Virus record (IMG/VR): IMGVR_UViG_3300009376_001085 | Coordinates: 35,132 to 99,131 of that record | Length of the DNA: 64,000 nt | Direction: 5' to 3' (one strand) | From: a virus | In this document: in pieces, positions 1 through 64,000 of the stretch | Layout of the letters: each line of letters opens with the position of its first letter | Position numbering within the stretch: the stretch's first letter is position 1 | Notes under the pieces: generated by a model | The model's database searches: none | What the model saw: only the letters and a program-made list of their open reading frames with translations | Told to the model about the DNA's origin: nothing | Program-made: the position numbers and the translations under genes

Positions 1-2
1 AC

Positions 3-872
3 ATGAGTGCCGAAATAAAGCCTTGGGCCGGCGGTGAAAAGTATATAGATCCACGGGATGGTTTTTATTGGTTGTTTCATGAAGGTATATTAATGCTATA
101 TTCTACTGAGAATGAATATTATAGTTTTGTTGTATCTATGTTTCAAACAGCAAGCGAGGAAGAACAAGCAGTAGCAAAACGAAATATGCAAGATTTTCAT
201 AAATTGCCTCGCATTAAAGATGCACATAGTAAGATATCTAGTATGTGGAATCAATTAAGTGGTCTTGTTAACTTTCAAACTATGACACTTACAATATCCA
301 AAGAATCTGTCGGCAATGCAATGCGACAAAGATACATAGCAGATATAGCAACATTTAAACAAGCATTAAGCAGTTTGAAAAAATTTGGACTTACAGATGA
401 TTTTATTATAAAAGGGGCACCAACAGAAATACCTAAAACAGTAGGACAAGCATTACAAATGCGAGATTATGTACAAAAAACTTTTAAAGATAAAGATTTA
501 GTTATGTGGCACGGCACAAGTGAAGCACGATGGGAAATTATACAAAATAAAGGACTTCGACCAGGACATACAGGCGAAGCATATGTTGATTTAGTTCCAG
601 ATTATTCCGAACATAATGTATATCTTGCACATACACCCAAAGGAGCTCAATTTTATGCAAAACGACAAGCAAAAAAAGATAATTCAAAAGGTGTTGTTTT
701 AAAAGTACAAGTACCAGACCCAAGTAAAATAGTAGCAGATGATAGATATGCCCGTGGTTGGGAGGGCAAAATAATAGGATTTGATCCTAAACAAATTAAA
801 TCTAGTGTCAAAGAATTAGGAGAAGTAGGCTACAATGGCCGAATTCCGCCTAAATTTATAAGGAAAAAATAA
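3..872 (+). CDS. Possible ADP-ribosyltransferase-fold protein (H-Y type)
   Basis: The C-terminal third, from about residue 165, looks like a PARP/KptA-type ADP-ribosyltransferase fold. A WHGTS motif (His170) would hold the NAD ribose. It is followed by a KGLRPG turn, then VYLAHTPKGAQFYA, whose helix and tyrosine match the second conserved motif of this fold. The first 160 residues are helical and unrecognised. Such enzymes move ADP-ribose from NAD to a protein or nucleic acid, and phages use them to reprogramme the host; this role is inferred. The ATG lies two bases from the window edge, so the true start may be further upstream. The stop overlaps the next ATG by one base. Alternative: a structural protein with an ART-like tail domain. 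Confidence 0.5.
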   Translation: MSAEIKPWAGGEKYIDPRDGFYWLFHEGILMLYSTENEYYSFVVSMFQTASEEEQAVAKRNMQDFHKLPRIKDAHSKISSMWNQLSGLVNFQTMTLTISKESVGNAMRQRYIADIATFKQALSSLKKFGLTDDFIIKGAPTEIPKTVGQALQMRDYVQKTFKDKDLVMWHGTSEARWEIIQNKGLRPGHTGEAYVDLVPDYSEHNVYLAHTPKGAQFYAKRQAKKDNSKGVVLKVQVPDPSKIVADDRYARGWEGKIIGFDPKQIKSSVKELGEVGYNGRIPPKFIRKK

Positions 873-958
873 TGACAGAAGAAAAATGTTGCGAATGTAA
901 TAATTGCACTTGTGATCCATGCGAGTGTACACCGGAAGATCTTTGCGGGTGTGAATGA
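872..958 (+). CDS. 28-residue cysteine-rich mini-protein (metallothionein-like)
   Basis: This short frame begins on the last base of the preceding stop (TAATG) and ends in an ATGA overlap with the next gene, so it is translationally coupled on both sides, which supports a real gene. Nine of its 28 residues are cysteine, in pairs and triplets such as CCEC, CTC, CEC and CGC, and the rest is acidic and small. This composition resembles metallothioneins or a metal-binding knuckle. Function is unknown; zinc or copper(I) binding is an inference from composition alone. Confidence 0.6.
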   Translation: MTEEKCCECNNCTCDPCECTPEDLCGCE

Positions 959-1302
959 ACCTTCAACTACAAATAGTAGAAGATTTAAAGTTACATGATG
1001 ACGAAAATGTTAAACTAACACCGCATGATCTATTTTCTAATTATAGAAGCGGAAAAGGTCTTAGACTTTCAAAAGGTGGTTGCCGATTAATGCAAGACCT
1101 TTACGATAGTTATGAAATAAAAATAAAAAGTAAGAAACCAATTAGAACAAAAGATGTTGTTCTATTAGAAAAACATTTAACTTATCCATATTTTATAACA
1201 GAAAAAAAACTTATTTTATTCAGTGAAAAAGATACTGTAGATTTTAAATTATACGATGGCGATTTTCTCGCTTGGTGTAAATCTAAAAGGTACTATGAAT
1301 GA
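955..1302 (+). CDS. Hypothetical protein, 115 aa
   Basis: I do not recognise this protein. It is a charged soluble protein with no membrane segment and no clear catalytic motif. A central LSKGGCRLMQDLYDSY segment followed by KLTYPYF-type strands suggests a small alpha/beta domain. It begins within the stop of the cysteine-rich peptide (ATGA) and its own stop overlaps the next ATG in the same way, so it belongs to the same transcription unit. From memory, similar small proteins occur in marine T4-like phages, but this needs a profile search. Confidence 0.75.
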   Translation: MNLQLQIVEDLKLHDDENVKLTPHDLFSNYRSGKGLRLSKGGCRLMQDLYDSYEIKIKSKKPIRTKDVVLLEKHLTYPYFITEKKLILFSEKDTVDFKLYDGDFLAWCKSKRYYE

Positions 1303-1976
1303 CAAACTTTTTACATTTATATAGATTTGGCGAATGGTTAAGTAAACAAGGCTTTAATGTCATTCATCCTATTAAACAAGCAGATGCATCTTGGATGCAA
1401 ATGTTAGGTATCGCATCCTCAAAAGAACTTAATATAATGATGGAACATTATTATCATTTTCAAGCACCAATTAAAGCATATTCTCCACGAGATGTTATAA
1501 AAAAATTACAAGATGGTATATCTGCATATGGATTACGAATAAACAGTAAATTAGATGTCAATAGTAAACGAACAGCAGAAAGCGAAAAAACAATTGATAT
1601 TTCATGGTATGATATGTATAGACATAAACATCTATGGTATAAAAATGTTTTAGATATAGGACCTGAATTAGAAGATGATATATTAAGTGAAGTTAGGTTT
1701 GCTACAAATTATTTTAACCAAACAGAACATTATTGTCCTGAGTGTGGTTGTATATGTTTAGACAGGGCAATGAAATCTAGAGTTAAGCCAAAATATCCTG
1801 ATAAGCCACCACTTCCACCTCCGCCAAAACCTCCTCCTCCTTTGGATGTACCTAAACGGCCGCCACGTACAGTTTATTATATAATTAATAATTTTGTATG
1901 TGAAAATTGTACATACAGTCGAGTTAGGAAACGTGAAAAGGATAAAGAAGAAATAATAGTTGAAGAAAAATTTTAA
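1299..1976 (+). CDS. Split zinc-ribbon protein with proline-rich insert
   Basis: A CPECG knuckle (Cys146, Cys149) and a CENC knuckle (Cys201, Cys204) make the two halves of a zinc ribbon. They are separated by about 50 residues that include a run rich in proline (residues 169-189), an unusual spacer for a ribbon. The N-terminal 140 residues are unrecognised and contain WYDMYRHKHLWYKN. The protein could bind nucleic acid or act as an adaptor; no catalytic residues are evident. It overlaps the gene before it by four bases and is followed directly by a strong promoter for the next unit. Confidence 0.7.
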   Translation: MTNFLHLYRFGEWLSKQGFNVIHPIKQADASWMQMLGIASSKELNIMMEHYYHFQAPIKAYSPRDVIKKLQDGISAYGLRINSKLDVNSKRTAESEKTIDISWYDMYRHKHLWYKNVLDIGPELEDDILSEVRFATNYFNQTEHYCPECGCICLDRAMKSRVKPKYPDKPPLPPPPKPPPPLDVPKRPPRTVYYIINNFVCENCTYSRVRKREKDKEEIIVEEKF

Positions 1977-1978
1977 GG

Positions 1979-2007
1979 TTGACTTCGAGTCGCCTAGGTT
2001 GTATAAT
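1979..2007 (+). promoter_or_regulatory. Sigma70-type promoter P1
   Basis: TTGACT at 1979-1984 and TATAAT at 2002-2007 are separated by exactly 17 bases. The -10 is preceded by TAGGTTG and the -35 by GG, both shared with the promoters at 2994 and 5156. It would drive the zinc-ribbon genes that begin at 2046. Confidence 0.8.
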
Positions 2008-2045
2008 ATTTGTATAACAGTTAAATACATTCCAAAAAAATCAAG

Positions 2046-2561
2046 ATGGCTGGATACGTAGAAATTACATTAAAAGATTTTAAAAAAGAAATTGAAGACG
2101 GAATGGGCTTCACTTGCATTAATGCCAACAAAGGTTCTCTTAATGATAGAGGTGGCATTGCCAATGAATATATTTTTGAACGTGTAGTAAAACACGAAAC
2201 ACCGGAAGATATGATGCAAGCCCTTAAAGGTGACGGGTTTAGATATGCAGTTCGTATATATTCTTCCATAGATAGAAATACAAATACTACTCGTGACATG
2301 GGCCAAGATGCAATTCGTGTTATATTATATGATTTGAAAAAAGAACGGCCTGTTAAGGTAGAAAAACGTGTTAATCGCACCCAAAATGCTTTGTCTAATA
2401 TGCGGGTACGAGCTAGAGAGATGTGGCAGTATGTTACAAGCGATAAAAATGTTTGTCCTACTTGCAAGAGCTTATTAGTTAAACGAACAGCCAAACGTAC
2501 AAAAAAGAATTTTTTAGGTTGTTCGAGCTATCCTGAATGTAAACATACACAAAACATATAA
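2046..2561 (+). CDS. Protein with topoisomerase-type C4 zinc finger
   Basis: The C-terminal 35 residues match the zinc finger found at the tail of bacterial type IA topoisomerases: CPTC (Cys137, Cys140), a basic linker, then GCSSYPECK (Cys159, Cys165). The N-terminal 125 residues form an unrecognised alpha/beta domain with no topoisomerase catalytic tyrosine region, so this is a stand-alone nucleic-acid-binding finger protein, not a topoisomerase. It is the first gene after promoter P1, with a short leader of roughly 30 bases. A role in DNA or RNA handling during infection is an inference. Confidence 0.75.
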   Translation: MAGYVEITLKDFKKEIEDGMGFTCINANKGSLNDRGGIANEYIFERVVKHETPEDMMQALKGDGFRYAVRIYSSIDRNTNTTRDMGQDAIRVILYDLKKERPVKVEKRVNRTQNALSNMRVRAREMWQYVTSDKNVCPTCKSLLVKRTAKRTKKNFLGCSSYPECKHTQNI

Positions 2562-2562
2562 T

Positions 2563-2778
2563 ATGCCAGCGAAATCAATTATACGAAACGAAATCAAAGG
2601 ATTCAAAGCACCTAAGCCGTGCAACCATTGTGGAAGTAGTAAATTGCTTTATACAGGGAGACTAACACAATCTTATCTTGGTGCTAATTGTTCCGGAAGG
2701 CATTTTTGGGGCAAACCATATTTGCCTACTGTAAATTGTACTGACTGTGGCCATGGTTATCAATTTAAAGGAATATGA
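2563..2778 (+). CDS. Small zinc-ribbon protein, 71 aa
   Basis: Two CxxC knuckles, CNHC (Cys20, Cys23) and CTDC (Cys59, Cys62), with glycine after each pair give the classic zinc-ribbon pattern. The loop between them holds a further cysteine (Cys43) and an aromatic, glycine-rich stretch. Such mini-ribbons often bind RNA polymerase or single-stranded nucleic acid; the target here is unknown. It starts one base after the preceding stop and its stop overlaps the next ATG (ATGA), with AAAGGA upstream of that ATG. Confidence 0.7.
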   Translation: MPAKSIIRNEIKGFKAPKPCNHCGSSKLLYTGRLTQSYLGANCSGRHFWGKPYLPTVNCTDCGHGYQFKGI

Positions 2779-2984
2779 TCTGCACACATTGTTGGGCGAC
2801 GTCAATTAAACCATACAAAGATGTTAGTAAACATTGGAACAATCCAGAAGATTCAGTTTATGTATGTTCAGAAGAATGTTATAAAGAATTAATGCAATCA
2901 TTAAAAGACGGCACATGGATGCAATGGAATTCTAAACAAAAAGCAAATGTGCCTAAAAAATCTGCATTAGATAAAAAAAAGTAG
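2775..2984 (+). CDS. Small treble-clef-like zinc-binding protein, 69 aa
   Basis: The protein opens with CTHC (Cys3, Cys6) and has a second pair CSEEC (Cys31, Cys35) at the start of a helix, a C-x2-C...C-x3-C arrangement typical of small treble-clef or MYND-like metal sites. The tail is lysine-rich. It is the third metal-binding protein in the P1 unit. Function unknown; nucleic-acid or protein binding is likely. The stop is followed by promoter P2 after ten bases. Confidence 0.7.
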   Translation: MICTHCWATSIKPYKDVSKHWNNPEDSVYVCSEECYKELMQSLKDGTWMQWNSKQKANVPKKSALDKKK

Positions 2985-2993
2985 AAAAAAAGG

Positions 2994-3022
2994 TTGACTT
3001 TTATGTTGGTAGGTAGTATAAT
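2994..3022 (+). promoter_or_regulatory. Sigma70-type promoter P2
   Basis: TTGACT at 2994-2999 and TATAAT at 3017-3022, spaced by 17 bases, with GG before the -35 and TAGGTAG before the -10. It sits 45 bases upstream of the MoxR start and is nearly identical to the promoter in front of the VWA metallopeptidase, which suggests that the two genes are expressed together. Confidence 0.85.
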
Positions 3023-3067
3023 TATTATATTAAATAAAACATTGTTAACTCAAACGAGAGGCGTCAA

Positions 3068-4168
3068 ATGGCAATGCAAGTAACAGAGACAAGGACAGTA
3101 AACATAAACGAAGCAAATCGTTTAGTCCGCAGGGCAATTAAGCGTAAACGCCCGGTAATGATTTGGGGAGCACCAGGCATTGGCAAGAGTGACTTAGTTG
3201 CTCAACTTGCCAAAGCATTAAACAGAGTGCTAATTGATATTAGACTTCCACTATGGGAACCCACTGACATTAAGGGTATGCCCTACTACAATGCCAAAAG
3301 TGGCAAAATGGAATGGTCAGTTCCAGCAGAATTTCCTACCGATCCAGACTCCACTGCAATTATATTTTTAGACGAAATTAACGGAGCGGCTCCTAGTGTA
3401 CAGGCGGCGGCTTATCAGTTGATCCTTAACAGGCGTGTAGGACAATATGTTCTTCCAGAAGGTGTTGTTATTATAGCGGCAGGGAACAGGGAAACTGATA
3501 AAGGAGTAACTTATAGAATGCCTAAGCCGTTGGCTAACAGGTTCGTTCACATGGAACTCCGTGTTGATTTTACTTGCTGGCAGAACTGGGCAATCCAAAA
3601 TAAAATCCATCCAGACGTAGTAGGTTACTTGAACTTCAGTAAGAAGGACTTGTACGATTTTGATGCTACTAGCGATAGTAAGGCATTTGCAACTCCTAGA
3701 AGCTGGCAGTTTGTTAGCGAACTTGTTGAAGACCAGGAAGATGATGTTGATTTGGGCGAAACGCTCGAAACTGACATGGTTGCTGGTTGTGTTGGAGAAG
3801 GCATTGCAATTAAGTTTAAAACACACCGCGACATGCGTGGTAAACTTCCTAATCCAAGCGATATACTTTCCGGTAAGGTAACTAGCCTACCAGAATGCGA
3901 AGTATCCGCTCAGTATTCACTGACAACTTCAATGTGTTACGAACTCAAAGAAGCCGCAGATCGTTTTGAGAAGCATAACCAAATGGACAAGTTCCATAGC
4001 ATGGCGGAAAACTTCCTAGGGTTTATGATGGATAATTTTAACACTGAAATGGTAATTTATGGTGCAAGGTTGGCACTTAAAAATTACGAATTACCGTTCG
4101 ATCACAAAAAACTTAAGAACTTTGGTAAGTTCTTTGAAAGGTTTGGTAAGTTGATTATTGACGCCTAA
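3068..4168 (+). CDS. MoxR-family AAA+ ATPase
   Basis: A AAA+ ATPase of the MoxR type. Walker A is GAPGIGKS at residues 34-41 and Walker B is IIFLDEIN, with the acidic pair at 102-103. The following NGAAPSVQAAAYQLILNR segment and the sensor region AAGNRETDKG fit the family. MoxR proteins use ATP to remodel or activate partners that carry a VWA domain; the likely partner is encoded at 5216. Length, 366 residues, is normal. The gene has its own promoter (P2), an upstream GAGAGG ribosome site and an intrinsic terminator just after the stop, so it forms a monocistronic unit. Its base composition is visibly richer in G+C than its neighbours, perhaps because it is strongly expressed. Confidence 0.92.
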   Translation: MAMQVTETRTVNINEANRLVRRAIKRKRPVMIWGAPGIGKSDLVAQLAKALNRVLIDIRLPLWEPTDIKGMPYYNAKSGKMEWSVPAEFPTDPDSTAIIFLDEINGAAPSVQAAAYQLILNRRVGQYVLPEGVVIIAAGNRETDKGVTYRMPKPLANRFVHMELRVDFTCWQNWAIQNKIHPDVVGYLNFSKKDLYDFDATSDSKAFATPRSWQFVSELVEDQEDDVDLGETLETDMVAGCVGEGIAIKFKTHRDMRGKLPNPSDILSGKVTSLPECEVSAQYSLTTSMCYELKEAADRFEKHNQMDKFHSMAENFLGFMMDNFNTEMVIYGARLALKNYELPFDHKKLKNFGKFFERFGKLIIDA

Positions 4169-4180
4169 TCAACTTGCATA

Positions 4181-4220
4181 AGGTGCCGGTGTACCTAACT
4201 TGGAGCCGGCACCTTTTTTT
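4181..4220 (+). terminator. Rho-independent terminator after MoxR gene
   Basis: AGGTGCCGG (4181-4189) pairs with CCGGCACCT (4206-4214), a nine-base-pair stem with a 16-base loop, followed by a run of seven T (4214-4220). It lies 12 bases after the MoxR stop and would end the P2 transcript. It is the only clear GC-rich terminator seen in the window. Confidence 0.92.
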
Positions 4221-4233
4221 ATCAGGAAAATTT

Positions 4234-4824
4234 ATGGATATAATGAGACCGTTCGGTCCTACTATTACAAGAACATATTTAGATGATGATATTTACGATA
4301 AATTTATAGACCTTACTGATAATATTTTATTAGATATTAATAGAGAAAATGTAGGACATAAACTAGCAGGAAAAATAAAAGAACAAATAGATATACCACT
4401 TTATACATTAGTAGAATACGGATTAAAAGAATTTTTATTAGACTCAGTTAATTTTTATTTAGATACAGTATTTCAAAGTTTAGCAAATGATCCTCCAAAA
4501 CGAAACTTAGAATTAATAACATGTTGGTTTAATAGTATGTTCAAAAATGAATGGAATCCTATTCATGTGCATAGTACAGATGTTTCGGCTGTAATAGTAT
4601 TAAAGGTGCCTAAGGAATTAAAAGAAGACGAAGGTACTTTATCTTTTACTAACGGGTCTTATAGAATAGTACCGGAATTAGAACATAGTACACAAATATT
4701 TTTACCACGTGAAAAACATTTTTATTTGTTTCCGGCACGATTACATCATGCAGTAAATCCGTTTACTTGCGAAGGTGAACGTAGAACAGTTTCTTTTAAT
4801 ACAAATTGTAATTATAGTATGTAA
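4234..4824 (+). CDS. Putative 2OG-Fe(II) oxygenase (HxH type)
   Basis: The C-terminal half fits the putative 2OG-Fe(II) oxygenase family with a histidine pair: IHVHS (His111, His113), then FPARLHHAVNPF (His171/172) and ERRTVSFN (Arg184 for 2OG). This order matches the double-stranded beta-helix fold. Substrate is unknown; proteins of this sort are common in marine phages. I chose the ATG at 4234 because an upstream in-frame TTG lies within the terminator, while AGGA lies seven bases before this ATG. That gives 196 residues. The stop overlaps the next start by one base. Its transcription must come from read-through or an unseen promoter. Confidence 0.65.
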   Translation: MDIMRPFGPTITRTYLDDDIYDKFIDLTDNILLDINRENVGHKLAGKIKEQIDIPLYTLVEYGLKEFLLDSVNFYLDTVFQSLANDPPKRNLELITCWFNSMFKNEWNPIHVHSTDVSAVIVLKVPKELKEDEGTLSFTNGSYRIVPELEHSTQIFLPREKHFYLFPARLHHAVNPFTCEGERRTVSFNTNCNYSM

Positions 4825-5159
4825 TGAATGATGATGTTAAAAAAGATAATTGGGGGAGATCTAAACGAACTATTTGGCGGCTCTATGGTAAAGAACGATG
4901 TATTAAAGAATGGGGAAATACATTACCTAGCCCGGCTGATATACAAGAATATAAAGAAAATTGGTCTAAGAAGGCATTAGAGAAAAAACAATATTTTAAA
5001 TGTACTCCAAAAGCAAACTCAACAAAGGTATCTAAATGGTTAAAAAATTATGGGGTAAATAAATTAGACTACAATAATGTGTATAAAGACACAATTATCG
5101 TACGAGATCAGCAGGTATTTGTCATATTAAAATTGCATTTTTTTGAAGGAAATGGTTGA
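4824..5159 (+). CDS. Hypothetical protein, 111 aa
   Basis: A basic, tryptophan-containing protein that I do not recognise. It has a helical N-terminal half (WGRSKRTIWRLYGKERCIKE) and ends with a strand-rich segment. No metal or nucleotide motif is visible. It is coupled to the oxygenase gene by a one-base stop/start overlap. Its last bases carry the -35 element of promoter P3, so its 3' end and the promoter are shared sequence. Confidence 0.65.
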   Translation: MNDDVKKDNWGRSKRTIWRLYGKERCIKEWGNTLPSPADIQEYKENWSKKALEKKQYFKCTPKANSTKVSKWLKNYGVNKLDYNNVYKDTIIVRDQQVFVILKLHFFEGNG

Positions 5160-5184
5160 CCTTTTGGTATGTAGGTAGTATAAT
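5156..5184 (+). promoter_or_regulatory. Sigma70-type promoter P3
   Basis: TTGACC at 5156-5161 and TATAAT at 5179-5184 with 17-base spacing. GG precedes the -35 and TAGGTAG precedes the -10, as in P2. The -35 overlaps the last codons of the upstream gene. It drives the VWA metallopeptidase gene at 5216. Confidence 0.85.
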
Positions 5185-5215
5185 AGTTGTATGATGAATA
5201 AGAAATGGAGCCAAA

Positions 5216-6583
5216 ATGATTAGAAAAAATACATTTTTTTATCAGCCAGGACCAACCGGTGGTACATGGAACCAAGGTGGTAAAGGTACAGTTCCTAGTC
5301 CACAATTAGATTTATCAGAATTAGACAAAGAAGAAGGAAAAGTTCAAGCAGAAAGGCTTATGATGGGGCGAGTAAGACTGCTCCTTAATAAACCTTTTTT
5401 TGGTAACTTAGCAACTAGATTAGTTCCAGTTCCTACCTACAAAGTTCCTACCGCAGGTACAGACGGTAGACGATTTTTTTACAATCCAGCATTTTTAAAG
5501 CATTTGACAGACAACGAAATACTTTTCCTTTGTGGGCACGAAGTACTTCATTGTGTGTTTGATCACTTTGGAAGAAGAGAAGGACGTAATCCTGCATTAT
5601 ACAATATGGCAGGCGATTATGTAATTAATATTATATTAGCCGACGAACAAGTAGGTGATGTAATTACAACGGTTCCAATTTTACTTGATTACAAATACAG
5701 AGGCTGGACTAGCGAAGAAGTATATGATGACTTAGAAAAAAATTGTCCTAATCCAAAGCAAACTTTAGATTTCCATTTTGATATGGATGGAAAAGGTGAA
5801 GGAGATGCAACACAAGGTCAGGGACAAGGCCAAGGTGAAGACGAAGACGAAGGTGGTAATATACAAGCCGATCTCCAAGATGAATTTGGTGGAGGAGAAT
5901 TAACAGATGAAGAAAAGAAAGCCCTTAAAGACGAGCTCAAAGAAGCAGTTATAGAAGCCGCACAACAAGCAGGAGCAGGAAATGTTCCAGGCGGTATTGA
6001 GCGATTGATTAAAGAATGGACCGAACCTAAGATGGATTGGCGTTCAGTTATTAGGGCACAGGTTGAATCAAGTTTAAAAGACGATTATACATTTATGAGG
6101 CCTTCACGTAAATCACATTCAACTAATTGCATACTTCCAGGAATGGATAGAGCAGAAAAAATTGAAGTTGCATGTGGAATTGATTTAAGTGGATCAATAG
6201 GCCAACAACAGGCAAATGATTTTTTAAGTGAAGTAAGAGGAATTTTAGATCAGTATGAAGACTTCAAATTGGATGTTTGGTGCTTTGATACAGAGATTTA
6301 TAATCATAAAGTTTTTACTCCGGACAATGCAGATGACATTGACAAATATGAATTAATGGGCGGAGGCGGAACATCCTTTGAAGTAAATTGGACTTACATG
6401 AAGGAGAATGAAATTGAGCCAAAACAGTTCATTATGTTTACTGACGGCTTCCCTTGCGGTGGTTGGGGTGACAACGAATATTGCGATACTGTTTTCCTTA
6501 TACATGGCAATCAAACTACTACAGCACCTTTTGGTATAACAGTACACTACGAAGAACCAAAGGTCATAAAAGAAGCGGCGTGA
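5216..6583 (+). CDS. DUF2201-type metallopeptidase with VWA-like domain
   Basis: Residues 50-150 match the putative metallopeptidase part of the DUF2201 family, with a zinc site HEVLH (His108, Glu109, His112) and a further His117. Residues 193-250 are a low-complexity Gly/Gln/Glu linker. The C-terminal part is a VWA-like domain with a metal-ion site DLSGS (Asp323, Ser325, Ser327). Such proteins work with MoxR ATPases, here the product of the gene at 3068 with a nearly identical promoter. Proteolysis or chaperone-like maturation of a phage or host complex is the likely role, by inference. A GGAG ribosome site lies ten bases before the ATG. The stop overlaps a GTG start. Confidence 0.88.
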   Translation: MIRKNTFFYQPGPTGGTWNQGGKGTVPSPQLDLSELDKEEGKVQAERLMMGRVRLLLNKPFFGNLATRLVPVPTYKVPTAGTDGRRFFYNPAFLKHLTDNEILFLCGHEVLHCVFDHFGRREGRNPALYNMAGDYVINIILADEQVGDVITTVPILLDYKYRGWTSEEVYDDLEKNCPNPKQTLDFHFDMDGKGEGDATQGQGQGQGEDEDEGGNIQADLQDEFGGGELTDEEKKALKDELKEAVIEAAQQAGAGNVPGGIERLIKEWTEPKMDWRSVIRAQVESSLKDDYTFMRPSRKSHSTNCILPGMDRAEKIEVACGIDLSGSIGQQQANDFLSEVRGILDQYEDFKLDVWCFDTEIYNHKVFTPDNADDIDKYELMGGGGTSFEVNWTYMKENEIEPKQFIMFTDGFPCGGWGDNEYCDTVFLIHGNQTTTAPFGITVHYEEPKVIKEAA

Positions 6584-6921
6584 GTTTGAATAATGCATTT
6601 TTAAAAAGGATGTTAGACGGATTGCAAGTTCAATATAACCCAACACTGACAAGGGCAGATTTAGAATTATTAGACAAGAAAATCCTATTACAAATGATGC
6701 GTAATAGGATTGTTCTTGCCTTCAATAAACCACCTATGTGGAATAGATTTGGTTTGGATAAAATCCAAGGAATGTATTATGTAGATAGACTTGATAAAGA
6801 TAGTACACATGGATGGTCAACTGGCGAAAGTGATAAAATTTATCACTTTTGGTTTGAGTTGCCTAGGGATAGAGATAATTTTTTACAAAATATAGCAGAA
6901 TTAAAACTAACACACTCATAA
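6580..6921 (+). CDS. Hypothetical protein coupled to the VWA gene, 113 aa
   Basis: An unrecognised soluble protein with a helical N-terminal half and a C-terminal half containing YYVDRLDKDSTHGW and YHFWFELPRD. An in-frame TTG exists at 6481, but the GTG at 6580 overlaps the VWA stop by four bases (GTGA), which fits the coupling seen throughout the window, so I chose it. Tight coupling suggests that the protein helps the MoxR/VWA pair, but no motif proves this. Confidence 0.65.
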   Translation: MSLNNAFLKRMLDGLQVQYNPTLTRADLELLDKKILLQMMRNRIVLAFNKPPMWNRFGLDKIQGMYYVDRLDKDSTHGWSTGESDKIYHFWFELPRDRDNFLQNIAELKLTHS

Positions 6922-6924
6922 GGT

Positions 6925-6932
6925 GATAAATA
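6925..6932 (+). promoter_or_regulatory. Possible T4-type late promoter box
   Basis: GATAAATA matches the NATAAATA late-promoter box known from marine T4-like phages. It lies about 30 bases before the ATG at 6963, in a 41-base gap that also holds an AAAGGAG ribosome site (6952-6958). In sequence this AT-rich a chance match is easy, so this is only a candidate. Confidence 0.3.
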
Positions 6933-6962
6933 AATTAAAGCATACTTTAATAAAGGAGTACA

Positions 6963-7265
6963 ATGGCAGAACAACCAGACACGCCTCAGGCAACAGAAGA
7001 GGCGGGTAATCTTACTATTGCAGATCTACAAACAATTTCAAATATTATAGATATTGCAATGACACGAGGAGCATTTCGTGCAAACGAAGCAAAAACAGTA
7101 GGTGAATCGTATGAAAAAATTAATGCATTCTTGCAAACGGTTCAGCAGACTGCCGCAGAGCAGGCTCAACAACCACAACAAGCTCAGCAAGTAGCACCTA
7201 CCGATTTACCCCCCGGTGATGCCGGCAATACAGCCGCAGACGCCATAGCAGAAAAAAATAGTTAA
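6963..7265 (+). CDS. Small conserved phage-type protein, 100 aa
   Basis: The core, LTIADLQTISNIIDIAMTRG followed by AFRANEAKTVGESYEKINAFL, resembles from memory a short conserved protein of marine T4-like phages with no assigned function. The helical core spans about residues 17-62, and the tail is rich in Gln, Ala and Pro. The ribosome site AAAGGAG is strong. It heads the second + strand series and may be a virion-associated or late protein. The family assignment needs a search. Confidence 0.7.
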   Translation: MAEQPDTPQATEEAGNLTIADLQTISNIIDIAMTRGAFRANEAKTVGESYEKINAFLQTVQQTAAEQAQQPQQAQQVAPTDLPPGDAGNTAADAIAEKNS

Positions 7266-7275
7266 TAGGAGGAAA

Positions 7276-7893
7276 ATGCCTTTTACAAAACATGTTGGGA
7301 GAATAGTATCTACCCAACAGAGAGTTGTTGTTGTGTTTAGACAAATACCTGAAGAACCAGATAATTGTCTTTTAGTCGATGTCGAAGGATTAGATAACGA
7401 CATGCATAACGATTTAATGAACGAAGTTGAATCAATACAGGCACAAGAACAAGACGATTTTGCAAATCATGCTCACACTCATTTTTTTAGAGATGGGCGA
7501 AAAATGTTAGAAACACTTCATAACGAAAATAAGTTTATTAAATTAGAAACTAATAAAGTTATGATGACACCAGATGCTAATACAAACATTAGATTAGATG
7601 AACTTAATAAACAGTTAGAGGCTATAAAAGCAAATCCTAATATGACTGAAGATCAATTTAATCAAATAACTAATATTAACACTGATGAAGTAACAGTTGG
7701 GGACGAATTAAAACCGGCAACGGTTACAACAAAAGAAGATGGTGTTTTAGATGATTTTTCACTCGCCAAAGGATACGTAACTCAAGCAGAAGGAATGGAA
7801 GCTGAAGCAAAAAGGCTCAGAGAGCAAGCATATGATTTAGTTCCTAGAAGAAAGTTCAATGATATGCGAAAAAAAGAAAATGCCGTTAGTTGA
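7276..7893 (+). CDS. Hypothetical phage-type protein, 205 aa
   Basis: The N-terminal half begins MPFTKHVGRIVSTQQRVVVV and contains FRQIPEEPDNCLLVDVEGL, which from memory resembles a conserved small protein found next to structural genes in marine T4-like phages. The C-terminal half is helical and probably coiled (residues 110-195), with many Glu, Lys and Ala. No enzyme motif is visible. GGAGG precedes the ATG. The 3' end overlaps the next gene. Confidence 0.65.
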   Translation: MPFTKHVGRIVSTQQRVVVVFRQIPEEPDNCLLVDVEGLDNDMHNDLMNEVESIQAQEQDDFANHAHTHFFRDGRKMLETLHNENKFIKLETNKVMMTPDANTNIRLDELNKQLEAIKANPNMTEDQFNQITNINTDEVTVGDELKPATVTTKEDGVLDDFSLAKGYVTQAEGMEAEAKRLREQAYDLVPRRKFNDMRKKENAVS

Positions 7894-8224
7894 CGTGGCT
7901 ATAAAATTACCAAAAAATCATACTGACAAAACATTTGAAAAAATTTTAGATGATGTAGAAATAGGTGCAATACCTACTAAATTTATTTTAGAACTACACA
8001 TAAAATTGAATAATGGCCAGACAATAAAAGTTGGTCAAGAATTTTTAAAAAGAGTTAAAACAACCGAAAGTATTTTCGAGGATACCGAGTTGCAACAATT
8101 TGAAGACCAAGTTGTTGATATAGACATTTATATGAATATAGATCTACTTAAAGGTACTGTATATAAAAATGTTGGACGAATACTAGCCAAATATTTCAAC
8201 GATGAAGATACGAAATCTTCTTAA
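7880..8224 (+). CDS. Hypothetical protein, 114 aa
   Basis: A small acidic alpha/beta protein with no recognised family. An in-frame ATG exists at 7859, but the ATG at 7880 begins MPLVDVAIKLPKN and reduces the overlap with the preceding gene to 14 bases, so I prefer it. The centre (FILELHIKLNNGQTIKVGQE) looks like a beta hairpin sheet. The 3' end overlaps the next gene by 23 bases. Confidence 0.6.
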   Translation: MPLVDVAIKLPKNHTDKTFEKILDDVEIGAIPTKFILELHIKLNNGQTIKVGQEFLKRVKTTESIFEDTELQQFEDQVVDIDIYMNIDLLKGTVYKNVGRILAKYFNDEDTKSS

Positions 8225-9122
8225 AAAACAATACGATGAATCTAAACCTTTAGAAAAACAAGAACAAGAAAAAGATTTACTTCGACAACAAAGTTCACAT
8301 TGGTTTCCTAAAGATCCTCACTTACCCATTGCCTTGCCTCTTGGCGTAAACTTCGAAACAGAATGTTCAGTTGATCCGTTGCCAGGTGCCCCACCTAATA
8401 TGCAACGATATGGATTAATGTATAATGAACAAAATCAAAACATTGAGCCAACCGATGACTTAACTTATGATTTAAATAATCACGGATTTCGTTGCCGACC
8501 ATTCGAAGATATAGATCATAGAAAACAACAAATATTAGCAATAGGATGTTCATTTACATTTGGTATTGGCCTAAAGCAAGAGCATTTATGGCACGATCAT
8601 TTACGGTTAGCATTTTCCGACGAAACAACCCAGATATGGAATATAGGAGTTCCAGGATATTCAAATGATGCTATTACTAGATTAATATGGCGATTTTTAG
8701 AATATATAAGACCTACTATTATATTTGTACAATGGACACATTTTCATAGACGAGAATATGTTCGTGATGATAATTCCATATGGAGAATTTTAACAAATAA
8801 TCCTAGGTATTGGAATGATGGTTCTGATGCATATAAAGCATTTTTTATGATGCATAATGATTTTTATGATCAGTATAATTTTGAGAAGAACTTATCATTA
8901 ATATCAAATATTGCGAAGGCATATCGTATTATATTTGAATATGATACTATAAACAATTTTCCGACTATAGATTATGCCAGAGATAATGAACATCCTGGCC
9001 CTGATTCACATAAATTATTTGCCGTTCAAATGTATAACCAATATTTAAATCAAGTAATTTATGATGATGAAGAAAAAAACAAATTTTTAGAAGATTTCTT
9101 AAACAAAATAGATGAAAAATGA
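8202..9122 (+). CDS. SGNH/GDSL-like hydrolase family protein
   Basis: The block AIGCSFTFGIG places the nucleophile serine at residue 117, and the late block NEHPGPDSHKLF supplies the Asp/His pair, as in SGNH esterases and acyl hydrolases. The block is preceded by a LNNHGFRCRP signature that also appears in the - strand proteins at 20905 and 33634, so the three are paralogues. The nucleophile sits in GCS instead of the usual GDS. Acyl ester removal or transfer on a sugar is a reasonable guess. The gene overlaps thyX by four bases. Confidence 0.75.
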   Translation: MKIRNLLKKQYDESKPLEKQEQEKDLLRQQSSHWFPKDPHLPIALPLGVNFETECSVDPLPGAPPNMQRYGLMYNEQNQNIEPTDDLTYDLNNHGFRCRPFEDIDHRKQQILAIGCSFTFGIGLKQEHLWHDHLRLAFSDETTQIWNIGVPGYSNDAITRLIWRFLEYIRPTIIFVQWTHFHRREYVRDDNSIWRILTNNPRYWNDGSDAYKAFFMMHNDFYDQYNFEKNLSLISNIAKAYRIIFEYDTINNFPTIDYARDNEHPGPDSHKLFAVQMYNQYLNQVIYDDEEKNKFLEDFLNKIDEK

Positions 9123-10024
9123 CAACATTAAAAGAAATAGACATTGAAGATGAACGATATGTGCAAGTCTTAGATAAAGGATTTGTTGGTCTCATTGATT
9201 ATATGGGCTCCGATGATGCAGTAGTACAAGCCGCTCGTGTATCATATGGTACAGGTACTAAAAAAGTACAAGAAGACCGTGGATTAATACGTTACTTAAT
9301 GCGACATGAACATACCACGCCATTTGAAATGTGCGAAGTAAAGTTTCATATTCGTTTACCTATCTTTGTAATGCGACAACTTATACGTCATAGAACAGCC
9401 CAAGTAAACGAATATAGTGGTCGTTATTCAGTTATGTCAGATGATTTTTATATTCCAGAATTAGATAATATAAAGAAACAAAGTAAAACAAATAAACAAG
9501 GTAGAGACGAAGACTTTTCTGATGAGGATAAAGCCAGAACACAAATATGGATGGAAAATGTTCATAATCGTGCCGACTATGTTTATCATAAATTTATTGA
9601 AGATGACATGGCTCGCGAAACTGCAAGAGCTATTCTGCCTGTGTCTAATTACACAGAGGCATATTGGAAATGCAACATTAAAAACTTCTTGCACATGGCT
9701 TGGTTACGTATGGATGCCCATGCACAATGGGAGATACAGGAGTTTGCTCGAGCTATGTATGGCCTTGTACAACCTTTATTTCCGGCTGTATGCGAAGCAT
9801 TTGAAGACTACAAGTTAAATGCAGTACGATTAAGTAGAATGGAAGCCGAACTTACTAAAGTAATCTTTGGCGATTACATGGAGAACTGGGACGACTATAT
9901 AACTGATTGGTATGAATTGCCTGATATGTCTCCTGAGAGTATAAATACAGCTGAAGGAAAGATATGTAAAGATTTTGGCTTATCTAAACGTGAGCTAGAT
10001 GAATTTAAAAGAAAGTGGTTATGA
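9119..10024 (+). CDS. thyX: Flavin-dependent thymidylate synthase ThyX
   Basis: ThyX methylates dUMP to dTMP using methylenetetrahydrofolate, FAD and NADPH, which supplies thymidine for an AT-rich genome. The signature RHR-x7-S is complete at residues 90-100 (RHRTAQVNEYS), followed by GRYS. Upstream RHEHTTPFE is the usual second block. At 301 residues it is slightly long for the family because of an inserted charged segment around residues 118-142. Many phages carry thyX. It starts inside the stop of the SGNH gene and ends directly before the desaturase ATG. Confidence 0.96.
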   Translation: MTTLKEIDIEDERYVQVLDKGFVGLIDYMGSDDAVVQAARVSYGTGTKKVQEDRGLIRYLMRHEHTTPFEMCEVKFHIRLPIFVMRQLIRHRTAQVNEYSGRYSVMSDDFYIPELDNIKKQSKTNKQGRDEDFSDEDKARTQIWMENVHNRADYVYHKFIEDDMARETARAILPVSNYTEAYWKCNIKNFLHMAWLRMDAHAQWEIQEFARAMYGLVQPLFPAVCEAFEDYKLNAVRLSRMEAELTKVIFGDYMENWDDYITDWYELPDMSPESINTAEGKICKDFGLSKRELDEFKRKWL

Positions 10025-10678
10025 ATGATAACATTTATTCTAGGCTTTTTATGGTGTCAAATTATATCTCATTTTGGTGCGTCTATTCTTCTTCACAGAT
10101 ATTATTGCCATAAACAAATAAAAAGAGTTCCTGTATGGTTTGAAGTTGTCGGACTATTTGGTTTAATGATAGCATATATTAGAACGCCGATTGGTTGGAT
10201 AGCTTCTCATAGGATGCATCATGCAGATTCTGATGGTCTTACAGATCCACATTCTCCCGTACAAAAAGGTTTTTGGAAAGTTCTTTTTACAATATGGCAT
10301 GTTCCGACAATTCCGTCTAAATATGCTAGAGATTTATATCAAAATCCAATACTTGTATTTTATCATAAACATTGGTTTAAGATAATTATAGCAGTATGGA
10401 TTATTTCTTTACTAATTAGTATAGAATTTTTTATTGCATTTGCATTAATGCCTTTTATATTTTCTAAGATGGGGTTTGGTTTATTAAATACTGTCGGTCA
10501 TGGTGTATCTGCACCCAATGACCAATCTAATGGTCCTCAAAATAAACCTTGGCTTAATTTCTTTATTGCTGGCGAAGGCTGGCATAAAACCCATCATGAA
10601 AAGCCTTGGCAACTACGATTACACAAATATGACACAAGCGGATTCATTGCGGAAAAGCTCTTTGCTAGAGCGATCTAA
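10025..10678 (+). CDS. Fatty-acid desaturase (delta-9 type), short
   Basis: A membrane di-iron desaturase that would put a double bond into acyl chains. All three histidine boxes are present: HRYYCH (His24-His29), HRMHH (His62-His66) and HKTHH (His187-His191). The hydrophobic stretches at about residues 1-20, 40-58 and 120-150 fit the four-helix membrane layout. At 217 residues it is shorter than the common 250-300. The ATG follows the thyX stop without a gap. In a phage it could adjust host membrane lipid or act on a lipid-linked product. Confidence 0.88.
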   Translation: MITFILGFLWCQIISHFGASILLHRYYCHKQIKRVPVWFEVVGLFGLMIAYIRTPIGWIASHRMHHADSDGLTDPHSPVQKGFWKVLFTIWHVPTIPSKYARDLYQNPILVFYHKHWFKIIIAVWIISLLISIEFFIAFALMPFIFSKMGFGLLNTVGHGVSAPNDQSNGPQNKPWLNFFIAGEGWHKTHHEKPWQLRLHKYDTSGFIAEKLFARAI

Positions 10679-11435
10679 AGCGGTTAGAACATTTCCATTA
10701 TTTCCTTTACCTGAAATAGAGTTAGATTTAACAGAAGTAAAGCATTATAATTGGAATAGTACAAATATAAAAGAATGGTTAAGTCCAATTATAGACTTAT
10801 CGGGGTTTGGATATGTTTATCCAATAAATGGTATCACAGAAGGATTAAATTATTGGATGTGGCAAGAAGATAGAATATGGATGCACAATGGAGATTATCA
10901 ATGGATAACACCTTCTGTACCACATCAAAATATGGGCATAACATATTTGACAACACCATCATCTATAGATGGAAACTTTAAAGAAGTACCTAATGTATAT
11001 AATTATGTTCTTGATATAGCATATGTAGGATCAACTAAAATTGAAAAAATTAATATACATAACAATGTACAAAAAGTATTTTTCTCATTGTCAAAATGTT
11101 TTGGTTTACGTAATATAAGAACAGGATGGTATTTTAGTAAAACACCTGATAAAAAATTAGAACTACTAATAGGATCTGCAAAATATTATAATTATTATGC
11201 ACAAGCAGTAGCCGAATATTTTATCAATAAATATGATATAGATATTGTGTATAAAACTCTTAGGCCTATACAAGAAGAGGTATGCCAGCAATTAGATTTA
11301 ATACCGTCTGATGTTGTATGGCTAGCAACAACCAATGACCCTGCATTTGAAAAATTTAGAAGAGGAGATGTTTGTCGTGTCTGCATTGCGGAAGAAATAT
11401 CAGCTGCCTACCATAGCAGAATTACCACAAATTAA
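10629..11435 (+). CDS. Compact PLP aminotransferase-like protein
   Basis: The pattern of fold-type-I PLP enzymes is visible: VLDIAYVG (Asp129, cofactor-pyridine partner) and FFSLSKCFGLRNIRTGW (Lys156, Schiff-base lysine, and Arg164). At 268 residues it is much shorter than normal aminotransferases and lacks part of the large domain. The same motif set occurs in the fusion protein at 24586 and in the partial protein at the right edge. I place the start at the ATG at 10629, which limits overlap with the desaturase to 50 bases; an in-frame ATG at 10500 would extend far into it. Substrate unknown; an inactive scaffold is also possible. Confidence 0.62.
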   Translation: MTQADSLRKSSLLERSKAVRTFPLFPLPEIELDLTEVKHYNWNSTNIKEWLSPIIDLSGFGYVYPINGITEGLNYWMWQEDRIWMHNGDYQWITPSVPHQNMGITYLTTPSSIDGNFKEVPNVYNYVLDIAYVGSTKIEKINIHNNVQKVFFSLSKCFGLRNIRTGWYFSKTPDKKLELLIGSAKYYNYYAQAVAEYFINKYDIDIVYKTLRPIQEEVCQQLDLIPSDVVWLATTNDPAFEKFRRGDVCRVCIAEEISAAYHSRITTN

Positions 11436-12009
11436 AATAAATTTATCAAAATTAAAAGCAGAATATCTTAAATTCTGTTGGAAATTTGTAGATGTAAAAA
11501 CTGCAAATCCTCACCTATGTATGAATCATAAAAAACTTGTCAGCGAAGTTTACGATAATTTTGAACAAATAAATCTTACAGAATTAAATGGCAAGCCTAT
11601 GCCATATACTGATAACATAAAAGAAAGAATAAAACGTAGAGAAGAAACATTATACAATAAAAAGACACAAGATTATATTGGTAGTTATTTTGAAAATATA
11701 GTAGAACAATTTATATCGCCGGCTATGCGAATACGAATTACAAAACTTGCACCTAAAAAAGAAATAACATGGCACATAGATTATGATCCAACATATGCCA
11801 CAAGAATTATTATACCAATATATTCTAATAAAAAAGTCAAAAATTTATTTAAAGTTAGAAAAAATATTGAAGAATATGTTTTGGAAGAAGGTAAAGCATA
11901 TTTTCTAAATGGAGGATTTGCCCATTCAGTTAAAAATGATAGCAACGATTCAAGAATAGCATTAATGTTTAGTTTAGACGGGCAAGATGATTTAATAAAT
12001 GTACCATGA
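11377..12009 (+). CDS. AspH-like 2OG-Fe(II) oxygenase
   Basis: The iron-binding triad and 2OG arginine can be placed: TWHIDYDP (His133, Asp135), FAHSVKND (His183) and SRIALMFSL (Arg193). The layout fits aspartyl/asparaginyl-hydroxylase-type enzymes. I chose the GTG at 11377 because AGGAG lies nine bases before it; the in-frame ATG at 11368 directly abuts that site and would be poorly placed. The result is 210 residues. It overlaps the PLP-like gene and, by four bases, the next oxygenase. Substrate unknown. Confidence 0.72.
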   Translation: MSALRKKYQLPTIAELPQIKINLSKLKAEYLKFCWKFVDVKTANPHLCMNHKKLVSEVYDNFEQINLTELNGKPMPYTDNIKERIKRREETLYNKKTQDYIGSYFENIVEQFISPAMRIRITKLAPKKEITWHIDYDPTYATRIIIPIYSNKKVKNLFKVRKNIEEYVLEEGKAYFLNGGFAHSVKNDSNDSRIALMFSLDGQDDLINVP

Positions 12010-12791
12010 TACCTTACATTTTTGATAATCTACAAGATAAAAATTTAATTAAAAATTTGCAAGAAACAGGTGTTGCAGTTTCGTATGAGCAAGAATTATC
12101 TGATAGTGCATTGGTTTCTTTTTGCAAAAATATTGGTAATTGCGAAACACCCGAAGCATTTATGAATTTAACCGAACACCCTGAAATATTTAAAGTAACA
12201 GGAAAACGCAACAACGACGGATCTAAAATAGGAATGTTTGGCGATACTGAATTAGGATGGCATAGTAATGGTAATAGTAGACGCAACATAGACAAAATTT
12301 GTGTCGCATTATATTGTAAAATAAGCGACGAAAATACTACTACTAGTTTTTGTAACACAAGCGATCCGTTTTACGATTTATCAGACGAATTACAAGAGTA
12401 TTATAAAAGTATAAAAATAAGATTGGCGTTTGTAAATAATACCATTTACCAATTAGATGAGGACGATCCTGAGTATCAATTAATGAGCAGATATCCTGGG
12501 AGCATAAGACCTTTAGTTGATATACACCCTCATACTGGTAAGTATTATTTTTATTTTCCTTATCATTTTATAATAAAAGCATGGCATAATAGTAAAAAAA
12601 TAAATCATAAAAAAATGATAGAAGATTTAAAACCTATCATTTTTAAATCCAAATATCAATATCATCATATTTTTAAACAAGGCGATTTAGTATTAAGCGA
12701 TCAACTTTGTACACTACACCGACGAACGCCAGTGCATGATGTGAATAGATTACTATACAGATTAGCACATGATTATGATAGATGTACCTAA
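12006..12791 (+). CDS. TauD/TfdA-like oxygenase with altered iron motif
   Basis: The overall layout follows TauD-type 2OG dioxygenases: GDTELGWHSNGNS in the first metal position (His86), a distal LHRRTP (His238) and an arginine-containing strand, YRLAHD. The first motif is HSN instead of HxD/E, with Asn88 where the iron-binding acid should be. It may be a His-Asn variant, use another ligand or be inactive. It begins inside the stop of the previous oxygenase (ATGA) and overlaps the methyltransferase gene by 23 bases. Another TauD-like protein with an intact HSD lies at 51804. Confidence 0.65.
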   Translation: MIPYIFDNLQDKNLIKNLQETGVAVSYEQELSDSALVSFCKNIGNCETPEAFMNLTEHPEIFKVTGKRNNDGSKIGMFGDTELGWHSNGNSRRNIDKICVALYCKISDENTTTSFCNTSDPFYDLSDELQEYYKSIKIRLAFVNNTIYQLDEDDPEYQLMSRYPGSIRPLVDIHPHTGKYYFYFPYHFIIKAWHNSKKINHKKMIEDLKPIIFKSKYQYHHIFKQGDLVLSDQLCTLHRRTPVHDVNRLLYRLAHDYDRCT

Positions 12792-13410
12792 ACCATCTTA
12801 TAAAAATTTTCCTATTCATAATAAAAAATTAGAAGTTCCGTTGTGTACAGAGTATACAATGGAAGACATGGCCTATCTAGATACTCCTCAGGCTAAACCT
12901 ATTTTTGAAAAACAAGCAGACATAATTATAGAAAAACAATCAAAAGGTATTGTAGATGTAGGTTGCCGGCATGGACCTGTAAACAGTATATTACATGAAA
13001 AAGGATACACAGATTATTTGTATATGGGATTTGATACGTCAGTAGAGCCTATAGAAATGGCAAAAAGCCAATGGTATAATTTTTCTAATATCGAATATAG
13101 ACATGCAAATTGGAATAACATAAAAGACATAACTGTAAATTTTAATGTAGACCAAGTTATATGGAGTGGTGTTCTTTTATATAATCCTGATAGTCATAAA
13201 GAATTATTTGATAAATTAACTGTAGAACTATATAATAGTAACAATGCAATTATACAAGAACCTTGTCATAATCAAATACATTGGGATGATAATTTAATAT
13301 TAAAAACTATAGATTTATCATCATATAAAATGTATAGTAAATATAAAGAATATATTATAAAATGCAACATATTTGCTGGCAATAGAATAATAATAGATGT
13401 AGAAATATGA
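12769..13410 (+). CDS. Class I SAM-dependent methyltransferase
   Basis: Motif I is IVDVGCRHG (residues 61-69), followed by an acidic strand end YMGFDTS (Asp89) that would hold the SAM ribose, and later VIWSGVLLY in the motif IV position. At 213 residues it is a single-domain Rossmann methyltransferase. The acceptor cannot be read from the sequence. It is wedged between two oxygenase genes with overlaps on both sides, so it probably acts in the same modification pathway. Confidence 0.75.
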   Translation: MIMIDVPKPSYKNFPIHNKKLEVPLCTEYTMEDMAYLDTPQAKPIFEKQADIIIEKQSKGIVDVGCRHGPVNSILHEKGYTDYLYMGFDTSVEPIEMAKSQWYNFSNIEYRHANWNNIKDITVNFNVDQVIWSGVLLYNPDSHKELFDKLTVELYNSNNAIIQEPCHNQIHWDDNLILKTIDLSSYKMYSKYKEYIIKCNIFAGNRIIIDVEI

Positions 13411-13985
13411 ATAAAAAATTAAAAGATTATATTCAATTAACACAATTTATATCTCATACGGAAGCCGATGAAGTTGTTACTACATTAAATGAAGAAACTA
13501 TATGGAAACCTTATCCGTATGAAAAAGAAAGTTATAATATATGTGTTCAAGAATATCCTAAAATACCATACTTGACAACATCATTAAATTTAGACCATAC
13601 AGTTAGTAAATTTCTTGGGTCTAAAATTGACGTAATAATTAATAATTATATTAATAGTTTTTTACATGATGTTTTTTGGTTTAAAAAATGGAGTGATAAA
13701 TCTCATTTTCATTATATAAAATATCCAAAAAATACAGGAATGGAAACACATTGTGATCATGTTCGGCATACGTTTGATGGTAATCGACGGGGAATTCCTA
13801 TTCTTTCTATTGTAGGTACATTTAATGACGAGTACGAAGGTGGTGAATTATTATTTTTACCAGATACAAAAATTAGATTAAATAAAGGAGAAGTTATTAT
13901 TTTCCCTTCGAATTTTTTATACCCTCATAAAGTATTACAAATAACAAAAGGTATTAGATATTCATTTATAGTGTGGGTTTGGTAA
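13407..13985 (+). CDS. Prolyl-4-hydroxylase-type 2OG-Fe(II) oxygenase
   Basis: A clear 2OG-Fe(II) oxygenase: GMETHCDHVR gives His115 and Asp117, the strand YEGGELLF is the typical linker, YPHKV gives His174, and GIRYSF gives the 2OG-binding Arg184. Length, 192 residues, is usual for phage and bacterial members. The substrate may be a peptide proline or a small metabolite. The ATG overlaps the methyltransferase stop by four bases. Confidence 0.85.
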   Translation: MNKKLKDYIQLTQFISHTEADEVVTTLNEETIWKPYPYEKESYNICVQEYPKIPYLTTSLNLDHTVSKFLGSKIDVIINNYINSFLHDVFWFKKWSDKSHFHYIKYPKNTGMETHCDHVRHTFDGNRRGIPILSIVGTFNDEYEGGELLFLPDTKIRLNKGEVIIFPSNFLYPHKVLQITKGIRYSFIVWVW

Positions 13986-13999
13986 AAATAAATAGTTGT

Positions 14000-14767
14000 A
14001 TGAAATATAAAATTGTAAAAACAAAATTAATATATAAAAATAATATTCCTATTAGGAATTATCAAAATTTAGATCCGCCCGGAGACAGAGATACATATGA
14101 TAAATTACAAATTAATGACAAATATTTAGGTTATAAACAAATTATTTATACTCCTATAGATATGCCATTAATTAATGTAGATTTAAAACATATCGAATCA
14201 TTAAGAAATGACCCTAAAATGGAATGGTCTACATTTGGTTGCGATCACGGTTCGGGGAAAGTATTACTCCTCATGGAAAATAATTTTTTGCATCCTTATG
14301 CAAATTCTAATTGGTTTGATTGGGTAGACACGGAAATACCGCATATAAAAAAATTTATCCAACAATTACCATTTAAAACTATTCGACAATGTTCTTTTGT
14401 TTCTCCTCCAGGTAAATCTAATCCTCATTATGACGAACCTTCAAATATGGTCGAGATACTCCGTAAACAATCTCCATCTCAATATAGAATACGATGGAGC
14501 AATATTACTGATCCAAAAAATGAAGTGTTTTATTTGACAAAAGATAGTGGCGAAACTAAAATTTATCCTGAATTGCCAACCGATACTAATACTTTTGTAT
14601 ATGATGGTAGTGTATATGAGCATGGTGCTGATAAAGGATTTCAAATGAGAAATAGATCCCAACTTGTTATTTCAGGATGCTTAGATATTAAAAAGCATCA
14701 TGTTTTACTAGATAAAAGCATTGAAAAATATAAAGAATATTATTTAATAAATAAATATTTTGAATAA
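14000..14767 (+). CDS. 2OG-Fe(II) oxygenase-like protein, 255 aa
   Basis: A jelly-roll iron site can be assigned: NPHYDEPS (His143, Asp145), VYEHGADK (His208) and NRSQLVISG (Arg219). The N-terminal 130 residues are unrecognised. An in-frame GTG lies at 13973, inside the previous gene, but I prefer the ATG at 14000; no clear ribosome site separates the two. The stop is followed by a 38-base gap with a likely promoter. Confidence 0.65.
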   Translation: MKYKIVKTKLIYKNNIPIRNYQNLDPPGDRDTYDKLQINDKYLGYKQIIYTPIDMPLINVDLKHIESLRNDPKMEWSTFGCDHGSGKVLLLMENNFLHPYANSNWFDWVDTEIPHIKKFIQQLPFKTIRQCSFVSPPGKSNPHYDEPSNMVEILRKQSPSQYRIRWSNITDPKNEVFYLTKDSGETKIYPELPTDTNTFVYDGSVYEHGADKGFQMRNRSQLVISGCLDIKKHHVLLDKSIEKYKEYYLINKYFE

Positions 14768-14789
14768 ATTGCTTAAATACGTATATAAT
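14760..14789 (+). promoter_or_regulatory. Possible promoter before the paired oxygenase genes
   Basis: TTGAAT at 14760-14765 and TATAAT at 14784-14789 are 18 bases apart. The -35 overlaps the stop of the upstream gene. It lacks the GG and TAGGT extensions of P1-P3, and the AT-rich setting makes a chance match possible. It would serve the genes from 14806. Confidence 0.45.
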
Positions 14790-14805
14790 ATATTTAGGAA
14801 AACAA

Positions 14806-15474
14806 ATGTCAACAGAAAACCCAATAGCAAATGAATACATAATTGAACTTCCGCAATTAATTGATTTATTGCCAACAAAAAATGAATTATTAACAATAAG
14901 TGAAACAAAAATAACGAGTAAAAATATTATTCCGGAATATCAGACAGGAGTGATTGCAAAGGATACAAGTGAAAATAAAGACCATGTTGGGTGGGATGCA
15001 ACGACATGGTATTCTATAAATGATAATTCTAAAATCAATGATACTATTTCTAAATTTACTACCACTAATCGTGTAACAAATGTAGATACGAACTCGTGGT
15101 TATGTACAAAAAAAGATGGCTTCTGGATTCGACCACACGTACATGTTCGGCCCGATGATAAAATTGCCGTTTTAATATATTCAATTTCTCAAGAAAGTTT
15201 TGATATAACTTATACAGATCAATGGATCGGTTCTTCGCTTGGAGATCCGATAGATTCGGATCTCTGGGAAAGCGATCCTTCCGATGATTCCGGACCATAT
15301 AATGAGATTTTTTCAAATAGTTGCTCTTGCCCTGTATTGATTAATGGCCAAATTCCGCATTGTTTTAAAGAAACTAGTGCAAGAACAACTTTATTCATAT
15401 CTATGCATTTTGAAAATACAAACTGGGATTGGTTATTAGAAAAACATACAGCCGGCAACTTACTAACTATATGA
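14806..15474 (+). CDS. Jelly-roll oxygenase-like protein (HxH), first of a tandem pair
   Basis: The core has WIRPHVHVRPDD (His111, His113), a long acidic loop and QIPHCFKETSARTT (His185, Arg193). It matches the next protein in length and layout, with both metal-proximal histidines at residue 111, so the two arose by duplication. This copy has HxH where the sister has HxD, as in the HxH-type 2OG oxygenase family. The loop at 140-170 is unusually rich in Asp and Ser. Substrate unknown. The stop overlaps the sister gene by four bases. Confidence 0.6.
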   Translation: MSTENPIANEYIIELPQLIDLLPTKNELLTISETKITSKNIIPEYQTGVIAKDTSENKDHVGWDATTWYSINDNSKINDTISKFTTTNRVTNVDTNSWLCTKKDGFWIRPHVHVRPDDKIAVLIYSISQESFDITYTDQWIGSSLGDPIDSDLWESDPSDDSGPYNEIFSNSCSCPVLINGQIPHCFKETSARTTLFISMHFENTNWDWLLEKHTAGNLLTI

Positions 15475-16094
15475 TAAATGATTATGTTATAGAATTTCCT
15501 AAATTTAATAATTTATTTGATGAGGACCAATTATTAAACTCGTGCCGATTAAATAAAACATTTGCCGAATGGAAAAAAGATCTATCTAGCAACGAAATTG
15601 ACATAGCATCAAACATGGAGCACTTTCTTTCAGAAGACCCAGATGCTCATGCGGTTAAAAATTATGGAGTAACTTCATATGAAGTACCCGAAACACAACC
15701 AGAAGTAAAACATATATTTGAGGCCATTAATCAAGAATTAATGTGGAAAAAACCTATCGGATGGCTTAATTGCAATAATGGCGATCAATGGACTAAACCA
15801 CATATAGATGCAGTTCGTAATGCAGTATTTCAATTTCCAATTTATCCTAAGAATTATACATTAGTTTATTTGGATAAAAATAATTGGAATAGGAATTCTT
15901 ATCCCCAACCTAATCACATATGGGAACACAAAGTTTCTTGTCCGTTAATTGAAAATGTTTCCATTCCTCATTGTGTATACGATAAAGGTATTAAAAGAAT
16001 TCATTTTCAAATATCTTTATATTTTAAAGATTATAGTTGGGAGAAAATAAAAGAATATGTAAAAAATGGAGAACTTTTTAGTAAAAAAATATAG
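15471..16094 (+). CDS. Jelly-roll oxygenase-like protein (HxD), second of a tandem pair
   Basis: The iron motif is WTKPHIDAVR (His111, Asp113), with SIPHCVYDKGIKRIHF giving His167 and Arg176. The parallel with the upstream protein is clear in the PH-x-H/D and IPHC segments. I place the start at the ATG at 15471, which overlaps the upstream stop (ATGA); an in-frame ATG at 15429 lies further inside the upstream gene. That leaves 207 residues. It probably acts on a substrate related to that of its sister. Confidence 0.65.
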   Translation: MINDYVIEFPKFNNLFDEDQLLNSCRLNKTFAEWKKDLSSNEIDIASNMEHFLSEDPDAHAVKNYGVTSYEVPETQPEVKHIFEAINQELMWKKPIGWLNCNNGDQWTKPHIDAVRNAVFQFPIYPKNYTLVYLDKNNWNRNSYPQPNHIWEHKVSCPLIENVSIPHCVYDKGIKRIHFQISLYFKDYSWEKIKEYVKNGELFSKKI

Positions 16095-16659
16095 CGATAA
16101 TCCTGAACAATATCGTTCTATTATAGAAATATTTAGAAAAAAAACATTTCAAGAAGGCAACGAAAGTCTAAGTTACAAAAAATATAATCCTGATAATCCT
16201 GATATAGAGACATGGATGGTGTTTAATGAAACCCAAGATCTTATATCTATATCTGCAGGCGAAAAATCTCATTACACAAATGATCCAGACATTGCTTTAA
16301 GAATTTGCAGATACCATATATTAAAACCATTTCGCAGAACACATTGTGGTTTAATGATGGCTGAATATCAAATACAATGGGCTAGAGAACATAATTATCA
16401 AATTTTATATGTTACTCATGATATTAAAAATAGAGCGTTGAATGATTTATATCAACGAAAACGTAAAATGCCATTACCATCATTTAAAAAATGGACAGAA
16501 GGTGAGTGGTATAAAAAATTACAACTAGAAAAAAATTTTTTATTTAAAACAGGAAATATGTTACAATATGTTTATACTATTAGATTGTTTGATCCTAACT
16601 TTATATGGAATCCAAAATCAGATTACATAGTAGAAAAAAAACATAACGGAGATATTTAA
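16066..16659 (+). CDS. GNAT-like acyltransferase protein
   Basis: The order of elements suggests a GNAT acyltransferase: a strand pair WMVFNETQDLISISAGE, the pantetheine-loop region ILKPFRRTHCGLMMAEYQIQ, and the following YQILYVTHDIKNRALNDLYQ helix, where GNATs place an Asn/Tyr. The usual QxxGxG/A is not exact, so the assignment is tentative. Acyl transfer from a CoA donor to a sugar or amine would fit the pathway. The gene ends the + strand arm; its stop TAA shares bases with the stop of the convergent gene. Confidence 0.5.
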   Translation: MENFLVKKYSDNPEQYRSIIEIFRKKTFQEGNESLSYKKYNPDNPDIETWMVFNETQDLISISAGEKSHYTNDPDIALRICRYHILKPFRRTHCGLMMAEYQIQWAREHNYQILYVTHDIKNRALNDLYQRKRKMPLPSFKKWTEGEWYKKLQLEKNFLFKTGNMLQYVYTIRLFDPNFIWNPKSDYIVEKKHNGDI

Positions 16660-17582
16660 TTAATTGTTTCTTTTCTCATTTGCATGTCTGTAAGACAAAT
16701 ACAAGCATGTTTGTTACATATAATAGGATCATTAGGAAGATTAATTATTCGTTTTTTAATATTTCCTAATACCCACTCGCTATCCAGACCGCAAGCAGAT
16801 CGTGTTATGGAATTATCTTCTCTAATACGGCACCCGTCTATTCCTGCATAACATTTCCAACCAAAAAAATTATCTTTTCCGGTTAATTTAGCTTCTGCTG
16901 GATCATAATACTCATTATTTAAGTATAACAAATTAGTAATTAAAGACCAATCTACATTTGTTTTCTTATTAAATAGCTTATTCCATTTTTTATGAGATAG
17001 AAATTGTTTTTGTTCATCAGTATAAGGTACATAGGCACCACCCTTATCTTCAACTAAAACTCTCATCACATACGAATTTGGATAATTTTTTAATTTGTCG
17101 TGTATGTAATAACAATTATCTAAAGACTGTTCCCAATGTGTTGGGTCTAATAAAACAGATATTACAATGGGTTTATGTTGATCGAAGATTTTACATATAT
17201 TCACTATATGATCAGATTTAGCGAATTTTGTATGCACAGAAAGTATTAAGCCTGACAAATATTTTTGATTTTCTTTCCACCAACGTAAAGTTCTAGAACC
17301 ATTTGTTATAAAATGAGTATAAACATTTCTATTATATAATTCTTTCAATAAATTGGATATTTTGGGATTTAATGTAGGTTCTCCGCCAGTAAACCTAGCA
17401 GTAAGTTGCTTATATGGATACTTTTTTTTAATTTCATCAATACACCATAAAATATCATTATTATCTAATCTAGTATTTCCTGCCCATACTAACGGTGAAC
17501 AATAAGAACACCGATAATTACAAATTGTGTTTAATACTATGTCAGTTATAAAAATATTATTATTTTCAAGAGTTAATTTCAT
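16656..17582 (-). CDS. Radical SAM protein with C-terminal Cys cluster
   Basis: The [4Fe-4S] motif CNYRCSYC is at residues 21-28 and FTGGEPTLNP binds SAM. The C-terminal 70 residues hold further cysteines (CYAGIDGC, CGL, ICNKHACIC) like a SPASM-type auxiliary cluster domain. It lies just after a QueC-like PP-loop gene with a 17-base overlap, which suggests a joint reaction. QueE was considered, but this protein is longer and has the extra cysteines. I chose the ATG at 17582; a GTG lies 45 bases upstream. It is the last gene of the long - strand array. Confidence 0.85.
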   Translation of the reverse strand: MKLTLENNNIFITDIVLNTICNYRCSYCSPLVWAGNTRLDNNDILWCIDEIKKKYPYKQLTARFTGGEPTLNPKISNLLKELYNRNVYTHFITNGSRTLRWWKENQKYLSGLILSVHTKFAKSDHIVNICKIFDQHKPIVISVLLDPTHWEQSLDNCYYIHDKLKNYPNSYVMRVLVEDKGGAYVPYTDEQKQFLSHKKWNKLFNKKTNVDWSLITNLLYLNNEYYDPAEAKLTGKDNFFGWKCYAGIDGCRIREDNSITRSACGLDSEWVLGNIKKRIINLPNDPIICNKHACICLTDMQMRKETIN

Positions 17583-18225
17583 CTGAAAAACCCCATATTC
17601 GTTCCTGACACCACCAACATATACCACAATGTCCTAATCCCGGATCTTTATTACTTTGTTTTTCCCATTCACATGATCTAGTATGTACAAATAATTTATC
17701 TATTAAATTATACTCTCTATATATTTGAGCTATTTTCTTTTTATCTATATTACACCATGGCGTATAAATTGTATTATCATATAATAGAACTTTGCGTTCG
17801 ACTGTAGGATCTCTGTTTACTTCTGAAGTTTTTTCTATAAATGTATCAGTTATATATTTTGGCGGATTTGCAGTAATGCCTGTATATATAACATTTACTA
17901 ATTTATTTTTTATATAATAATTTGTTTTATCAAATATATTACTTAATGTTTGGTGATCACAAAATGTACTATGATGTTCTATATTTATATTTCCTGTTAA
18001 CTCAATACATTTTTGAATAACATTATTAGTAATTGTTATATTTTTAAATTGTCTTGCTTTATTTCCTGACGAAAAAATATAAATCTTGTTTTTAGAATAT
18101 TTCATTAAAAAATATAAAAGCAAAGAACTATCTGCCCCGCCGCTACAACTTATACCGATAGGGCCTTCATATATTTTTAAATTGACCCCAGATAAATCTA
18201 ATTCTTTAAGTTCGACTAAATTCAT
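17566..18225 (-). CDS. PP-loop ATPase with QueC-like zinc motif
   Basis: An N-type ATP pyrophosphatase: the PP-loop SGGADSS is at residues 28-34. The C-terminus carries four cysteines, Cys185 and then CGICWWC (Cys200, 203, 206) followed by an Arg, spaced as in the zinc site of QueC, which makes the nitrile of preQ0. Length, 219 residues, equals that of QueC. No queD, folE or other 7-deazaguanine gene is in view, so the enzyme may activate a carboxylate on another substrate, perhaps the product of the neighbouring radical-SAM enzyme. It overlaps both neighbours. Confidence 0.75.
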   Translation of the reverse strand: MNLVELKELDLSGVNLKIYEGPIGISCSGGADSSLLLYFLMKYSKNKIYIFSSGNKARQFKNITITNNVIQKCIELTGNINIEHHSTFCDHQTLSNIFDKTNYYIKNKLVNVIYTGITANPPKYITDTFIEKTSEVNRDPTVERKVLLYDNTIYTPWCNIDKKKIAQIYREYNLIDKLFVHTRSCEWEKQSNKDPGLGHCGICWWCQERIWGFSDEINS

Positions 18226-18854
18226 GGCTCTAATAGATTTGTTACTGTTGATACAGATTCTTCGGTTAATTTAACATTCATTATTAATACAATATGATCT
18301 TGGTCGTCATTGGCATTAAATACGGTATGTCGTTTGCAAGTATTTAAAAAATATAAATGACCGTAATTCCAAACAAGTATTTTATTTTGTTCATATATAA
18401 AAAATCCCCCATCTAACGGGTTACATACCTGTAAAGGAACAAGTAGTCTAAAACTATCTATTGTAGATCCAATATTATCAATATGAGTAGGAAAAAATCC
18501 CCCAGGAGACAACTTTAATATATGTGATCTAACCAACCATTCTTTAAAAGGATCACAATAAAACTTTACTACATCATAAACAGGTGTCGGTATAATGAAA
18601 TCAGATTCAGATATATTTGTATTATTTTCTTTATTATATTCATACAAACTATCTAAGTCAGGACCAGGGCCTAAAATACCATCTAAATTAGTTATACTTA
18701 ATCCCCAACGATTTATATTTTTTCTAGGATTATATTTCGCCCAATTATTATTAAATTGTTTTAAATTATTTAATATTAAATCAGGGTGGGTATTTATAGT
18801 TAATTCAATTTGATCTCCATAGGCAGTTATGGTGTTAAATAATTCAAAACTCAT
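18222..18854 (-). CDS. AspH-like 2OG-Fe(II) oxygenase
   Basis: FFPTHIDNIGS supplies His124 and Asp126, and KRHTVFNAND supplies His176, typical of aspartyl/asparaginyl-hydroxylase-like proteins of phages. The position that normally carries the 2OG arginine after the second His reads DHIVLIMNV, so 2OG binding may differ. The N-terminal 100 residues are unrecognised. It overlaps the PP-loop gene by four bases and the upstream radical-SAM gene by eleven. Confidence 0.7.
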   Translation of the reverse strand: MSFELFNTITAYGDQIELTINTHPDLILNNLKQFNNNWAKYNPRKNINRWGLSITNLDGILGPGPDLDSLYEYNKENNTNISESDFIIPTPVYDVVKFYCDPFKEWLVRSHILKLSPGGFFPTHIDNIGSTIDSFRLLVPLQVCNPLDGGFFIYEQNKILVWNYGHLYFLNTCKRHTVFNANDDQDHIVLIMNVKLTEESVSTVTNLLEP

Positions 18855-19998
18855 ATGTTTTATCTCCTGGCCACAACGGCATTTTAGTTCCCTGTTTACG
18901 TTTGGGTATTTTGCTATCCGCTGAACTTACACAACTATTACTAATACAAACTTTTGGGCCATCAAATAATTTAAAATCATTATAAATGTAACCTAATGGT
19001 TTATCGTCACAACTATAACTTCGTTTTATACTACCGTCTGGTTCTCGTATTATAATGCTTCTATGCCCACTACTACATTCCCACCCTTTAAAGTTATTAA
19101 ATTCAAAAGCATTAAACCGTTCTGCTTGGTCCATAAACCAATATTTTTTATTTTTATCTCTAAATTCTACTTGAAAATGTTGCGGTACATTATTATTTTC
19201 TTCCCAGTAAATTGGGTCGGGGCGTTTGACAAATGTTGGTTTAGGTCGTGTAACATGTTTATTTTTTGCTTCAGTAAATCCACGCTGAGGCATTCCATTG
19301 TGTAACTGTTCAAGCATCTTATCATCATATCCTTTAACTACAAAATTGGCGTGAGGATCACTTTGTGGCTTTAATGTAACATTAATACCACGTTCGTGAA
19401 AATACATTACTTCATCCATTATTTTCCAAAACCATTCAGGAACCATTACACAATTAATTGTTATCTGTACATCATGTTCTTGGCATAATTCTAATTTATC
19501 TGCTAATAGTTTACGCCGCTTTATTTCACTATTATACTCACGATGGTAACTGCATGTAATACTTGCTCGATGAAATGGTGCCGCGGCTTTCACATACTTT
19601 TCAAACCAACGTATGCCGGGTGAACAGTTGCTCGTCATATGTACAGATGTATAATTTGTATTTTTAATATCATCACCTAGATACTTGAGTATTTCAAGAT
19701 AACCAGGATGCAAAGTAGGTTCGCCGCCAGACAAACTAAAATGAAAACTATTAAATCCTCGCTCCCTAGCTTGTTTTTTAATTTTATCAATTGTTTCAAG
19801 ACATAATTCTGTAGGTCTATGGTCCTTATCATCGCTCCTCCCGTGTTCCCAACAATAACTGCAATGGTAATTACAAAAGCGGCCAAGCAACCAAGAGACT
19901 GTAAATAAATCTCTGTAGAGCATATTACGTTGGCCTACTCTTACAAGTTTATCAAATGGAATTTTAGTAAAATCGTATGTACTTGTTATTTTATTCAT
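18844..19998 (-). CDS. Radical SAM/SPASM-type protein
   Basis: CNYHCSYC at residues 42-49 binds the SAM cluster, and FSLSGGEPTLHP gives the GGEP motif. The C-terminal part has GWECSSGHRSIII, then YSCDD and VCISNSCVSS, an auxiliary-cluster region resembling that of the protein at 16656, so the two are related. The final 20 residues are basic and proline-rich. It probably performs radical chemistry on the same kind of substrate as its neighbours; the substrate is unknown. Confidence 0.85.
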   Translation of the reverse strand: MNKITSTYDFTKIPFDKLVRVGQRNMLYRDLFTVSWLLGRFCNYHCSYCWEHGRSDDKDHRPTELCLETIDKIKKQARERGFNSFHFSLSGGEPTLHPGYLEILKYLGDDIKNTNYTSVHMTSNCSPGIRWFEKYVKAAAPFHRASITCSYHREYNSEIKRRKLLADKLELCQEHDVQITINCVMVPEWFWKIMDEVMYFHERGINVTLKPQSDPHANFVVKGYDDKMLEQLHNGMPQRGFTEAKNKHVTRPKPTFVKRPDPIYWEENNNVPQHFQVEFRDKNKKYWFMDQAERFNAFEFNNFKGWECSSGHRSIIIREPDGSIKRSYSCDDKPLGYIYNDFKLFDGPKVCISNSCVSSADSKIPKRKQGTKMPLWPGDKTYEF

Positions 19999-20890
19999 AA
20001 TGAATGTATTTTGTTATTGCAAAATCTATATCAGAAACATCATTAAATAATTGAATATTTCTTTCTACCCATTTTTTATATTCTTCAAACAAGCCATCCT
20101 TAAATATATCTAATTGGTTAGGAGTAATAAAAGAAATATTAGGTTTAGTTTCTTTTATTTTATTTAATATTTTTAAATATTCATTAAACATATCATTCTT
20201 TTCAAACTCATTAAAACAAGCATCCGGATTTTTTGATGATGACATTAATTGAAGCATTTTATATACCGTACTCTCTTCTGGTAGACCATATGGTAGTTTT
20301 TGTTTTCTATTTTTTTTTACTTTTTTAATTAATACATCGTATGGTTCAGCTTGATCACCAACTTCTCTCGTCCTGTTCCTTTCTGTTACCTCTAATGTTG
20401 GCTCGTTTTGTTCTTTCCAATCATTATATCGGCAAAGAAATTCAAATTCATTTTTTACTCGTAAAATATGAACCCATAATATTCTTAAAGCAAAACTATT
20501 TGATACAAAAAAAATACATTTGGTATTTGGTAATATACTAGTTAAGTTATAATCATGATGGGCTAGCCAAAAAGTTCTTTCATATGATTTACCCCAATTA
20601 TTAATATAATATATATATTCTTCAGATTCGAGATCAATTATATCTAGATATTCTTGTTTTGTTTTAAAATATGTATCAAATGAGTATATATATTTCAATA
20701 GGTGTGTTTCTGGTTCGTCGGTTGCTTCTTTAAACCTATGCCCACTTACTTCTGGCCAACCTGGAATTGTGGTTTGGCTATGATATCTATTCCACGGTTT
20801 AGTTGAATACATTATATCAGGCAAAATATAACTACCTATAAATTCGCCGCCGGCTCCTGGCGGATATACCAATACAGTTTGTTCAGTCAT
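19991..20890 (-). CDS. Hypothetical protein of the GAGGxFIG family
   Basis: The N-terminus reads VYPPGAGGEFIGSY, a glycine-rich strand-loop-helix at residues 8-21 that recalls a P-loop but lacks the lysine. The protein at 57363 has the same element (AGAGGDFIG), so they form a family here. The position and overall alpha/beta pattern hint at a sulfotransferase-like or nucleotide-binding fold, unproven. It begins and ends in small overlaps or gaps between a radical-SAM gene and an SGNH gene. Confidence 0.6.
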   Translation of the reverse strand: MTEQTVLVYPPGAGGEFIGSYILPDIMYSTKPWNRYHSQTTIPGWPEVSGHRFKEATDEPETHLLKYIYSFDTYFKTKQEYLDIIDLESEEYIYYINNWGKSYERTFWLAHHDYNLTSILPNTKCIFFVSNSFALRILWVHILRVKNEFEFLCRYNDWKEQNEPTLEVTERNRTREVGDQAEPYDVLIKKVKKNRKQKLPYGLPEESTVYKMLQLMSSSKNPDACFNEFEKNDMFNEYLKILNKIKETKPNISFITPNQLDIFKDGLFEEYKKWVERNIQLFNDVSDIDFAITKYIHYE

Positions 20891-20904
20891 TAAGAATTGT
20901 TTTT

Positions 20905-21930
20905 TTATTCTCTCTCATTTATTTTTTCTAAAAAATATTTTGCTATCCAATTATGTGATAAATGGCCAGGATGTCCTAGTTCTCGTCCAACATCATTAGA
21001 ATCCATAGTATCAAAATTGCCTTCGTCAAACCATTTATTAAAAGGTATTTCTTTACTATCTGAATATAGATATACAAACTTCGTTACTCCATTTTTATTA
21101 CATAGATATCGAATTGCATCAATATTTTTCTTAGCATTAGTTTTTGATTGATATGCATTTGAAAGTTCGTATATTAGATAATATTTAAAATATTCACGTA
21201 TTTCTCTTGTCTGACCATGACTAACAGTACCAAGGTTTACAAAAGAAAACATTCTTGATTTATTTGCACAACTACTTGTGTCTAATCCTAACTTTTGTTG
21301 TTCAAAGTAATTATTAACTTTATGATCTATATCTACAAACGAACGTCTACCTACGTTTGGTCCTAGCATACATACATATTTGGGTTTTAAAATAGGTAAC
21401 CAATATGATGCATATGTATAACATGCATCGTGTCCGGCACCTGGTAATCCAAAATTCCAACAATTTAAGTCTAATTCTTTACTTATTTTAACCGGCCATA
21501 TATCATTATAATGCATTCCAGTTCCATATGTTAAACTGCATCCTAAGAACATAATACCGTCACCTTCGTATGGATCCGATGTTCGAAATCCGTGGTTATT
21601 ATAATAATAAGTTAATGCTTCGGGTGGTACAACTTCAGAACTATTAACCCATACCTCATTTTTATTCTCTTTGTCATATTTTGGGTCAATGTCTTTTATA
21701 AAATCATAATTAGATAGCCATCCGGCGTTTTCTAGTATAGATTTTGCTTTTGCATTTTTTAAGTGATCGTTCCAAGTATCTCTGTTATCGCCACAGTCCC
21801 ACAAATAAGTTCTATTTGTTTTCCAACTATATTCATGAAAGTATGGTATTTCTTCATTGTAATTAAATGCTCCGTCTTTCCACCAGTCAACTACTTTATC
21901 AAAATCTACTTTATTGGCGTTCATTGTCAT
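20905..21930 (-). CDS. SGNH/GDSL-like hydrolase family protein
   Basis: IMFLGCSLTYGTG places the nucleophile Ser132, and LGHPGHLSHNW gives the C-terminal histidine block. Before the nucleophile is YYYNNHGFRTSD, the signature shared with the proteins at 8202 and 33634. The unrecognised N-terminal 100 residues contain several Trp-rich segments. The likely reaction is ester hydrolysis or acyl transfer on a glycan or similar product. It overlaps the upstream radical-SAM gene by four bases. Confidence 0.75.
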   Translation of the reverse strand: MTMNANKVDFDKVVDWWKDGAFNYNEEIPYFHEYSWKTNRTYLWDCGDNRDTWNDHLKNAKAKSILENAGWLSNYDFIKDIDPKYDKENKNEVWVNSSEVVPPEALTYYYNNHGFRTSDPYEGDGIMFLGCSLTYGTGMHYNDIWPVKISKELDLNCWNFGLPGAGHDACYTYASYWLPILKPKYVCMLGPNVGRRSFVDIDHKVNNYFEQQKLGLDTSSCANKSRMFSFVNLGTVSHGQTREIREYFKYYLIYELSNAYQSKTNAKKNIDAIRYLCNKNGVTKFVYLYSDSKEIPFNKWFDEGNFDTMDSNDVGRELGHPGHLSHNWIAKYFLEKINERE

Positions 21931-23216
21931 ATATACCTTTCAATTCGAGGATGAAGATAATCTAAAACATTTGTATTTCTAATTTTATCTTGCATAATTG
22001 TGTGTTTTTTAAAATGAAAGCGTAACTCATCAATACTATTAGGTTTAATAGTAGGATATGATTCTTCAGGAAATATTTCCCATATTGGTTCAGTTAAACA
22101 AGTCTGTACAGGCATTAATGTTTTTTCGATAAAATATTCATCCTTTATGTTACATTCTTTTATTAGATCATTAATTTCTTTTACTATGAACTTTTTATCA
22201 TCGTCAAATAAAATAGCAGGATGGAAATGAGGTGGTTCTTCACATGCTTGAATATAAGGGGGTGCAATATTATCACCTTGTTTATATAAATTATAAAAGA
22301 ATTTACCCCAGGTTTTAACATCAAAAATATTATACATTTGCAATACTAAATTTATAGATAAATGTACAAGATTTTCCATTTCACGTAATGAATATACATT
22401 ATTAATAACTTGATCCCATTTTGCATTTGTTCGTATATAATCATATGTTTTTCCGGTTCCGTCTAAACTTGCACAAACATTCAACTTTTTAAATTGTTTA
22501 AATAATTGCCAATGTTTATTAAAATTTGTACAATTAGACGTAATATTTAAATTTAAATCAGTATTACCTTCCTCTATTAATTTTTCCAAAAATGATATTG
22601 TATCGGGATCAACTGTAGGCTCGCCTCCTAAAATATTCAACCTTTTAATAAGTTTAAAATCAATAGTAGAAATAAATTTAATTATATCCATATTAGATGT
22701 TTCCTTACGCCATCGATCGCCTCGATAATATTGATGAATTTCTGGATTGGCTGTTACTTCTTTTAATATTTCTGTACTATTTCCTGGATCACACATACGA
22801 CATTTTAAGTTACAAACATTACCTGGTCTAATATCTAAGGCCAATGGTTGTTTAAATTCGTTACCATAATTTATATCATCTGTTACAGTACCTCCATCAC
22901 GTTCTATATATTCTAATCTGTCACTGCTCCATCCTTTTCGTTCTCTATCTCCACATACATGACATTCGATAGGTTCTTCGCCTTTTAATAATTTTTTCCG
23001 TATTTCTAAAAGTTGTTTATCTTTATAAAAAAATTCTTTAAGACGATTACTAGCCGGTATGCCAGATACTTTTTCACTGAATGCTGATCGTGTTTTTCGA
23101 CCCTCACAACACATTTTTATAGAATCCTTGCCAGCATTAATATAGATATGCATAAATGGTGCCGGGCAATAAAAATCTTTACGTATTTTTATTTTTTCAT
23201 GTAACTCTGATCTCAT
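21927..23216 (-). CDS. Twitch-type radical SAM protein
   Basis: An N-terminal cysteine module (YCPAPFMHIYINAG, KMCCEGR, ECHVCGDRE; residues 17-90) comes before the radical-SAM core at residues 135-142 (CNLKCRMC) and the SAM motif LGGEPTVDP. This order, auxiliary module first, is typical of the proteins named twitch-domain radical SAM in marine phages. The C-terminus ends ...LDYLHPRIERYI. It is a close relative of the next gene, with which it overlaps by four bases (ATGA). Confidence 0.88.
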   Translation of the reverse strand: MRSELHEKIKIRKDFYCPAPFMHIYINAGKDSIKMCCEGRKTRSAFSEKVSGIPASNRLKEFFYKDKQLLEIRKKLLKGEEPIECHVCGDRERKGWSSDRLEYIERDGGTVTDDINYGNEFKQPLALDIRPGNVCNLKCRMCDPGNSTEILKEVTANPEIHQYYRGDRWRKETSNMDIIKFISTIDFKLIKRLNILGGEPTVDPDTISFLEKLIEEGNTDLNLNITSNCTNFNKHWQLFKQFKKLNVCASLDGTGKTYDYIRTNAKWDQVINNVYSLREMENLVHLSINLVLQMYNIFDVKTWGKFFYNLYKQGDNIAPPYIQACEEPPHFHPAILFDDDKKFIVKEINDLIKECNIKDEYFIEKTLMPVQTCLTEPIWEIFPEESYPTIKPNSIDELRFHFKKHTIMQDKIRNTNVLDYLHPRIERYI

Positions 23217-24589
23217 TCTAAATATCTTTTTAATTGTGGCGTAATCTCTAAAACATTTGTTTTTCGTATTTTGTCTGCTACTAATGTGTGACGAACAAAT
23301 TGTTCTTTATTATATTGAATATTAGGTATCATCCAACGATCTGCTCTTTTTTCTATATTTTCTGGTATGTTATCTGTAAATTTAGATTCTTTTCTATAAT
23401 GACTTACATCTTTATTAAGATCTGAATATACTTGTTGAAAACATTCTTGTTCTTTATCATTTATGTTATAGTCATATATTACTCTATCTATTTCGCTTCT
23501 AATAAAATCTTTATGATCTTCATCTAGCCAATGTACATTTAAATGCATTGGTTCAACTATCGGATGTAGTGCTGGTGGATCTATAAATTCAAACCGTCGA
23601 CTTTGTTCTATCATCCATGCAACATGATAATAGATATGAAATACGTTATATACATTTATAACACTATTGAATCCTATACTATAAATATTAGGTAACTCAC
23701 ATGCTTTTAAAAAGTTTGCGTGAACTTTTTTCCATTCACACCCTGTTCTACAATATTCAAATACTTTTCCTATTCCGTCAACACTAAATCTTAATTGTAA
23801 TCTTTTAAATTGAGAAAGTAATTCAACTGCTTGTTTAGGCCAAACTGTGCCATTAGTAATTATGTGTAATTTTATATTTTTAGCATCGCCATGGTCTACT
23901 AATTGCTTCCATATTTTAAAACAATTAGGATCTATTAACGTTTCGCCTCCAGACATTTTCAACCATCGAACATCTGTTAAATCATAATTTTCATATAACC
24001 TAGAATTATCTTGGTCCCAGTCAATAGATTCTGCCATTCTCATTTGCCATTTATTATCAGTATACATATCCCAATATGTGCCTTCTAATAAATCATGATT
24101 ATCTAGTACTTCTTTTTCTATTTTACTACTCCAGATGCTACAACAAGATCGACATTTAGCATTACATAGTTTACCAGGACGTAAGTCTAAATCAATTGGA
24201 TGGCCATATTTATTACCTGTTTTAATATTAAGCCCCATATCTTCTACTGTTAAATCTGCATCAGAATACTTCTCTATAAATTCTACTCTTGTACTTTCTC
24301 TATCAACTCCGATTTCTTCATAGTGTTTACAATAATCGCACGGACGAGATCCATTTTCGAGAACCGGCCATTCGTTATTTAAAAATGATTTTCGTATGCT
24401 TTTAATTTTATCACCAGTCCATAATCGATGTTGTTGGGCCGCAACTGAATCGCCTTTTTTAATTGCAGGAGTATCTATTCTATCTATAATATCACTCATA
24501 CAACATAATTTAAATGCACTATTCCCCATACTTGTGTACGTATGTAAAAACGGAGCAGGACAAAATACTTTTTTTAACTGTTCTCTCAT
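23213..24589 (-). CDS. Twitch-type radical SAM protein
   Basis: The N-terminal module has FCPAPFLHTYTS, KLCC and CDYCKHYEE (residues 10-92). The core motif is CNAKCRSC at 142-149, with SGGETLIDP in place of GGEP. The tail IRKTNVLEITPQLKRYLE mirrors the IRNTNVLDYLHPRIERYI tail of the downstream paralogue, so the two arose by tandem duplication and may act as a pair. Substrate unknown. Confidence 0.88.
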   Translation of the reverse strand: MREQLKKVFCPAPFLHTYTSMGNSAFKLCCMSDIIDRIDTPAIKKGDSVAAQQHRLWTGDKIKSIRKSFLNNEWPVLENGSRPCDYCKHYEEIGVDRESTRVEFIEKYSDADLTVEDMGLNIKTGNKYGHPIDLDLRPGKLCNAKCRSCCSIWSSKIEKEVLDNHDLLEGTYWDMYTDNKWQMRMAESIDWDQDNSRLYENYDLTDVRWLKMSGGETLIDPNCFKIWKQLVDHGDAKNIKLHIITNGTVWPKQAVELLSQFKRLQLRFSVDGIGKVFEYCRTGCEWKKVHANFLKACELPNIYSIGFNSVINVYNVFHIYYHVAWMIEQSRRFEFIDPPALHPIVEPMHLNVHWLDEDHKDFIRSEIDRVIYDYNINDKEQECFQQVYSDLNKDVSHYRKESKFTDNIPENIEKRADRWMIPNIQYNKEQFVRHTLVADKIRKTNVLEITPQLKRYLE

Positions 24590-27027
24590 AATTCAGCTTT
24601 TCGTTTTGCTTTCAATGCCTCACGAATTCCTATTTTAATATATTTTTCATCATCTTTAAAATGTAAACCGGAAGGTTGCCACCATTTATCTTTATCATGA
24701 ACCCATGGAAATTTTTTAGGTGCTAATGCCACATGCATACATTTTGTTTCGAATAAATCATATTCTTCACATAATTCTTGATGCCACTTCAAATATTTAT
24801 TTGGAATATAATCACAACTAAAATTTTTCATTTGATTAATTCCAAGAAAAGCCATTGAAAGAGTTAAATGATTATAATCATTTGTAATAGCAATAGATCC
24901 ATCTGTAAAATTACTATATCTTATTCCTATTCTTGAATGACCGAGTCCTAAACTTTTACTAAGACTAAAACAAACTTGAGTAATTGCAGGATGATTAAAA
25001 TCAAAATCAATATCATAACAAGTACCAAACCATGCACAATCAATTAACACTGGTATATTTTTTTCATGACAAGTATCTAATGTTTGTTTATAAAAAGGTA
25101 CTTTATTACCATTTCCACAAAAAGGCATGCTAATAATCACCCAATCATTTTCATCAAGTGGTTCTTCGTAACCATCATAAATGTTGTCTATAAATTTCCA
25201 ATTATCAACAATTCTTCTATGATAGTGATATTCACCTCTATAAAATCTTAGACGTCTATCTTTATATCTATAGTATGCTTCATCAAAACTTTGAGTAGTA
25301 CCAATTGTAATATCTCGCTCACTAAATCTATCTAAACCTCTTACAGTATTTAATTTAGTTGCACATATCCATTCATGGATAGTATCTAAAAATTCTTGCT
25401 TGCATTCCCAAAAACCAGGAGCTTCAAATTCTTTTCTCCATTCCATATCTCTTAGAGAATATTGAAACTTGGGGTCAAATACAGCATGATGTTTATCTTG
25501 AAAGTAATTGCCTTTACCCATCATAGAAATTATTTTATTAGTTTTGAAATAATTTTTTGAGTCTAAATGTTTAATTATAGGTTCTGCAATTTCTGGTAAT
25601 ATTTCTTCAAATTTTTGATCTCTATGTTTATCAAGAGCAATTGTTCTATCCATAAATTCCTCAATATATTTTGATTCGTCTTTAGCCCACATATAACTAG
25701 TAATTGAATTTAAACATTTTTGGGTAACATCAATAACATATTCCGGTCCTTTAATAGCTTCATAGTGTCTCCATACTTTCTTTTTATGTACTAAATTAGG
25801 AAATATGTTTTTTAAAAAGTTATCATATTTTTGTTGTACTAACTCTTTTGCCTCTAAAGGTAATGCTCTGATATTATAATATACGGGATTGTGTAAATGA
25901 TGCATACTAAAAAATATATGTTTACCATTTATATTGAATCTCTTAAAATTTTGAGCTATTTCCCATTCAATTAATTCTGGAATATATAATACATTAAAAA
26001 CTTGTACGGTTGTAGTAAACCATCCATTTATATTATCAGAGTTATCTATTTTTCTTAATGCTTGCTCAATTTTTTGAAAATTGCTAGGATATCTTATATA
26101 CTCATTTATATGTTTTATACCATCCACACTTCCGCCAATCTCGACTAACCTAAAGTGTTTCCATAAGTCAAAACATTTATCAGGTATATTAACTAGGTTT
26201 GAATTATAATCAAGAGAAATATGCTTGGCTCTATCAGTTTCAATTAACTTTTCAAGTAAATCATATTGAGCTTTAGCTAATGTTGGTTCACCACCACTTA
26301 TATGAATCATTTCAATATTGGGTGCATTTTCAACCAATTCATTAAAGATATCAGTTCTTTCATGCCAACTGTATGGATCAAATCCATCAATAACTACATT
26401 ATTTTTATTATCAAGTTTTAAATTAACATATTTGTCATTAGCACCATCATATCTAAACTTTTTCCGTCCAAAAGCATGATACCAATCCTCCTTCCATGGA
26501 CTACTTTCTGTTGGTCCACACATTCTACATTTTAAATTACATAAATTTCCTAATCTTACATCTGTATGTAAAATAGGTGAATTAGGTTTTAAAGAACCAT
26601 CAATATCAGTAAATTTATATGCATCTTTAATAGTAAAAGATTTTAGAATTTGTTTTTCAACTAATGGTGCTTCCCAAGAAGGACATTTTAAATTACCAGT
26701 ATTTTTATTACGCTCAGCTCTCATTTCATAACGACGTCTATCAACTACCCTTCTACTATTTTGACCTGCATCTTCTTCTTCGTTACATCGCTGACACACA
26801 GGATGTCTTTCTCCCTTTAACATAGATAATCTAACATCTTTTAAAAGAGAACAATTCATTGCTTCACTAATAGATGCATTATCAGCAGTCATTATTTCAT
26901 TATTATTTTTTCTGCATACACCTCTTGTTTCTCTATGGGTATTTGCCTGAACACACATACGATATTGACCATTATTATTAATACTGAAACTAGTCCATGG
27001 TACAGGACAATAACTTTTATTTTCCAT
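24586..27027 (-). CDS. Radical SAM protein fused to a PLP aminotransferase-like domain
   Basis: Residues 1-110 are the cysteine module (YCPVPWTSFS, CQRCNEEED), the core CNLKCRMC is at 163-170 with ISGGEPTLAK, and the region from about 560 is a fold-type-I PLP domain. The latter shows IGTTQS, SMPFCGNGN, LIDCAWFG and CFSLSKSLGLGHSRIG, with Asp in DCAW and Lys691 as likely cofactor residues. The fusion suggests that a substrate is both radically modified and aminated or decarboxylated, or that the PLP domain binds it. At 813 residues it is about twice the size of its paralogues. It overlaps both neighbours by a few bases. Confidence 0.8.
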   Translation of the reverse strand: MENKSYCPVPWTSFSINNNGQYRMCVQANTHRETRGVCRKNNNEIMTADNASISEAMNCSLLKDVRLSMLKGERHPVCQRCNEEEDAGQNSRRVVDRRRYEMRAERNKNTGNLKCPSWEAPLVEKQILKSFTIKDAYKFTDIDGSLKPNSPILHTDVRLGNLCNLKCRMCGPTESSPWKEDWYHAFGRKKFRYDGANDKYVNLKLDNKNNVVIDGFDPYSWHERTDIFNELVENAPNIEMIHISGGEPTLAKAQYDLLEKLIETDRAKHISLDYNSNLVNIPDKCFDLWKHFRLVEIGGSVDGIKHINEYIRYPSNFQKIEQALRKIDNSDNINGWFTTTVQVFNVLYIPELIEWEIAQNFKRFNINGKHIFFSMHHLHNPVYYNIRALPLEAKELVQQKYDNFLKNIFPNLVHKKKVWRHYEAIKGPEYVIDVTQKCLNSITSYMWAKDESKYIEEFMDRTIALDKHRDQKFEEILPEIAEPIIKHLDSKNYFKTNKIISMMGKGNYFQDKHHAVFDPKFQYSLRDMEWRKEFEAPGFWECKQEFLDTIHEWICATKLNTVRGLDRFSERDITIGTTQSFDEAYYRYKDRRLRFYRGEYHYHRRIVDNWKFIDNIYDGYEEPLDENDWVIISMPFCGNGNKVPFYKQTLDTCHEKNIPVLIDCAWFGTCYDIDFDFNHPAITQVCFSLSKSLGLGHSRIGIRYSNFTDGSIAITNDYNHLTLSMAFLGINQMKNFSCDYIPNKYLKWHQELCEEYDLFETKCMHVALAPKKFPWVHDKDKWWQPSGLHFKDDEKYIKIGIREALKAKRKAEL

Positions 27028-30000
27028 AGTTATATAACTCTTCTAGCTCAGGAAATATTTCACAAAAATTTAATTTGCGAACTACTTCTAACTTTCTAAT
27101 ATATTCGTTTGTTAATGGCAATAAATGCGATAGGTCTTCTGACCACATAAAATCTATTAATGATTGAAGTTTTCTTATACCAGTTGGTTTTTCTAATGCG
27201 TCAGTATAATGCTCGAAATTTTGTTCTAACCATTTATACAAATCAGTATACTCGTCGGATGCTTTTTCTTTTAATTCTTTTGGCAAACATTTTACACTTA
27301 AAAATTTAGGATTGTATAAAAAATGAATTCCTATCATGCCACCATGAACAGGCCACTTGTTTATTTCTATTAATTCGGGTTGAGATAGTTTCCATTTTAT
27401 TAACTCTGGTATATGAATAATATTGAAAATACTAGCGGTAGTATCTATATTTAATCTGACATTTGGATTCTCTTTTGAAAAATTATTATATTTTTTTAAG
27501 TTTTCAAGCGTTAAATCAAATTCACTCGGATATCGTAACCATTTATGTTTTAGATTTATTCCGTCAATACTTGCGGCAACTTCGACAAAATTTAATCTTT
27601 TAAGAAGATCCAATAACTCATTATCGCATACCTGAATATTAGTATTAAATCTTAAATTCATTTTTGGAGATGCATATTCGATAAATTCTCTAAATTCATT
27701 AATTATAGTTGGTTCGCCCCCTAATATATAAGCATCATTCATAAACTTCTGAGTGGCTAACTCGTCCCATGTTACTTTGTTTTTATACCAATCATATCCA
27801 CCTCTTTGCTCCTTACCTTTAGACCATTCCATTTGTTTGTATAATTTATGGCTTATATTGTCAGAATTTATAATTGTTTTCCAATCTTTAACCCAATAAC
27901 TACTGTCATCGGGGTTACATGTTGCACATGCTAAATTACATTTATTCCCTAACTTTAAATCAACATAATGTATATTTGCAGGAGCAGATCCATCAGGTGT
28001 TGTATTCCAAACAATAGAATCATAATTTAATTTTGAAAACCATTTTTTATTTTCCCAATTTCTTTTACTATTATATCCAACTTCTTCTTCTTTATAACAT
28101 TTTTGGCATTCTCGAGGTTTCTCACCTTTTAACATTGCCAATCTAACATCTCGCATATATTTGGTATTCCACTGTTCCTTCCAATTATCGTGTTTTAAAT
28201 TAACCAATTCGCCGTTGTCTTTTCTGTTACAACCAACCATAGGATGATCTTCATCGCTTCCACTATTAGCAGTACAACATAATTGCATATTGCCTGTTGT
28301 TCGTGTACTAAGATGAATCCATGGAAGTATGCAAAATCCGTTGTTTTCTTTTTCCCAAGGTGCTACCGGAGCATTATCTAGATATGCAATCATTTCTGGA
28401 TCTAAATGATTGTGGTAGTCTTGTTTTCTATTTTTGTCAAAAAATTCTGTAAATTTTTTGAGTTCTTTATGTTTCAGATCTCTAATCGGTAAATTACTAT
28501 CAACGTTTTCTACAAAATTATTGAAGTATTCTATTCTTGGTTCTATTCCCGGAATACCTTTAACATCTTTTACAAATTTTTTATATGCTTTTTTTAGCAT
28601 AGATTTAGGTAAGAATAATGGATTTAGTTCGCTTTGTTCAGGAATCATTTGAAAATCAATACATATATCTATTAATTCAGGATTAATAAAACCACAATAT
28701 TTTTCATAAAAATTACTTGCCCATCGATAAATTTCTCCTAAATTAAAAATATTATATGGCTGAGCAACAATTGAAAAACCTATAAGTGCTTTTGGAAGGA
28801 TCTCATTTTCTTGGGCCAAGAAAAAAAGATTATTATTTTGACAAAATTCAAAAAGGTTTGTAATACTTTTATTCAATAAATTCCATGAAAAAGGATATCG
28901 TATATATTCATACACATCTTTTGTTCCGTCGACTGAAATTCGTAATCTTAATTGTTTAAATTGAGATATTTTTTCTAAAACCTCATTAGTAAATTTTGTT
29001 CCGTTAGTTGTTAAATCTAATTCGATATTTTTTGCGTAATCATGTTCTATTGCATAATCAACTGCATTTAAAAATTTTTTATTTATTGTAGGTTCGCCGC
29101 CTGTTGCTTTTAATACCTCCAATTCAGGTATTGCATTAATTACATCTTGTTCTAAAAATGGTTTTTCATTGGATTTATTTAATCGTTTAACATATTGTCG
29201 CTTATATGTATCTTTGTTTAATAATTCTGGTGTAGCATAACTAAAATGATCTGGTATTTGTTGTCCGTCTTCTACATAACTTAATATTTCCTTTTGATGT
29301 TGATCACTACTTCCTGTGCTACACATTCTACATGCTAAATTACAAGTCGAGTCATATTTTATATCTAAGTATTTTAATTTTGGTTTAGTAACATCTATTT
29401 TATCTATCAAATCTTTAAACCTAGAATTCATAGCAACTCTTAAACTAGATATACCAGAATCTTCTTTTTTCCAACATGCTGAACAAATTTTTGGTCGCTC
29501 ATTATTTAAAAATTGTGATCGTATTTTATTCATATCTGGACCATAAAAGGTATCTTCAATACCAATAACCGATGTATGAAGAATATCTTTTGGATCATTT
29601 GCCATAGAATAATCTTTTATATTTTTATTACTATCACAACATGGTCGATACCATCCCGCAACACTAGATGTTAAATGTATCCATGGAAGAACACACCAAT
29701 TCGGAGTCGGAATGGTTTCGTTTTCGTCTATAAACAATCTTCGTTCTGTTTTGTTTTTTTGCTTATTTTCTTTTTCTCCCAAGTAAATTCGTCTTTTATA
29801 ACTGTTAATTAATTCTATGTTTTTAGAATTATCGACATCAATTAAACCTAAGTCGGGAAGAAAGCCATAAACAAATACATTTGAGTTAAGATTTTTTAGT
29901 AAATTTTGTAATTTTATTGCGATATTATTATAATTTTGTTGGGCCCAAAGAACAAACTCATTACCATAAATATTACTTACGAAAAAAAATGTTTTGCCAG

Positions 30001-31270
30001 GTAATTTATTAATGTATTCTGTTTGCCAACTATCATAATTATTGACAGCATCCCAATGCCAGTATGATACGTTGTGTAAATTATTTTTAAAGATATCCCA
30101 ATGATTATAAAAATTATCCTTTCCTCCCCAACGTTCTAATTCTTCCTCCCAACGTTCATCTATTTCTTCTAATCTATCTGCAAAATTAAATACTTCATAA
30201 TTGTTTTGATGTAGCATATGATGACTGAAAATACTTGAAAGACTGCTGTTTTTTGGATTCCAATCAACATGTAATTTGTATTTTAAACCTATAGAAGGTC
30301 CACTAATATCATAAAATATAACTCTTTCTTTACCTGAATAATTAAATGTATTCAAAAAATGATTTCCTAAAAATCCCGAACTTAAAAATACATAATTATC
30401 GAATTGTTTTGGAGCATCAGCTTTCTCTAATAATGGATAGAAATTTTCAAATTCTTCGGGATATGGTTCGGTATTAAATAAATAAATTTTACTTGAATAA
30501 TGGGATGTTTTGGCAAATTCTAATTTTTTAATTTCTTGTTCTACCTCTTGTATTTGTTTTTGATTATGTTGAAGTTCTTCTAAATAATAAAATTGTTTAA
30601 GTTTTCGTATTTTTTGAGTAAATGATGTAACATTATATCCATGCTTAAAAATACAATTTAAAATATTCCAGCCCCATGACATATTAGTTTCGGGTAAATA
30701 TTCTTTTGTTTTATTATTAGAATTTAACCAAGTTGGTGTATAATCATCATGTAGATTTATTTTACTCCTATTTGCATCATATATAATTTGGTCATGTAAA
30801 ATATTACCAGTATGAAGTGGACTACCTATTTTTTTCCATAATTGTAAATTAATAAAAAGTAATTGCGGATGAATTCCATACCAATGCCTTTTATGATTTA
30901 ATCTTGATGGAGCGTCATTGTCTACTAAATGGGCAAGAAGTACTGAATTAGGATTTTCTTCTGCTAATTTTACTAATTCAAAAGATAGATCTAACCGAAA
31001 AATGTTTGCTGGTTTAATAACTAATGCATATTTACGATGACTTGCTAATGCATCTTTTAAGCATTCATAAAGACTATTGCTTTCGGTATAAAAAACATTG
31101 CGATGCTGAATAGCCAATTCACCTTCTAATCCAGATCTAGTTAATTTGTCTGCCAATTCAAACATATAATCATTTGTAACTTCATCAATACAATGAGAAT
31201 TATCTGTCCAATAACAATAATATATTTCTTCTTCTGCTATAGAATTTAATTCTTTAGTTTCGTTCAACAT
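27017..31270 (-). CDS. Giant protein: unknown N-terminal domain plus two twitch radical SAM units
   Basis: This 1417-residue protein has an N-terminal part (1-510) of unknown type, with some glycosyltransferase-like flavour (YALVIKPANIFRLDLSFELV, then a later HLVDND). Two full radical-SAM units follow, each with its own cysteine module: WCVLPWIHL then CNLACRMC at 643-650, and FCILPWIHL then CNLACATC at 1111-1118. Both have GGEPT motifs. A coiled stretch lies near residues 230-255. Two radical centres in one chain could act in sequence on one substrate or dimerise internally. The frame is open throughout, with no sign of a frameshift. Confidence 0.85.
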   Translation of the reverse strand: MLNETKELNSIAEEEIYYCYWTDNSHCIDEVTNDYMFELADKLTRSGLEGELAIQHRNVFYTESNSLYECLKDALASHRKYALVIKPANIFRLDLSFELVKLAEENPNSVLLAHLVDNDAPSRLNHKRHWYGIHPQLLFINLQLWKKIGSPLHTGNILHDQIIYDANRSKINLHDDYTPTWLNSNNKTKEYLPETNMSWGWNILNCIFKHGYNVTSFTQKIRKLKQFYYLEELQHNQKQIQEVEQEIKKLEFAKTSHYSSKIYLFNTEPYPEEFENFYPLLEKADAPKQFDNYVFLSSGFLGNHFLNTFNYSGKERVIFYDISGPSIGLKYKLHVDWNPKNSSLSSIFSHHMLHQNNYEVFNFADRLEEIDERWEEELERWGGKDNFYNHWDIFKNNLHNVSYWHWDAVNNYDSWQTEYINKLPGKTFFFVSNIYGNEFVLWAQQNYNNIAIKLQNLLKNLNSNVFVYGFLPDLGLIDVDNSKNIELINSYKRRIYLGEKENKQKNKTERRLFIDENETIPTPNWCVLPWIHLTSSVAGWYRPCCDSNKNIKDYSMANDPKDILHTSVIGIEDTFYGPDMNKIRSQFLNNERPKICSACWKKEDSGISSLRVAMNSRFKDLIDKIDVTKPKLKYLDIKYDSTCNLACRMCSTGSSDQHQKEILSYVEDGQQIPDHFSYATPELLNKDTYKRQYVKRLNKSNEKPFLEQDVINAIPELEVLKATGGEPTINKKFLNAVDYAIEHDYAKNIELDLTTNGTKFTNEVLEKISQFKQLRLRISVDGTKDVYEYIRYPFSWNLLNKSITNLFEFCQNNNLFFLAQENEILPKALIGFSIVAQPYNIFNLGEIYRWASNFYEKYCGFINPELIDICIDFQMIPEQSELNPLFLPKSMLKKAYKKFVKDVKGIPGIEPRIEYFNNFVENVDSNLPIRDLKHKELKKFTEFFDKNRKQDYHNHLDPEMIAYLDNAPVAPWEKENNGFCILPWIHLSTRTTGNMQLCCTANSGSDEDHPMVGCNRKDNGELVNLKHDNWKEQWNTKYMRDVRLAMLKGEKPRECQKCYKEEEVGYNSKRNWENKKWFSKLNYDSIVWNTTPDGSAPANIHYVDLKLGNKCNLACATCNPDDSSYWVKDWKTIINSDNISHKLYKQMEWSKGKEQRGGYDWYKNKVTWDELATQKFMNDAYILGGEPTIINEFREFIEYASPKMNLRFNTNIQVCDNELLDLLKRLNFVEVAASIDGINLKHKWLRYPSEFDLTLENLKKYNNFSKENPNVRLNIDTTASIFNIIHIPELIKWKLSQPELIEINKWPVHGGMIGIHFLYNPKFLSVKCLPKELKEKASDEYTDLYKWLEQNFEHYTDALEKPTGIRKLQSLIDFMWSEDLSHLLPLTNEYIRKLEVVRKLNFCEIFPELEELYNYGK

Positions 31271-32664
31271 TGCATTAATTCTTCCATTTCATAAAATGTT
31301 TTCTTAAAATTTGTACCACGTACCTTATCATTGAGAGTAAGGTATTCTTGAAACTCTGGCATACGCCTTGACCAATCTTCTTGAAACATAAAATTGATCA
31401 TACCCTGTAATCGTTTAATGCCATAACTTGCTTCTCGCCATTTATCGTATGTTATTTTTCCTTTGTGCCAAGACGGAATACCTTTCTCCCAATTTTCTTC
31501 CCACCACGGATAAAAGTCTTCGTATTTTTGCTTAATTTTTTCTTTGAACCAGAGAGGAAATATCTTAACATTAAGATGAGGAGGCCAATATACAAAATGG
31601 TAGTTAATGCCGCCTGCTCCAAACGGCCACATATTGATTTTTTTAAATCCTTGATCAAGTTTCCACCTTATTAAATCTGGTATATAGTACATATTTAATG
31701 CCTGTACTGCACAGGCAATTGTTACTTCTACATTATCATTTGTATTATCTAACATATGAAATTGCTTAACCTGATGCTTCCATTTACTTGGAAAACGAAT
31801 ATAATCATTCATTTTTCCTATTGAATCTATACTATAATGAAATCGCACACGTTTAAACTTATCCCATAATTTAAATAACCTATTAGGCATTTCGACGCCA
31901 TTACTGTTATATCTTAATTCGATTTTAGAAGCATAACCCATTTCGATTATCTTTTCAAGAAGAGTATAATGCTCCTCTATAATTGTACTTTCTCCGCCGG
32001 CAAAATACAATTGATAAATGTTTGGTATTTGGTTATACAAGTCTTCCCAAAACTTAGGATTTTTCTTGTACCAATTATACGTTGCACCCCATTCATCGGC
32101 GCCACCTCCATGCCATTGACATGTATCTTTAAGTGTTTCATTTCGTATTTGCGGATAAAATGCTTTCCAATCTTTAACCCAATCACTAGAATCATGAGGA
32201 CTACACATAATACATCTTAAATTACATTTAGAACCTAAACGCAAATCAATATATCTTATTTTAGGAGGTATTTCACCATCTTCGTTTGTTTCTCCGATCA
32301 TATCATCTAAACTAAATCGTTCCATCCAATATGCTGTTTCCCATTGTCGTTTAGATAAATGCCCTGCATCTTCTTCTTTAAAACACTTCATACAACTAGG
32401 AGGCTTTTCTCCTGCGAGCATTTGTAATCGTATATTCTTCATGTAGGAATTATTCCAAGATTCGTTTAATCCTGCCACATTTAAATTGGCTGGGTTTCCA
32501 TCTTCGGTGCGTAACTCGCCTACTTTTGCCCCTAATGCTTTAACATTAGTAGGTCCTACGCCAGAAGCATTAGCCGTACAGCATACTCGCATCGCACCAT
32601 CAGGTCGTGTGCTAAGATGCATCCAAGGTAATGCACAAAATGTTTCAGAAGGTAGTTTCTGCAT
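31264..32664 (-). CDS. Twitch-type radical SAM protein
   Basis: The cysteine module is FCALPWMHLSTRPDGAMRVCC and CMKCFKEED (residues 9-99). The core CNLRCIMC is at 147-154, and the SAM motif is FAGGESTIIEE, with GGES instead of GGEP. The sequence resembles the second unit of the giant protein downstream, with which it overlaps by seven bases. A cluster of Trp residues near 400-430 (WWEENWEKG) may mark a substrate pocket. Confidence 0.88.
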   Translation of the reverse strand: MQKLPSETFCALPWMHLSTRPDGAMRVCCTANASGVGPTNVKALGAKVGELRTEDGNPANLNVAGLNESWNNSYMKNIRLQMLAGEKPPSCMKCFKEEDAGHLSKRQWETAYWMERFSLDDMIGETNEDGEIPPKIRYIDLRLGSKCNLRCIMCSPHDSSDWVKDWKAFYPQIRNETLKDTCQWHGGGADEWGATYNWYKKNPKFWEDLYNQIPNIYQLYFAGGESTIIEEHYTLLEKIIEMGYASKIELRYNSNGVEMPNRLFKLWDKFKRVRFHYSIDSIGKMNDYIRFPSKWKHQVKQFHMLDNTNDNVEVTIACAVQALNMYYIPDLIRWKLDQGFKKINMWPFGAGGINYHFVYWPPHLNVKIFPLWFKEKIKQKYEDFYPWWEENWEKGIPSWHKGKITYDKWREASYGIKRLQGMINFMFQEDWSRRMPEFQEYLTLNDKVRGTNFKKTFYEMEELMQC

Positions 32665-33301
32665 ATGACTTTTTAAATTTTTCCCAACTTCTAATTAGTA
32701 TAGGGGACCAAAATTTCCAATCTAACCTTGCACCATTACATATTATATGATATCTAGGTTTATCTCCATTGTTTGTAACTGTATGATCCCATACATTAGA
32801 AAAAAACCAAGTAGATCCGTTTTTAATAGGAATATTACCCCAATGAGGCATAGTAAAATCACACCCTTCGGGATGTTGTATAGAAAAATGCAATACTCCT
32901 AACTGCTTCATTTGTTGTTCTAATGGAATTACAGGGTCATCTCTATCATTATGTAAGAAAATAGATCCACCAGGATCTATTTTCATAAATCTAGTTCTTC
33001 GTTGACTTTTTATTCCGGCATTATTTTGTAAGAAGTTTTTTGTTACTGGACATTTATCTGCTATACTTGTCCAATCATATTTAACATCGTTATCAGTATG
33101 ATATACATTTGTATGATCGCCATCAATTCCATACAATGCTAAACTAGACCAACCAATTCCGTCGCTTTTTCTATAAGGCACCCATTCAGTCATCTGTTCA
33201 ACTTCAGGAAGAATGCTTTCCCACGGACATTTAAAATCTAACATTAACCAAGGCAATCCAGTTTGGGTTCGAATCCAGTCAATGTAATTATTTTGATTCA
33301 T
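32645..33301 (-). CDS. AspH-type 2OG-Fe(II) oxygenase
   Basis: FLHNDRDDP gives His117 and Asp119, MPHWGN lies in the central strand, WDHTVTNN gives His173 and KPRYHIICNG gives Arg183. This is the classic aspartyl/asparaginyl beta-hydroxylase pattern. It would hydroxylate a protein or peptide side chain or a related small molecule. The ATG directly follows the stop of the SPASM fragment gene, sharing one base, and its end overlaps the radical-SAM gene by 20 bases. Confidence 0.82.
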   Translation of the reverse strand: MNQNNYIDWIRTQTGLPWLMLDFKCPWESILPEVEQMTEWVPYRKSDGIGWSSLALYGIDGDHTNVYHTDNDVKYDWTSIADKCPVTKNFLQNNAGIKSQRRTRFMKIDPGGSIFLHNDRDDPVIPLEQQMKQLGVLHFSIQHPEGCDFTMPHWGNIPIKNGSTWFFSNVWDHTVTNNGDKPRYHIICNGARLDWKFWSPILIRSWEKFKKSYAETTF

Positions 33302-33612
33302 TATTTTTTATTAATGCTATCAATAAAAACATCTCTGTCTTTAATTTCACATGTTTTTTTACATTTCTCAACAGGATTATTGGTATTCCAAGAATTTATA
33401 ATACCATTAAACAACGAACCATCTAATACTTCTTGTATAGTATTATTATACAAACTATTATCATACTTGGCATTAAGTTCACCAAATAAAGTTTTCGGTT
33501 GATTTCCTGCTAACATATTTAACGATTCTGAATTCACATAACAGCAAGGTATTAATTCGCCTAAATGATTTATGAATAGTCGTTTTTGATTTCCGTATTT
33601 ACATTCTATCAT
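33301..33612 (-). CDS. Stand-alone SPASM domain (C-terminal half of a split radical SAM gene)
   Basis: This 103-residue protein is only an auxiliary-cluster domain: IECKYGNQKRLFINHLGELI gives Cys4, PCCYVN follows, and CKKTC closes it. It aligns with the C-terminal part of the complete radical-SAM protein at 35008 (ISCKAIEKSEIF...FPCCW...CANKC). The matching N-terminal half is the separate gene at 34412, and an SGNH gene lies between them. The two products could reassemble. The frame is intact with its own ATG, so decay is less likely than a maintained split. Confidence 0.72.
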   Translation of the reverse strand: MIECKYGNQKRLFINHLGELIPCCYVNSESLNMLAGNQPKTLFGELNAKYDNSLYNNTIQEVLDGSLFNGIINSWNTNNPVEKCKKTCEIKDRDVFIDSINKK

Positions 33613-33633
33613 TACAGTTTTTTATCATACATA

Positions 33634-34419
33634 TCAAAAAATATCTTCACCATTTTCAAGGTCTTTTTCCTTTATCTTATTGAAAGCATATTCTCCTAAT
33701 ACTTTATTTTCATTCACACCCAAATGAAATAAGTCTCTAGCATATGTAGTTTCTAATGGTTTAATATCTTTAATCTTATAAGGACTACCTTCAGGTAAAT
33801 GTATTATTTTACAATCATATTCTTGACATATTTGGTTTAATAAATTTGTATATATAAACCTTCTCCATTCTTGATTCTTTTCATTAACAAATAAATCTAA
33901 ATATTCCCTTTTATACTTACTATCAGAAGGTAAACCATTACCACAATTACCAGCAAAAAATTCATCATCGCCATGATCTTCATTCACCCACCAATTTAAT
34001 CTAGATATTGGTGGATGTTTAAATACATAAATTTTAGGTTTTAATATAGGTATCCAATATAGTGCTCTTTGGGTCGCATGTGACCAATCAGACCCACCAA
34101 TGGCAATATTATGATGGAAAACTTCATAATGATCAGCTGTGATTTTACTCCACATCATATCTAATGGCATTCCTATTCCAACTGTTTGTGAACAACCATT
34201 AAATAATATTGTACAATTTTTCAAAAATGAATCAGAACGATAACCATGTTCATTAAATGTATATTTTATATCAAAATCAATCCAACCTTGCTTTTCAAGT
34301 TCATCATAATTATGTTTGAGATTATAATCATATATTTCTTTAGTATCAGCAGATAACCATGAAATGCTTTGATTACTATATTTAAAATATTTTGAAACAC
34401 CATGTTTCCATTTATCCAT
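33634..34419 (-). CDS. SGNH/GDSL-like hydrolase family protein inside a split radical SAM gene
   Basis: ILFNGCSQTVGIG gives the nucleophile Ser77 and ARDLFHLGVNEN the Asp/His block, with TFNEHGYRSD before them, as in the paralogues at 8202 and 20905. I chose the ATG at 34419, which overlaps the upstream stop by eight bases and has GGAGAAG about seven bases before it; an in-frame TTG lies at 34485. The protein has 261 residues. Its position between the two halves of a radical-SAM/SPASM protein suggests that it was inserted there. Confidence 0.75.
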   Translation of the reverse strand: MDKWKHGVSKYFKYSNQSISWLSADTKEIYDYNLKHNYDELEKQGWIDFDIKYTFNEHGYRSDSFLKNCTILFNGCSQTVGIGMPLDMMWSKITADHYEVFHHNIAIGGSDWSHATQRALYWIPILKPKIYVFKHPPISRLNWWVNEDHGDDEFFAGNCGNGLPSDSKYKREYLDLFVNEKNQEWRRFIYTNLLNQICQEYDCKIIHLPEGSPYKIKDIKPLETTYARDLFHLGVNENKVLGEYAFNKIKEKDLENGEDIF

Positions 34420-35008
34420 ATTTAACTTCTCCACTATTAGTTCTATGAGACCATATAGTTCTAAACTTTTTGAAACCTTCATCAATTGACATCTGCTTGG
34501 CTTTTTCCATCAGATGATGATTATGATCAAAAACAATGAATTGCCAGGTTGCTTTTCCACCTGCGTTTATAAATGTTCTCCAATTTTCTTGTACTTTTTT
34601 AAAATTTGACCCTACTCTGTACTGTTCTAATGATTGTTGATCGATTCCATCAATACCAAAAAATACCGAAACTTTTCTTTCTCCTAACTCCTTCCAAAAA
34701 TTAACAGTCCTTGTTGATCCATTAGTAGCAATATTTACACCAGTAAAGGATAAAAAATAATCTACAATATCAATAAACTGAGGATGAGTAGTTGGTTCAT
34801 CAACAGAACCACAAAAGTTTATAACTTGTAAGTTAGGTAAGTAACCAGGAGGAATCCATTTTTTTAAATCATTTAATTTTATGTAAGACTTATTAAGTAT
34901 ATGTCCTACTTCATTATTCATTTCTTGACGCAAACATCCGGGACAATGAATATTGCAATAACTAGTAAGCTCTATATCTATCCATTCAACTGTATCTTTA
35001 TGCCACAT
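34412..35008 (-). CDS. Radical SAM core without SPASM domain (N-terminal half of a split gene)
   Basis: CNIHCPGC at residues 18-25 sits at exactly the same positions as CNAACPQC in the complete protein at 35008, and the whole 198 residues run parallel to its first 200 (compare FIVFDHNHHLMEKAKQMS with FIVFKHNEHQVDEAKQLS). The SAM motif reads CGSVDEPTTHP. The protein stops where the partner's auxiliary-cluster domain would begin; that domain is encoded at 33301. A tandem duplication followed by a split explains this. Confidence 0.8.
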   Translation of the reverse strand: MWHKDTVEWIDIELTSYCNIHCPGCLRQEMNNEVGHILNKSYIKLNDLKKWIPPGYLPNLQVINFCGSVDEPTTHPQFIDIVDYFLSFTGVNIATNGSTRTVNFWKELGERKVSVFFGIDGIDQQSLEQYRVGSNFKKVQENWRTFINAGGKATWQFIVFDHNHHLMEKAKQMSIDEGFKKFRTIWSHRTNSGEVKYG

Positions 35009-36069
35009 TATATAAATTGCTCCTTAAATGCGTCAAACCCTATGCCACATTTATTTGCACAAACTTTAAGTTTACCATCGTTAACACTAGAACATGACCA
35101 TGAATCTTCTATTGCTTTAAAAAATGGACCTTCTACAATTTCCTTTAATGTATGCTTTCTTAAACTAATATTATCTGGGTCTCCAATTAATTTCCAAATT
35201 GGTGCTTCGCGAGGTCCCCAATACCATTTATATTGTTGTCCTGCTGTCCAACAACAAGGAAAAACATGTCCTTCTGCTGTAACAAATATTTCTGACTTTT
35301 CTATTGCTTTACAACTTATAGGTGTCTTATCATAATATGCATCCATACTACCATGTTCGGTTACTAAATCTTTTTCTTTTTTAAGAGCAGAATTAACATA
35401 TTTGTCTTTTGGCTTTTCTAACTTTTGTGTTTCTTCACCTTTTCTATTTGTTGCTTGATGTGACTCTTTACCTTTATGTTGAACTGTGGAAAAGAATCTC
35501 CCTGTCTTTTTAACTTGAAATTTTTCAAAGCCCATATCTTTTGAGAGTTGTTTTGCTTCGTCTACTTGATGCTCATTATGTTTAAACACTATAAAATCCC
35601 ATTTAGCACGGCCGCCTCTTTTAATAAATGCTTTTGCATTTTCCATTACTCGTTCCCATTTAACTTTTTGTCTATATAAATGATTGGTATCTTCTAAACC
35701 ATCTATGCTAAATGTTATAACTACATCAAGATCTGCTAAATCTTCCCAAAAGTAATCTAATCTAGCACCTCCGTTAGTATTCATACCTAACCACATTTTC
35801 GGATTAGCATGTCTAAAATATCTAAATCCTTCACCTGCATAACTGCTTACACATGGATCACCTAAGTTACCACACATATACATAGAATCTAATTGCTCTA
35901 CAAAACTGCAAGGAAACATTTCATAATAATCTGCAGAACTTAACATTGCATTATGAAGATATGGATTATCTTTACCACCATTTATATTGCGGTCGCATTG
36001 CGGACAGGCGGCATTACATCCTTGGGTTGGCTCTATATGAACACTTTTTATATCTTCATATCTATACAT
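35008..36069 (-). CDS. Radical SAM/SPASM protein
   Basis: The core CNAACPQC is at residues 18-25 and the SAM motif is CGNLGDPCVS. From about residue 245 comes a SPASM domain: ISCKAIEKSEIF, FPCCWTAG and VCANKCGIG. A lysine-rich linker (residues 190-225) joins the two. The protein is related to that at 58111 (shared FSIDGLEDTNHLYR). The ATG follows the stop of a 30-residue peptide gene without a gap, and the stop shares one base with the next start. Confidence 0.87.
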   Translation of the reverse strand: MYRYEDIKSVHIEPTQGCNAACPQCDRNINGGKDNPYLHNAMLSSADYYEMFPCSFVEQLDSMYMCGNLGDPCVSSYAGEGFRYFRHANPKMWLGMNTNGGARLDYFWEDLADLDVVITFSIDGLEDTNHLYRQKVKWERVMENAKAFIKRGGRAKWDFIVFKHNEHQVDEAKQLSKDMGFEKFQVKKTGRFFSTVQHKGKESHQATNRKGEETQKLEKPKDKYVNSALKKEKDLVTEHGSMDAYYDKTPISCKAIEKSEIFVTAEGHVFPCCWTAGQQYKWYWGPREAPIWKLIGDPDNISLRKHTLKEIVEGPFFKAIEDSWSCSSVNDGKLKVCANKCGIGFDAFKEQFI

Positions 36070-36162
36070 TTAATCATATATGGGTCGAGGAGTTGAATCT
36101 TTTTTTCTTAATAGCTTTCGGCGTTTATACCAATTTTTAATTTTTTTAATTATCGAGCACAT
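36070..36162 (-). CDS. Tiny basic peptide ending IYD, 30 aa
   Basis: This frame fills the gap before the radical-SAM gene at 35008. It begins with an ATG 17 bases inside the upstream gene and stops exactly at the base before the next ATG. About a third of its residues are Lys or Arg, and it ends KKDSTPRPIYD. The peptide at 38596 ends EEDPFIYD after a similar K/L/R-rich helix, so they look like one family. Possible roles are a peptide substrate, a leader peptide or a membrane-active peptide; none is proven. Confidence 0.5.
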   Translation of the reverse strand: MCSIIKKIKNWYKRRKLLRKKDSTPRPIYD

Positions 36163-37180
36163 TTCGTATCCCCTCATCTTGCAATAAGTATTCTACAATT
36201 AAATCACAGCCAGCTTCGTTTGGATGACAAGAAGGCAAATAATAATTTTGCATCCAATTTTGCCATATATCATCTATCCCCTTTTCATTTTTTTCACCAT
36301 AATCTAACATAGATTTAATTCGAAAAGGAAATTCATTCTCTTCTAATAAAATATATGAAATGGGGTGTTCTTTGTACATATCTTGATCTATATTAAATAA
36401 ATCTCTAAATTTTAGTAAAACATTGCCTTGTTTTTTACCTAGTTCATATGTGCTTTTTGGTAATAACTTTATAAGTTCTTCTTTTTCCCACATAGGCAAA
36501 AGCCATCTAGGTTCAACCCAATCGTATAACCAAATACCTAATTCAAAATGTTTAGACCAAAAATGTTTTAAACTCCAAATAAAATTAATAAACTGTTCTA
36601 TATAATATTGACTATGGAAATAATTTGCATAATTTTCAATACAGCAGTTATTTAATACAGGTTCAAAATATTCTTCGTCTGTTCGTTTGTTGTATTTTTC
36701 TTTTATACTATTTTTACATTGTTCAGGATACCATGTTTCAGTATCATTGTTATCTAAGTATTCATCTGTTACTGTTAAGTAATTAGCCCGCAAAGAAGGC
36801 CGTGCATATTTTTCCGGTGAATCAAAATATTCTATATTGTGATAAAAAACATTATCTCGTTGAATATAATTTTTTCCTTCTATTATTTCTGATTTATTTA
36901 CAATGCCGTTGTTTAATTTATGAGTTACAGATGCTAAGTATCTAAAATCTGCTAACTCTAATATTATTTTTTTGCAATAGTTTTCCTTTGCTAAAAAATA
37001 TAACATTTGTTGAGCATATTCCCAACTTGTTGCACCAACAGCAAAACTATGAAATTCATAATTTGGATATAATTTTCCTAGCTTGTTAATAAAAAATTTA
37101 GAAAATCTTTCTTCAAAAGTACCAAAATCGTCTTGAGGTACACTATAACTAGTTCCTATTATTGCTACTTTTTCTTTCAT
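36146..37180 (-). CDS. SGNH-like hydrolase, divergent
   Basis: The protein starts EKVAIIGTSYSVPQDDFG, with a serine after GT in the nucleophile position (residue 9), and ends SCHPNEAGCDLIVEYLL, a typical SGNH histidine block. The middle is rich in Trp and Tyr. It lacks the HGFR signature of the other SGNH proteins here. Acyl-ester chemistry is likely but uncertain. It overlaps the next upstream gene by four bases, and its 3' end holds the start of the 30-residue peptide gene. Confidence 0.62.
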   Translation of the reverse strand: MKEKVAIIGTSYSVPQDDFGTFEERFSKFFINKLGKLYPNYEFHSFAVGATSWEYAQQMLYFLAKENYCKKIILELADFRYLASVTHKLNNGIVNKSEIIEGKNYIQRDNVFYHNIEYFDSPEKYARPSLRANYLTVTDEYLDNNDTETWYPEQCKNSIKEKYNKRTDEEYFEPVLNNCCIENYANYFHSQYYIEQFINFIWSLKHFWSKHFELGIWLYDWVEPRWLLPMWEKEELIKLLPKSTYELGKKQGNVLLKFRDLFNIDQDMYKEHPISYILLEENEFPFRIKSMLDYGEKNEKGIDDIWQNWMQNYYLPSCHPNEAGCDLIVEYLLQDEGIRNVLDN

Positions 37181-37938
37181 TTATATCCTATTAACATAAA
37201 TCTTGTATATTTTTCTAATTCAAGTTCACCTTCATATATAATATTACTTAACGGTGCTTGCTGTTTAAATTCATTAATATCTTTAACACAATTGACATGT
37301 TCTGGTAATTCAAAATAGTTATTTGTTTGGAGTGCAACTAACTTATTCCTTGGTATTGCATTAAACCATTCTGTAAATTTTTCAATATGCTCACAACTTG
37401 TGTTAATAATTGTATCTGGTATCTCATGGCATAATCTTGGTTCGCCGTTTACATTTGTAGTATAATAATGATATTCTCCATTTGTATTCGATTTTTCTTT
37501 TAACATATATGTAAAAAAAGAAACAATATCTAATGTTGTTGCTTTAAATGTCCAATTGTCTGCTTTCCATGGTTCATTTAAATCTTCTGCTATTTTCCAA
37601 CAACTATCATCTATATCAAAACTCCTTATTTTATCTACATAAATATTCTCATCTTCAAACATCATAGTCGCAAGGGTGCCATACCATCCGGCACATATAA
37701 AAACTATACCTAAATCAATACCTTTAAGTTTTTTTAATAGCCATTGTTTAGATTTTATTTGTCCTTGTGATAATGCATCTCCTATTTTATCATTATGTTT
37801 TTTTAATCCATGAATTAATTGTGATGGTATTTCTTCTTGCAATTTATCCCAATATTTGTCACCAGATAAGTAGATTTTTTTTGACATTTTTTTAGGCCAA
37901 AGAAGTTGTACTCTATTATGTATTTCTTCTAAATTCAT
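37177..37938 (-). CDS. Possible SAM-dependent methyltransferase
   Basis: A Rossmann-like order is visible: GIVFICAGWYGTL in the glycine-loop position, IRSFDIDDSCWKIAED with an acidic strand end, TLDIV, then DTIINTSCEHIEKF in the motif IV position. The exact GxGxG is missing, so the fold is likely but the cofactor is uncertain. The 253-residue length fits a methyltransferase with a helical cap. It overlaps the glycosyltransferase gene upstream by 23 bases. Confidence 0.6.
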   Translation of the reverse strand: MNLEEIHNRVQLLWPKKMSKKIYLSGDKYWDKLQEEIPSQLIHGLKKHNDKIGDALSQGQIKSKQWLLKKLKGIDLGIVFICAGWYGTLATMMFEDENIYVDKIRSFDIDDSCWKIAEDLNEPWKADNWTFKATTLDIVSFFTYMLKEKSNTNGEYHYYTTNVNGEPRLCHEIPDTIINTSCEHIEKFTEWFNAIPRNKLVALQTNNYFELPEHVNCVKDINEFKQQAPLSNIIYEGELELEKYTRFMLIGYK

Positions 37939-38596
37939 TTTCTAACCATTCAAAATCGTTTACTTTATCTAACATTTCAGGATTATCTCTATATTTTAAC
38001 CCCCATTCTTTACCATCTTTTGCTCCTCGCATTCCGTCCTTACCATATGGTTTATCGGCACCTACTGTACACCAAATATGTAATCGTGTTTCTGTTTCTT
38101 CGTCTTTTTGGTTATGTATTATTTTGCTGGCGAGTTTAGTACATTCTCTAAATGCAGATTTATATGTGCTAAACGGACTGTAATTAAATCCATTAGTATT
38201 TGATACTTGTGGCATAGGTTTAAATTTGCCAGCAACCGATGTAGTAAAATCTATAAGCCAGTTATCTGCTTCACGTATAACTTTTGTAGGAAATAACTTT
38301 ACACCACCATTACCGTAAATTAATCCATTGATAGGATTCTTTGCACGCCAAACAAATATATGATCTTGTTGATGCCATTCTGGTTCAAAACTAAAATCAA
38401 AGTCAGGTTCAAGAATTGCATCAGCGTCTATAACATAAAAGTTTTTTGTCATAGCTTGTCTAGCACATTCTTTGTGGCCGTTAAAAATACCTTTAATTCC
38501 GTGAACACGTTTTGCATGAGGAGCGACTAACTGAAGCAACTCGTAATGTTCATCGGCAAATGGTTCGTCGTAACTTAGAAAAAATACATCAAGCAT
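37916..38596 (-). CDS. GT-A-type glycosyltransferase-like protein
   Basis: FYVIDADAILEPDF holds a DxD motif (Asp57, Asp59) for a nucleotide-sugar and metal. NGHKECARQAM before it and the later GNGGVKLFP fit GT-A family proteins. It would add a sugar to an unknown acceptor. The start codon overlaps the stop of the 46-residue peptide by one base, so the two are translated together. Alternative: a GT-A relative without transferase activity. Confidence 0.68.
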   Translation of the reverse strand: MLDVFFLSYDEPFADEHYELLQLVAPHAKRVHGIKGIFNGHKECARQAMTKNFYVIDADAILEPDFDFSFEPEWHQQDHIFVWRAKNPINGLIYGNGGVKLFPTKVIREADNWLIDFTTSVAGKFKPMPQVSNTNGFNYSPFSTYKSAFRECTKLASKIIHNQKDEETETRLHIWCTVGADKPYGKDGMRGAKDGKEWGLKYRDNPEMLDKVNDFEWLENEFRRNT

Positions 38597-38736
38597 CAGT
38601 CATATATAAATGGATCTTCTTCACGAAGTTTTTTTAATTTTTTTCGATATTTTATTTCTAATACAATCCAATCATATGGCCATCGAACATAATACCATAT
38701 TCTTCTTAAGACATTTTTAATTTTTCTTTTTTCCAT
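38596..38736 (-). CDS. Small basic peptide ending IYD, 46 aa
   Basis: The frame covers the whole gap between the glycosyltransferase and nucleotidyltransferase genes, starts 31 bases inside the latter and stops with TGATG coupling to the former. It has an aromatic middle (WYYVRWPYDW), then a Lys/Leu/Arg-rich helix and the ending EEDPFIYD. The middle could lie on a membrane. It shares its tail with the peptide at 36070. No function is known; a peptide substrate for the neighbouring modifying enzymes is one possibility. Confidence 0.62.
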   Translation of the reverse strand: MEKRKIKNVLRRIWYYVRWPYDWIVLEIKYRKKLKKLREEDPFIYD

Positions 38737-39083
38737 AATTCCCTTATTGCTGTTGCAGAAATATTTTCTATTTCATCTGGCAGTCTTTCCAAAGTAATAG
38801 AATAACCTACATCACGACCATACGTAATGTCTACAATATTAGGTACTTGCATTATAACATAATCTTTATCAATTGTAAAGTTATGTTTAGTTAAATCTTC
38901 TGTAATTATTTCTTTTACTTCTTCAAACTTTAACGGGTTATTATTATTTACTGGCATGTTTCTAACAAATATAGCAACTTGGCCTGTTCTTTTCATTGCT
39001 TGTTTGAATAGCTCTCGATGCCCGCCATGCCATGGTTGATACCTACCCATCATTTGAACTGTAGGTTTTGTGCTATCTATCAT
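38706..39083 (-). CDS. HxGH nucleotidyltransferase (cytidylyltransferase-like)
   Basis: GRYQPWHGGH gives the nucleotide-binding His19 and His22 of the HxGH superfamily, and ISATAIREL near the end is the ISxTxIR motif. At 125 residues it is a minimal member, similar in layout to NMN or pantetheine-phosphate adenylyltransferases. It would join a nucleotide to a phosphate-bearing substrate, perhaps to activate a sugar or a sulfate. It overlaps the gene upstream by four bases. Confidence 0.85.
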   Translation of the reverse strand: MIDSTKPTVQMMGRYQPWHGGHRELFKQAMKRTGQVAIFVRNMPVNNNNPLKFEEVKEIITEDLTKHNFTIDKDYVIMQVPNIVDITYGRDVGYSITLERLPDEIENISATAIRELWKKEKLKMS

Positions 39084-39727
39084 ATGTTAATATCCTTAGT
39101 TTGATTTAATAATAATTGTTTCGTTACATCAGTAATAGTACCTGTAACTTGAATAAGACTTCTAGGTTCCCAGCCTGCATTAGCACTTGCATGAGGTATA
39201 TTTGGCCAGTCAAACCAAACAAGATCTCCCTTTTGCCATTTAAGAAAACTAGTACCCATTTGAAAAAAATGTCCTGGTTTCCAATCTTCTAAAAATATAA
39301 AAAATCTAGCAACTTGACTTGTATCTTTGTTCATTTCGTGTTGTTTGTCTATGTGTAAGTTTAACATTTCTCCAGGGTATTGTATATGAAATGCTTGTTT
39401 GGTGTTTTCTAATCCCAAACTATCTAACATGCTTTTAAACACACCTTGAAATTCAAAATGTTTTCGAAATATAACTGTATCTTCGTCCATACCTGCTCTA
39501 CGCAAATCTTCTAATTCTGATTCTAATTGTGCATGGTCTGGATGATACTTTTTGCCTCTAGTTGCCCAAGTCTTGTGTTTTGCTTGTTTAACAACATCAG
39601 CAAGTTCACGAGACCAATCACCTTTAAATCTTGCTAGCCAACGATAGTCGTAACCAGCAAGAGGTTTACTGTTCCAGTTAAAATGATAATTGCTTTGTTG
39701 TTTGCCTGCTTCCCAATTACTATTCAT
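39080..39727 (-). CDS. AspH-like 2OG-Fe(II) oxygenase
   Basis: LNLHIDKQH gives His125 and Asp127, the strand EDWKPGHFF follows, IPHASANAG gives His179 and PRSLIQVTG gives Arg189. All iron and 2OG residues are therefore present. I chose the ATG at 39727, eight bases inside the upstream gene; an in-frame GTG lies 15 bases earlier. The protein has 215 residues. Its N-terminus, rich in Trp and basic residues, is unrecognised. Confidence 0.8.
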   Translation of the reverse strand: MNSNWEAGKQQSNYHFNWNSKPLAGYDYRWLARFKGDWSRELADVVKQAKHKTWATRGKKYHPDHAQLESELEDLRRAGMDEDTVIFRKHFEFQGVFKSMLDSLGLENTKQAFHIQYPGEMLNLHIDKQHEMNKDTSQVARFFIFLEDWKPGHFFQMGTSFLKWQKGDLVWFDWPNIPHASANAGWEPRSLIQVTGTITDVTKQLLLNQTKDINI

Positions 39728-40361
39728 AAACTGATGCTTCACATGCTTTTTTAACTTCTTTGTCTAACCAATGATCCTCAATATCATGTATATATTTTGC
39801 ATTAGCATTTTCATTTATTATTTCGTCTACCTTGGGATTTGTCCAATCTATAGGAAATTTTAAAATTTCAATAAGTGATTCTAAATAACGATGCTTCCAC
39901 ATAATTAGACTTTCATAACTTAAAAAATTAATAAAATGCTCTTCGCTTATTTCTTCTATTGCTCGATTAGCATCATTAAATGTGACCTTTCCCCGAACTC
40001 GTTCTTGTTGAAATTCTACAATAGATTTTTCACGAGATATAACTGCTATAATAGGTGATACTTTTTGTTTTTCAACTTCTTGGCAAAATTCTAATACAGG
40101 CGGAACTCTATTCCCGCCTTTATATACATAAGGTATAGAACAAGATGTAACAAAATGAGAATAATCTTTGGATAACTCTAAAAGCGTAGGATCTGCCCAT
40201 GCATTAGCAAAAGGTTCTAAATGATGGCCTTCCCAATATTGTTCCTGTAACTTTTGCCATCCGTATACACTTTTATGTAAGCCAAATATTTTAGCCCACA
40301 TATGATTGCCGGACCCTTGAGGTCCGACAACTATTAGCATTTTTCTATCAAATGCAGTCAT
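39720..40361 (-). CDS. P-loop protein, sulfotransferase-like
   Basis: The N-terminus MLIVVGPQGSGNHMWAKIFG contains a PAPS- or phosphate-binding loop (residues 13-20), like that of phage and bacterial sulfotransferases. The rest is helical with a WLDKEVKKACEAS tail. It may move sulfate from PAPS, which would fit the APS-kinase-like gene at 42358, or act as a small nucleotide kinase. The start overlaps the symporter stop by four bases. Confidence 0.6.
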   Translation of the reverse strand: MTAFDRKMLIVVGPQGSGNHMWAKIFGLHKSVYGWQKLQEQYWEGHHLEPFANAWADPTLLELSKDYSHFVTSCSIPYVYKGGNRVPPVLEFCQEVEKQKVSPIIAVISREKSIVEFQQERVRGKVTFNDANRAIEEISEEHFINFLSYESLIMWKHRYLESLIEILKFPIDWTNPKVDEIINENANAKYIHDIEDHWLDKEVKKACEASVYE

Positions 40362-41833
40362 GCTTTAATTGCTTCTCCTTGTGCAGAAGCAAACATGTTT
40401 GAAAAAATTAATGTTAAAATAGGTGCTCCTAAAATAGCAACCAATGTACCAGCGAATACAATATATGATCCACCGCCAAACATCTTACCCCAAACAAATA
40501 ATGCTTCGCCTGGTACGGCGGCAAGTATGATGCCCCAAAACATTCCGGGTTCAGTTACCCATTCTGGTTTGAGTAACGAAATCATACTAGGTAACCAGAC
40601 TGCCGCCCGCAGTACAGCAAAAAACAGGAATAACCATACTAACTGCATTCCAGGGATATTTGCAATTAGTAATCCTGCTATTGCTAATGCTACCATACCT
40701 AATCTTGCATAGGTAATAATATCTTTATTGTTTGTGCCTTTTTTGAATTGATTAAACAAATCGTGTCCAGTCATGTTAGCAACCGATGCAAACTGCGAAT
40801 CAAGTATAGCAACCAGTCCTGCGAACACCATAAAGACGAATATAACCGTCGCTACTGGTGGTAAAAAGGTTCCTATAGTAATTGCATTAGTAACACCTAC
40901 CATAGATTTAGGAATTTCTAGTCCTGCACCAGCGGCAACAAAACCTAACAATCCCATCATAATAGGTACAACAATAAAAACAAAACTAGCAATAACATAA
41001 GACGGAATAATACTATCCTTCTTAATACTAAATGCTCGTTGGTAAAAACTATTATCGCCCCATGGACCACCCATGTGGCCTAGGAATGCCGCGGCTCCAA
41101 AGCCTGTAAATATACCCCAAGCAAATGGTGTACCTAATATAGATGCTCCTAGTCCTGTACGTCCTCCTAAGCCTGCAACTACTGTACTCCAGCCACCTGC
41201 TTCTGAAATTGCCCAAGGTACTAATATAATAACACCTGCCCAAACTACAATAATTTTAATTACTTCTGTAATTACAGTTGCTTTAAGCCCTGTCCGGAAT
41301 GAATATAAAATTGCAACGCCTGCCATTAAAAATGTTGCTAATGTATAATCTATTCCGGTAAGGGTTGTAACAGTTTTTGATCCTGCTAACAAATTAATAG
41401 CAAATGCACATGTAGCAAGAATCATCATTTCTACTACAAATAGCCATTGCAATCTAGGACTAAATCGTTTCCGCAAGTAGCCTGAAAATGTAAAGCCTTT
41501 CGGAGATTCCGTTCGTATCTTTTTTGCAAAATATGCAAACGCACCTAATGTTAGGAAGTTTCCTAAACAAAACCAAAACAAACCTACCAAACCATTTACG
41601 TATGCTTGTTGTGTACTAATAAAAAGGCCCGGTGCCCACAGCCAAGCGGCCGCCACACTTAGAGAGCCTTGAAACGTGTTTAATTCTCGTCGTGCAACGA
41701 GGAAAGATGTTTTATTATCATCGTACCCACGTGAATACCAATAGGTCATTGCAAATGCAAATAACCCATATACTACTAAAATTCCTGCTCCTGTCTCCGG
41801 AGAGAAGAGAGGAAACAAACTTGCTATATCCAT
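40358..41833 (-). CDS. Sodium:solute symporter (SSS family)
   Basis: A 491-residue integral membrane protein with about thirteen hydrophobic segments, starting with GILVVYGLFAFAMTYWYSRG and continuing to the C-terminus. The features AAAWLWAPGLF in the second segment, the long GLK/EVIKIIVVWAG segment and PWGDNSFYQRAF agree with the SSS family (PutP- or SGLT-like), which uses sodium to import a solute. The substrate cannot be told. The gene is visibly richer in G+C than its neighbours, a sign of recent gain or high expression. A phage-borne SSS transporter is unusual; uptake of a nutrient or osmolyte during infection is a possible role. Confidence 0.85.
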   Translation of the reverse strand: MDIASLFPLFSPETGAGILVVYGLFAFAMTYWYSRGYDDNKTSFLVARRELNTFQGSLSVAAAWLWAPGLFISTQQAYVNGLVGLFWFCLGNFLTLGAFAYFAKKIRTESPKGFTFSGYLRKRFSPRLQWLFVVEMMILATCAFAINLLAGSKTVTTLTGIDYTLATFLMAGVAILYSFRTGLKATVITEVIKIIVVWAGVIILVPWAISEAGGWSTVVAGLGGRTGLGASILGTPFAWGIFTGFGAAAFLGHMGGPWGDNSFYQRAFSIKKDSIIPSYVIASFVFIVVPIMMGLLGFVAAGAGLEIPKSMVGVTNAITIGTFLPPVATVIFVFMVFAGLVAILDSQFASVANMTGHDLFNQFKKGTNNKDIITYARLGMVALAIAGLLIANIPGMQLVWLFLFFAVLRAAVWLPSMISLLKPEWVTEPGMFWGIILAAVPGEALFVWGKMFGGGSYIVFAGTLVAILGAPILTLIFSNMFASAQGEAIKA

Positions 41834-41834
41834 T

Positions 41835-42371
41835 TTACTCCTTTATCCATTCACTATATAGTCTTTGTTTATCGAGAGTGTTATGATTTTCATATGTCAT
41901 AAAATTGATTTTATAATTGAACGTGTCTGCAAAATGTTCCATCCATTCTTCGTTCCATGGAAAAAAATTTATTTGCAAACATTCTTGATTATCATGGTCA
42001 TGATGACCGGGATTGCACCGCCAGTAAATTCTGCTGGTGTCTTTTAATATACTTATTACCTTTGCAATTTGGTTTGTTATTCTGTTAACATCACCAAAAT
42101 TTATTGAGCCTAAACATAATGCAACATCATATTTATCGTCAGGCAAAAAGTGTTCTAAACTTATTTTTATATCTGCTTCATCATTTGCAGGATCTATTCC
42201 TAACAAATTTGGTATTTTGTCTTTAAATAAATTATAACCACATCCTACATCTATTACTGTTTCATGTGGTTTAATTTTATCTACTATTTGTATGCCGGAA
42301 TATTCCCACTCATCTATTGGAGAAGGTCCCCATACATTCTCAAAATAATAATCTAATTTATTTTGATCCAT
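41835..42371 (-). CDS. Class I SAM-dependent methyltransferase
   Basis: TVIDVGCGYNLFKD gives motif I at residues 38-51, LLGIDPAND the acidic strand end, and DVALCLGSINF the motif IV region. The later RCNPGHHDHDN is a histidine-rich loop of unknown use. At 178 residues it is a single Rossmann domain. The acceptor is unknown. It overlaps the APS-kinase-like gene by 14 bases and is two bases upstream of the symporter ATG. Confidence 0.8.
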   Translation of the reverse strand: MDQNKLDYYFENVWGPSPIDEWEYSGIQIVDKIKPHETVIDVGCGYNLFKDKIPNLLGIDPANDEADIKISLEHFLPDDKYDVALCLGSINFGDVNRITNQIAKVISILKDTSRIYWRCNPGHHDHDNQECLQINFFPWNEEWMEHFADTFNYKINFMTYENHNTLDKQRLYSEWIKE

Positions 42372-42804
42372 TTTTTAAAATTGTGCTATAATCTGCCATA
42401 ATAAGTGATTTAATTTGTTTAACTGCTAAATCATATAAATTATCTTGCTTGTTTCTAATTTGAAAATGAAACCATTCAGGTTGTTCGAACATTTTGTTTG
42501 TATCATCATATCTACTATGTTTCACAGTATTTAACCATATTAATAATCCTGGTTCAAACAATTGTCTAAGTTCTTCAGTAGGACATATAAAGTCACATAC
42601 TACCCATCCATCTATTGCTTCTGCCATATCTTTCATACGTAAACATTGTCGTATTCTGCCTTTGGGGGAAAAATCCCAATCCTTAGCCTGCTTCCTTACT
42701 TCGTCTGCATTTAAATGGGGACAATTTAGTGTATAGGCTAATTTTTTGGCAAAAGTCGTTTTGCCAGAGTCATTCAACCCCATTACCAGTAATTTATTAT
42801 TCAT
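42358..42804 (-). CDS. Adenylylsulfate-kinase-like P-loop kinase
   Basis: The P-loop GLNDSGKTT is at residues 9-17 and NADEVRKQ matches the DxxR region of APS kinases (CysC), followed by GWVVCDFICP, where CysC has a similar strand-turn. At 148 residues it is a little short. It may make PAPS for a sulfotransferase or phosphorylate another small substrate. The start is eight bases after the carbamoyltransferase stop. Confidence 0.72.
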   Translation of the reverse strand: MNNKLLVMGLNDSGKTTFAKKLAYTLNCPHLNADEVRKQAKDWDFSPKGRIRQCLRMKDMAEAIDGWVVCDFICPTEELRQLFEPGLLIWLNTVKHSRYDDTNKMFEQPEWFHFQIRNKQDNLYDLAVKQIKSLIMADYSTILKNGSK

Positions 42805-42811
42805 TTTTTAA

Positions 42812-44314
42812 TTAAGTATATACCTTTATTTTGTGTTTACGCTCAAATTCTCTAGCATCATTTCTTGTGTTTACTAGTGGTTCTCCTTTAATGTTTAAAC
42901 TTGTGTTAAGCAACATCGGACATCCTGTCTTTTTATACCATGTTTCTAGTAAATTTCTTACGTGCGGACAGTCTTTTTTAGTAACTGTTTGTACCCTGCT
43001 TGTATTATCTATGTGGACAATAGCGGGAAACTGCTCTGGATACTTACATCTAGCAGTAAATTGCATATAAGGTGAAGAACTCACCGGCATGTCAAAGTAC
43101 TTATCTGCGTGTTCTGCAAGTATCATTGGAGCAAAGGGCCTAAACGGCTCTCTTCGTTTATATTTATTAACTAAACCTTTAATTTTTTCACCTCGCGGAT
43201 CAGCTAATAACGAACGATGTCCTAATGCTCTAGGACCAAATTCTGCTTTACCACTTGCTACTCCGCATATTTTCTTTTTTAGTAATTGATGTACTACACC
43301 ATCTGTAGGGTACTTCCCTTGTATGTCATGTCCTAAGTATGCTCCTGGCCAACGTATATGTGTATTCATATCTGCTAATATCGCACCTATAGCAGAACCA
43401 GCATCGCCTGGACTAGGCATAATCCATATATCGTCCCACATGTTTGCTATATGACTATTTGCTACACAATTTAACGCACAACCGCCAGTAAACACTAAGT
43501 TATTGCTAGAACCGTGTAGCCTAGCCCATTGCATTATATCTTCTAATATATGTTCATAAATCTTTTGAGTTGCGGCGGCCACATCATATATATCCATTGC
43601 CCGTAATCCTTCGGGTTTCCACCATAAACATCCTCTATGTAAATTTCGATTGAATTTTACTTTGCCTTTTGCTATACTTTTAAAAAATGTGGTCCATAAT
43701 TCTTCGTAAAAACGATTAGGATCGCCGAATGCTGACATACCCATTAAGATATACTCTTCTTCGTTGGGTTTTAAACCTAGCCTCTGTGTCATTGCAGAAT
43801 ACCACAAACCTATCGAATTTGGAAACCATTGTGAATGAAGTTTTGTTAACGTGTTACCTTCTGCTTTCCATATGGTTAAAGTTTCCCATTCTCCTATTGC
43901 ATCTATAACAACTACTGTTGCATTTCTAAACGGAGATGTAAAATATCCCCCGGCGGCATGTGATAAGTGATGTGATATGTTTTTTTGACGAAGGTCGTAT
44001 TTAAAAGATAATCCTAAACTATCTATATGATTACGCAATGCTTCGCCTGTTATTGCACTTTTTAAATCTCTGTTTACAACATTCCATTGTTTAGCATATA
44101 TTTGTCGTGTAAGTTTTTTTAATGGCTGTTCATAATAACAAATACGATTAGGTGAACCATAGCTCAACGCATCACGCAATAACTGCCAATTAAGATTTTT
44201 ATCGTTTTTTACTCTGCTATATCGTTCTGAGTGCGATGCAAATACAAGTTGTCTATTTTTAACAACCGCCAATGCCGCATCATGTGATAGTGCAGATATA
44301 CCCCAGGTTATCAT
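42812..44314 (-). CDS. Carbamoyltransferase (NodU/CmcH/TobZ type)
   Basis: The enzyme makes carbamoyl-adenylate from carbamoyl phosphate and ATP and carbamoylates a hydroxyl group, usually on a sugar or antibiotic. GISALSHDAALAVVKN opens the kinase-like fold, HHLSHAAGGYF (His115, His116, His119) is the metal site, FTGGCALNC follows, and FGPRALGHRSLLADPR is the C-terminal YrdC-like/Kae1-like signature. At 500 residues it is slightly shorter than TobZ. Phage and cyanophage genomes are known to carry such genes, thought to modify surface sugars or nucleosides. It overlaps the upstream SGNH gene by four bases. Confidence 0.92.
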   Translation of the reverse strand: MITWGISALSHDAALAVVKNRQLVFASHSERYSRVKNDKNLNWQLLRDALSYGSPNRICYYEQPLKKLTRQIYAKQWNVVNRDLKSAITGEALRNHIDSLGLSFKYDLRQKNISHHLSHAAGGYFTSPFRNATVVVIDAIGEWETLTIWKAEGNTLTKLHSQWFPNSIGLWYSAMTQRLGLKPNEEEYILMGMSAFGDPNRFYEELWTTFFKSIAKGKVKFNRNLHRGCLWWKPEGLRAMDIYDVAAATQKIYEHILEDIMQWARLHGSSNNLVFTGGCALNCVANSHIANMWDDIWIMPSPGDAGSAIGAILADMNTHIRWPGAYLGHDIQGKYPTDGVVHQLLKKKICGVASGKAEFGPRALGHRSLLADPRGEKIKGLVNKYKRREPFRPFAPMILAEHADKYFDMPVSSSPYMQFTARCKYPEQFPAIVHIDNTSRVQTVTKKDCPHVRNLLETWYKKTGCPMLLNTSLNIKGEPLVNTRNDAREFERKHKIKVYT

Positions 44315-45117
44315 GTATTTTCTTTAATTAATTTATTTAATATATTTGCAAGATACTTGCATCCTTTATGTGTATAATGTCCTGTGTTACCATCTGGTTT
44401 TACTGTTATTAGATTAGCATCTTCATTTCGAAGAATATTATTAATTCTATATAATGGTAATCGTATTAAATTTTCTTGTTTCCACATAAATTTACTGTCA
44501 GGTGGGCCGGTGGCAAATACTAATCCTTTTTTATTTTTTAATTTTTTTTCTAAAAATGTTATACTTAGTTCTGTTAAAAATCCTGGACGAACAATAGAAT
44601 CATAACAATCTAATATCCATTCTTTCATTCCAGAATTAATTTTAATATTATATTTTTTTAATATCAGTTCAAACCTGTCTATATAATGATCGTATATTAA
44701 ATGATCTTTTTGTGGTTTTTTTATCCAAGACATATTCTCATTATAAAGAGTAAAATTACCCATCTCAATTTTCTTAAAAAATTCATCTAATAATACCCGG
44801 CCTGAAGAAAAAAATTTTATTCTTGGTTCTATAGTTTCTTGGATAATAACATGGGTGTATAATTTTAATTTATCTTCATGTTCTAATTTAGCTATAATTT
44901 CTGCATAATTAAAATATCCGCATCCAGGCAAAGCAAAAATATCTACTTTAACATTTTTTAATATATCTATATAATTATACCATCCTTCGGGGCCATACCA
45001 TTTTTCTCCTTTATTATACTGCCCTTTGGGACCATCATTATCATTATCCTCAAGAGGACCATAATGACCAAAAGAAAAACTACATCCTAGTATTAAAACT
45101 CTCATAATATTTCTCAT
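44311..45117 (-). CDS. SGNH-like hydrolase family protein
   Basis: The N-terminus VLILGCSFSFGHYGP has the nucleophile serine in a GCSF block, as in the other SGNH proteins here, and the C-terminus GHYTHKGCKYLANIL holds the histidine block. An extra C-terminal feature is the VFATGPPDSKF strand. The start could be the ATG at 45117 or the one at 45105, four codons later, which sits directly before VLILG; neither has a strong ribosome site. It lies between the carbamoyltransferase gene and a radical-SAM gene, suggesting work on the same product. Confidence 0.68.
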   Translation of the reverse strand: MRNIMRVLILGCSFSFGHYGPLEDNDNDGPKGQYNKGEKWYGPEGWYNYIDILKNVKVDIFALPGCGYFNYAEIIAKLEHEDKLKLYTHVIIQETIEPRIKFFSSGRVLLDEFFKKIEMGNFTLYNENMSWIKKPQKDHLIYDHYIDRFELILKKYNIKINSGMKEWILDCYDSIVRPGFLTELSITFLEKKLKNKKGLVFATGPPDSKFMWKQENLIRLPLYRINNILRNEDANLITVKPDGNTGHYTHKGCKYLANILNKLIKENT

Positions 45118-46192
45118 AAAATTCTAATCCTTCATGATATAATTTATCGTCTCCTTGGCCCGATAAATGTTTTTTTATTTGATCATTATCTGTTTTTTGT
45201 AATAATTTAAGTTTTCGTTCTGAAGGAAGATTAATTGCATCAAAATATGTAGGGTATTGTATAAAATTTAAATCCCATCTACATTGATATTTTTGCATGT
45301 AATTATAAAAATTGGGGAAATTTTCTATGTTTAATATACCTAAAGTAGGTGTTATAACTAATTCAAATGTAGGAAAATTTTCTATTAGATATTCAATATT
45401 TTTACATACTTTTTTAAAACTGCCACCTAATCGTATGTTATCATTATATTCTGGTAACCCATCTAAACTAATATTAAAATTTACATTATGCTGACTAAGT
45501 TTTTCTAATTTCTGTGCTATTTTTTTATTTGATAAATCAATAGTACAATTAGTAGTAAAAGTTATAGATACTTTTTTATTACTTTCAAGCAAATCTAATA
45601 ATGTCAAAACATTATCATCTAAAAATGGTTCTCCGCCTGCTAGATATACAGACTTGATATCATTTATGTATGGTTTAAGTTTATTGATATAATCTATACT
45701 TTTATTTTTTGATCCCTCAACATACATTCCTAAATCTTTATAAATGTCATAAATTTTACTGCTAAATGATGGAGAACACATTACACAAGCAAGATTGCAT
45801 TTATTACTAAATCGTATATCTAAATAATATATTTTAGGTTTGTTTATATTTGTTTGTTTAAAATAATCATCGTCTAATTCTGTAATATAATAACCACATT
45901 GATCTTGTCGCATAGATTGTAATCCTTTATCTTCGGCTTCAAAACATTTCCAACAAGTATTGGGTCGTTCGTTGTTTAAAAATGCTTGTCGTAATTTAAT
46001 AAAAGAATCTATGTTTATATTTTCTTTATATGATTTTTTAACATCTAATTTACCAAACGAAGACATAGGATCCGATTTGCAACATGGAAACATATTACCA
46101 TCGGCCCATGCATGTAAAGATATCCATGGTACAGGACAAAAATTATTAAAGTTCTTTTTTTCTAAATCTAAATAACGATAATTGTGTTTCAT
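45080..46192 (-). CDS. Twitch-type radical SAM protein
   Basis: The cysteine module is NFCPVPWISLHAWADG with PCCKS, then CWKCFEAED (residues 18-87). The core CNLACVMC is at 132-139 and the SAM motif is LAGGEPFLDD. I chose the ATG at 46192, close before the module as in the paralogues; an ATG at 46231 lies inside the upstream gene. The 370-residue protein lacks the long C-terminal extensions of other members. Confidence 0.86.
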   Translation of the reverse strand: MKHNYRYLDLEKKNFNNFCPVPWISLHAWADGNMFPCCKSDPMSSFGKLDVKKSYKENINIDSFIKLRQAFLNNERPNTCWKCFEAEDKGLQSMRQDQCGYYITELDDDYFKQTNINKPKIYYLDIRFSNKCNLACVMCSPSFSSKIYDIYKDLGMYVEGSKNKSIDYINKLKPYINDIKSVYLAGGEPFLDDNVLTLLDLLESNKKVSITFTTNCTIDLSNKKIAQKLEKLSQHNVNFNISLDGLPEYNDNIRLGGSFKKVCKNIEYLIENFPTFELVITPTLGILNIENFPNFYNYMQKYQCRWDLNFIQYPTYFDAINLPSERKLKLLQKTDNDQIKKHLSGQGDDKLYHEGLEFYEKYYESFNTRM

Positions 46193-46208
46193 AAAACTAT
46201 ATTGAAAG

Positions 46209-47486
46209 TTAAGGACAGTAAGAATGAGCATCTACAAAGAGAGATTTTTTTTGTTTCGGTTGCAATGAATAATGTTGAGCATTTAACCATGCAGTATTTA
46301 AACAATATGTTAATAATTTATTGTATTTAATATAATTTTCTATAGGTTCTATAACAGAATGATGCCAATTTTTATAAATTATATCATTATCTATCACTAA
46401 ATCATTATTTATTTTTTCTTCTATTTTATCTATCCAATAATCAAAATCTTTTACTAAACTACTTTCTTGTATGAAATATAATTTATGAGGATTAGTAAAT
46501 CGAAAAAACATTCCACTTAAACAATTAATTACTACATGTTTAATTGCATCTCGAATAGAATAAGGATAACTTGAAATAAGGTTAGGCAGTACAAGTATAA
46601 ATGGAATATTTGAATAAAGTGCCACATGCATTAATCCGCCCTCTGCTCCGAAAACATATTTAGATCCTAAAATCATATTAATTTTTTCTACTAATGAAAT
46701 TCCTTGTTTGTACGTATTAGTGACATATTTATAATTATCTTTACATTTATTTTTTAAAGCATCAACTATTATGTTTTCAGGTGTTGAATAGAAACTTTTT
46801 AATAGATGAGGAAAGAAAGCATTCCCACCAATAAAATACATTACTTTAAGAAAATCCCCCTCATCTTTATTTTCTTTTTCCATAAAGTCTATATCAGCTC
46901 TTCTAAGAATATCATAATTTTTAAAATTCCCCCAACCGGTAAAGGTTCGATTATTAGTATTTGTTTTTTTAAATAGCAATTTTCTATATGGAGTAGTCTT
47001 CATATTTAATTTTATGACATTATCATAGTTTCCTAACCGAATTTTTTCGGCTGTTTCCCATATATGTTTATATTTGGTATCTTCAATAGGTTTTTCTTTT
47101 ATATATAAGATAGTATTAGTATTTGCAACTAATATAGTTGTGGTTGGATACTTTTTTTCGCCATCAATAAAATCTATAAAACAAATATTTAACTTATTAT
47201 AACTTTCTTTCAAATTAAAAATACAATAACAAAATCTAAGGAGGGGAGATCGAGTATGTTTTTCTATTTCTAATATTTCAGCAATACATTTATTTTCTAC
47301 CATTTGTCTGGTTTGATCTTCAAATTCGTTCTTTGTTGCTGTTTTACTAAAATCAACACGTAAAAATATTGTACATTCTGATTTTAAAGATTTTATATTT
47401 GAAGTCCAATACGATATTTCATTTAAATGATCGCCAAGGCCACCTTTATGTATGTTAACCTTATAATTATTTAAATAATTAATCAT
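46209..47486 (-). CDS. GT-B/heptosyltransferase-like protein
   Basis: The N-terminal NIHKGGLGDHLNEISYW (residues 11-27) recalls the GGxGD loop of family-9 glycosyltransferases. The C-terminal FGAEGGLMHVALYSNIPFIL corresponds to the donor-binding GxxSGxxHxA region, with Glu in place of the usual Asp. It would add a sugar to an LPS-like acceptor. I chose the ATG at 47486, eight bases inside the upstream gene; a GTG lies 39 bases earlier. The protein has 425 residues. Functional assignment is moderate. Confidence 0.6.
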   Translation of the reverse strand: MINYLNNYKVNIHKGGLGDHLNEISYWTSNIKSLKSECTIFLRVDFSKTATKNEFEDQTRQMVENKCIAEILEIEKHTRSPLLRFCYCIFNLKESYNKLNICFIDFIDGEKKYPTTTILVANTNTILYIKEKPIEDTKYKHIWETAEKIRLGNYDNVIKLNMKTTPYRKLLFKKTNTNNRTFTGWGNFKNYDILRRADIDFMEKENKDEGDFLKVMYFIGGNAFFPHLLKSFYSTPENIIVDALKNKCKDNYKYVTNTYKQGISLVEKINMILGSKYVFGAEGGLMHVALYSNIPFILVLPNLISSYPYSIRDAIKHVVINCLSGMFFRFTNPHKLYFIQESSLVKDFDYWIDKIEEKINNDLVIDNDIIYKNWHHSVIEPIENYIKYNKLLTYCLNTAWLNAQHYSLQPKQKKSLFVDAHSYCP

Positions 47487-48255
47487 ATAATCTATCCATT
47501 GTATTAAAAAATTGAAAACATTCACCTACTAAAGAAATGTATTTTCGAAAATGTTTAGTTTTATATCCATTCGAAACAGCATGTAATGCATTCGATGTAT
47601 TTAAATAAAAAACAAGTGTATTTTTTTCATATTTTATAGTTTTTACTACTTCAATGTTTGAATAAAAGCCAGGCAGAGGTTTTTTAATAAACTTACTATC
47701 TTTAGTTAACTTACAAATTAATAAATCTCGTCCTAAACTATCATCATCAGAATTCCTCATATAAAATAATCCATTATATAATTTATAATTATTATCTAAA
47801 TGAGGGCCCCTAACCGTTGACGTATATTCAACTGGTGTGTTTATGTAGAATTGACATTCCAATTCTACATCTCCTTCTATATTTCTTTGTCCGTAATTAG
47901 CCGATGACCTAATACACCCTTTTAATAATTTAAGTTGTTTTCTAAATTTATTTTCTAATATATATAATTCATCATAAAACAAATCTATAACTTCTTGTAA
48001 AAACTCTGTAGAAGAATGATACCTAAAAAATTCTTTCCATTCATATGATACATTATTATTATCTAATACATGCAAGCATCCTTTTGAATAACCATAATTT
48101 TGTTTATAAGGTTCATAAAATATATTATCATAAGCTGGCCATTGTGAATCTAATAATTCATAATAATCTAATGGCAAGGCATTTTTTATTATAATATGTG
48201 GAAACGGATATAAAATTATATCAGTTTTTTTGGCTTTTGATAAAATTGAAATCAT
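47479..48255 (-). CDS. 2OG-Fe(II) oxygenase, PHLD type
   Basis: Residues 18-28 (PFPHIIIKNAL) form a known N-terminal strand of one 2OG oxygenase family. The iron motif is RGPHLDNNYKL (His152, Asp154), then SNALHAVSNG (His225) and HFRKYISLV (Arg237). All key residues are present, so it is likely active. Hydroxylation of a sugar or lipid in the pathway is a guess. It overlaps the glycosyltransferase gene upstream by 35 bases. Confidence 0.75.
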   Translation of the reverse strand: MISILSKAKKTDIILYPFPHIIIKNALPLDYYELLDSQWPAYDNIFYEPYKQNYGYSKGCLHVLDNNNVSYEWKEFFRYHSSTEFLQEVIDLFYDELYILENKFRKQLKLLKGCIRSSANYGQRNIEGDVELECQFYINTPVEYTSTVRGPHLDNNYKLYNGLFYMRNSDDDSLGRDLLICKLTKDSKFIKKPLPGFYSNIEVVKTIKYEKNTLVFYLNTSNALHAVSNGYKTKHFRKYISLVGECFQFFNTMDRLYD

Positions 48256-48898
48256 TTAACCATAAGTTTGAGAAAGAACAATTTTCATGTTTTTTATTCC
48301 ACGGACCGCCTAATGTATAATGATAAACTTTTGCCGAATCAGAATCGTATTCGTCGACAAGAAAATTATATTCTAACGGAATACTACCAATATTATTAGT
48401 CCATTTAAATTGATGTAACCATAAACCAGTATTATTATTTACAGCATCTAAAGATAAGTTTTTACAATCTTTATGAGCACAATTAAACATCATTAAACTA
48501 CTCCAATTTTTTTTCTCATACTTTGATTGGTTTACATTTTTGTTGGCAATTAATTTTTTATCTGTTTTTGGAATATAATCATGTTTACACACCATAACAG
48601 CATATTGTTCATCATAAAATTCTAATAATTCGTAAATATCACATTGCCATAAAAAATCTTGGTCCATAAAAATTGCAATACCTTTGTAATCATTTAACCA
48701 GGGCACTAAAAATCGACAAATAGAAAATTCTGTTGTTTCTAACGGATTAGCTTCACGCCACCAATTTTTTTTTGGTAAAATTGATGTACCTATATTTTTT
48801 ATAGTTATTTGTTTGTTTGTTCTAGATAATATAGAATATTTGCATACATCAGATACAAATTGAGTCCGACTATCAAATCCTATATATACTGTTATCAT
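48221..48898 (-). CDS. GT8-like glycosyltransferase
   Basis: VYIGFDSRTQ opens a GT-A fold; TEFSICRFLVPWL and GIAIFMDQDFL give the DxD motif (Asp79, Asp81), and YHYTLGGPWNKKHE matches the HxxGxxKPW end of family-8 glycosyltransferases. The size, 225 residues, is compact. It would use a nucleotide sugar to extend an acceptor. The start overlaps the MORN-gene stop by four bases. Confidence 0.72.
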   Translation of the reverse strand: MITVYIGFDSRTQFVSDVCKYSILSRTNKQITIKNIGTSILPKKNWWREANPLETTEFSICRFLVPWLNDYKGIAIFMDQDFLWQCDIYELLEFYDEQYAVMVCKHDYIPKTDKKLIANKNVNQSKYEKKNWSSLMMFNCAHKDCKNLSLDAVNNNTGLWLHQFKWTNNIGSIPLEYNFLVDEYDSDSAKVYHYTLGGPWNKKHENCSFSNLWLNDFNFIKSQKN

Positions 48899-50016
48899 AA
48901 TAATTTTCTATTTCTATTAATAAAATCTAACACAATTTGCGGTAAACTCTCTAGCATAGATACATCGCCATATTTAGGATTATTTGCATCCATCGGAATC
49001 ATATCTCCTGATTTAGAAGATTCTAAATGGACAAACTCCGGTTCTGGAAAAATGTTGTAGCTTCCATCTTTTTCGGATTCAGCAAATATTACTTTAATAA
49101 CATGGCCTATTAACTGACCACCTTTCCATTCCCCGATATACAATGCCCGATATGCTTCATTATATTTTTTAGGCATAAAATTCCATATAGCAACTCCAAT
49201 ACCTTCGGCTAGTCTATTTTTCCATAACCCGAACTGTTTCATTGATCCTGGATATTCGTGATATCCCCAACCATTTCTATTACCGTTGGCTATTTCTCCT
49301 TCATATATTTGTCCATCAGGATATACAAACCCTAATACGCCTTTAAGTTTTTTATTTAAAAAAATATGTCTGTTTGATTTATTATCATATTTGCCGTCAT
49401 AAAAATTATATCCTGGTTCTTTAGAATCGAAAAATGACAATTCATTCATATCTATTATAGGATATAATTGGGCTAAGATTTTTTTGTTTAATACTTTAAA
49501 ATTAGATGAATATGTTTTAGTTCCATTTTGAAGATAACCTAACGATGTTATATCTATTTCATTATTATCTTCATCATACCATTTTCCGTTACCAGTCGGA
49601 TAATAATGAATATCCCCTATATACTTGTAACCATCAACATGTAAAAATACACCAAATCCTTGAGCATTATTATTATTAAATTCACCTATTGCTGTAGCAC
49701 CATTTTGCCATCTATATATACCCCATCCATGCTTTTTATTTTTTACATATTGTCCTGCGTATATATGACCTAATCCCCATTGCTTAATACCGAGGCCGGT
49801 AACATTGCCATTTTCAAATTCACCCAAACAACGAGCACCCGGTTTAATATAATAGCCAAACCCATGTTCTTTACCGTCTTTATATTCTCCAAAATACGTT
49901 CTCTTAATTTCTGTATCATACGAGTACCCTATACCAGTATACTCTTTAAGCCGATCTATCGAAGAAACAAATGATGCCAATGTAAACTCTGTAAAATACT
50001 TTATACCTTTTATCAT
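48895..50016 (-). CDS. MORN-repeat protein
   Basis: About seven MORN repeats can be seen, each like YFGEYKDGKEHGFGYY: five between residues 41 and 148 and two near 235-280 (YEGEIANGNRNGWGYHEY). MORN repeats form a beta-hairpin ladder that binds membrane lipids or proteins. A 90-residue interruption separates the two groups. In this array it may anchor or scaffold the modifying enzymes. MORN proteins are rare in phages. The gene is followed by a 15-base gap. Confidence 0.85.
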   Translation of the reverse strand: MIKGIKYFTEFTLASFVSSIDRLKEYTGIGYSYDTEIKRTYFGEYKDGKEHGFGYYIKPGARCLGEFENGNVTGLGIKQWGLGHIYAGQYVKNKKHGWGIYRWQNGATAIGEFNNNNAQGFGVFLHVDGYKYIGDIHYYPTGNGKWYDEDNNEIDITSLGYLQNGTKTYSSNFKVLNKKILAQLYPIIDMNELSFFDSKEPGYNFYDGKYDNKSNRHIFLNKKLKGVLGFVYPDGQIYEGEIANGNRNGWGYHEYPGSMKQFGLWKNRLAEGIGVAIWNFMPKKYNEAYRALYIGEWKGGQLIGHVIKVIFAESEKDGSYNIFPEPEFVHLESSKSGDMIPMDANNPKYGDVSMLESLPQIVLDFINRNRKLL

Positions 50017-50031
50017 ATATCCTTCAATCCT

Positions 50032-50745
50032 TTATTTATGGTTAATTCGCTTAAGAAATTCATCTTTACCTTTTTGCGTTCCATCAACTGAACAATTATT
50101 ACATGGCGCAAAATCTCGTTTACCATTATAAATTCTATCTAATTTATTCCATGCATCTACAATATTTTTACCATACCCTACTTTTCTATTCCAATCATTA
50201 CAACATAATCGAACAGTACCATCTAAATCAATAAACATTTTATAAAAAGGTATATAGCAATAACCATCACGGGCGTCTTTGCCTATGTCAACTGACCCAC
50301 CTCTATTAGTAAAATTAGGTTCTCTTTCTTCTAGTGGGCGTAATTCAATATTATCATATTGTCCCCATGCTTCTTGGAACATATCATATTGTGGCTTGCC
50401 ATCATATATTGACACATAAACAATATCTATATCTCGCGACAATATACTTTCAAGCATTTTAGAATTTTTATATAGTATATCGCCATTAGTTGTAATACGT
50501 ATTTTACACTTTTTAGGCATAAGGTCAATAATATTAAACAAATCTTTATTCATTAATGGTTCGCCCCAGCCAGTGAAACTTAACGTACCTTTCCAACGAA
50601 TGTTATCTATTTGTTTTGCTATATTCTCTGCGGTGGGTATGGACATGTATCCCGTCCACTTAAACCCTTGTCCATGAGGACAAAAAATACATTTTCTGTT
50701 ACACCTATCTGTAATATTCAATTCAATTGATTTGAGATCAAGCAT
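50032..50745 (-). CDS. Compact radical SAM/SPASM protein
   Basis: CNRKCIFC at residues 15-22 binds the SAM cluster; FTGWGEPLMNK has GEP with one glycine changed (GWGEP). The C-terminal part KMFIDLDGTVRLCCNDW and PCNNCSVDG is a short SPASM domain with about four cysteines. At 237 residues it is the smallest complete member in the window, built from the bare core and auxiliary site. It overlaps the upstream gene by 28 bases. Confidence 0.85.
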   Translation of the reverse strand: MLDLKSIELNITDRCNRKCIFCPHGQGFKWTGYMSIPTAENIAKQIDNIRWKGTLSFTGWGEPLMNKDLFNIIDLMPKKCKIRITTNGDILYKNSKMLESILSRDIDIVYVSIYDGKPQYDMFQEAWGQYDNIELRPLEEREPNFTNRGGSVDIGKDARDGYCYIPFYKMFIDLDGTVRLCCNDWNRKVGYGKNIVDAWNKLDRIYNGKRDFAPCNNCSVDGTQKGKDEFLKRINHK

Positions 50746-51797
50746 GAACGTATTTTTTCTATATGTCTGTATATTATTTTTTTTGAAACTGTAGATAAAT
50801 CGTCGTTAAAATAAACATCATATTCTTTTAAAATTTTCAAACAGTCATGATTTGCTTTTTCTAACATAGCATCAGTAATCGGACCGTCGTTATTAAAACA
50901 GTTTATTTTTTTTAATTGGGAAGTATCTTTATCTATAATTAGTTTATCTAAATCAATTATGTAATTGTTATTATTTATATAAAATTTATCCTTAGGTATT
51001 TCTATCGAAAATGTTCCTGTAATAATTTCTTGTTCTAATTTTTTTGCTAACTTATCTTTTTCTTTATTATTTAAATTTAAAATTTTTTCTATATATAATT
51101 TTGGATTTTTACAAACAGGATCGTTGTTTATACCTTTATATATTTCAAGATTAGAATCTAAATGTATAAATCGACAAAAAATACCAAGAATAGACGGGTC
51201 TTGGATTAATTTAAGTGGATTAAATGTTTTGTAAGTTAACATAAGAAATTTAAACCAGATATGTTTAAATATTGGTTGATATAATCTTATATTAGGTAAT
51301 GGATCTATTGATTTTTTAAATTTTTCATACATTATAGGTAAAAAATGAGAATTAATTATAAAAGGTGTATCACTTTCAGCTGAAATATTTACATCTAAAT
51401 TATAAATAAAATCATTGTTTGGTAATTTATTATCTATCCAGTATATTGAATTAAAATTAGCGATTAATATAGATATAGATTTTTCTAAACTTATATTTTT
51501 ATTACTACATAATTCTTTCAAAAAATTATTTACTTTAGTTTCTTCATGATGTAAAATATTTCCTGCCGAATCCATGCACCGCCATCGATAACTTTTTTGG
51601 GATCTATTTTTATTAATAATTTTTTCTATTAAATGATTGTCAGATACAAATTGGTTATATATTTTTAAATTATTTAAATGTTTATATTGATCAATATAAC
51701 TAAACTGAATAAATGAAGTTAGAAAATCACCCATACTACCAGTAGAATATATAATATATATTATATCATCTAAATTATTTTTGCTTATATGGTACAT
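50718..51797 (-). CDS. Hypothetical protein with glycine loop, 359 aa
   Basis: The N-terminus IIYIIYSTGSMGDFLTSFI recalls the strand-glycine loop-helix of the GAGGxFIG proteins at 19991 and 57363, though less strictly. The rest is helical, lysine-rich and AT-biased, with no recognised motif. It may be a distant relative of those proteins. It starts six bases before the TauD-like gene ends and overlaps the radical-SAM gene after it. Confidence 0.55.
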   Translation of the reverse strand: MYHISKNNLDDIIYIIYSTGSMGDFLTSFIQFSYIDQYKHLNNLKIYNQFVSDNHLIEKIINKNRSQKSYRWRCMDSAGNILHHEETKVNNFLKELCSNKNISLEKSISILIANFNSIYWIDNKLPNNDFIYNLDVNISAESDTPFIINSHFLPIMYEKFKKSIDPLPNIRLYQPIFKHIWFKFLMLTYKTFNPLKLIQDPSILGIFCRFIHLDSNLEIYKGINNDPVCKNPKLYIEKILNLNNKEKDKLAKKLEQEIITGTFSIEIPKDKFYINNNNYIIDLDKLIIDKDTSQLKKINCFNNDGPITDAMLEKANHDCLKILKEYDVYFNDDLSTVSKKIIYRHIEKIRSCLISNQLN

Positions 51798-51803
51798 TAT
51801 TAG

Positions 51804-52661
51804 TTAAATTAGTAAAAGTATTCGCCACAATTCTCTTTTATCATAACACCAATCTTGTTTTCTAGAATGAATTACTTGAAAATTATCCCACATAAGCATG
51901 TCCTTTTCTTTCCACGTACATTCTTCTGCAAATTTATTTTCTAATTCATGATCGTGCGAAATAAGTTTTTGGATTACTGACGTATATAATCCTTTTTTAT
52001 CATTATCTATATCAGAAATATCTTCAATAGATGTAGTTGATAAGTTTAAAATAGGTATATTTAAGATAGGATGATAAACAATAGGAGAGTAATATTCTTC
52101 TGCTTGCTTTTCTTTTTTAGAGAAATTAATAAAAATATCAGGAATATCCCAAACCCAGCCTAGTTTCTTTTTATCTGTTATTTTTTGATCCTGATTTGAC
52201 ATCCGTTGGTGTAATTTCTTGAAGTTATAATGCATCTGAATAGATTTAAGATACTCTACATCATTATCAAATACTTCTGCTAATATTTTAGTAGTATCTA
52301 TAAATTTAGTCGGTAAACTTTGAGCATTGTCTTTATTATATGCAACCCCTGTAATACATTTTTTACAAAACAAAGGAGTTCTAAAAGAAATATCTGAGTG
52401 CCAGGGTAACTCACAGGCCGGGCCAAGTAGCCCGTCTTTAGCAACTCGTATAACACCTGGTGAAGGCATGCCCGGTAAATCACCATCCAATTTACCACAC
52501 CCCATATTTGCTACTATGTTACCATTAATTGCTGATTTGCTAAATTGTAAAAAATCTTCTGGATTAAAAGTTATATCTTGTTCATTTTTTACTAAAATAA
52601 CACCATGCTTTAATACTTCTTGTTTATAGTTTTTGTTTACATCTAGCGTTGTAGTATACAT
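51804..52661 (-). CDS. TauD/TfdA-like 2OG-Fe(II) dioxygenase
   Basis: LPWHSDISF gives the first iron pair (His88, Asp90), VIHSRKQDW gives His265 and ELWRILLLI the 2OG arginine (Arg280). The spacing, about 175 residues between the two halves, is normal for TauD-type enzymes, which oxidise a small organic acid or a tethered amino acid. I chose the ATG at 52661, with GGGG and AAAGG just before it; a TTG lies four codons upstream. The first motif is intact, unlike in the relative at 12006. Confidence 0.82.
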   Translation of the reverse strand: MYTTTLDVNKNYKQEVLKHGVILVKNEQDITFNPEDFLQFSKSAINGNIVANMGCGKLDGDLPGMPSPGVIRVAKDGLLGPACELPWHSDISFRTPLFCKKCITGVAYNKDNAQSLPTKFIDTTKILAEVFDNDVEYLKSIQMHYNFKKLHQRMSNQDQKITDKKKLGWVWDIPDIFINFSKKEKQAEEYYSPIVYHPILNIPILNLSTTSIEDISDIDNDKKGLYTSVIQKLISHDHELENKFAEECTWKEKDMLMWDNFQVIHSRKQDWCYDKRELWRILLLI

Positions 52662-53182
52662 CCTTTTCCCCAAAACATCGGTATATGTTTATTTACTACA
52701 TAATATTTTGCAATTCTATTTTTTAATTTTAATGGCATTTTATATTCATAATCAATATCATATATATAACCTGTAGTGTTTATTTTATTCCAATATCTTT
52801 CCCAAAAAGCATTATGGCTTTTTCTTGCATTCCAATATACTGTATCAATATCGTTTTTAATATGGTCTATTACCATGTATGAAAATAAATCGGAATATGA
52901 ATTAGGTGAAAATATATTATAACCTTCACGAATTATTCCATTTGAATGTATTATTTCATTTGATTTAATTAGTCTCGAATGCCATGTACGCTGAACAGAT
53001 ATTAATTCTTTATCAAATCCTCCATAAAATTCTGTAATATGATTTTTTAATGTCTTTTTCCATAGACCAAAAAACATTTGTCCTTCTATGCTCTGTAAAG
53101 TAATTTTATTTAATATGAATTTTTTTGTAGATAGTAGATCTATTACACTATCATAATCGTCTACAGTTAATTTACGAAACAA
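52643..53182 (-). CDS. Possible GNAT-like protein with TTG start
   Basis: The N-terminus FRKLTVDDYDSVIDLLS looks like the first strand and helix of GNAT acetyltransferases. Later elements (MVIDHIKNDIDTVYWNARKS, then HNAFWERYWNKIN) resemble the final GNAT helices, but the CoA loop is not clear. No ATG is available near the start: an in-frame TGA lies two codons upstream, so the TTG at 53182 is the best start, with CAGG before it. It overlaps the SDR stop. Confidence 0.48.
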   Translation of the reverse strand: MFRKLTVDDYDSVIDLLSTKKFILNKITLQSIEGQMFFGLWKKTLKNHITEFYGGFDKELISVQRTWHSRLIKSNEIIHSNGIIREGYNIFSPNSYSDLFSYMVIDHIKNDIDTVYWNARKSHNAFWERYWNKINTTGYIYDIDYEYKMPLKLKNRIAKYYVVNKHIPMFWGKGCILQR

Positions 53183-53768
53183 TTGTCATACCTGAAATAT
53201 TTTTATCGTCTAAAGCAATATGTACAAATTTACGTATAGTATCTGAAGAAATAGATTTTTTCGTAAATTGATCTCCGAATATATTTGCGGATCCGGGAGT
53301 ATTAACAATGTCTGTACATATATTAATATGTTGTATAAATTTATATCTGTTAGTAATATATTTAAAATATGTGTCTACTGCCGCTTTAGATGCATAATAT
53401 GCAGGTGGTAACATTTTTACATCCCTAAAAGCAGTAAGTGCCAACGATCCAAATGTTAAAAATTTTGTAGGTTGTTGAATACTTATTTGATGCTCAACTA
53501 TAGAACATAACGGATGAAACATAATATCAAATAAATTACGTACACTATCTGTCCTGGACATATCCATACATGTGTATGTGATAAAATCAAATGTATTATT
53601 ATTTAAGAATTTATTAAGTTCATTAGTATCAGTAACATCAAGTATTATAGTATTATTTTTGCCAGATCGGCTTATACCTATAACAGAATGTTTTAAATCT
53701 CTATGTAACAAAAGAACTTCTTTGCCTAATCCTTTGCTTGCTCCTACTACAAGTGCGTTAATTTTCAT
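53172..53768 (-). CDS. Short-chain dehydrogenase/reductase (SDR)
   Basis: NALVVGASKGLGKEV is the NAD(P)-binding TGxxxGxG motif (residues 4-18) and AYYASKAAVD holds the catalytic Tyr124 and Lys128; FLTFGSLAL gives the serine strand. At 198 residues it is shorter than most SDRs, with little beyond the catalytic helix, so substrate binding is reduced. It would oxidise or reduce an alcohol or ketone, perhaps of a sugar. It overlaps the radical-SAM gene upstream by eleven bases. Confidence 0.85.
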   Translation of the reverse strand: MKINALVVGASKGLGKEVLLLHRDLKHSVIGISRSGKNNTIILDVTDTNELNKFLNNNTFDFITYTCMDMSRTDSVRNLFDIMFHPLCSIVEHQISIQQPTKFLTFGSLALTAFRDVKMLPPAYYASKAAVDTYFKYITNRYKFIQHINICTDIVNTPGSANIFGDQFTKKSISSDTIRKFVHIALDDKNISGMTIVS

Positions 53769-55209
53769 AAATTTGTTTTAGATATTGTTGTTTAAGATTT
53801 TCTTTTCGTATTTTAAATTCTTTAAAATTAATATCAGAAGTTTTAGAAATATTAAAACATTTGGTATAATCATACCCCAAATTTCTCATGCGAGAATAAA
53901 ATTGAAAAGAAGACAAATAAGTTTTTGTTTTACATTTCTCATTAGTGGTAAAATTAGTTAACAACTCATCTGCTTGTTCACTTGTGATTTCCTTGCTTAG
54001 CCAAGTTTCGTTTGTTTCTTTACTAAACGTACTATAATCTATTATATCTTCTAATGTTTTATCATACTTTGGTATATATAATTTTTGAAATACAAAACTA
54101 TCTAATGGACAATCGGGTGCAGTAAGCCAGTCAAATGTTTCATTTAATGACTCTTCTGTTTCCCCAGGCAATCCTATTATAAAACTTGCTCCTAATAGAA
54201 CATCGTTGTTATATTTTTCTTTTAAAAAATATAATAATTCTTTTTGTTTTTCTGGATGCAATCCTTTGCCTATATGTTTGCCTGCTTTATGATTAAAAGT
54301 TTCAATTCCAAATTGTAAACTTTTTGCACCACTTTCTTGTAATAATTCTCGCATTTCTCGCCATCGCCACATCAAATCTAATCTAGCATAACTAGACCAT
54401 TCAATTTGAAACGGTAAAGAAGTAAAAGTTTCATGCAAAGACCTAACTTTATGAATAGAATCATTATACAAATCATCAGTAAACATGTAACCTGTTGTCC
54501 CCCAATTATTATAATTCAATAGCATTTCTTCTTTTATTGTTTCTGCTAGTTTAACATTATCTCCTGTATTTTTTTTATCATAATTACAAAATTTACAATT
54601 AAATGCACACCCTCTTGCTATTTCTATTGGTAAATGTTCGTTATCAAAAATATAATCACTTACATGAAATAATATTTTACTTCTTTTAAATTTATCATAT
54701 TTGTAATTTGTATTGCTATAAATTTTATTTTCAATTTTTTTATTATTTTTTAAACAATTTAACAATGCTATAATACTATTATCTGCTTCCCCTAATACAT
54801 AATAATCTATTGGGAGTCGTCCGTTGTAATGCGGTGCCTTTGCTCCTCCGATAACTATTTTACAATTACTATTTTTTGTTTTAATATAATTTAAAAATTC
54901 CATCATCCATGGATTAGAATGGGGGAATGTTGCAATATTTGACAAACGAAGACGTTTTCGTAAATCAGGAGATGCTTCATCTTCAGTTGCTCTACTGAAC
55001 AAAGTTGTTGCAAAACCCACAATAAGAGTATCTTTTGTAACAAATTTATCTATTAACTGTTTTGATTCTTCTAGTGTAAAATGAGCGAAAAAGTCGATAA
55101 CTTGGCACGAATATCCTGTATTTCTTATTTCTGTTGCTACTTTATATGCGCCAGCGTATCTACCAAACCCCGGTACTCCGTTACAGTCAGTAAATATTAT
55201 TGTATCCAT
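53758..55209 (-). CDS. Radical SAM protein with B12-binding-like N-terminal domain
   Basis: Residues 1-150 resemble the cobalamin-binding Rossmann domain of B12-dependent radical-SAM enzymes (IIFTDCNGVPGFGRYAG, then VGFATTLFSRATEDE and KIVIGGAKAPHY). The DxHxxG histidine motif of classical B12 domains is absent, as in many members of this class. The core CAFNCKFC is at 201-208, and the GIETFN and GASFIIGLPGETEESLNET segments are typical. Such enzymes often methylate or rearrange carbon centres. It lies three bases before the stop of the PP-loop gene upstream. Confidence 0.85.
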   Translation of the reverse strand: MDTIIFTDCNGVPGFGRYAGAYKVATEIRNTGYSCQVIDFFAHFTLEESKQLIDKFVTKDTLIVGFATTLFSRATEDEASPDLRKRLRLSNIATFPHSNPWMMEFLNYIKTKNSNCKIVIGGAKAPHYNGRLPIDYYVLGEADNSIIALLNCLKNNKKIENKIYSNTNYKYDKFKRSKILFHVSDYIFDNEHLPIEIARGCAFNCKFCNYDKKNTGDNVKLAETIKEEMLLNYNNWGTTGYMFTDDLYNDSIHKVRSLHETFTSLPFQIEWSSYARLDLMWRWREMRELLQESGAKSLQFGIETFNHKAGKHIGKGLHPEKQKELLYFLKEKYNNDVLLGASFIIGLPGETEESLNETFDWLTAPDCPLDSFVFQKLYIPKYDKTLEDIIDYSTFSKETNETWLSKEITSEQADELLTNFTTNEKCKTKTYLSSFQFYSRMRNLGYDYTKCFNISKTSDINFKEFKIRKENLKQQYLKQIYEN

Positions 55210-55211
55210 TT

Positions 55212-56108
55212 TTAATTACTTGAATATACCTTTAATACATTTCTTTCTTCATAATCATTTAATAATGTTTCATATGGTAAACTTAAAAACCGGCGCCATT
55301 TTTTGGGTTGTTTTTTTGCATCTTTAAATTGATCACACATATTTGGCGGAAAAATATATCGTTTTTTTTGCTTAGGAATATTAAATCCAAACCAATTATA
55401 TAATTCGTTCTTCCAACCAAAATCGAAATCTTCCGTTGTTTTTTCTTTTACTTTTTGTTTTATAAAATCATTAAAAATAAACGAACAACCAGTTGCGGAT
55501 GTATCTGTTAAAAATCTTGCTTCGCCAGGTCTTTTATAATAATTAAAACTTTCAGAACTACTAAGTCCCATAACTGAGGAAATAAAATGCATTTTACCTT
55601 TACGTAATCCGAGATCACCCGGCATACTAATACCTAAACATAAAAAATATTCAACAGGTAAATTGCCAATGGCCCAATATTGCAAAAAGTAATCTGGATG
55701 AGGTAACCATAAATCTAATTTCATGTATTCATCAAATAATTCATTTGCATTAATATCTATATATTCGACCTGTTTTTTATTATCTTTACAAAATTGTTTT
55801 GCAAATTCTATTTCATATTCATTTAAAAATTTACCACTATCATAAACTTTATACACGAAATGCATAGCATCTACTTTTGCTTCGTGGAAAGCATTAGCAA
55901 CAACTAAACTATCCTGCCCGCCACTTAACATTATAGCAGGATTTTCAATATCATATCGTTGACATCTCTGAAGTAATGTTTCTTTATAATCAAGGGGGTT
56001 TATTCCTTTTGTATTAGTAGCATGATCATAAAAATGATTATACCACCAATTAAATCCTAATTCAAATTGATAGTTTTCTGATATTTTATATTTAAACCAA
56101 GTATTCAT
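55212..56108 (-). CDS. PP-loop ATPase (SGGQDS)
   Basis: AIMLSGGQDSLVVANAFH contains the PP-loop at residues 62-68, so the protein adenylates a substrate using ATP. It is closer to the asparagine-synthase or PAPS-reductase type than to the QueC-like protein at 17566, and it lacks the C-terminal cysteine set. The next region has FLCLGISMPGDLGLRKG. The partner may be the radical-SAM gene directly after it. The 17-base overlap with the upstream gene supports co-translation. Confidence 0.75.
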   Translation of the reverse strand: MNTWFKYKISENYQFELGFNWWYNHFYDHATNTKGINPLDYKETLLQRCQRYDIENPAIMLSGGQDSLVVANAFHEAKVDAMHFVYKVYDSGKFLNEYEIEFAKQFCKDNKKQVEYIDINANELFDEYMKLDLWLPHPDYFLQYWAIGNLPVEYFLCLGISMPGDLGLRKGKMHFISSVMGLSSSESFNYYKRPGEARFLTDTSATGCSFIFNDFIKQKVKEKTTEDFDFGWKNELYNWFGFNIPKQKKRYIFPPNMCDQFKDAKKQPKKWRRFLSLPYETLLNDYEERNVLKVYSSN

Positions 56109-57402
56109 TTATATTTTTAGTATTATTGAGGACTTCTCTGTGTATTTCTGTTTTAAAAAAAGAAGAATTCGTTTCTAAAAATGAAACCAAAGGAAGTGCT
56201 TTATTATATTTAATCAAATCTTTATCGTCACGATAGAAATTAAAAAACGGATTAAAAGTATTATGACTAAGATAATTATCTATAGAATGTAAAATTCTAT
56301 ATGGACTCATATTTGTTGATTGTTTAACATCTTTAGGATAAAAATATATGTGTTTTGTAAAATTATTATGTATAATTTTTTCTAAAGTAGAATCCGCATT
56401 TAAACCATTATGATAAAATATTTCAGGAAAATCGTAATCAATAATAGAATTTTTAAAACCTTTAGCAATATGTATATTGGCATTAAGTCCTTCGGCTAAT
56501 AAAGTACCAACGTAAACATCTGTACATTGGCTCATAACTATTAACCTTTTTGTAGAAGGAACTTTTTCAGTTATAAAATTTTTTAAATATTCTATACTAT
56601 TTTGTATGTTATTTGTTAAAGGACCAATACCATAATAATGCGAATCATATAAATCCTGAGGTGTTTTAGTTAGAATTATTATATTATATTCATTAAAATA
56701 TTCATTAAAAAATTTAGTTTGAATAAATTTAATATATCCTAATTTATTAAGGTGCTCTCCAAAGGTGGAAATATATAACAATGTTTTATTTTTATTCTTA
56801 TTATATACTGCTAATCTATCATGAAACCAACAAAAATTAGTTGCTTTTATTTTTTTACTTAAATTTAAATATTTCTGTATTATCGTATTATCATAAAATT
56901 TATTTTCTCCTATTAATTTATCTAATATAATTGTATCAAGATTATTTTTTGTTTTTTTATAAAATATTATTCCAATAAATGGCTGAATTCGATTATTCAA
57001 AGATGATGTTAATATAACATTTAATTTTTCAGGAGAAAAACAATTTAAATAATTATCGTTTCTGTTTAAGAAAAGAGTTATATCATTTACATTTAACTTA
57101 ACAAAATTATTAGCTACAGGTAATAAAAAAATATTTGATTGTTTTGGTATATTGAATAAGTCTATTAAATTATGTTTTCCTGGTGTTATAATAGTAATAA
57201 TTTTAAAATCATAATTTTTCTTAAAAATTTCATCAGGAAAATAAAAATCTATCCATTTTTTTAAACCGTCGGGGACAATATCATTATTAATATCAATTAT
57301 ATTATTTGACGAGTAAAAATTAATATTATGTAATTCATCTCGCATCTTATGTAGTTCGTGAGCTACATGACTAAATCTAGTGTTAAATTTCCAAGTATAC
57401 AT
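56092..57402 (-). CDS. Hypothetical protein, 436 aa
   Basis: I do not recognise it. The sequence alternates strands and helices, with many Asn, Phe, Ile and Tyr. A segment near residue 295, RLIVMSQCTDVYVGTLLAEG, looks like a nucleophile elbow or a glycosyltransferase GT-B core. The starts at 57402 and 57345 are both possible; the first overlaps the neighbouring gene by 40 bases, the second lies after its stop. The AT bias is strong even for this window. Confidence 0.55.
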   Translation of the reverse strand: MYTWKFNTRFSHVAHELHKMRDELHNINFYSSNNIIDINNDIVPDGLKKWIDFYFPDEIFKKNYDFKIITIITPGKHNLIDLFNIPKQSNIFLLPVANNFVKLNVNDITLFLNRNDNYLNCFSPEKLNVILTSSLNNRIQPFIGIIFYKKTKNNLDTIILDKLIGENKFYDNTIIQKYLNLSKKIKATNFCWFHDRLAVYNKNKNKTLLYISTFGEHLNKLGYIKFIQTKFFNEYFNEYNIIILTKTPQDLYDSHYYGIGPLTNNIQNSIEYLKNFITEKVPSTKRLIVMSQCTDVYVGTLLAEGLNANIHIAKGFKNSIIDYDFPEIFYHNGLNADSTLEKIIHNNFTKHIYFYPKDVKQSTNMSPYRILHSIDNYLSHNTFNPFFNFYRDDKDLIKYNKALPLVSFLETNSSFFKTEIHREVLNNTKNINEYLV

Positions 57403-58136
57403 CTATTATCTTTTGCATTTTTACTTATTTTTTTCCAAAGTTCATCATTAAGAGTGTTATTTACTAAATCTAATAAACGGGCCCATTCTTGTTTATTCGG
57501 ATATAAAATTAAATTTCTTGCATTAAAAAGAAAAATTTTATCAAATTTTTCTTTTGGATTATATCTCCAATTTGTAATATACATATTTCGTACAAAATCT
57601 ATACCATGTGTTTGTAATTTATCTATTAAATACCTATCAGGATTACCATGCGTATTTTGTAAATTTTTATGACACATTAAATTAAATTGTTCGTGTTCAT
57701 ATCCTTTTGGCCAATAAAAATGTAAAATAGTAAAATTATTTAAAAATTCGAAAAATATTTCTCTACGGCGAATTTCAGAATGTAAATGACAAAGAGCAAA
57801 ATAATAATTATCAATTGGGTCAACATTTTTTAACCATACATTAAATAAATAATTGCTTAGTTTATATAATTCTTTTAGATCTAATTTGTGTATATCTCTA
57901 TTAATATGTAATTTTTTAGACAATGTTTTATCTATTTCCATTGTCCGAAACCTACTTTTAAAAATATCTCTAAACCACCATTTATTAGTTAATTCGTTCC
58001 GCCAATTTTTATAATAATCTTTATAAACACAATCATCAGCTATTATTGTACCTATAAAATCTCCACCTGCTCCAGCAAATGCCGATATAAAATATATTTT
58101 ATCTTTTAATTCAAGAACGTCTATCATTTTTTTCAT
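57363..58136 (-). CDS. Hypothetical protein of the GAGGxFIG family
   Basis: FISAFAGAGGDFIGTIIADD carries the same glycine-rich loop as the protein at 19991, here at residues 18-30. Other common features include an early cluster of Trp and Tyr and a basic centre. The likely fold is a nucleotide- or sulfate-binding Rossmann type without the P-loop lysine. I chose the ATG at 58136, with GGACC before it; an ATG lies at 58151. The start overlaps the stop of the radical-SAM gene upstream by 26 bases. Confidence 0.55.
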   Translation of the reverse strand: MKKMIDVLELKDKIYFISAFAGAGGDFIGTIIADDCVYKDYYKNWRNELTNKWWFRDIFKSRFRTMEIDKTLSKKLHINRDIHKLDLKELYKLSNYLFNVWLKNVDPIDNYYFALCHLHSEIRRREIFFEFLNNFTILHFYWPKGYEHEQFNLMCHKNLQNTHGNPDRYLIDKLQTHGIDFVRNMYITNWRYNPKEKFDKIFLFNARNLILYPNKQEWARLLDLVNNTLNDELWKKISKNAKDNRCILGNLTLDLVM

Positions 58137-59346
58137 GGGTCCAAATGTCATCTATTTGATTATTCTCGCCACATGTGGTAGCACAATATCCTAATTTACC
58201 ACAACGAATATTATCCTTATTCCAGCCATCTTTAAATATATTAAAATAACCACTATTATACACTTCTTCTAATGTATTTTTGTATAAAGAAATATTATCT
58301 TCGCCAAATTTCTTAACTACTTGTTGTATCTGAACTAATTCAAACCAATTAGATGGTACATAATATACTGTACCTATCCAACAACATGGCATAACTAGTC
58401 CTTGGGCAGTAACATAAATCTCATGTTTATCTTCAGGATTTTCGGGTTTCCCTAATACTTTGCAATTTATAGTTGAATTATTAACTCTACGTTCATAATC
58501 AATCTCGGCATGAGCAGTTTTAGGATCAAAGTCTAAAATAGAATCCATAAATATTTTGTCCCATTTATATCTACTTGCTAAAGGTATAGATTGATGAATA
58601 TTAACATTACCTATTTCAGTTCTTGATCCTAAATTTCTATTGTTTTCATCTGTCGGCGCTTCTAATAAATATTCCATCTCTCCATTCCTATTATAAACAG
58701 GGTGGGGCACAGGATTTCCGATTTTATCTAAATTTTGAAACCCTAATGCTTTTTTTGCAATAAATTTATCAAATCCCATTTCTTCACTTAATTGACGAGC
58801 TTCGTCAATTTGATGTTCATTATGTTTAAAAATAAGAAATTCCCATTCTGCTTTGCCACCGCCATCTATAAATGCTTGAGAATTTTCCATTACTTTTTTC
58901 CAACTATTATTTCTTCTATATAAATGATTAGTATCTTCCAAACCATCTATACTAAAAATTAATTGTCCTCTATCTACATTTTTGGGGAAATATTTTCCTA
59001 ACTCTTTATAATAATCAGGAGTCCGAACTCCTCCATTTGTATTCATATGGATAAATGAATCGTCGTGTTCTGTTCTTATATATTCTATAATTTTTAACAT
59101 ATCTTTAGCAACATTTGGCTCGCCAGTACCTCCACATAAAACCCAACTTTTTAATTGCTTAATATAAGGCGAAAACCAAGATTTAAAATCTTGAAAAGAT
59201 ATTTCAGTTAGTTCTAATGTTTTTCTTACAGATGCGCCATTAATACTTCGAGGGCACATAGGGCACAATAAATTACATTTACTTGTAGGTTCTAAATGTA
59301 TTTGATAAAGAGACTCTAACTCAAAATCCGGGTAATATTTCTGCAT
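58111..59346 (-). CDS. Radical SAM/SPASM protein
   Basis: CNLLCPMC at residues 24-31 and CGGTGEPNVAK form the SAM site. The SPASM domain follows from about residue 290 (INCKVLGKPENPEDKHEIYV, PCCWIGT, CGKLGYCATTCGE). It is related to the protein at 35008: both contain FSIDGLEDTNHLYR and FKHNEHQ-DEA-QLS segments. The middle differs by an inserted stretch around 200-260. It probably acts on a similar substrate. It overlaps the upstream radical-SAM gene by 26 bases. Confidence 0.87.
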   Translation of the reverse strand: MQKYYPDFELESLYQIHLEPTSKCNLLCPMCPRSINGASVRKTLELTEISFQDFKSWFSPYIKQLKSWVLCGGTGEPNVAKDMLKIIEYIRTEHDDSFIHMNTNGGVRTPDYYKELGKYFPKNVDRGQLIFSIDGLEDTNHLYRRNNSWKKVMENSQAFIDGGGKAEWEFLIFKHNEHQIDEARQLSEEMGFDKFIAKKALGFQNLDKIGNPVPHPVYNRNGEMEYLLEAPTDENNRNLGSRTEIGNVNIHQSIPLASRYKWDKIFMDSILDFDPKTAHAEIDYERRVNNSTINCKVLGKPENPEDKHEIYVTAQGLVMPCCWIGTVYYVPSNWFELVQIQQVVKKFGEDNISLYKNTLEEVYNSGYFNIFKDGWNKDNIRCGKLGYCATTCGENNQIDDIWTHEKNDRRS

Positions 59347-60532
59347 AATCTTTAAATAATTTAGTAAAATCTTGTTTTCGATATTTGTCGTGTTCTTTTA
59401 TTTCATTAACCCATCTATTATAATCATCAACATTATATTCTTTTGAATGCATAAAATTTATTATATTATCAATTCCTCTATATGCATGCCAATCGGTAGA
59501 TGCATCTTTTAAACCATCTCGTACTTTTTCTTCTATTTTTTGCTTAACTTCAGTAGGAATATTTGTTATATTTTGATAACTAGGCCAATGAACTAAATTT
59601 AAATAAACACCTATATTTTGTTTTTCGAAAAAATTTACAACTTCGTCAATATAATAAACATTAAAATTACTAATAGTTAAACAAACACCTGCACTTACTG
59701 TTTCAGGTTGCTCATCTCGAAATGCCATGTACTTTTTTATATTACTAAGCACTCGTTTCCATTTTGCAGGATACCGCATAAATTCAAATCTATCTTCTAT
59801 TCCATCTATTGAAAACTGTATATCAACCCAGCCAAATTCTTTAAGCCAGTTTAAATATTTTGTTCTGAAAACAGTTCCGTTAGTATTATAATGAAGTTTT
59901 TGATTTTTAGAATAACCTAACTCAACACTTTTTTTAATAAGATTCCATTGCTCTTGTATAATCATAGGTTCTCCACCATAAAAATCAAAATGATTTATAT
60001 TAGGTAACCAATTATCTAATGTTTTCCAAAGGGTATTTTCAGTTGAAAAACATTTTGATATTTGATCCATATGTGTGTTGATTTGTTTTGCTTGATCTTC
60101 ATTAGCAAAAAATAACTCTTCTTCTAACCATCCAGTGCTACTATGTGTACCGCATGTACGACATGCAATATTACATTTATTTCCTAGTTTTAAATCTAAT
60201 ATTTGAGGCTGTGACAAATCATTATCTAATAATTCTTCATGTTCTTTGTTATCCCTTATTCGCTTTGAATTTCTTTCTGCTTTTTCTTCTACCCAACACA
60301 AGTTACAATTAGGATGATATTCTCCATTATTTAATGCATCTCTAACTTCATTTATTTGATCACAATTCCAAAACTCTTCAAGAGTATAGTCATTTAAAAA
60401 TGTATTATTACCATTTATCTTTAATCTATCACTACTCATACAACATATTTTTACCTCACCATTGGCCTCGACTGATAAACTGGTAAAAGGTAAAACACAA
60501 AATGTTTTACTGTTTTTGTTTGCACAACTCAT
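59321..60532 (-). CDS. Twitch-type radical SAM protein
   Basis: The N-terminal module reads FCVLPFTSLSVEANGEVKIC, then CNLCWVEEKA (residues 11-86). The core CNIACRTC is at 120-127, with FYGGEPMIIQ as SAM motif. The 403-residue protein is a typical simple twitch member with a helical tail. Both ends overlap neighbouring genes by 26 bases, so the three radical-SAM genes at 58111-61895 are translated as one block. Confidence 0.88.
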   Translation of the reverse strand: MSCANKNSKTFCVLPFTSLSVEANGEVKICCMSSDRLKINGNNTFLNDYTLEEFWNCDQINEVRDALNNGEYHPNCNLCWVEEKAERNSKRIRDNKEHEELLDNDLSQPQILDLKLGNKCNIACRTCGTHSSTGWLEEELFFANEDQAKQINTHMDQISKCFSTENTLWKTLDNWLPNINHFDFYGGEPMIIQEQWNLIKKSVELGYSKNQKLHYNTNGTVFRTKYLNWLKEFGWVDIQFSIDGIEDRFEFMRYPAKWKRVLSNIKKYMAFRDEQPETVSAGVCLTISNFNVYYIDEVVNFFEKQNIGVYLNLVHWPSYQNITNIPTEVKQKIEEKVRDGLKDASTDWHAYRGIDNIINFMHSKEYNVDDYNRWVNEIKEHDKYRKQDFTKLFKDYAEILPGF

Positions 60533-61895
60533 AAAAATCCTTATATTCTGGAAATGTTTTTAAAAAATTTTTATTTCTTCGTTTGTCGTGTTCTATAACA
60601 AATTTATAAAAATCTTTTTGTCCATTAGTAACTTGTTCTGGTGTAAATGGATTTTTTATCATAACGTCTGTAACCCTTTTCATTTTTTCATATTCTACTT
60701 CACTAAAACCATGCCAGCCTATTTTATCCATCCTATTTTTTCTCATAAATTTGAGTATATCTTTTTGATCATGTAAATATGATTCAGGCAAAGTATTAAG
60801 TAAAAACCAAGGGGGTTCTTTAATATATGGAGTATCAAATGCAATACGTTGTTCTTTTTCGCTGTTAAATTCAATTTCTTTAAATTCAGTTCGCCATTCC
60901 ATTATTTTTTCTAATAACAATTTAAAACTATTTCTTACACATAAATTATGATAGGTACACATTAAATGAAGTTTACTATTTTTAACTGAATTTAAATATA
61001 ACCTAATATTAGTTTCCCATAGCTCGCAATCAAGCCCGCTTCGTATATACTCTGCCTTTTCTCCCCAAGATTCGACACTAGTAAATAATTCAAATGCTTT
61101 AATTTTATTTTCAGCAAGTAATTTGTTTATTTTTGTAGTCAGTCGTTTTATAAACTTAGTTGCCATTCCCATATTACTATTAACATGTATAGTTAAATGG
61201 GGCGAAGGATCTTTATCTAACATATCAAGCATCTTATATGTATTTAGATTAATTAAACATTCGCCTCCTGTAATACGCAAAACTTGTAAATCATTTTTTA
61301 AGTCGGGCCACCATTTCCAAAATGCATCTATATATGGATTATAATCGTCTGGCTTATAAAATTGATCTTGTAAAAATTCTATACCATATTGATTGTACGA
61401 AACATCATAATTACCGTATCTTTCAATTTCTTCCATCCAACTAGAACTTGCTTGAGGACAACAATAAATACACTTAAAATTACATTTATTGCCAAAACTT
61501 AATTCTATATGCCTAGGATTCCAGTCAGCATTCCATGATAAATTTTTAATAGTATTATAATCTTTTAATGCATACTCATTTGAACTATGAATAAATCTAT
61601 CAGATATATGGTCACCTTCTAAATCTTCTATATTCCAACAATAATAACATTCTTCAGGACGTCCGCCTTCTAGCATTGTTTTACGTTGTTGTTTTTTCCA
61701 TTCTGTATTATGTAATGCCGAAGGATTATTCTCTATTTCTTTTAATCCTATTCGTCTAGGTTGAGGATGATAGCAACTATGATTATCGCCCATATGAAGA
61801 TATAAAGTTTCTGTTTGCCATTTCATTAGGCAAAATCCTTTACCCACTTCATTTAATTTATTTTTTGTAGAAATTATATTTTCAAGATAACTCAT
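60507..61895 (-). CDS. Radical SAM protein with CYHP-type N-terminal module
   Basis: The N-terminal module differs from the common type: FCLMKWQTETLYLHMGDNHS, then CYHPQPRR and CYYCWNIEDLEG (residues 21-94). The core CNFKCIYC is at 138-145, and the SAM motif is ITGGECLINLN, with GGEC. The module is shared only with the next gene, so these two form a separate subfamily. A Cys-x-His pair may replace a Cys ligand of an auxiliary cluster. The tail DFYELCKQKQ is short. Confidence 0.86.
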   Translation of the reverse strand: MSYLENIISTKNKLNEVGKGFCLMKWQTETLYLHMGDNHSCYHPQPRRIGLKEIENNPSALHNTEWKKQQRKTMLEGGRPEECYYCWNIEDLEGDHISDRFIHSSNEYALKDYNTIKNLSWNADWNPRHIELSFGNKCNFKCIYCCPQASSSWMEEIERYGNYDVSYNQYGIEFLQDQFYKPDDYNPYIDAFWKWWPDLKNDLQVLRITGGECLINLNTYKMLDMLDKDPSPHLTIHVNSNMGMATKFIKRLTTKINKLLAENKIKAFELFTSVESWGEKAEYIRSGLDCELWETNIRLYLNSVKNSKLHLMCTYHNLCVRNSFKLLLEKIMEWRTEFKEIEFNSEKEQRIAFDTPYIKEPPWFLLNTLPESYLHDQKDILKFMRKNRMDKIGWHGFSEVEYEKMKRVTDVMIKNPFTPEQVTNGQKDFYKFVIEHDKRRNKNFLKTFPEYKDFYELCKQKQ

Positions 61896-63588
61896 ATTGC
61901 GTTTTACAGTCTATATAAAATTTTGATAGTTCAGGAAAAACTTTCAAAAAATTAAGATTTTTTCTTCTATCATATTCTTTAAAAAACAAATAAAAATTAA
62001 TCATTTTATCTTTAGGGTTAGTTGTTCCTTGTTTTGCCCATTCTAAATTTCTTTTCATTTTGTTTATTTCAAATAATTTAAAACCTGGAGAGATTGTATT
62101 TTGAATTTCTGTATTTTCAGCATTGTCAGATAGGCTTATATTATTCTCCATAAACAAAATTGCATCTTCTATATAATTTAGATATACTGGTTGATTAATT
62201 AATTGAATATTCATCCAATCAGGATATTCTAAGTAAGGAATGTCAAACCATACTAATTGTCTATCTTGTTTTATGTTTGACGTTCGAAGGTCTAATATGT
62301 ATTGTAAGAAATTTTTTAATTTAGGTAAACTTAATATATTAAATGTATTTATGAATGATATATTAACACCTTCTGTTTGTGCTAATACAGTATCTACATT
62401 TCTTTTTAAGTTATTATAATTTAATCCGTATCTAATATATTCTGCCTGTTCTTCTACAGTATCTAGGCTCACATATAATGTAAACTGTTTTCCTTGATTT
62501 AATGCTAATTTAGAATTTGACGGATAAAATTTTCCATCAATTTCTGTATAATTTTCTATATAAAAATATGCTCCGCTATCAGGATCAAACCCTCGCTCAT
62601 TAAAAGTATCGTGTATATTAGTTTCAGATATTCTTGGATATTTTTTAAGTATATTATCATCGCATGATTCTTTTACTATAAATCTTTTTCTTTCGTATGG
62701 ATTAGGATGGTCGATATTAGGCACATAAAATTTAACATCTATACATTTATTTTTTACCTGTTTTTTTGTTATTTTATTAACACTATCTATAAATTTATAT
62801 AACATTTTTTGATCAGGTGGACATAAATTACTGGTTATTGATACTTCTAACAACGGATGAGGATGTTTATTAATGTAATCTAACATTTTAAATGTATTTG
62901 TATCAATAAGAGGTTCGCCGCCAGTCATTCTAAATGTACGCAAATCTTTATAAATTGTAGGTAACCATTTCCAAAAAGCATCAACATAAGGATTTTCTTC
63001 ATTAGACATTTTTAACGGCATATCTAAATATTGTATATCATTATGATTAGAATCTATTCCTGACATTTTATATGGACCAAACTCCTTTATTTCTTTTTCC
63101 CATGTTGTACTCAAATGCGGTGAACAATACATGCATTTAAAATTACATGCTTGATTAAAATTTACTTCGACATTAATTGGATTAACATTATAGTCATAAG
63201 AAGAGGTAGAAATTTTTTTTAATTTATCTTCTGCCCAATCCCAGTCCATATCAAAATATTCACAAGCTCTATAATGCCTATCACTTGTATGATCTAAATC
63301 TTCAGCAGACCAACAAAATTGACACCCTTTTGGTTTGGTTCCTTCAAGCATTAATTTACGTTCGTTCTTTTTTTCTATTGTATTATGTAATGCGCCTGGG
63401 TTGTCTTTTAATTCTTCTAATGGAATTTTATGAGCAGGAGGATGATAACAACTATGTGTTTTTCCTTGAGGCAAATGTAAACTAACTTGCAACCATTTAG
63501 CCATACAAAACGACTTGCTGATCGAGTTAAGTTTTTCTTTCATGACCTCGGATTTATTATAATATTCTCCTCTTTTTAATTTTTGCAT
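61882..63588 (-). CDS. Radical SAM protein, CYHP-type, with large insertion
   Basis: It shares the module FCMAKW...HSCYHPPAHK and CQFCWSAEDLDH with the protein at 60507 and has CNFKCMYC at 148-155 and TGGEPLIDTN. About 100 residues (roughly 290-390) are inserted in the second half of the barrel compared with its sister, including CDDNILKKYPRISETN. The insertion may cap the active site or bind a partner. The start is the ATG at 63588; another ATG 45 bases later is possible. At 568 residues it is the largest single-core member other than the PLP fusion. Confidence 0.84.
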   Translation of the reverse strand: MQKLKRGEYYNKSEVMKEKLNSISKSFCMAKWLQVSLHLPQGKTHSCYHPPAHKIPLEELKDNPGALHNTIEKKNERKLMLEGTKPKGCQFCWSAEDLDHTSDRHYRACEYFDMDWDWAEDKLKKISTSSYDYNVNPINVEVNFNQACNFKCMYCSPHLSTTWEKEIKEFGPYKMSGIDSNHNDIQYLDMPLKMSNEENPYVDAFWKWLPTIYKDLRTFRMTGGEPLIDTNTFKMLDYINKHPHPLLEVSITSNLCPPDQKMLYKFIDSVNKITKKQVKNKCIDVKFYVPNIDHPNPYERKRFIVKESCDDNILKKYPRISETNIHDTFNERGFDPDSGAYFYIENYTEIDGKFYPSNSKLALNQGKQFTLYVSLDTVEEQAEYIRYGLNYNNLKRNVDTVLAQTEGVNISFINTFNILSLPKLKNFLQYILDLRTSNIKQDRQLVWFDIPYLEYPDWMNIQLINQPVYLNYIEDAILFMENNISLSDNAENTEIQNTISPGFKLFEINKMKRNLEWAKQGTTNPKDKMINFYLFFKEYDRRKNLNFLKVFPELSKFYIDCKTQYELS

Positions 63589-63608
63589 TTGGTATTGTTA
63601 ATAATAGG

Positions 63609-64000
63609 TCACACTATTTTTTGTGCAACGATAACTCTTTCTTTGTCATTAAACCCCATTAGAATGGTGTCACTTTCTGTTAAATTATTTTCTTTACATA
63701 CATCAGAATATATATCAGCAAATTTATCCCAATTATAATCTACATTATATTCTGTAATGAGAGCATTGGCAATACTTATATTGATTCTGCTAAACATATT
63801 GCATTCATTAAAAAAATCTATACCATCATCGATATTTTCTTTTTGCATTCGCACTCCAATTCGTAAATATTCCGCACCATAACAAAATTTAGATAAACTA
63901 AATGCTAATGTTTCTATACAAGTATATTTTTTTAAATCTATGTTTATATTTTTAGAAACAGGATAATGACAAAAATCTAATAATACTGGTACTTGCAATT
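63609..64000 (-). CDS. PLP aminotransferase-like protein, C-terminal part (cut by window edge)
   Basis: The visible part holds PVLLDFCHYP (Asp at residue 8 of this piece) and LAFSLSKFCYGAEYLRIGVR (Lys37), the same Asp and Schiff-base Lys pair as in the fusion protein at 24586. No ATG is present within the visible part, so the gene runs beyond the right edge and may be another radical-SAM/PLP fusion or a free PLP domain. The stop is at 63609. Confidence 0.65.
   Translation of the reverse strand, partial: LQVPVLLDFCHYPVSKNINIDLKKYTCIETLAFSLSKFCYGAEYLRIGVRMQKENIDDGIDFFNECNMFSRINISIANALITEYNVDYNWDKFADIYSDVCKENNLTESDTILMGFNDKERVIVAQKIV

Follow-up and report, generated by a model that had tools for sequence, protein, structure and literature searches.

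Our results suggest that a long array of radical SAM (rSAM) genes, carried by an uncultured large T4-like aquatic phage, is a tailoring island for surface glycans (glycoconjugates) in which a conserved core is combined with interchangeable rSAM cassettes, a reading that we hold with moderate confidence. Relatives of the core genes are carried both by hundreds of phage contigs and by Bdellovibrionota, which makes it probable that the target of the block is a sugar polymer of the cell surface, decorated by as yet undescribed chemistry. The island probably changes the envelope of the infected cell.

The array and its carrier

We analysed a stretch of 64,000 nucleotides (the window; positions 35,132 to 99,131 of IMG/VR record IMGVR_UViG_3300009376_001085). 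A Pfam profile scan of the 99,131-bp record gave 17 PF04055 (rSAM) matches, all on the minus strand and all inside window positions 16656-63588. As originally predicted, they are spread over 16 ORFs, one of which (27017-31270, 1417 aa) has two cores. Twelve of the 17 exceed the Pfam cut-off and most of the weaker ones are backed by the NCBIfam model NF033640, so the profiles did not reject most of the cores. CxxxCxxC is present in every core; the GGEP-like motif predicted with it was seen, in GGE/GDP-like form, in 15, but is degenerate in rSAM 34412 and missing from the B12-type rSAM 53758 (genes are named here by their first coordinate). The tight packing with overlapping start and stop codons was also confirmed: the array comprises 45 ORFs, which overlap at 35 of the 44 junctions, and its two widest gaps measure 109 and 76 bp. 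Promoter- and terminator-like sites over 32000-51000 were no commoner than in shuffled sequences, which makes the proposed lack of internal promoters compatible with the data, although unproved. Scans for sigma-70 and T4-late promoters gave nothing above chance, and TATAAATA was rarer than chance (8 observed, 26 expected). Note that, while all the cores of the record lie within the limits first proposed, the array itself runs on beyond 63588, because an overlapping contig, G022, contributes approximately 6 kb with one further rSAM and additional glycosyltransferase-like genes.

The T4-like assignment of the carrier comes with a T4-type polymerase (phrog_262) in its own record and the gp23 capsid protein in 10 of 15 records, the partial record analysed here being without gp23. 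The array adjoins baseplate and tail-fibre genes, is found 27-64 kb downstream of gp25, with which it shares its strand, in 16 of 17 records, and in G022 has tail and glycosyltransferase-like genes directly upstream. This is the usual place of the hypervariable host-recognition region of T4-like phages. The large number of paralogues on one metagenomic contig could raise the suspicion of a chimeric assembly of several genomes, but this is scarcely credible, since independent contigs confirm and extend the array: two others are 99.99-100% identical to window positions 21267-42664, which rules out a chimera for that segment, G022 overlaps the right end over 3.9 kb at 99.6%, and the same order recurs in unrelated phages.

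Genes of the array

The order of six gene families is conserved in many phages, some of them unrelated. Like all the array genes described below, they lie on the minus strand. They are a NodU/TobZ-type carbamoyltransferase (42812-44314; PF16861 and PF02543; median identity of 54% in relatives), a GT-A-like glycosyltransferase with a DxD motif (37916-38596; AlphaFold2 pLDDT 90; invariant D57 and D59), a protein with a class I SAM-methyltransferase fold (37177-37938; AlphaFold2 pLDDT 86; Foldseek matches to methyltransferases, E ~1e-6), an rSAM-SPASM protein (35008-36069; PF04055 35.1 and PF13186 23.3 bits; conserved in 80 loci, median 51%), an N-twitch rSAM placed by alignment (31264-32664; 62-100% identity across 80 viral loci) and a further rSAM (18844-19998; PF04055 49.7 bits; 62-71% identity in aligned phage relatives). 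The Foldseek matches of 37916 (WrtF, GtrB and ArnC; E 5e-5 to 9e-4) are weak, with TM ~0.4; the structure models bear out the glycosyltransferase and methyltransferase folds that had been proposed. The carbamoyltransferase carries the Pfam domains of its class but is not the NodU equivalog (NF041651; 153.9 bits, cut-off 1000). Related contigs of 146-257 kb hold 6-23 rSAM cores.

Ten of the window cores, in nine ORFs, belong to the N-twitch family NF033640 (N_Twi_rSAM; curated cut-off 170 bits). Over this cut-off are 24586-27027 (320.6 bits), 27017-31270 (556 bits in two stretches, with a ~500-aa N-terminal region ahead of its two cores), 59321-60532 (318.6 bits), 60507-61895 (269 bits) and, through a 99%-identical copy, 61882-63588 (PF04055 19.6 bits, under cut-off). 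Alignment A1 alone places 21927-23216 (PF04055 44 bits), 23213-24589 (21.6 bits, under cut-off), 45080-46231 (63 bits) and 31264 in the family. In this alignment, which is too divergent for pattern searching, C12, C30, C76 and C79 are invariant ahead of C120, C124 and C127; thus, a Cys-rich twitch/SPASM-like segment precedes the CxxxCxxC core, as the family expects. In ORF 24586 the N-twitch rSAM continues into a C-terminal PLP-enzyme-like domain (residues ~490-813) with invariant Asp and Lys; neither this domain nor the PP-loop protein 55212 gave an informative match among PDB sequences. To our knowledge no function has been assigned to the family: its model has no functional name, and here it appears as many divergent paralogues per genome. 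Recent tandem duplication was ruled out because in the N-twitch tree, several joins of which are weakly supported, no window core is sister to another window paralogue and the nearest relative of each lies in another phage, contrary to the idea of duplications within the phage. The sub-cassettes 61882-60507-59321 and 27017-23213-21927 recur. Of the closest relatives of these cores that have a known structure or a name, several act on peptides (SkfB, DynA and PapB).

The other rSAMs are a distant relative of 18844 (16656-17627; PF04055 35.5 bits; 18844-family HMM E 3e-21), a relative of 35008 (58111-59346; PF04055 39 bits; 35008-family HMM E 4e-104), a protein with a C-terminal SPASM domain (50032-50745; PF04055 48.6, PF13186 22.1 bits) and a B12-binding-type rSAM (53758-55209; PF04055 61 bits), used as a query among viral sequences without finding relatives. 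Moreover, a lone SPASM gene that the initial inventory had overlooked (33301-33612; PF13186 22.0 bits) and the rSAM 34412-35008 (PF04055 32.4 bits) are the two parts of one split rSAM-SPASM gene, covering intact-family positions 243-341 and 1-201, respectively; between them lies an SGNH-hydrolase-like ORF (33634-34485), assigned by position, reading frames and alignment A6. Two candidate identities were rejected: viperin (NF038283, cut-off 180) for 16656 (50.6 bits) and 18844 (42.7 bits), and the P-methyltransferase PhpK for 53758 (81.6 bits, cut-off 600).

The interleaved enzymes were largely as predicted. The Asp/Asn beta-hydroxylase-like 2OG oxygenases score over the PF05118 (Asp_Arg_Hydrox) cut-off of 22.6 in 32645-33301 (46.4 bits) and just under it in 18222-18854 (20.4 bits), and a TauD-type 2OG oxygenase was found in 51804-52673 (PF02668 39.6 bits), but the SDR-like protein (53172-53768) was recovered only under cut-off (PF00106 20.8 bits, cut-off 26.6). 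Of the two PP-loop ATPases, the QueC/Asn-synthase-like 17566-18225 is over the PF06508 cut-off of 22 (26.6 bits) and 55212-56108 under it (18.3 bits). A second putative SGNH hydrolase (20905-21930) has a GCS block and aligns with GDSL relatives in A6, its Pfam match being DUF6473, under cut-off. The array also encodes a sodium:solute symporter (40358-41833; PF00474 84 bits) and a methyltransferase-like protein recognised by a sequence motif alone (41835-42371; nothing over Pfam cut-offs). The next gene (63609-63998) is cut at the contig end and continues in G022.

Bacterial counterparts and the likely product

Five of the core families (37916, 37177, 35008, 31264 and 18844) also lie within a few kb of each other on Bdellovibrionota chromosomes, there on mixed strands. 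Phage and Bdellovibrionota rSAMs are 43-65% identical (55-65% for 18844, 49-65% for 31264), and the trees of both rSAMs tested split bacterial from viral copies. Because the copies in L205, L215, L222 and L223 are nested with viral ones in the 18844 tree, the bacterial labels of these loci were distrusted. A GT2 glycosyltransferase lies beside the clusters in L207, L209 and L218, a DegT sugar aminotransferase is also among the bacterial neighbours, L209 has a GDP-mannose dehydratase nearby and L217 an AT3-SGNH O-acyltransferase. The context is polysaccharide-related in L207, L209, L217, L218 and G057, and L204 and L214 have non-glycan neighbours. A bacterial genome of 2.66 Mb in one contig has an N-twitch cluster together with a MobA-like NTP transferase, GT2 and two GDSL hydrolases. 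No carbamoyltransferase was seen in the fetched Bdellovibrionota loci (L203-L221). The open-access literature searched contained no description of Bdellovibrio rSAM clusters or of the link between Bdellovibrionota and the phage block.

The original prediction, a multi-step modification system acting on either a glycan or a peptide, is partly supported, as a multi-gene modification island, with the glycan favoured because of the bacterial counterparts. The kept core order, the Bdellovibrionota linkage with its polysaccharide neighbours, the GT-A-like and methyltransferase folds, the tail-adjacent site and the comparable islands of pelagimyophages and of phage Mosig (see below) all argue for a glycan. 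Counted on the other side were the neighbours in L204 and L214, the peptide-acting N-twitch relatives and the weak glycosyltransferase fold match (TM ~0.4). A complete sugar-nucleotide pathway was not found in the window.

A RiPP, or a peptide-derived, glycosylated and methylated redox cofactor like mycofactocin, is an unlikely product. The core block has the enzyme mix of mycofactocin, rSAM-SPASM relatives are often peptide maturases, and a uniformly conserved protein of ~74 aa lies next to 37177 or 18844 in ~46 phage loci. This protein, the only strong small-ORF family, was however rejected as a precursor: it is conserved end to end, lacks Cys, and is found neither in the phage's own record with its extension nor in any of the true Bdellovibrionota loci. 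No universal small-ORF precursor was found across the loci, the window gaps are too small for one, and none of the array proteins scanned with Pfam has a PqqD/RRE-type domain. With no shared precursor or recognition domain a peptide becomes less likely, and it would explain neither the polysaccharide context in bacteria nor the presence of SGNH, PP-loop and carbamoyltransferase genes. We also doubt that the enzymes act on tail fibres or adhesins of the phage itself by hydroxylation, cross-linking or glycosylation. The nearby same-strand tail and baseplate genes and the Asp/Asn hydroxylases might suggest this, but in the bacterial-chromosome loci inspected the core block has no adjoining phage structural genes, and such a role would hardly account for the carbamoyltransferase, the symporter and the sugar enzymes.

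A mixed collection of auxiliary metabolic genes that lacks a common product and serves host cofactors or nutrition would account for the heterogeneous content (symporter, cytidylyltransferase-like protein, QueC-like proteins); it is improbable given the core order and linkage kept over many phages and bacteria and the recurrent sub-cassettes. Finally, phage carbamoyltransferases that modify 5-hydroxymethylcytosine are known (PMC8670742), and the other enzymes could elaborate bases. Such DNA hypermodification is very improbable here because the thymidylate-synthase/dCMP-hydroxymethylase homologues with which 5hmC carbamoylation co-occurs (PMC8670742) were not found: PF00303 is absent from the ~181 kb seen of this phage (own record plus G022, possibly incomplete) and from 7 of 12 records tested, including the array-rich G002, G005 and G008. 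Moreover, carbamoyltransferases beside glycosyltransferases sat in unmodified contigs (PMC8670742).

On the surface-glycan reading, we infer that the core (37916, 37177, 35008, 31264 and 18844, in many cases joined by 42812) would produce or attach a single unusual unit that contains sugar. This unit would be altered by the enzymes of the cassettes, namely further N-twitch rSAMs, SGNH hydrolases, 2OG hydroxylases and PP-loop and PLP enzymes, through radical C-H chemistry, hydroxylation, acyl-group changes and carbamoylation. The phage would most likely benefit from an envelope changed late in infection, for example one that blocks the adsorption of rival phages. More tentatively, large phages and predatory Bdellovibrionota could share a new pathway class, in which three rSAMs, a glycosyltransferase and a methyltransferase form the fixed core, combined with an exchangeable N-twitch repertoire. 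It would yield surface glycoconjugates modified by radical chemistry, and their variety would drive recognition between phages or between predator and prey. Radical SAM enzymes are oxygen-sensitive and costly, yet up to 23 cores are present per genome in these aquatic phages. If the products are surface glycans, both the sugar chemistry and this field of competition between phages would be new. Because the conserved block occurs in Bdellovibrionota, a group with some culturable members, N-twitch function is testable in a bacterium before a phage is isolated.

Comparison with known systems

The mycofactocin locus reportedly also brings together an rSAM-SPASM protein, a glycosyltransferase and a methyltransferase. 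The array shares this mix but has far more rSAMs, and neither a precursor peptide nor an RRE was found in it. Mycofactocin is glycosylated by MftF (PMC7491314).

The system was originally thought to be undescribed, which does not hold entirely for the phage island. The T4-like metagenome genome TARA_ERS488813_N000010 (183 kb), reported in 2017, has 12 rSAM genes; in the part of that report available, by whose description alone it is compared here, they are treated as Fe-S-related genes, without analysis of an array, core block or function (PMC5332604). Pelagimyophages were reported in 2020 to carry rSAM cassettes and glycosyltransferases in a hypervariable region that likewise lies beside tail-fibre and VrlC genes; the available portion of that description does not include N-twitch arrays, and the present array differs in its 17 cores, conserved core block and larger phage (PMC7029224). 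A small island of this kind is present in the cultured Pelagibacter phage Mosig EXVC030M (record 58-74 kb); the island also holds an L-Ara4N-type aminotransferase. Mosig has only 2 PF04055 matches, but its island shares with the array MoaA-annotated rSAMs, a carbamoyltransferase (32% identical), a 37177-related methyltransferase and Asp_Arg_Hydrox, beside VrlC.

Radical-SAM genes and integrity of the array

In the whole 99,131-bp virus record, of which the window covers positions 35132-99131, PF04055 gave 17 matches, all of them on the minus strand of window 16656-63588 and in 16 ORFs. The original prediction of 17 radical-SAM (rSAM) cores in 16 minus-strand genes was thus borne out, and CxxxCxxC was present in 17/17 cores. 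The array comprises 45 ORFs, overlapping at 35 of its 44 junctions. Ten cores, in nine ORFs, follow an N-terminal twitch segment (N-twitch); four of these ORFs scored well above the NF033640 cut-off, and the others align to those four. SPASM-type cores occur in 35008, 58111, 50032 and the split 34412/33301 (ORFs are named by start coordinate), shorter cores in 16656 and 18844, and a B12-type core in 53758.

The split gene (33301-35008) is a single rSAM-SPASM gene broken into an rSAM part (34412-35008) and a SPASM part (33301-33612), with an SGNH-like ORF between the halves; other phages have unsplit relatives, and the same split recurs in locus L013. The array also contains a MORN-repeat protein (48895-50016) and a sodium:solute symporter (40358-41833). 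Symporters are unusual in phages, and this stretch, with a G+C of 0.38 versus ~0.29 and a reversed AT skew, is perhaps a recent import.

Two further contigs matched window 21267-42664 at 99.99-100% identity. G022, an 85.7-kb contig, shares 60130-64000 with the window at 99.6%, an overlap from which we infer that both records would represent a single phage. Beyond it, G022 contributes one extra N-twitch rSAM and several glycosyltransferase-like ORFs, followed by tail/baseplate genes (698-, 1599-, 4065- and 1185-aa proteins and gp25). The 4065-aa ORF (G022:17577-29774), lying between the array and the baseplate genes, is possibly a giant tail protein.

A conserved core in related phages

A search with 31264 yielded 80 retained viral loci (62-100% identity). 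The recurring gene order was carbamoyltransferase 42812 (when present), 37916, 37177 and the rSAMs 35008, 31264 and 18844, interspersed with a changing set of rSAM, SGNH and other genes; 61882-60507-59321 and 27017-23213-21927 are recurrent sub-cassettes. The AlphaFold2 model of 37916 (pLDDT 90) matched GT-A-type glycosyltransferases (E 5e-5, TM ~0.4), and that of 37177 (pLDDT 86) matched class I methyltransferases (E ~1e-6). In other phages, 37916 homologues form part of larger fusion proteins. The PLP-like domain at the end of the fusion protein 24586 is encoded elsewhere by a stand-alone gene. In the N-twitch tree (484 domains), none of the ten window domains was sister to another, though several of the joins that place them are weakly supported.

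Genes for a DNA polymerase of T4 type and for a QueE-like protein are present in the phage's own record, and gp23 capsid protein was found in 10/15 records searched. In G001, G003, G007 and G008 the gp23 match falls in two pieces inside one open frame, which suggests an insertion within the major capsid protein. Related contigs of 146-257 kb carry 6 to 23 rSAM cores each, and contigs of 262-608 kb sharing 61882-type genes have 2 to 15 NF033640 matches. G023, a viral record of 607,744 bp, has 11 N-twitch matches, mostly grouped at 401-414 kb. Of the 17 records carrying both markers, all but G001 have the array on the gp25 strand, 27-64 kb downstream of that gene, although these 17 are mutually related and hence not independent observations.

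Bdellovibrionota counterparts

Relatives of 18844 (55-65% identity) are present in Bdellovibrionota MAGs, on contigs of up to 937 kb, and in most loci examined the relatives of 18844, 35008, 31264, 37916 and 37177 are grouped within a few kb, on mixed strands. Genes encoding GT2, DegT aminotransferase, GDP-mannose dehydratase and AT3-SGNH O-acyltransferase are among the neighbours. One bacterial genome, a single contig of 2.66 Mb, has an N-twitch cluster next to genes for GT2, GDSL hydrolases, an NTP transferase resembling MobA and an APH/choline-kinase-like protein. At L204 and L214 the neighbours are unrelated.

Among 114 sampled Bdellovibrionota genomes, 8 had 18844 and 34 had NF033640, compared with NF033640 in 2/185 Gammaproteobacteria, one being the genome of L223, a viral-looking contig. 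Core-carrying bacterial genomes, selected as such, had 10-42 N-twitch matches. Bdellovibrionota and viral copies form separate groups in the 18844 and 31264 trees; both are midpoint-rooted, and transfer may have gone in either direction. Four MAG contigs labelled Gammaproteobacteria, Chloroflexi or Acidimicrobiaceae (L205, L215, L222 and L223) are probably phage contigs that were misbinned; the 18844 tree places them among viral sequences. A further contig, L202 ('Rickettsiales'), also appears as an IMG/VR entry of identical length and coordinates.

Function and relation to known systems

Enzyme mix and genomic context favour glycan tailoring, because glycosyltransferases, methyltransferases, SGNH hydrolases, a carbamoyltransferase, PP-loop ATPases, hydroxylases and rSAMs are mixed together, and because these genes neighbour tail fibres in phages and, in bacteria, fall partly inside polysaccharide loci. 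Were the product instead a peptide, small conserved ORFs might accompany the core. One strong family did emerge, of ~74 aa and ~69% identity, adjoining 37177 or 18844 at some 46 loci (L018:6237-6458, L021:5611-5847, L023:8684-8908 and ~43 more), without a match in 50,697 GenBank phage records. However, neither this phage nor the true Bdellovibrionota loci have it, and its conservation over the whole length also speaks against this alternative. DNA modification is disfavoured because PF00303 (thymidylate synthase), which is known to co-occur with 5hmC carbamoyltransferases (PMC8670742), was not found in the ~181 kb covered of this phage. Glycan tailoring, a reading based on gene context rather than biochemistry, would in the phage probably serve to alter the envelope during infection.

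The cultured phages compared have much lower rSAM counts: 6 in Vibrio phage K566, 5 in KVP40, 2 in Mosig, 1 in HTVC008M and 0 in S-SSM7. A search of open-access literature turned up no description of the array and its core block, or of the link to Bdellovibrionota. Already published are a marine T4-like genome with 12 rSAM genes (PMC5332604), pelagimyophages whose hypervariable regions carry rSAM cassettes (PMC7029224), and rSAM enrichment in viromes (PMC7150976). The core block common to phages and bacteria may be more than a variation on these known systems.
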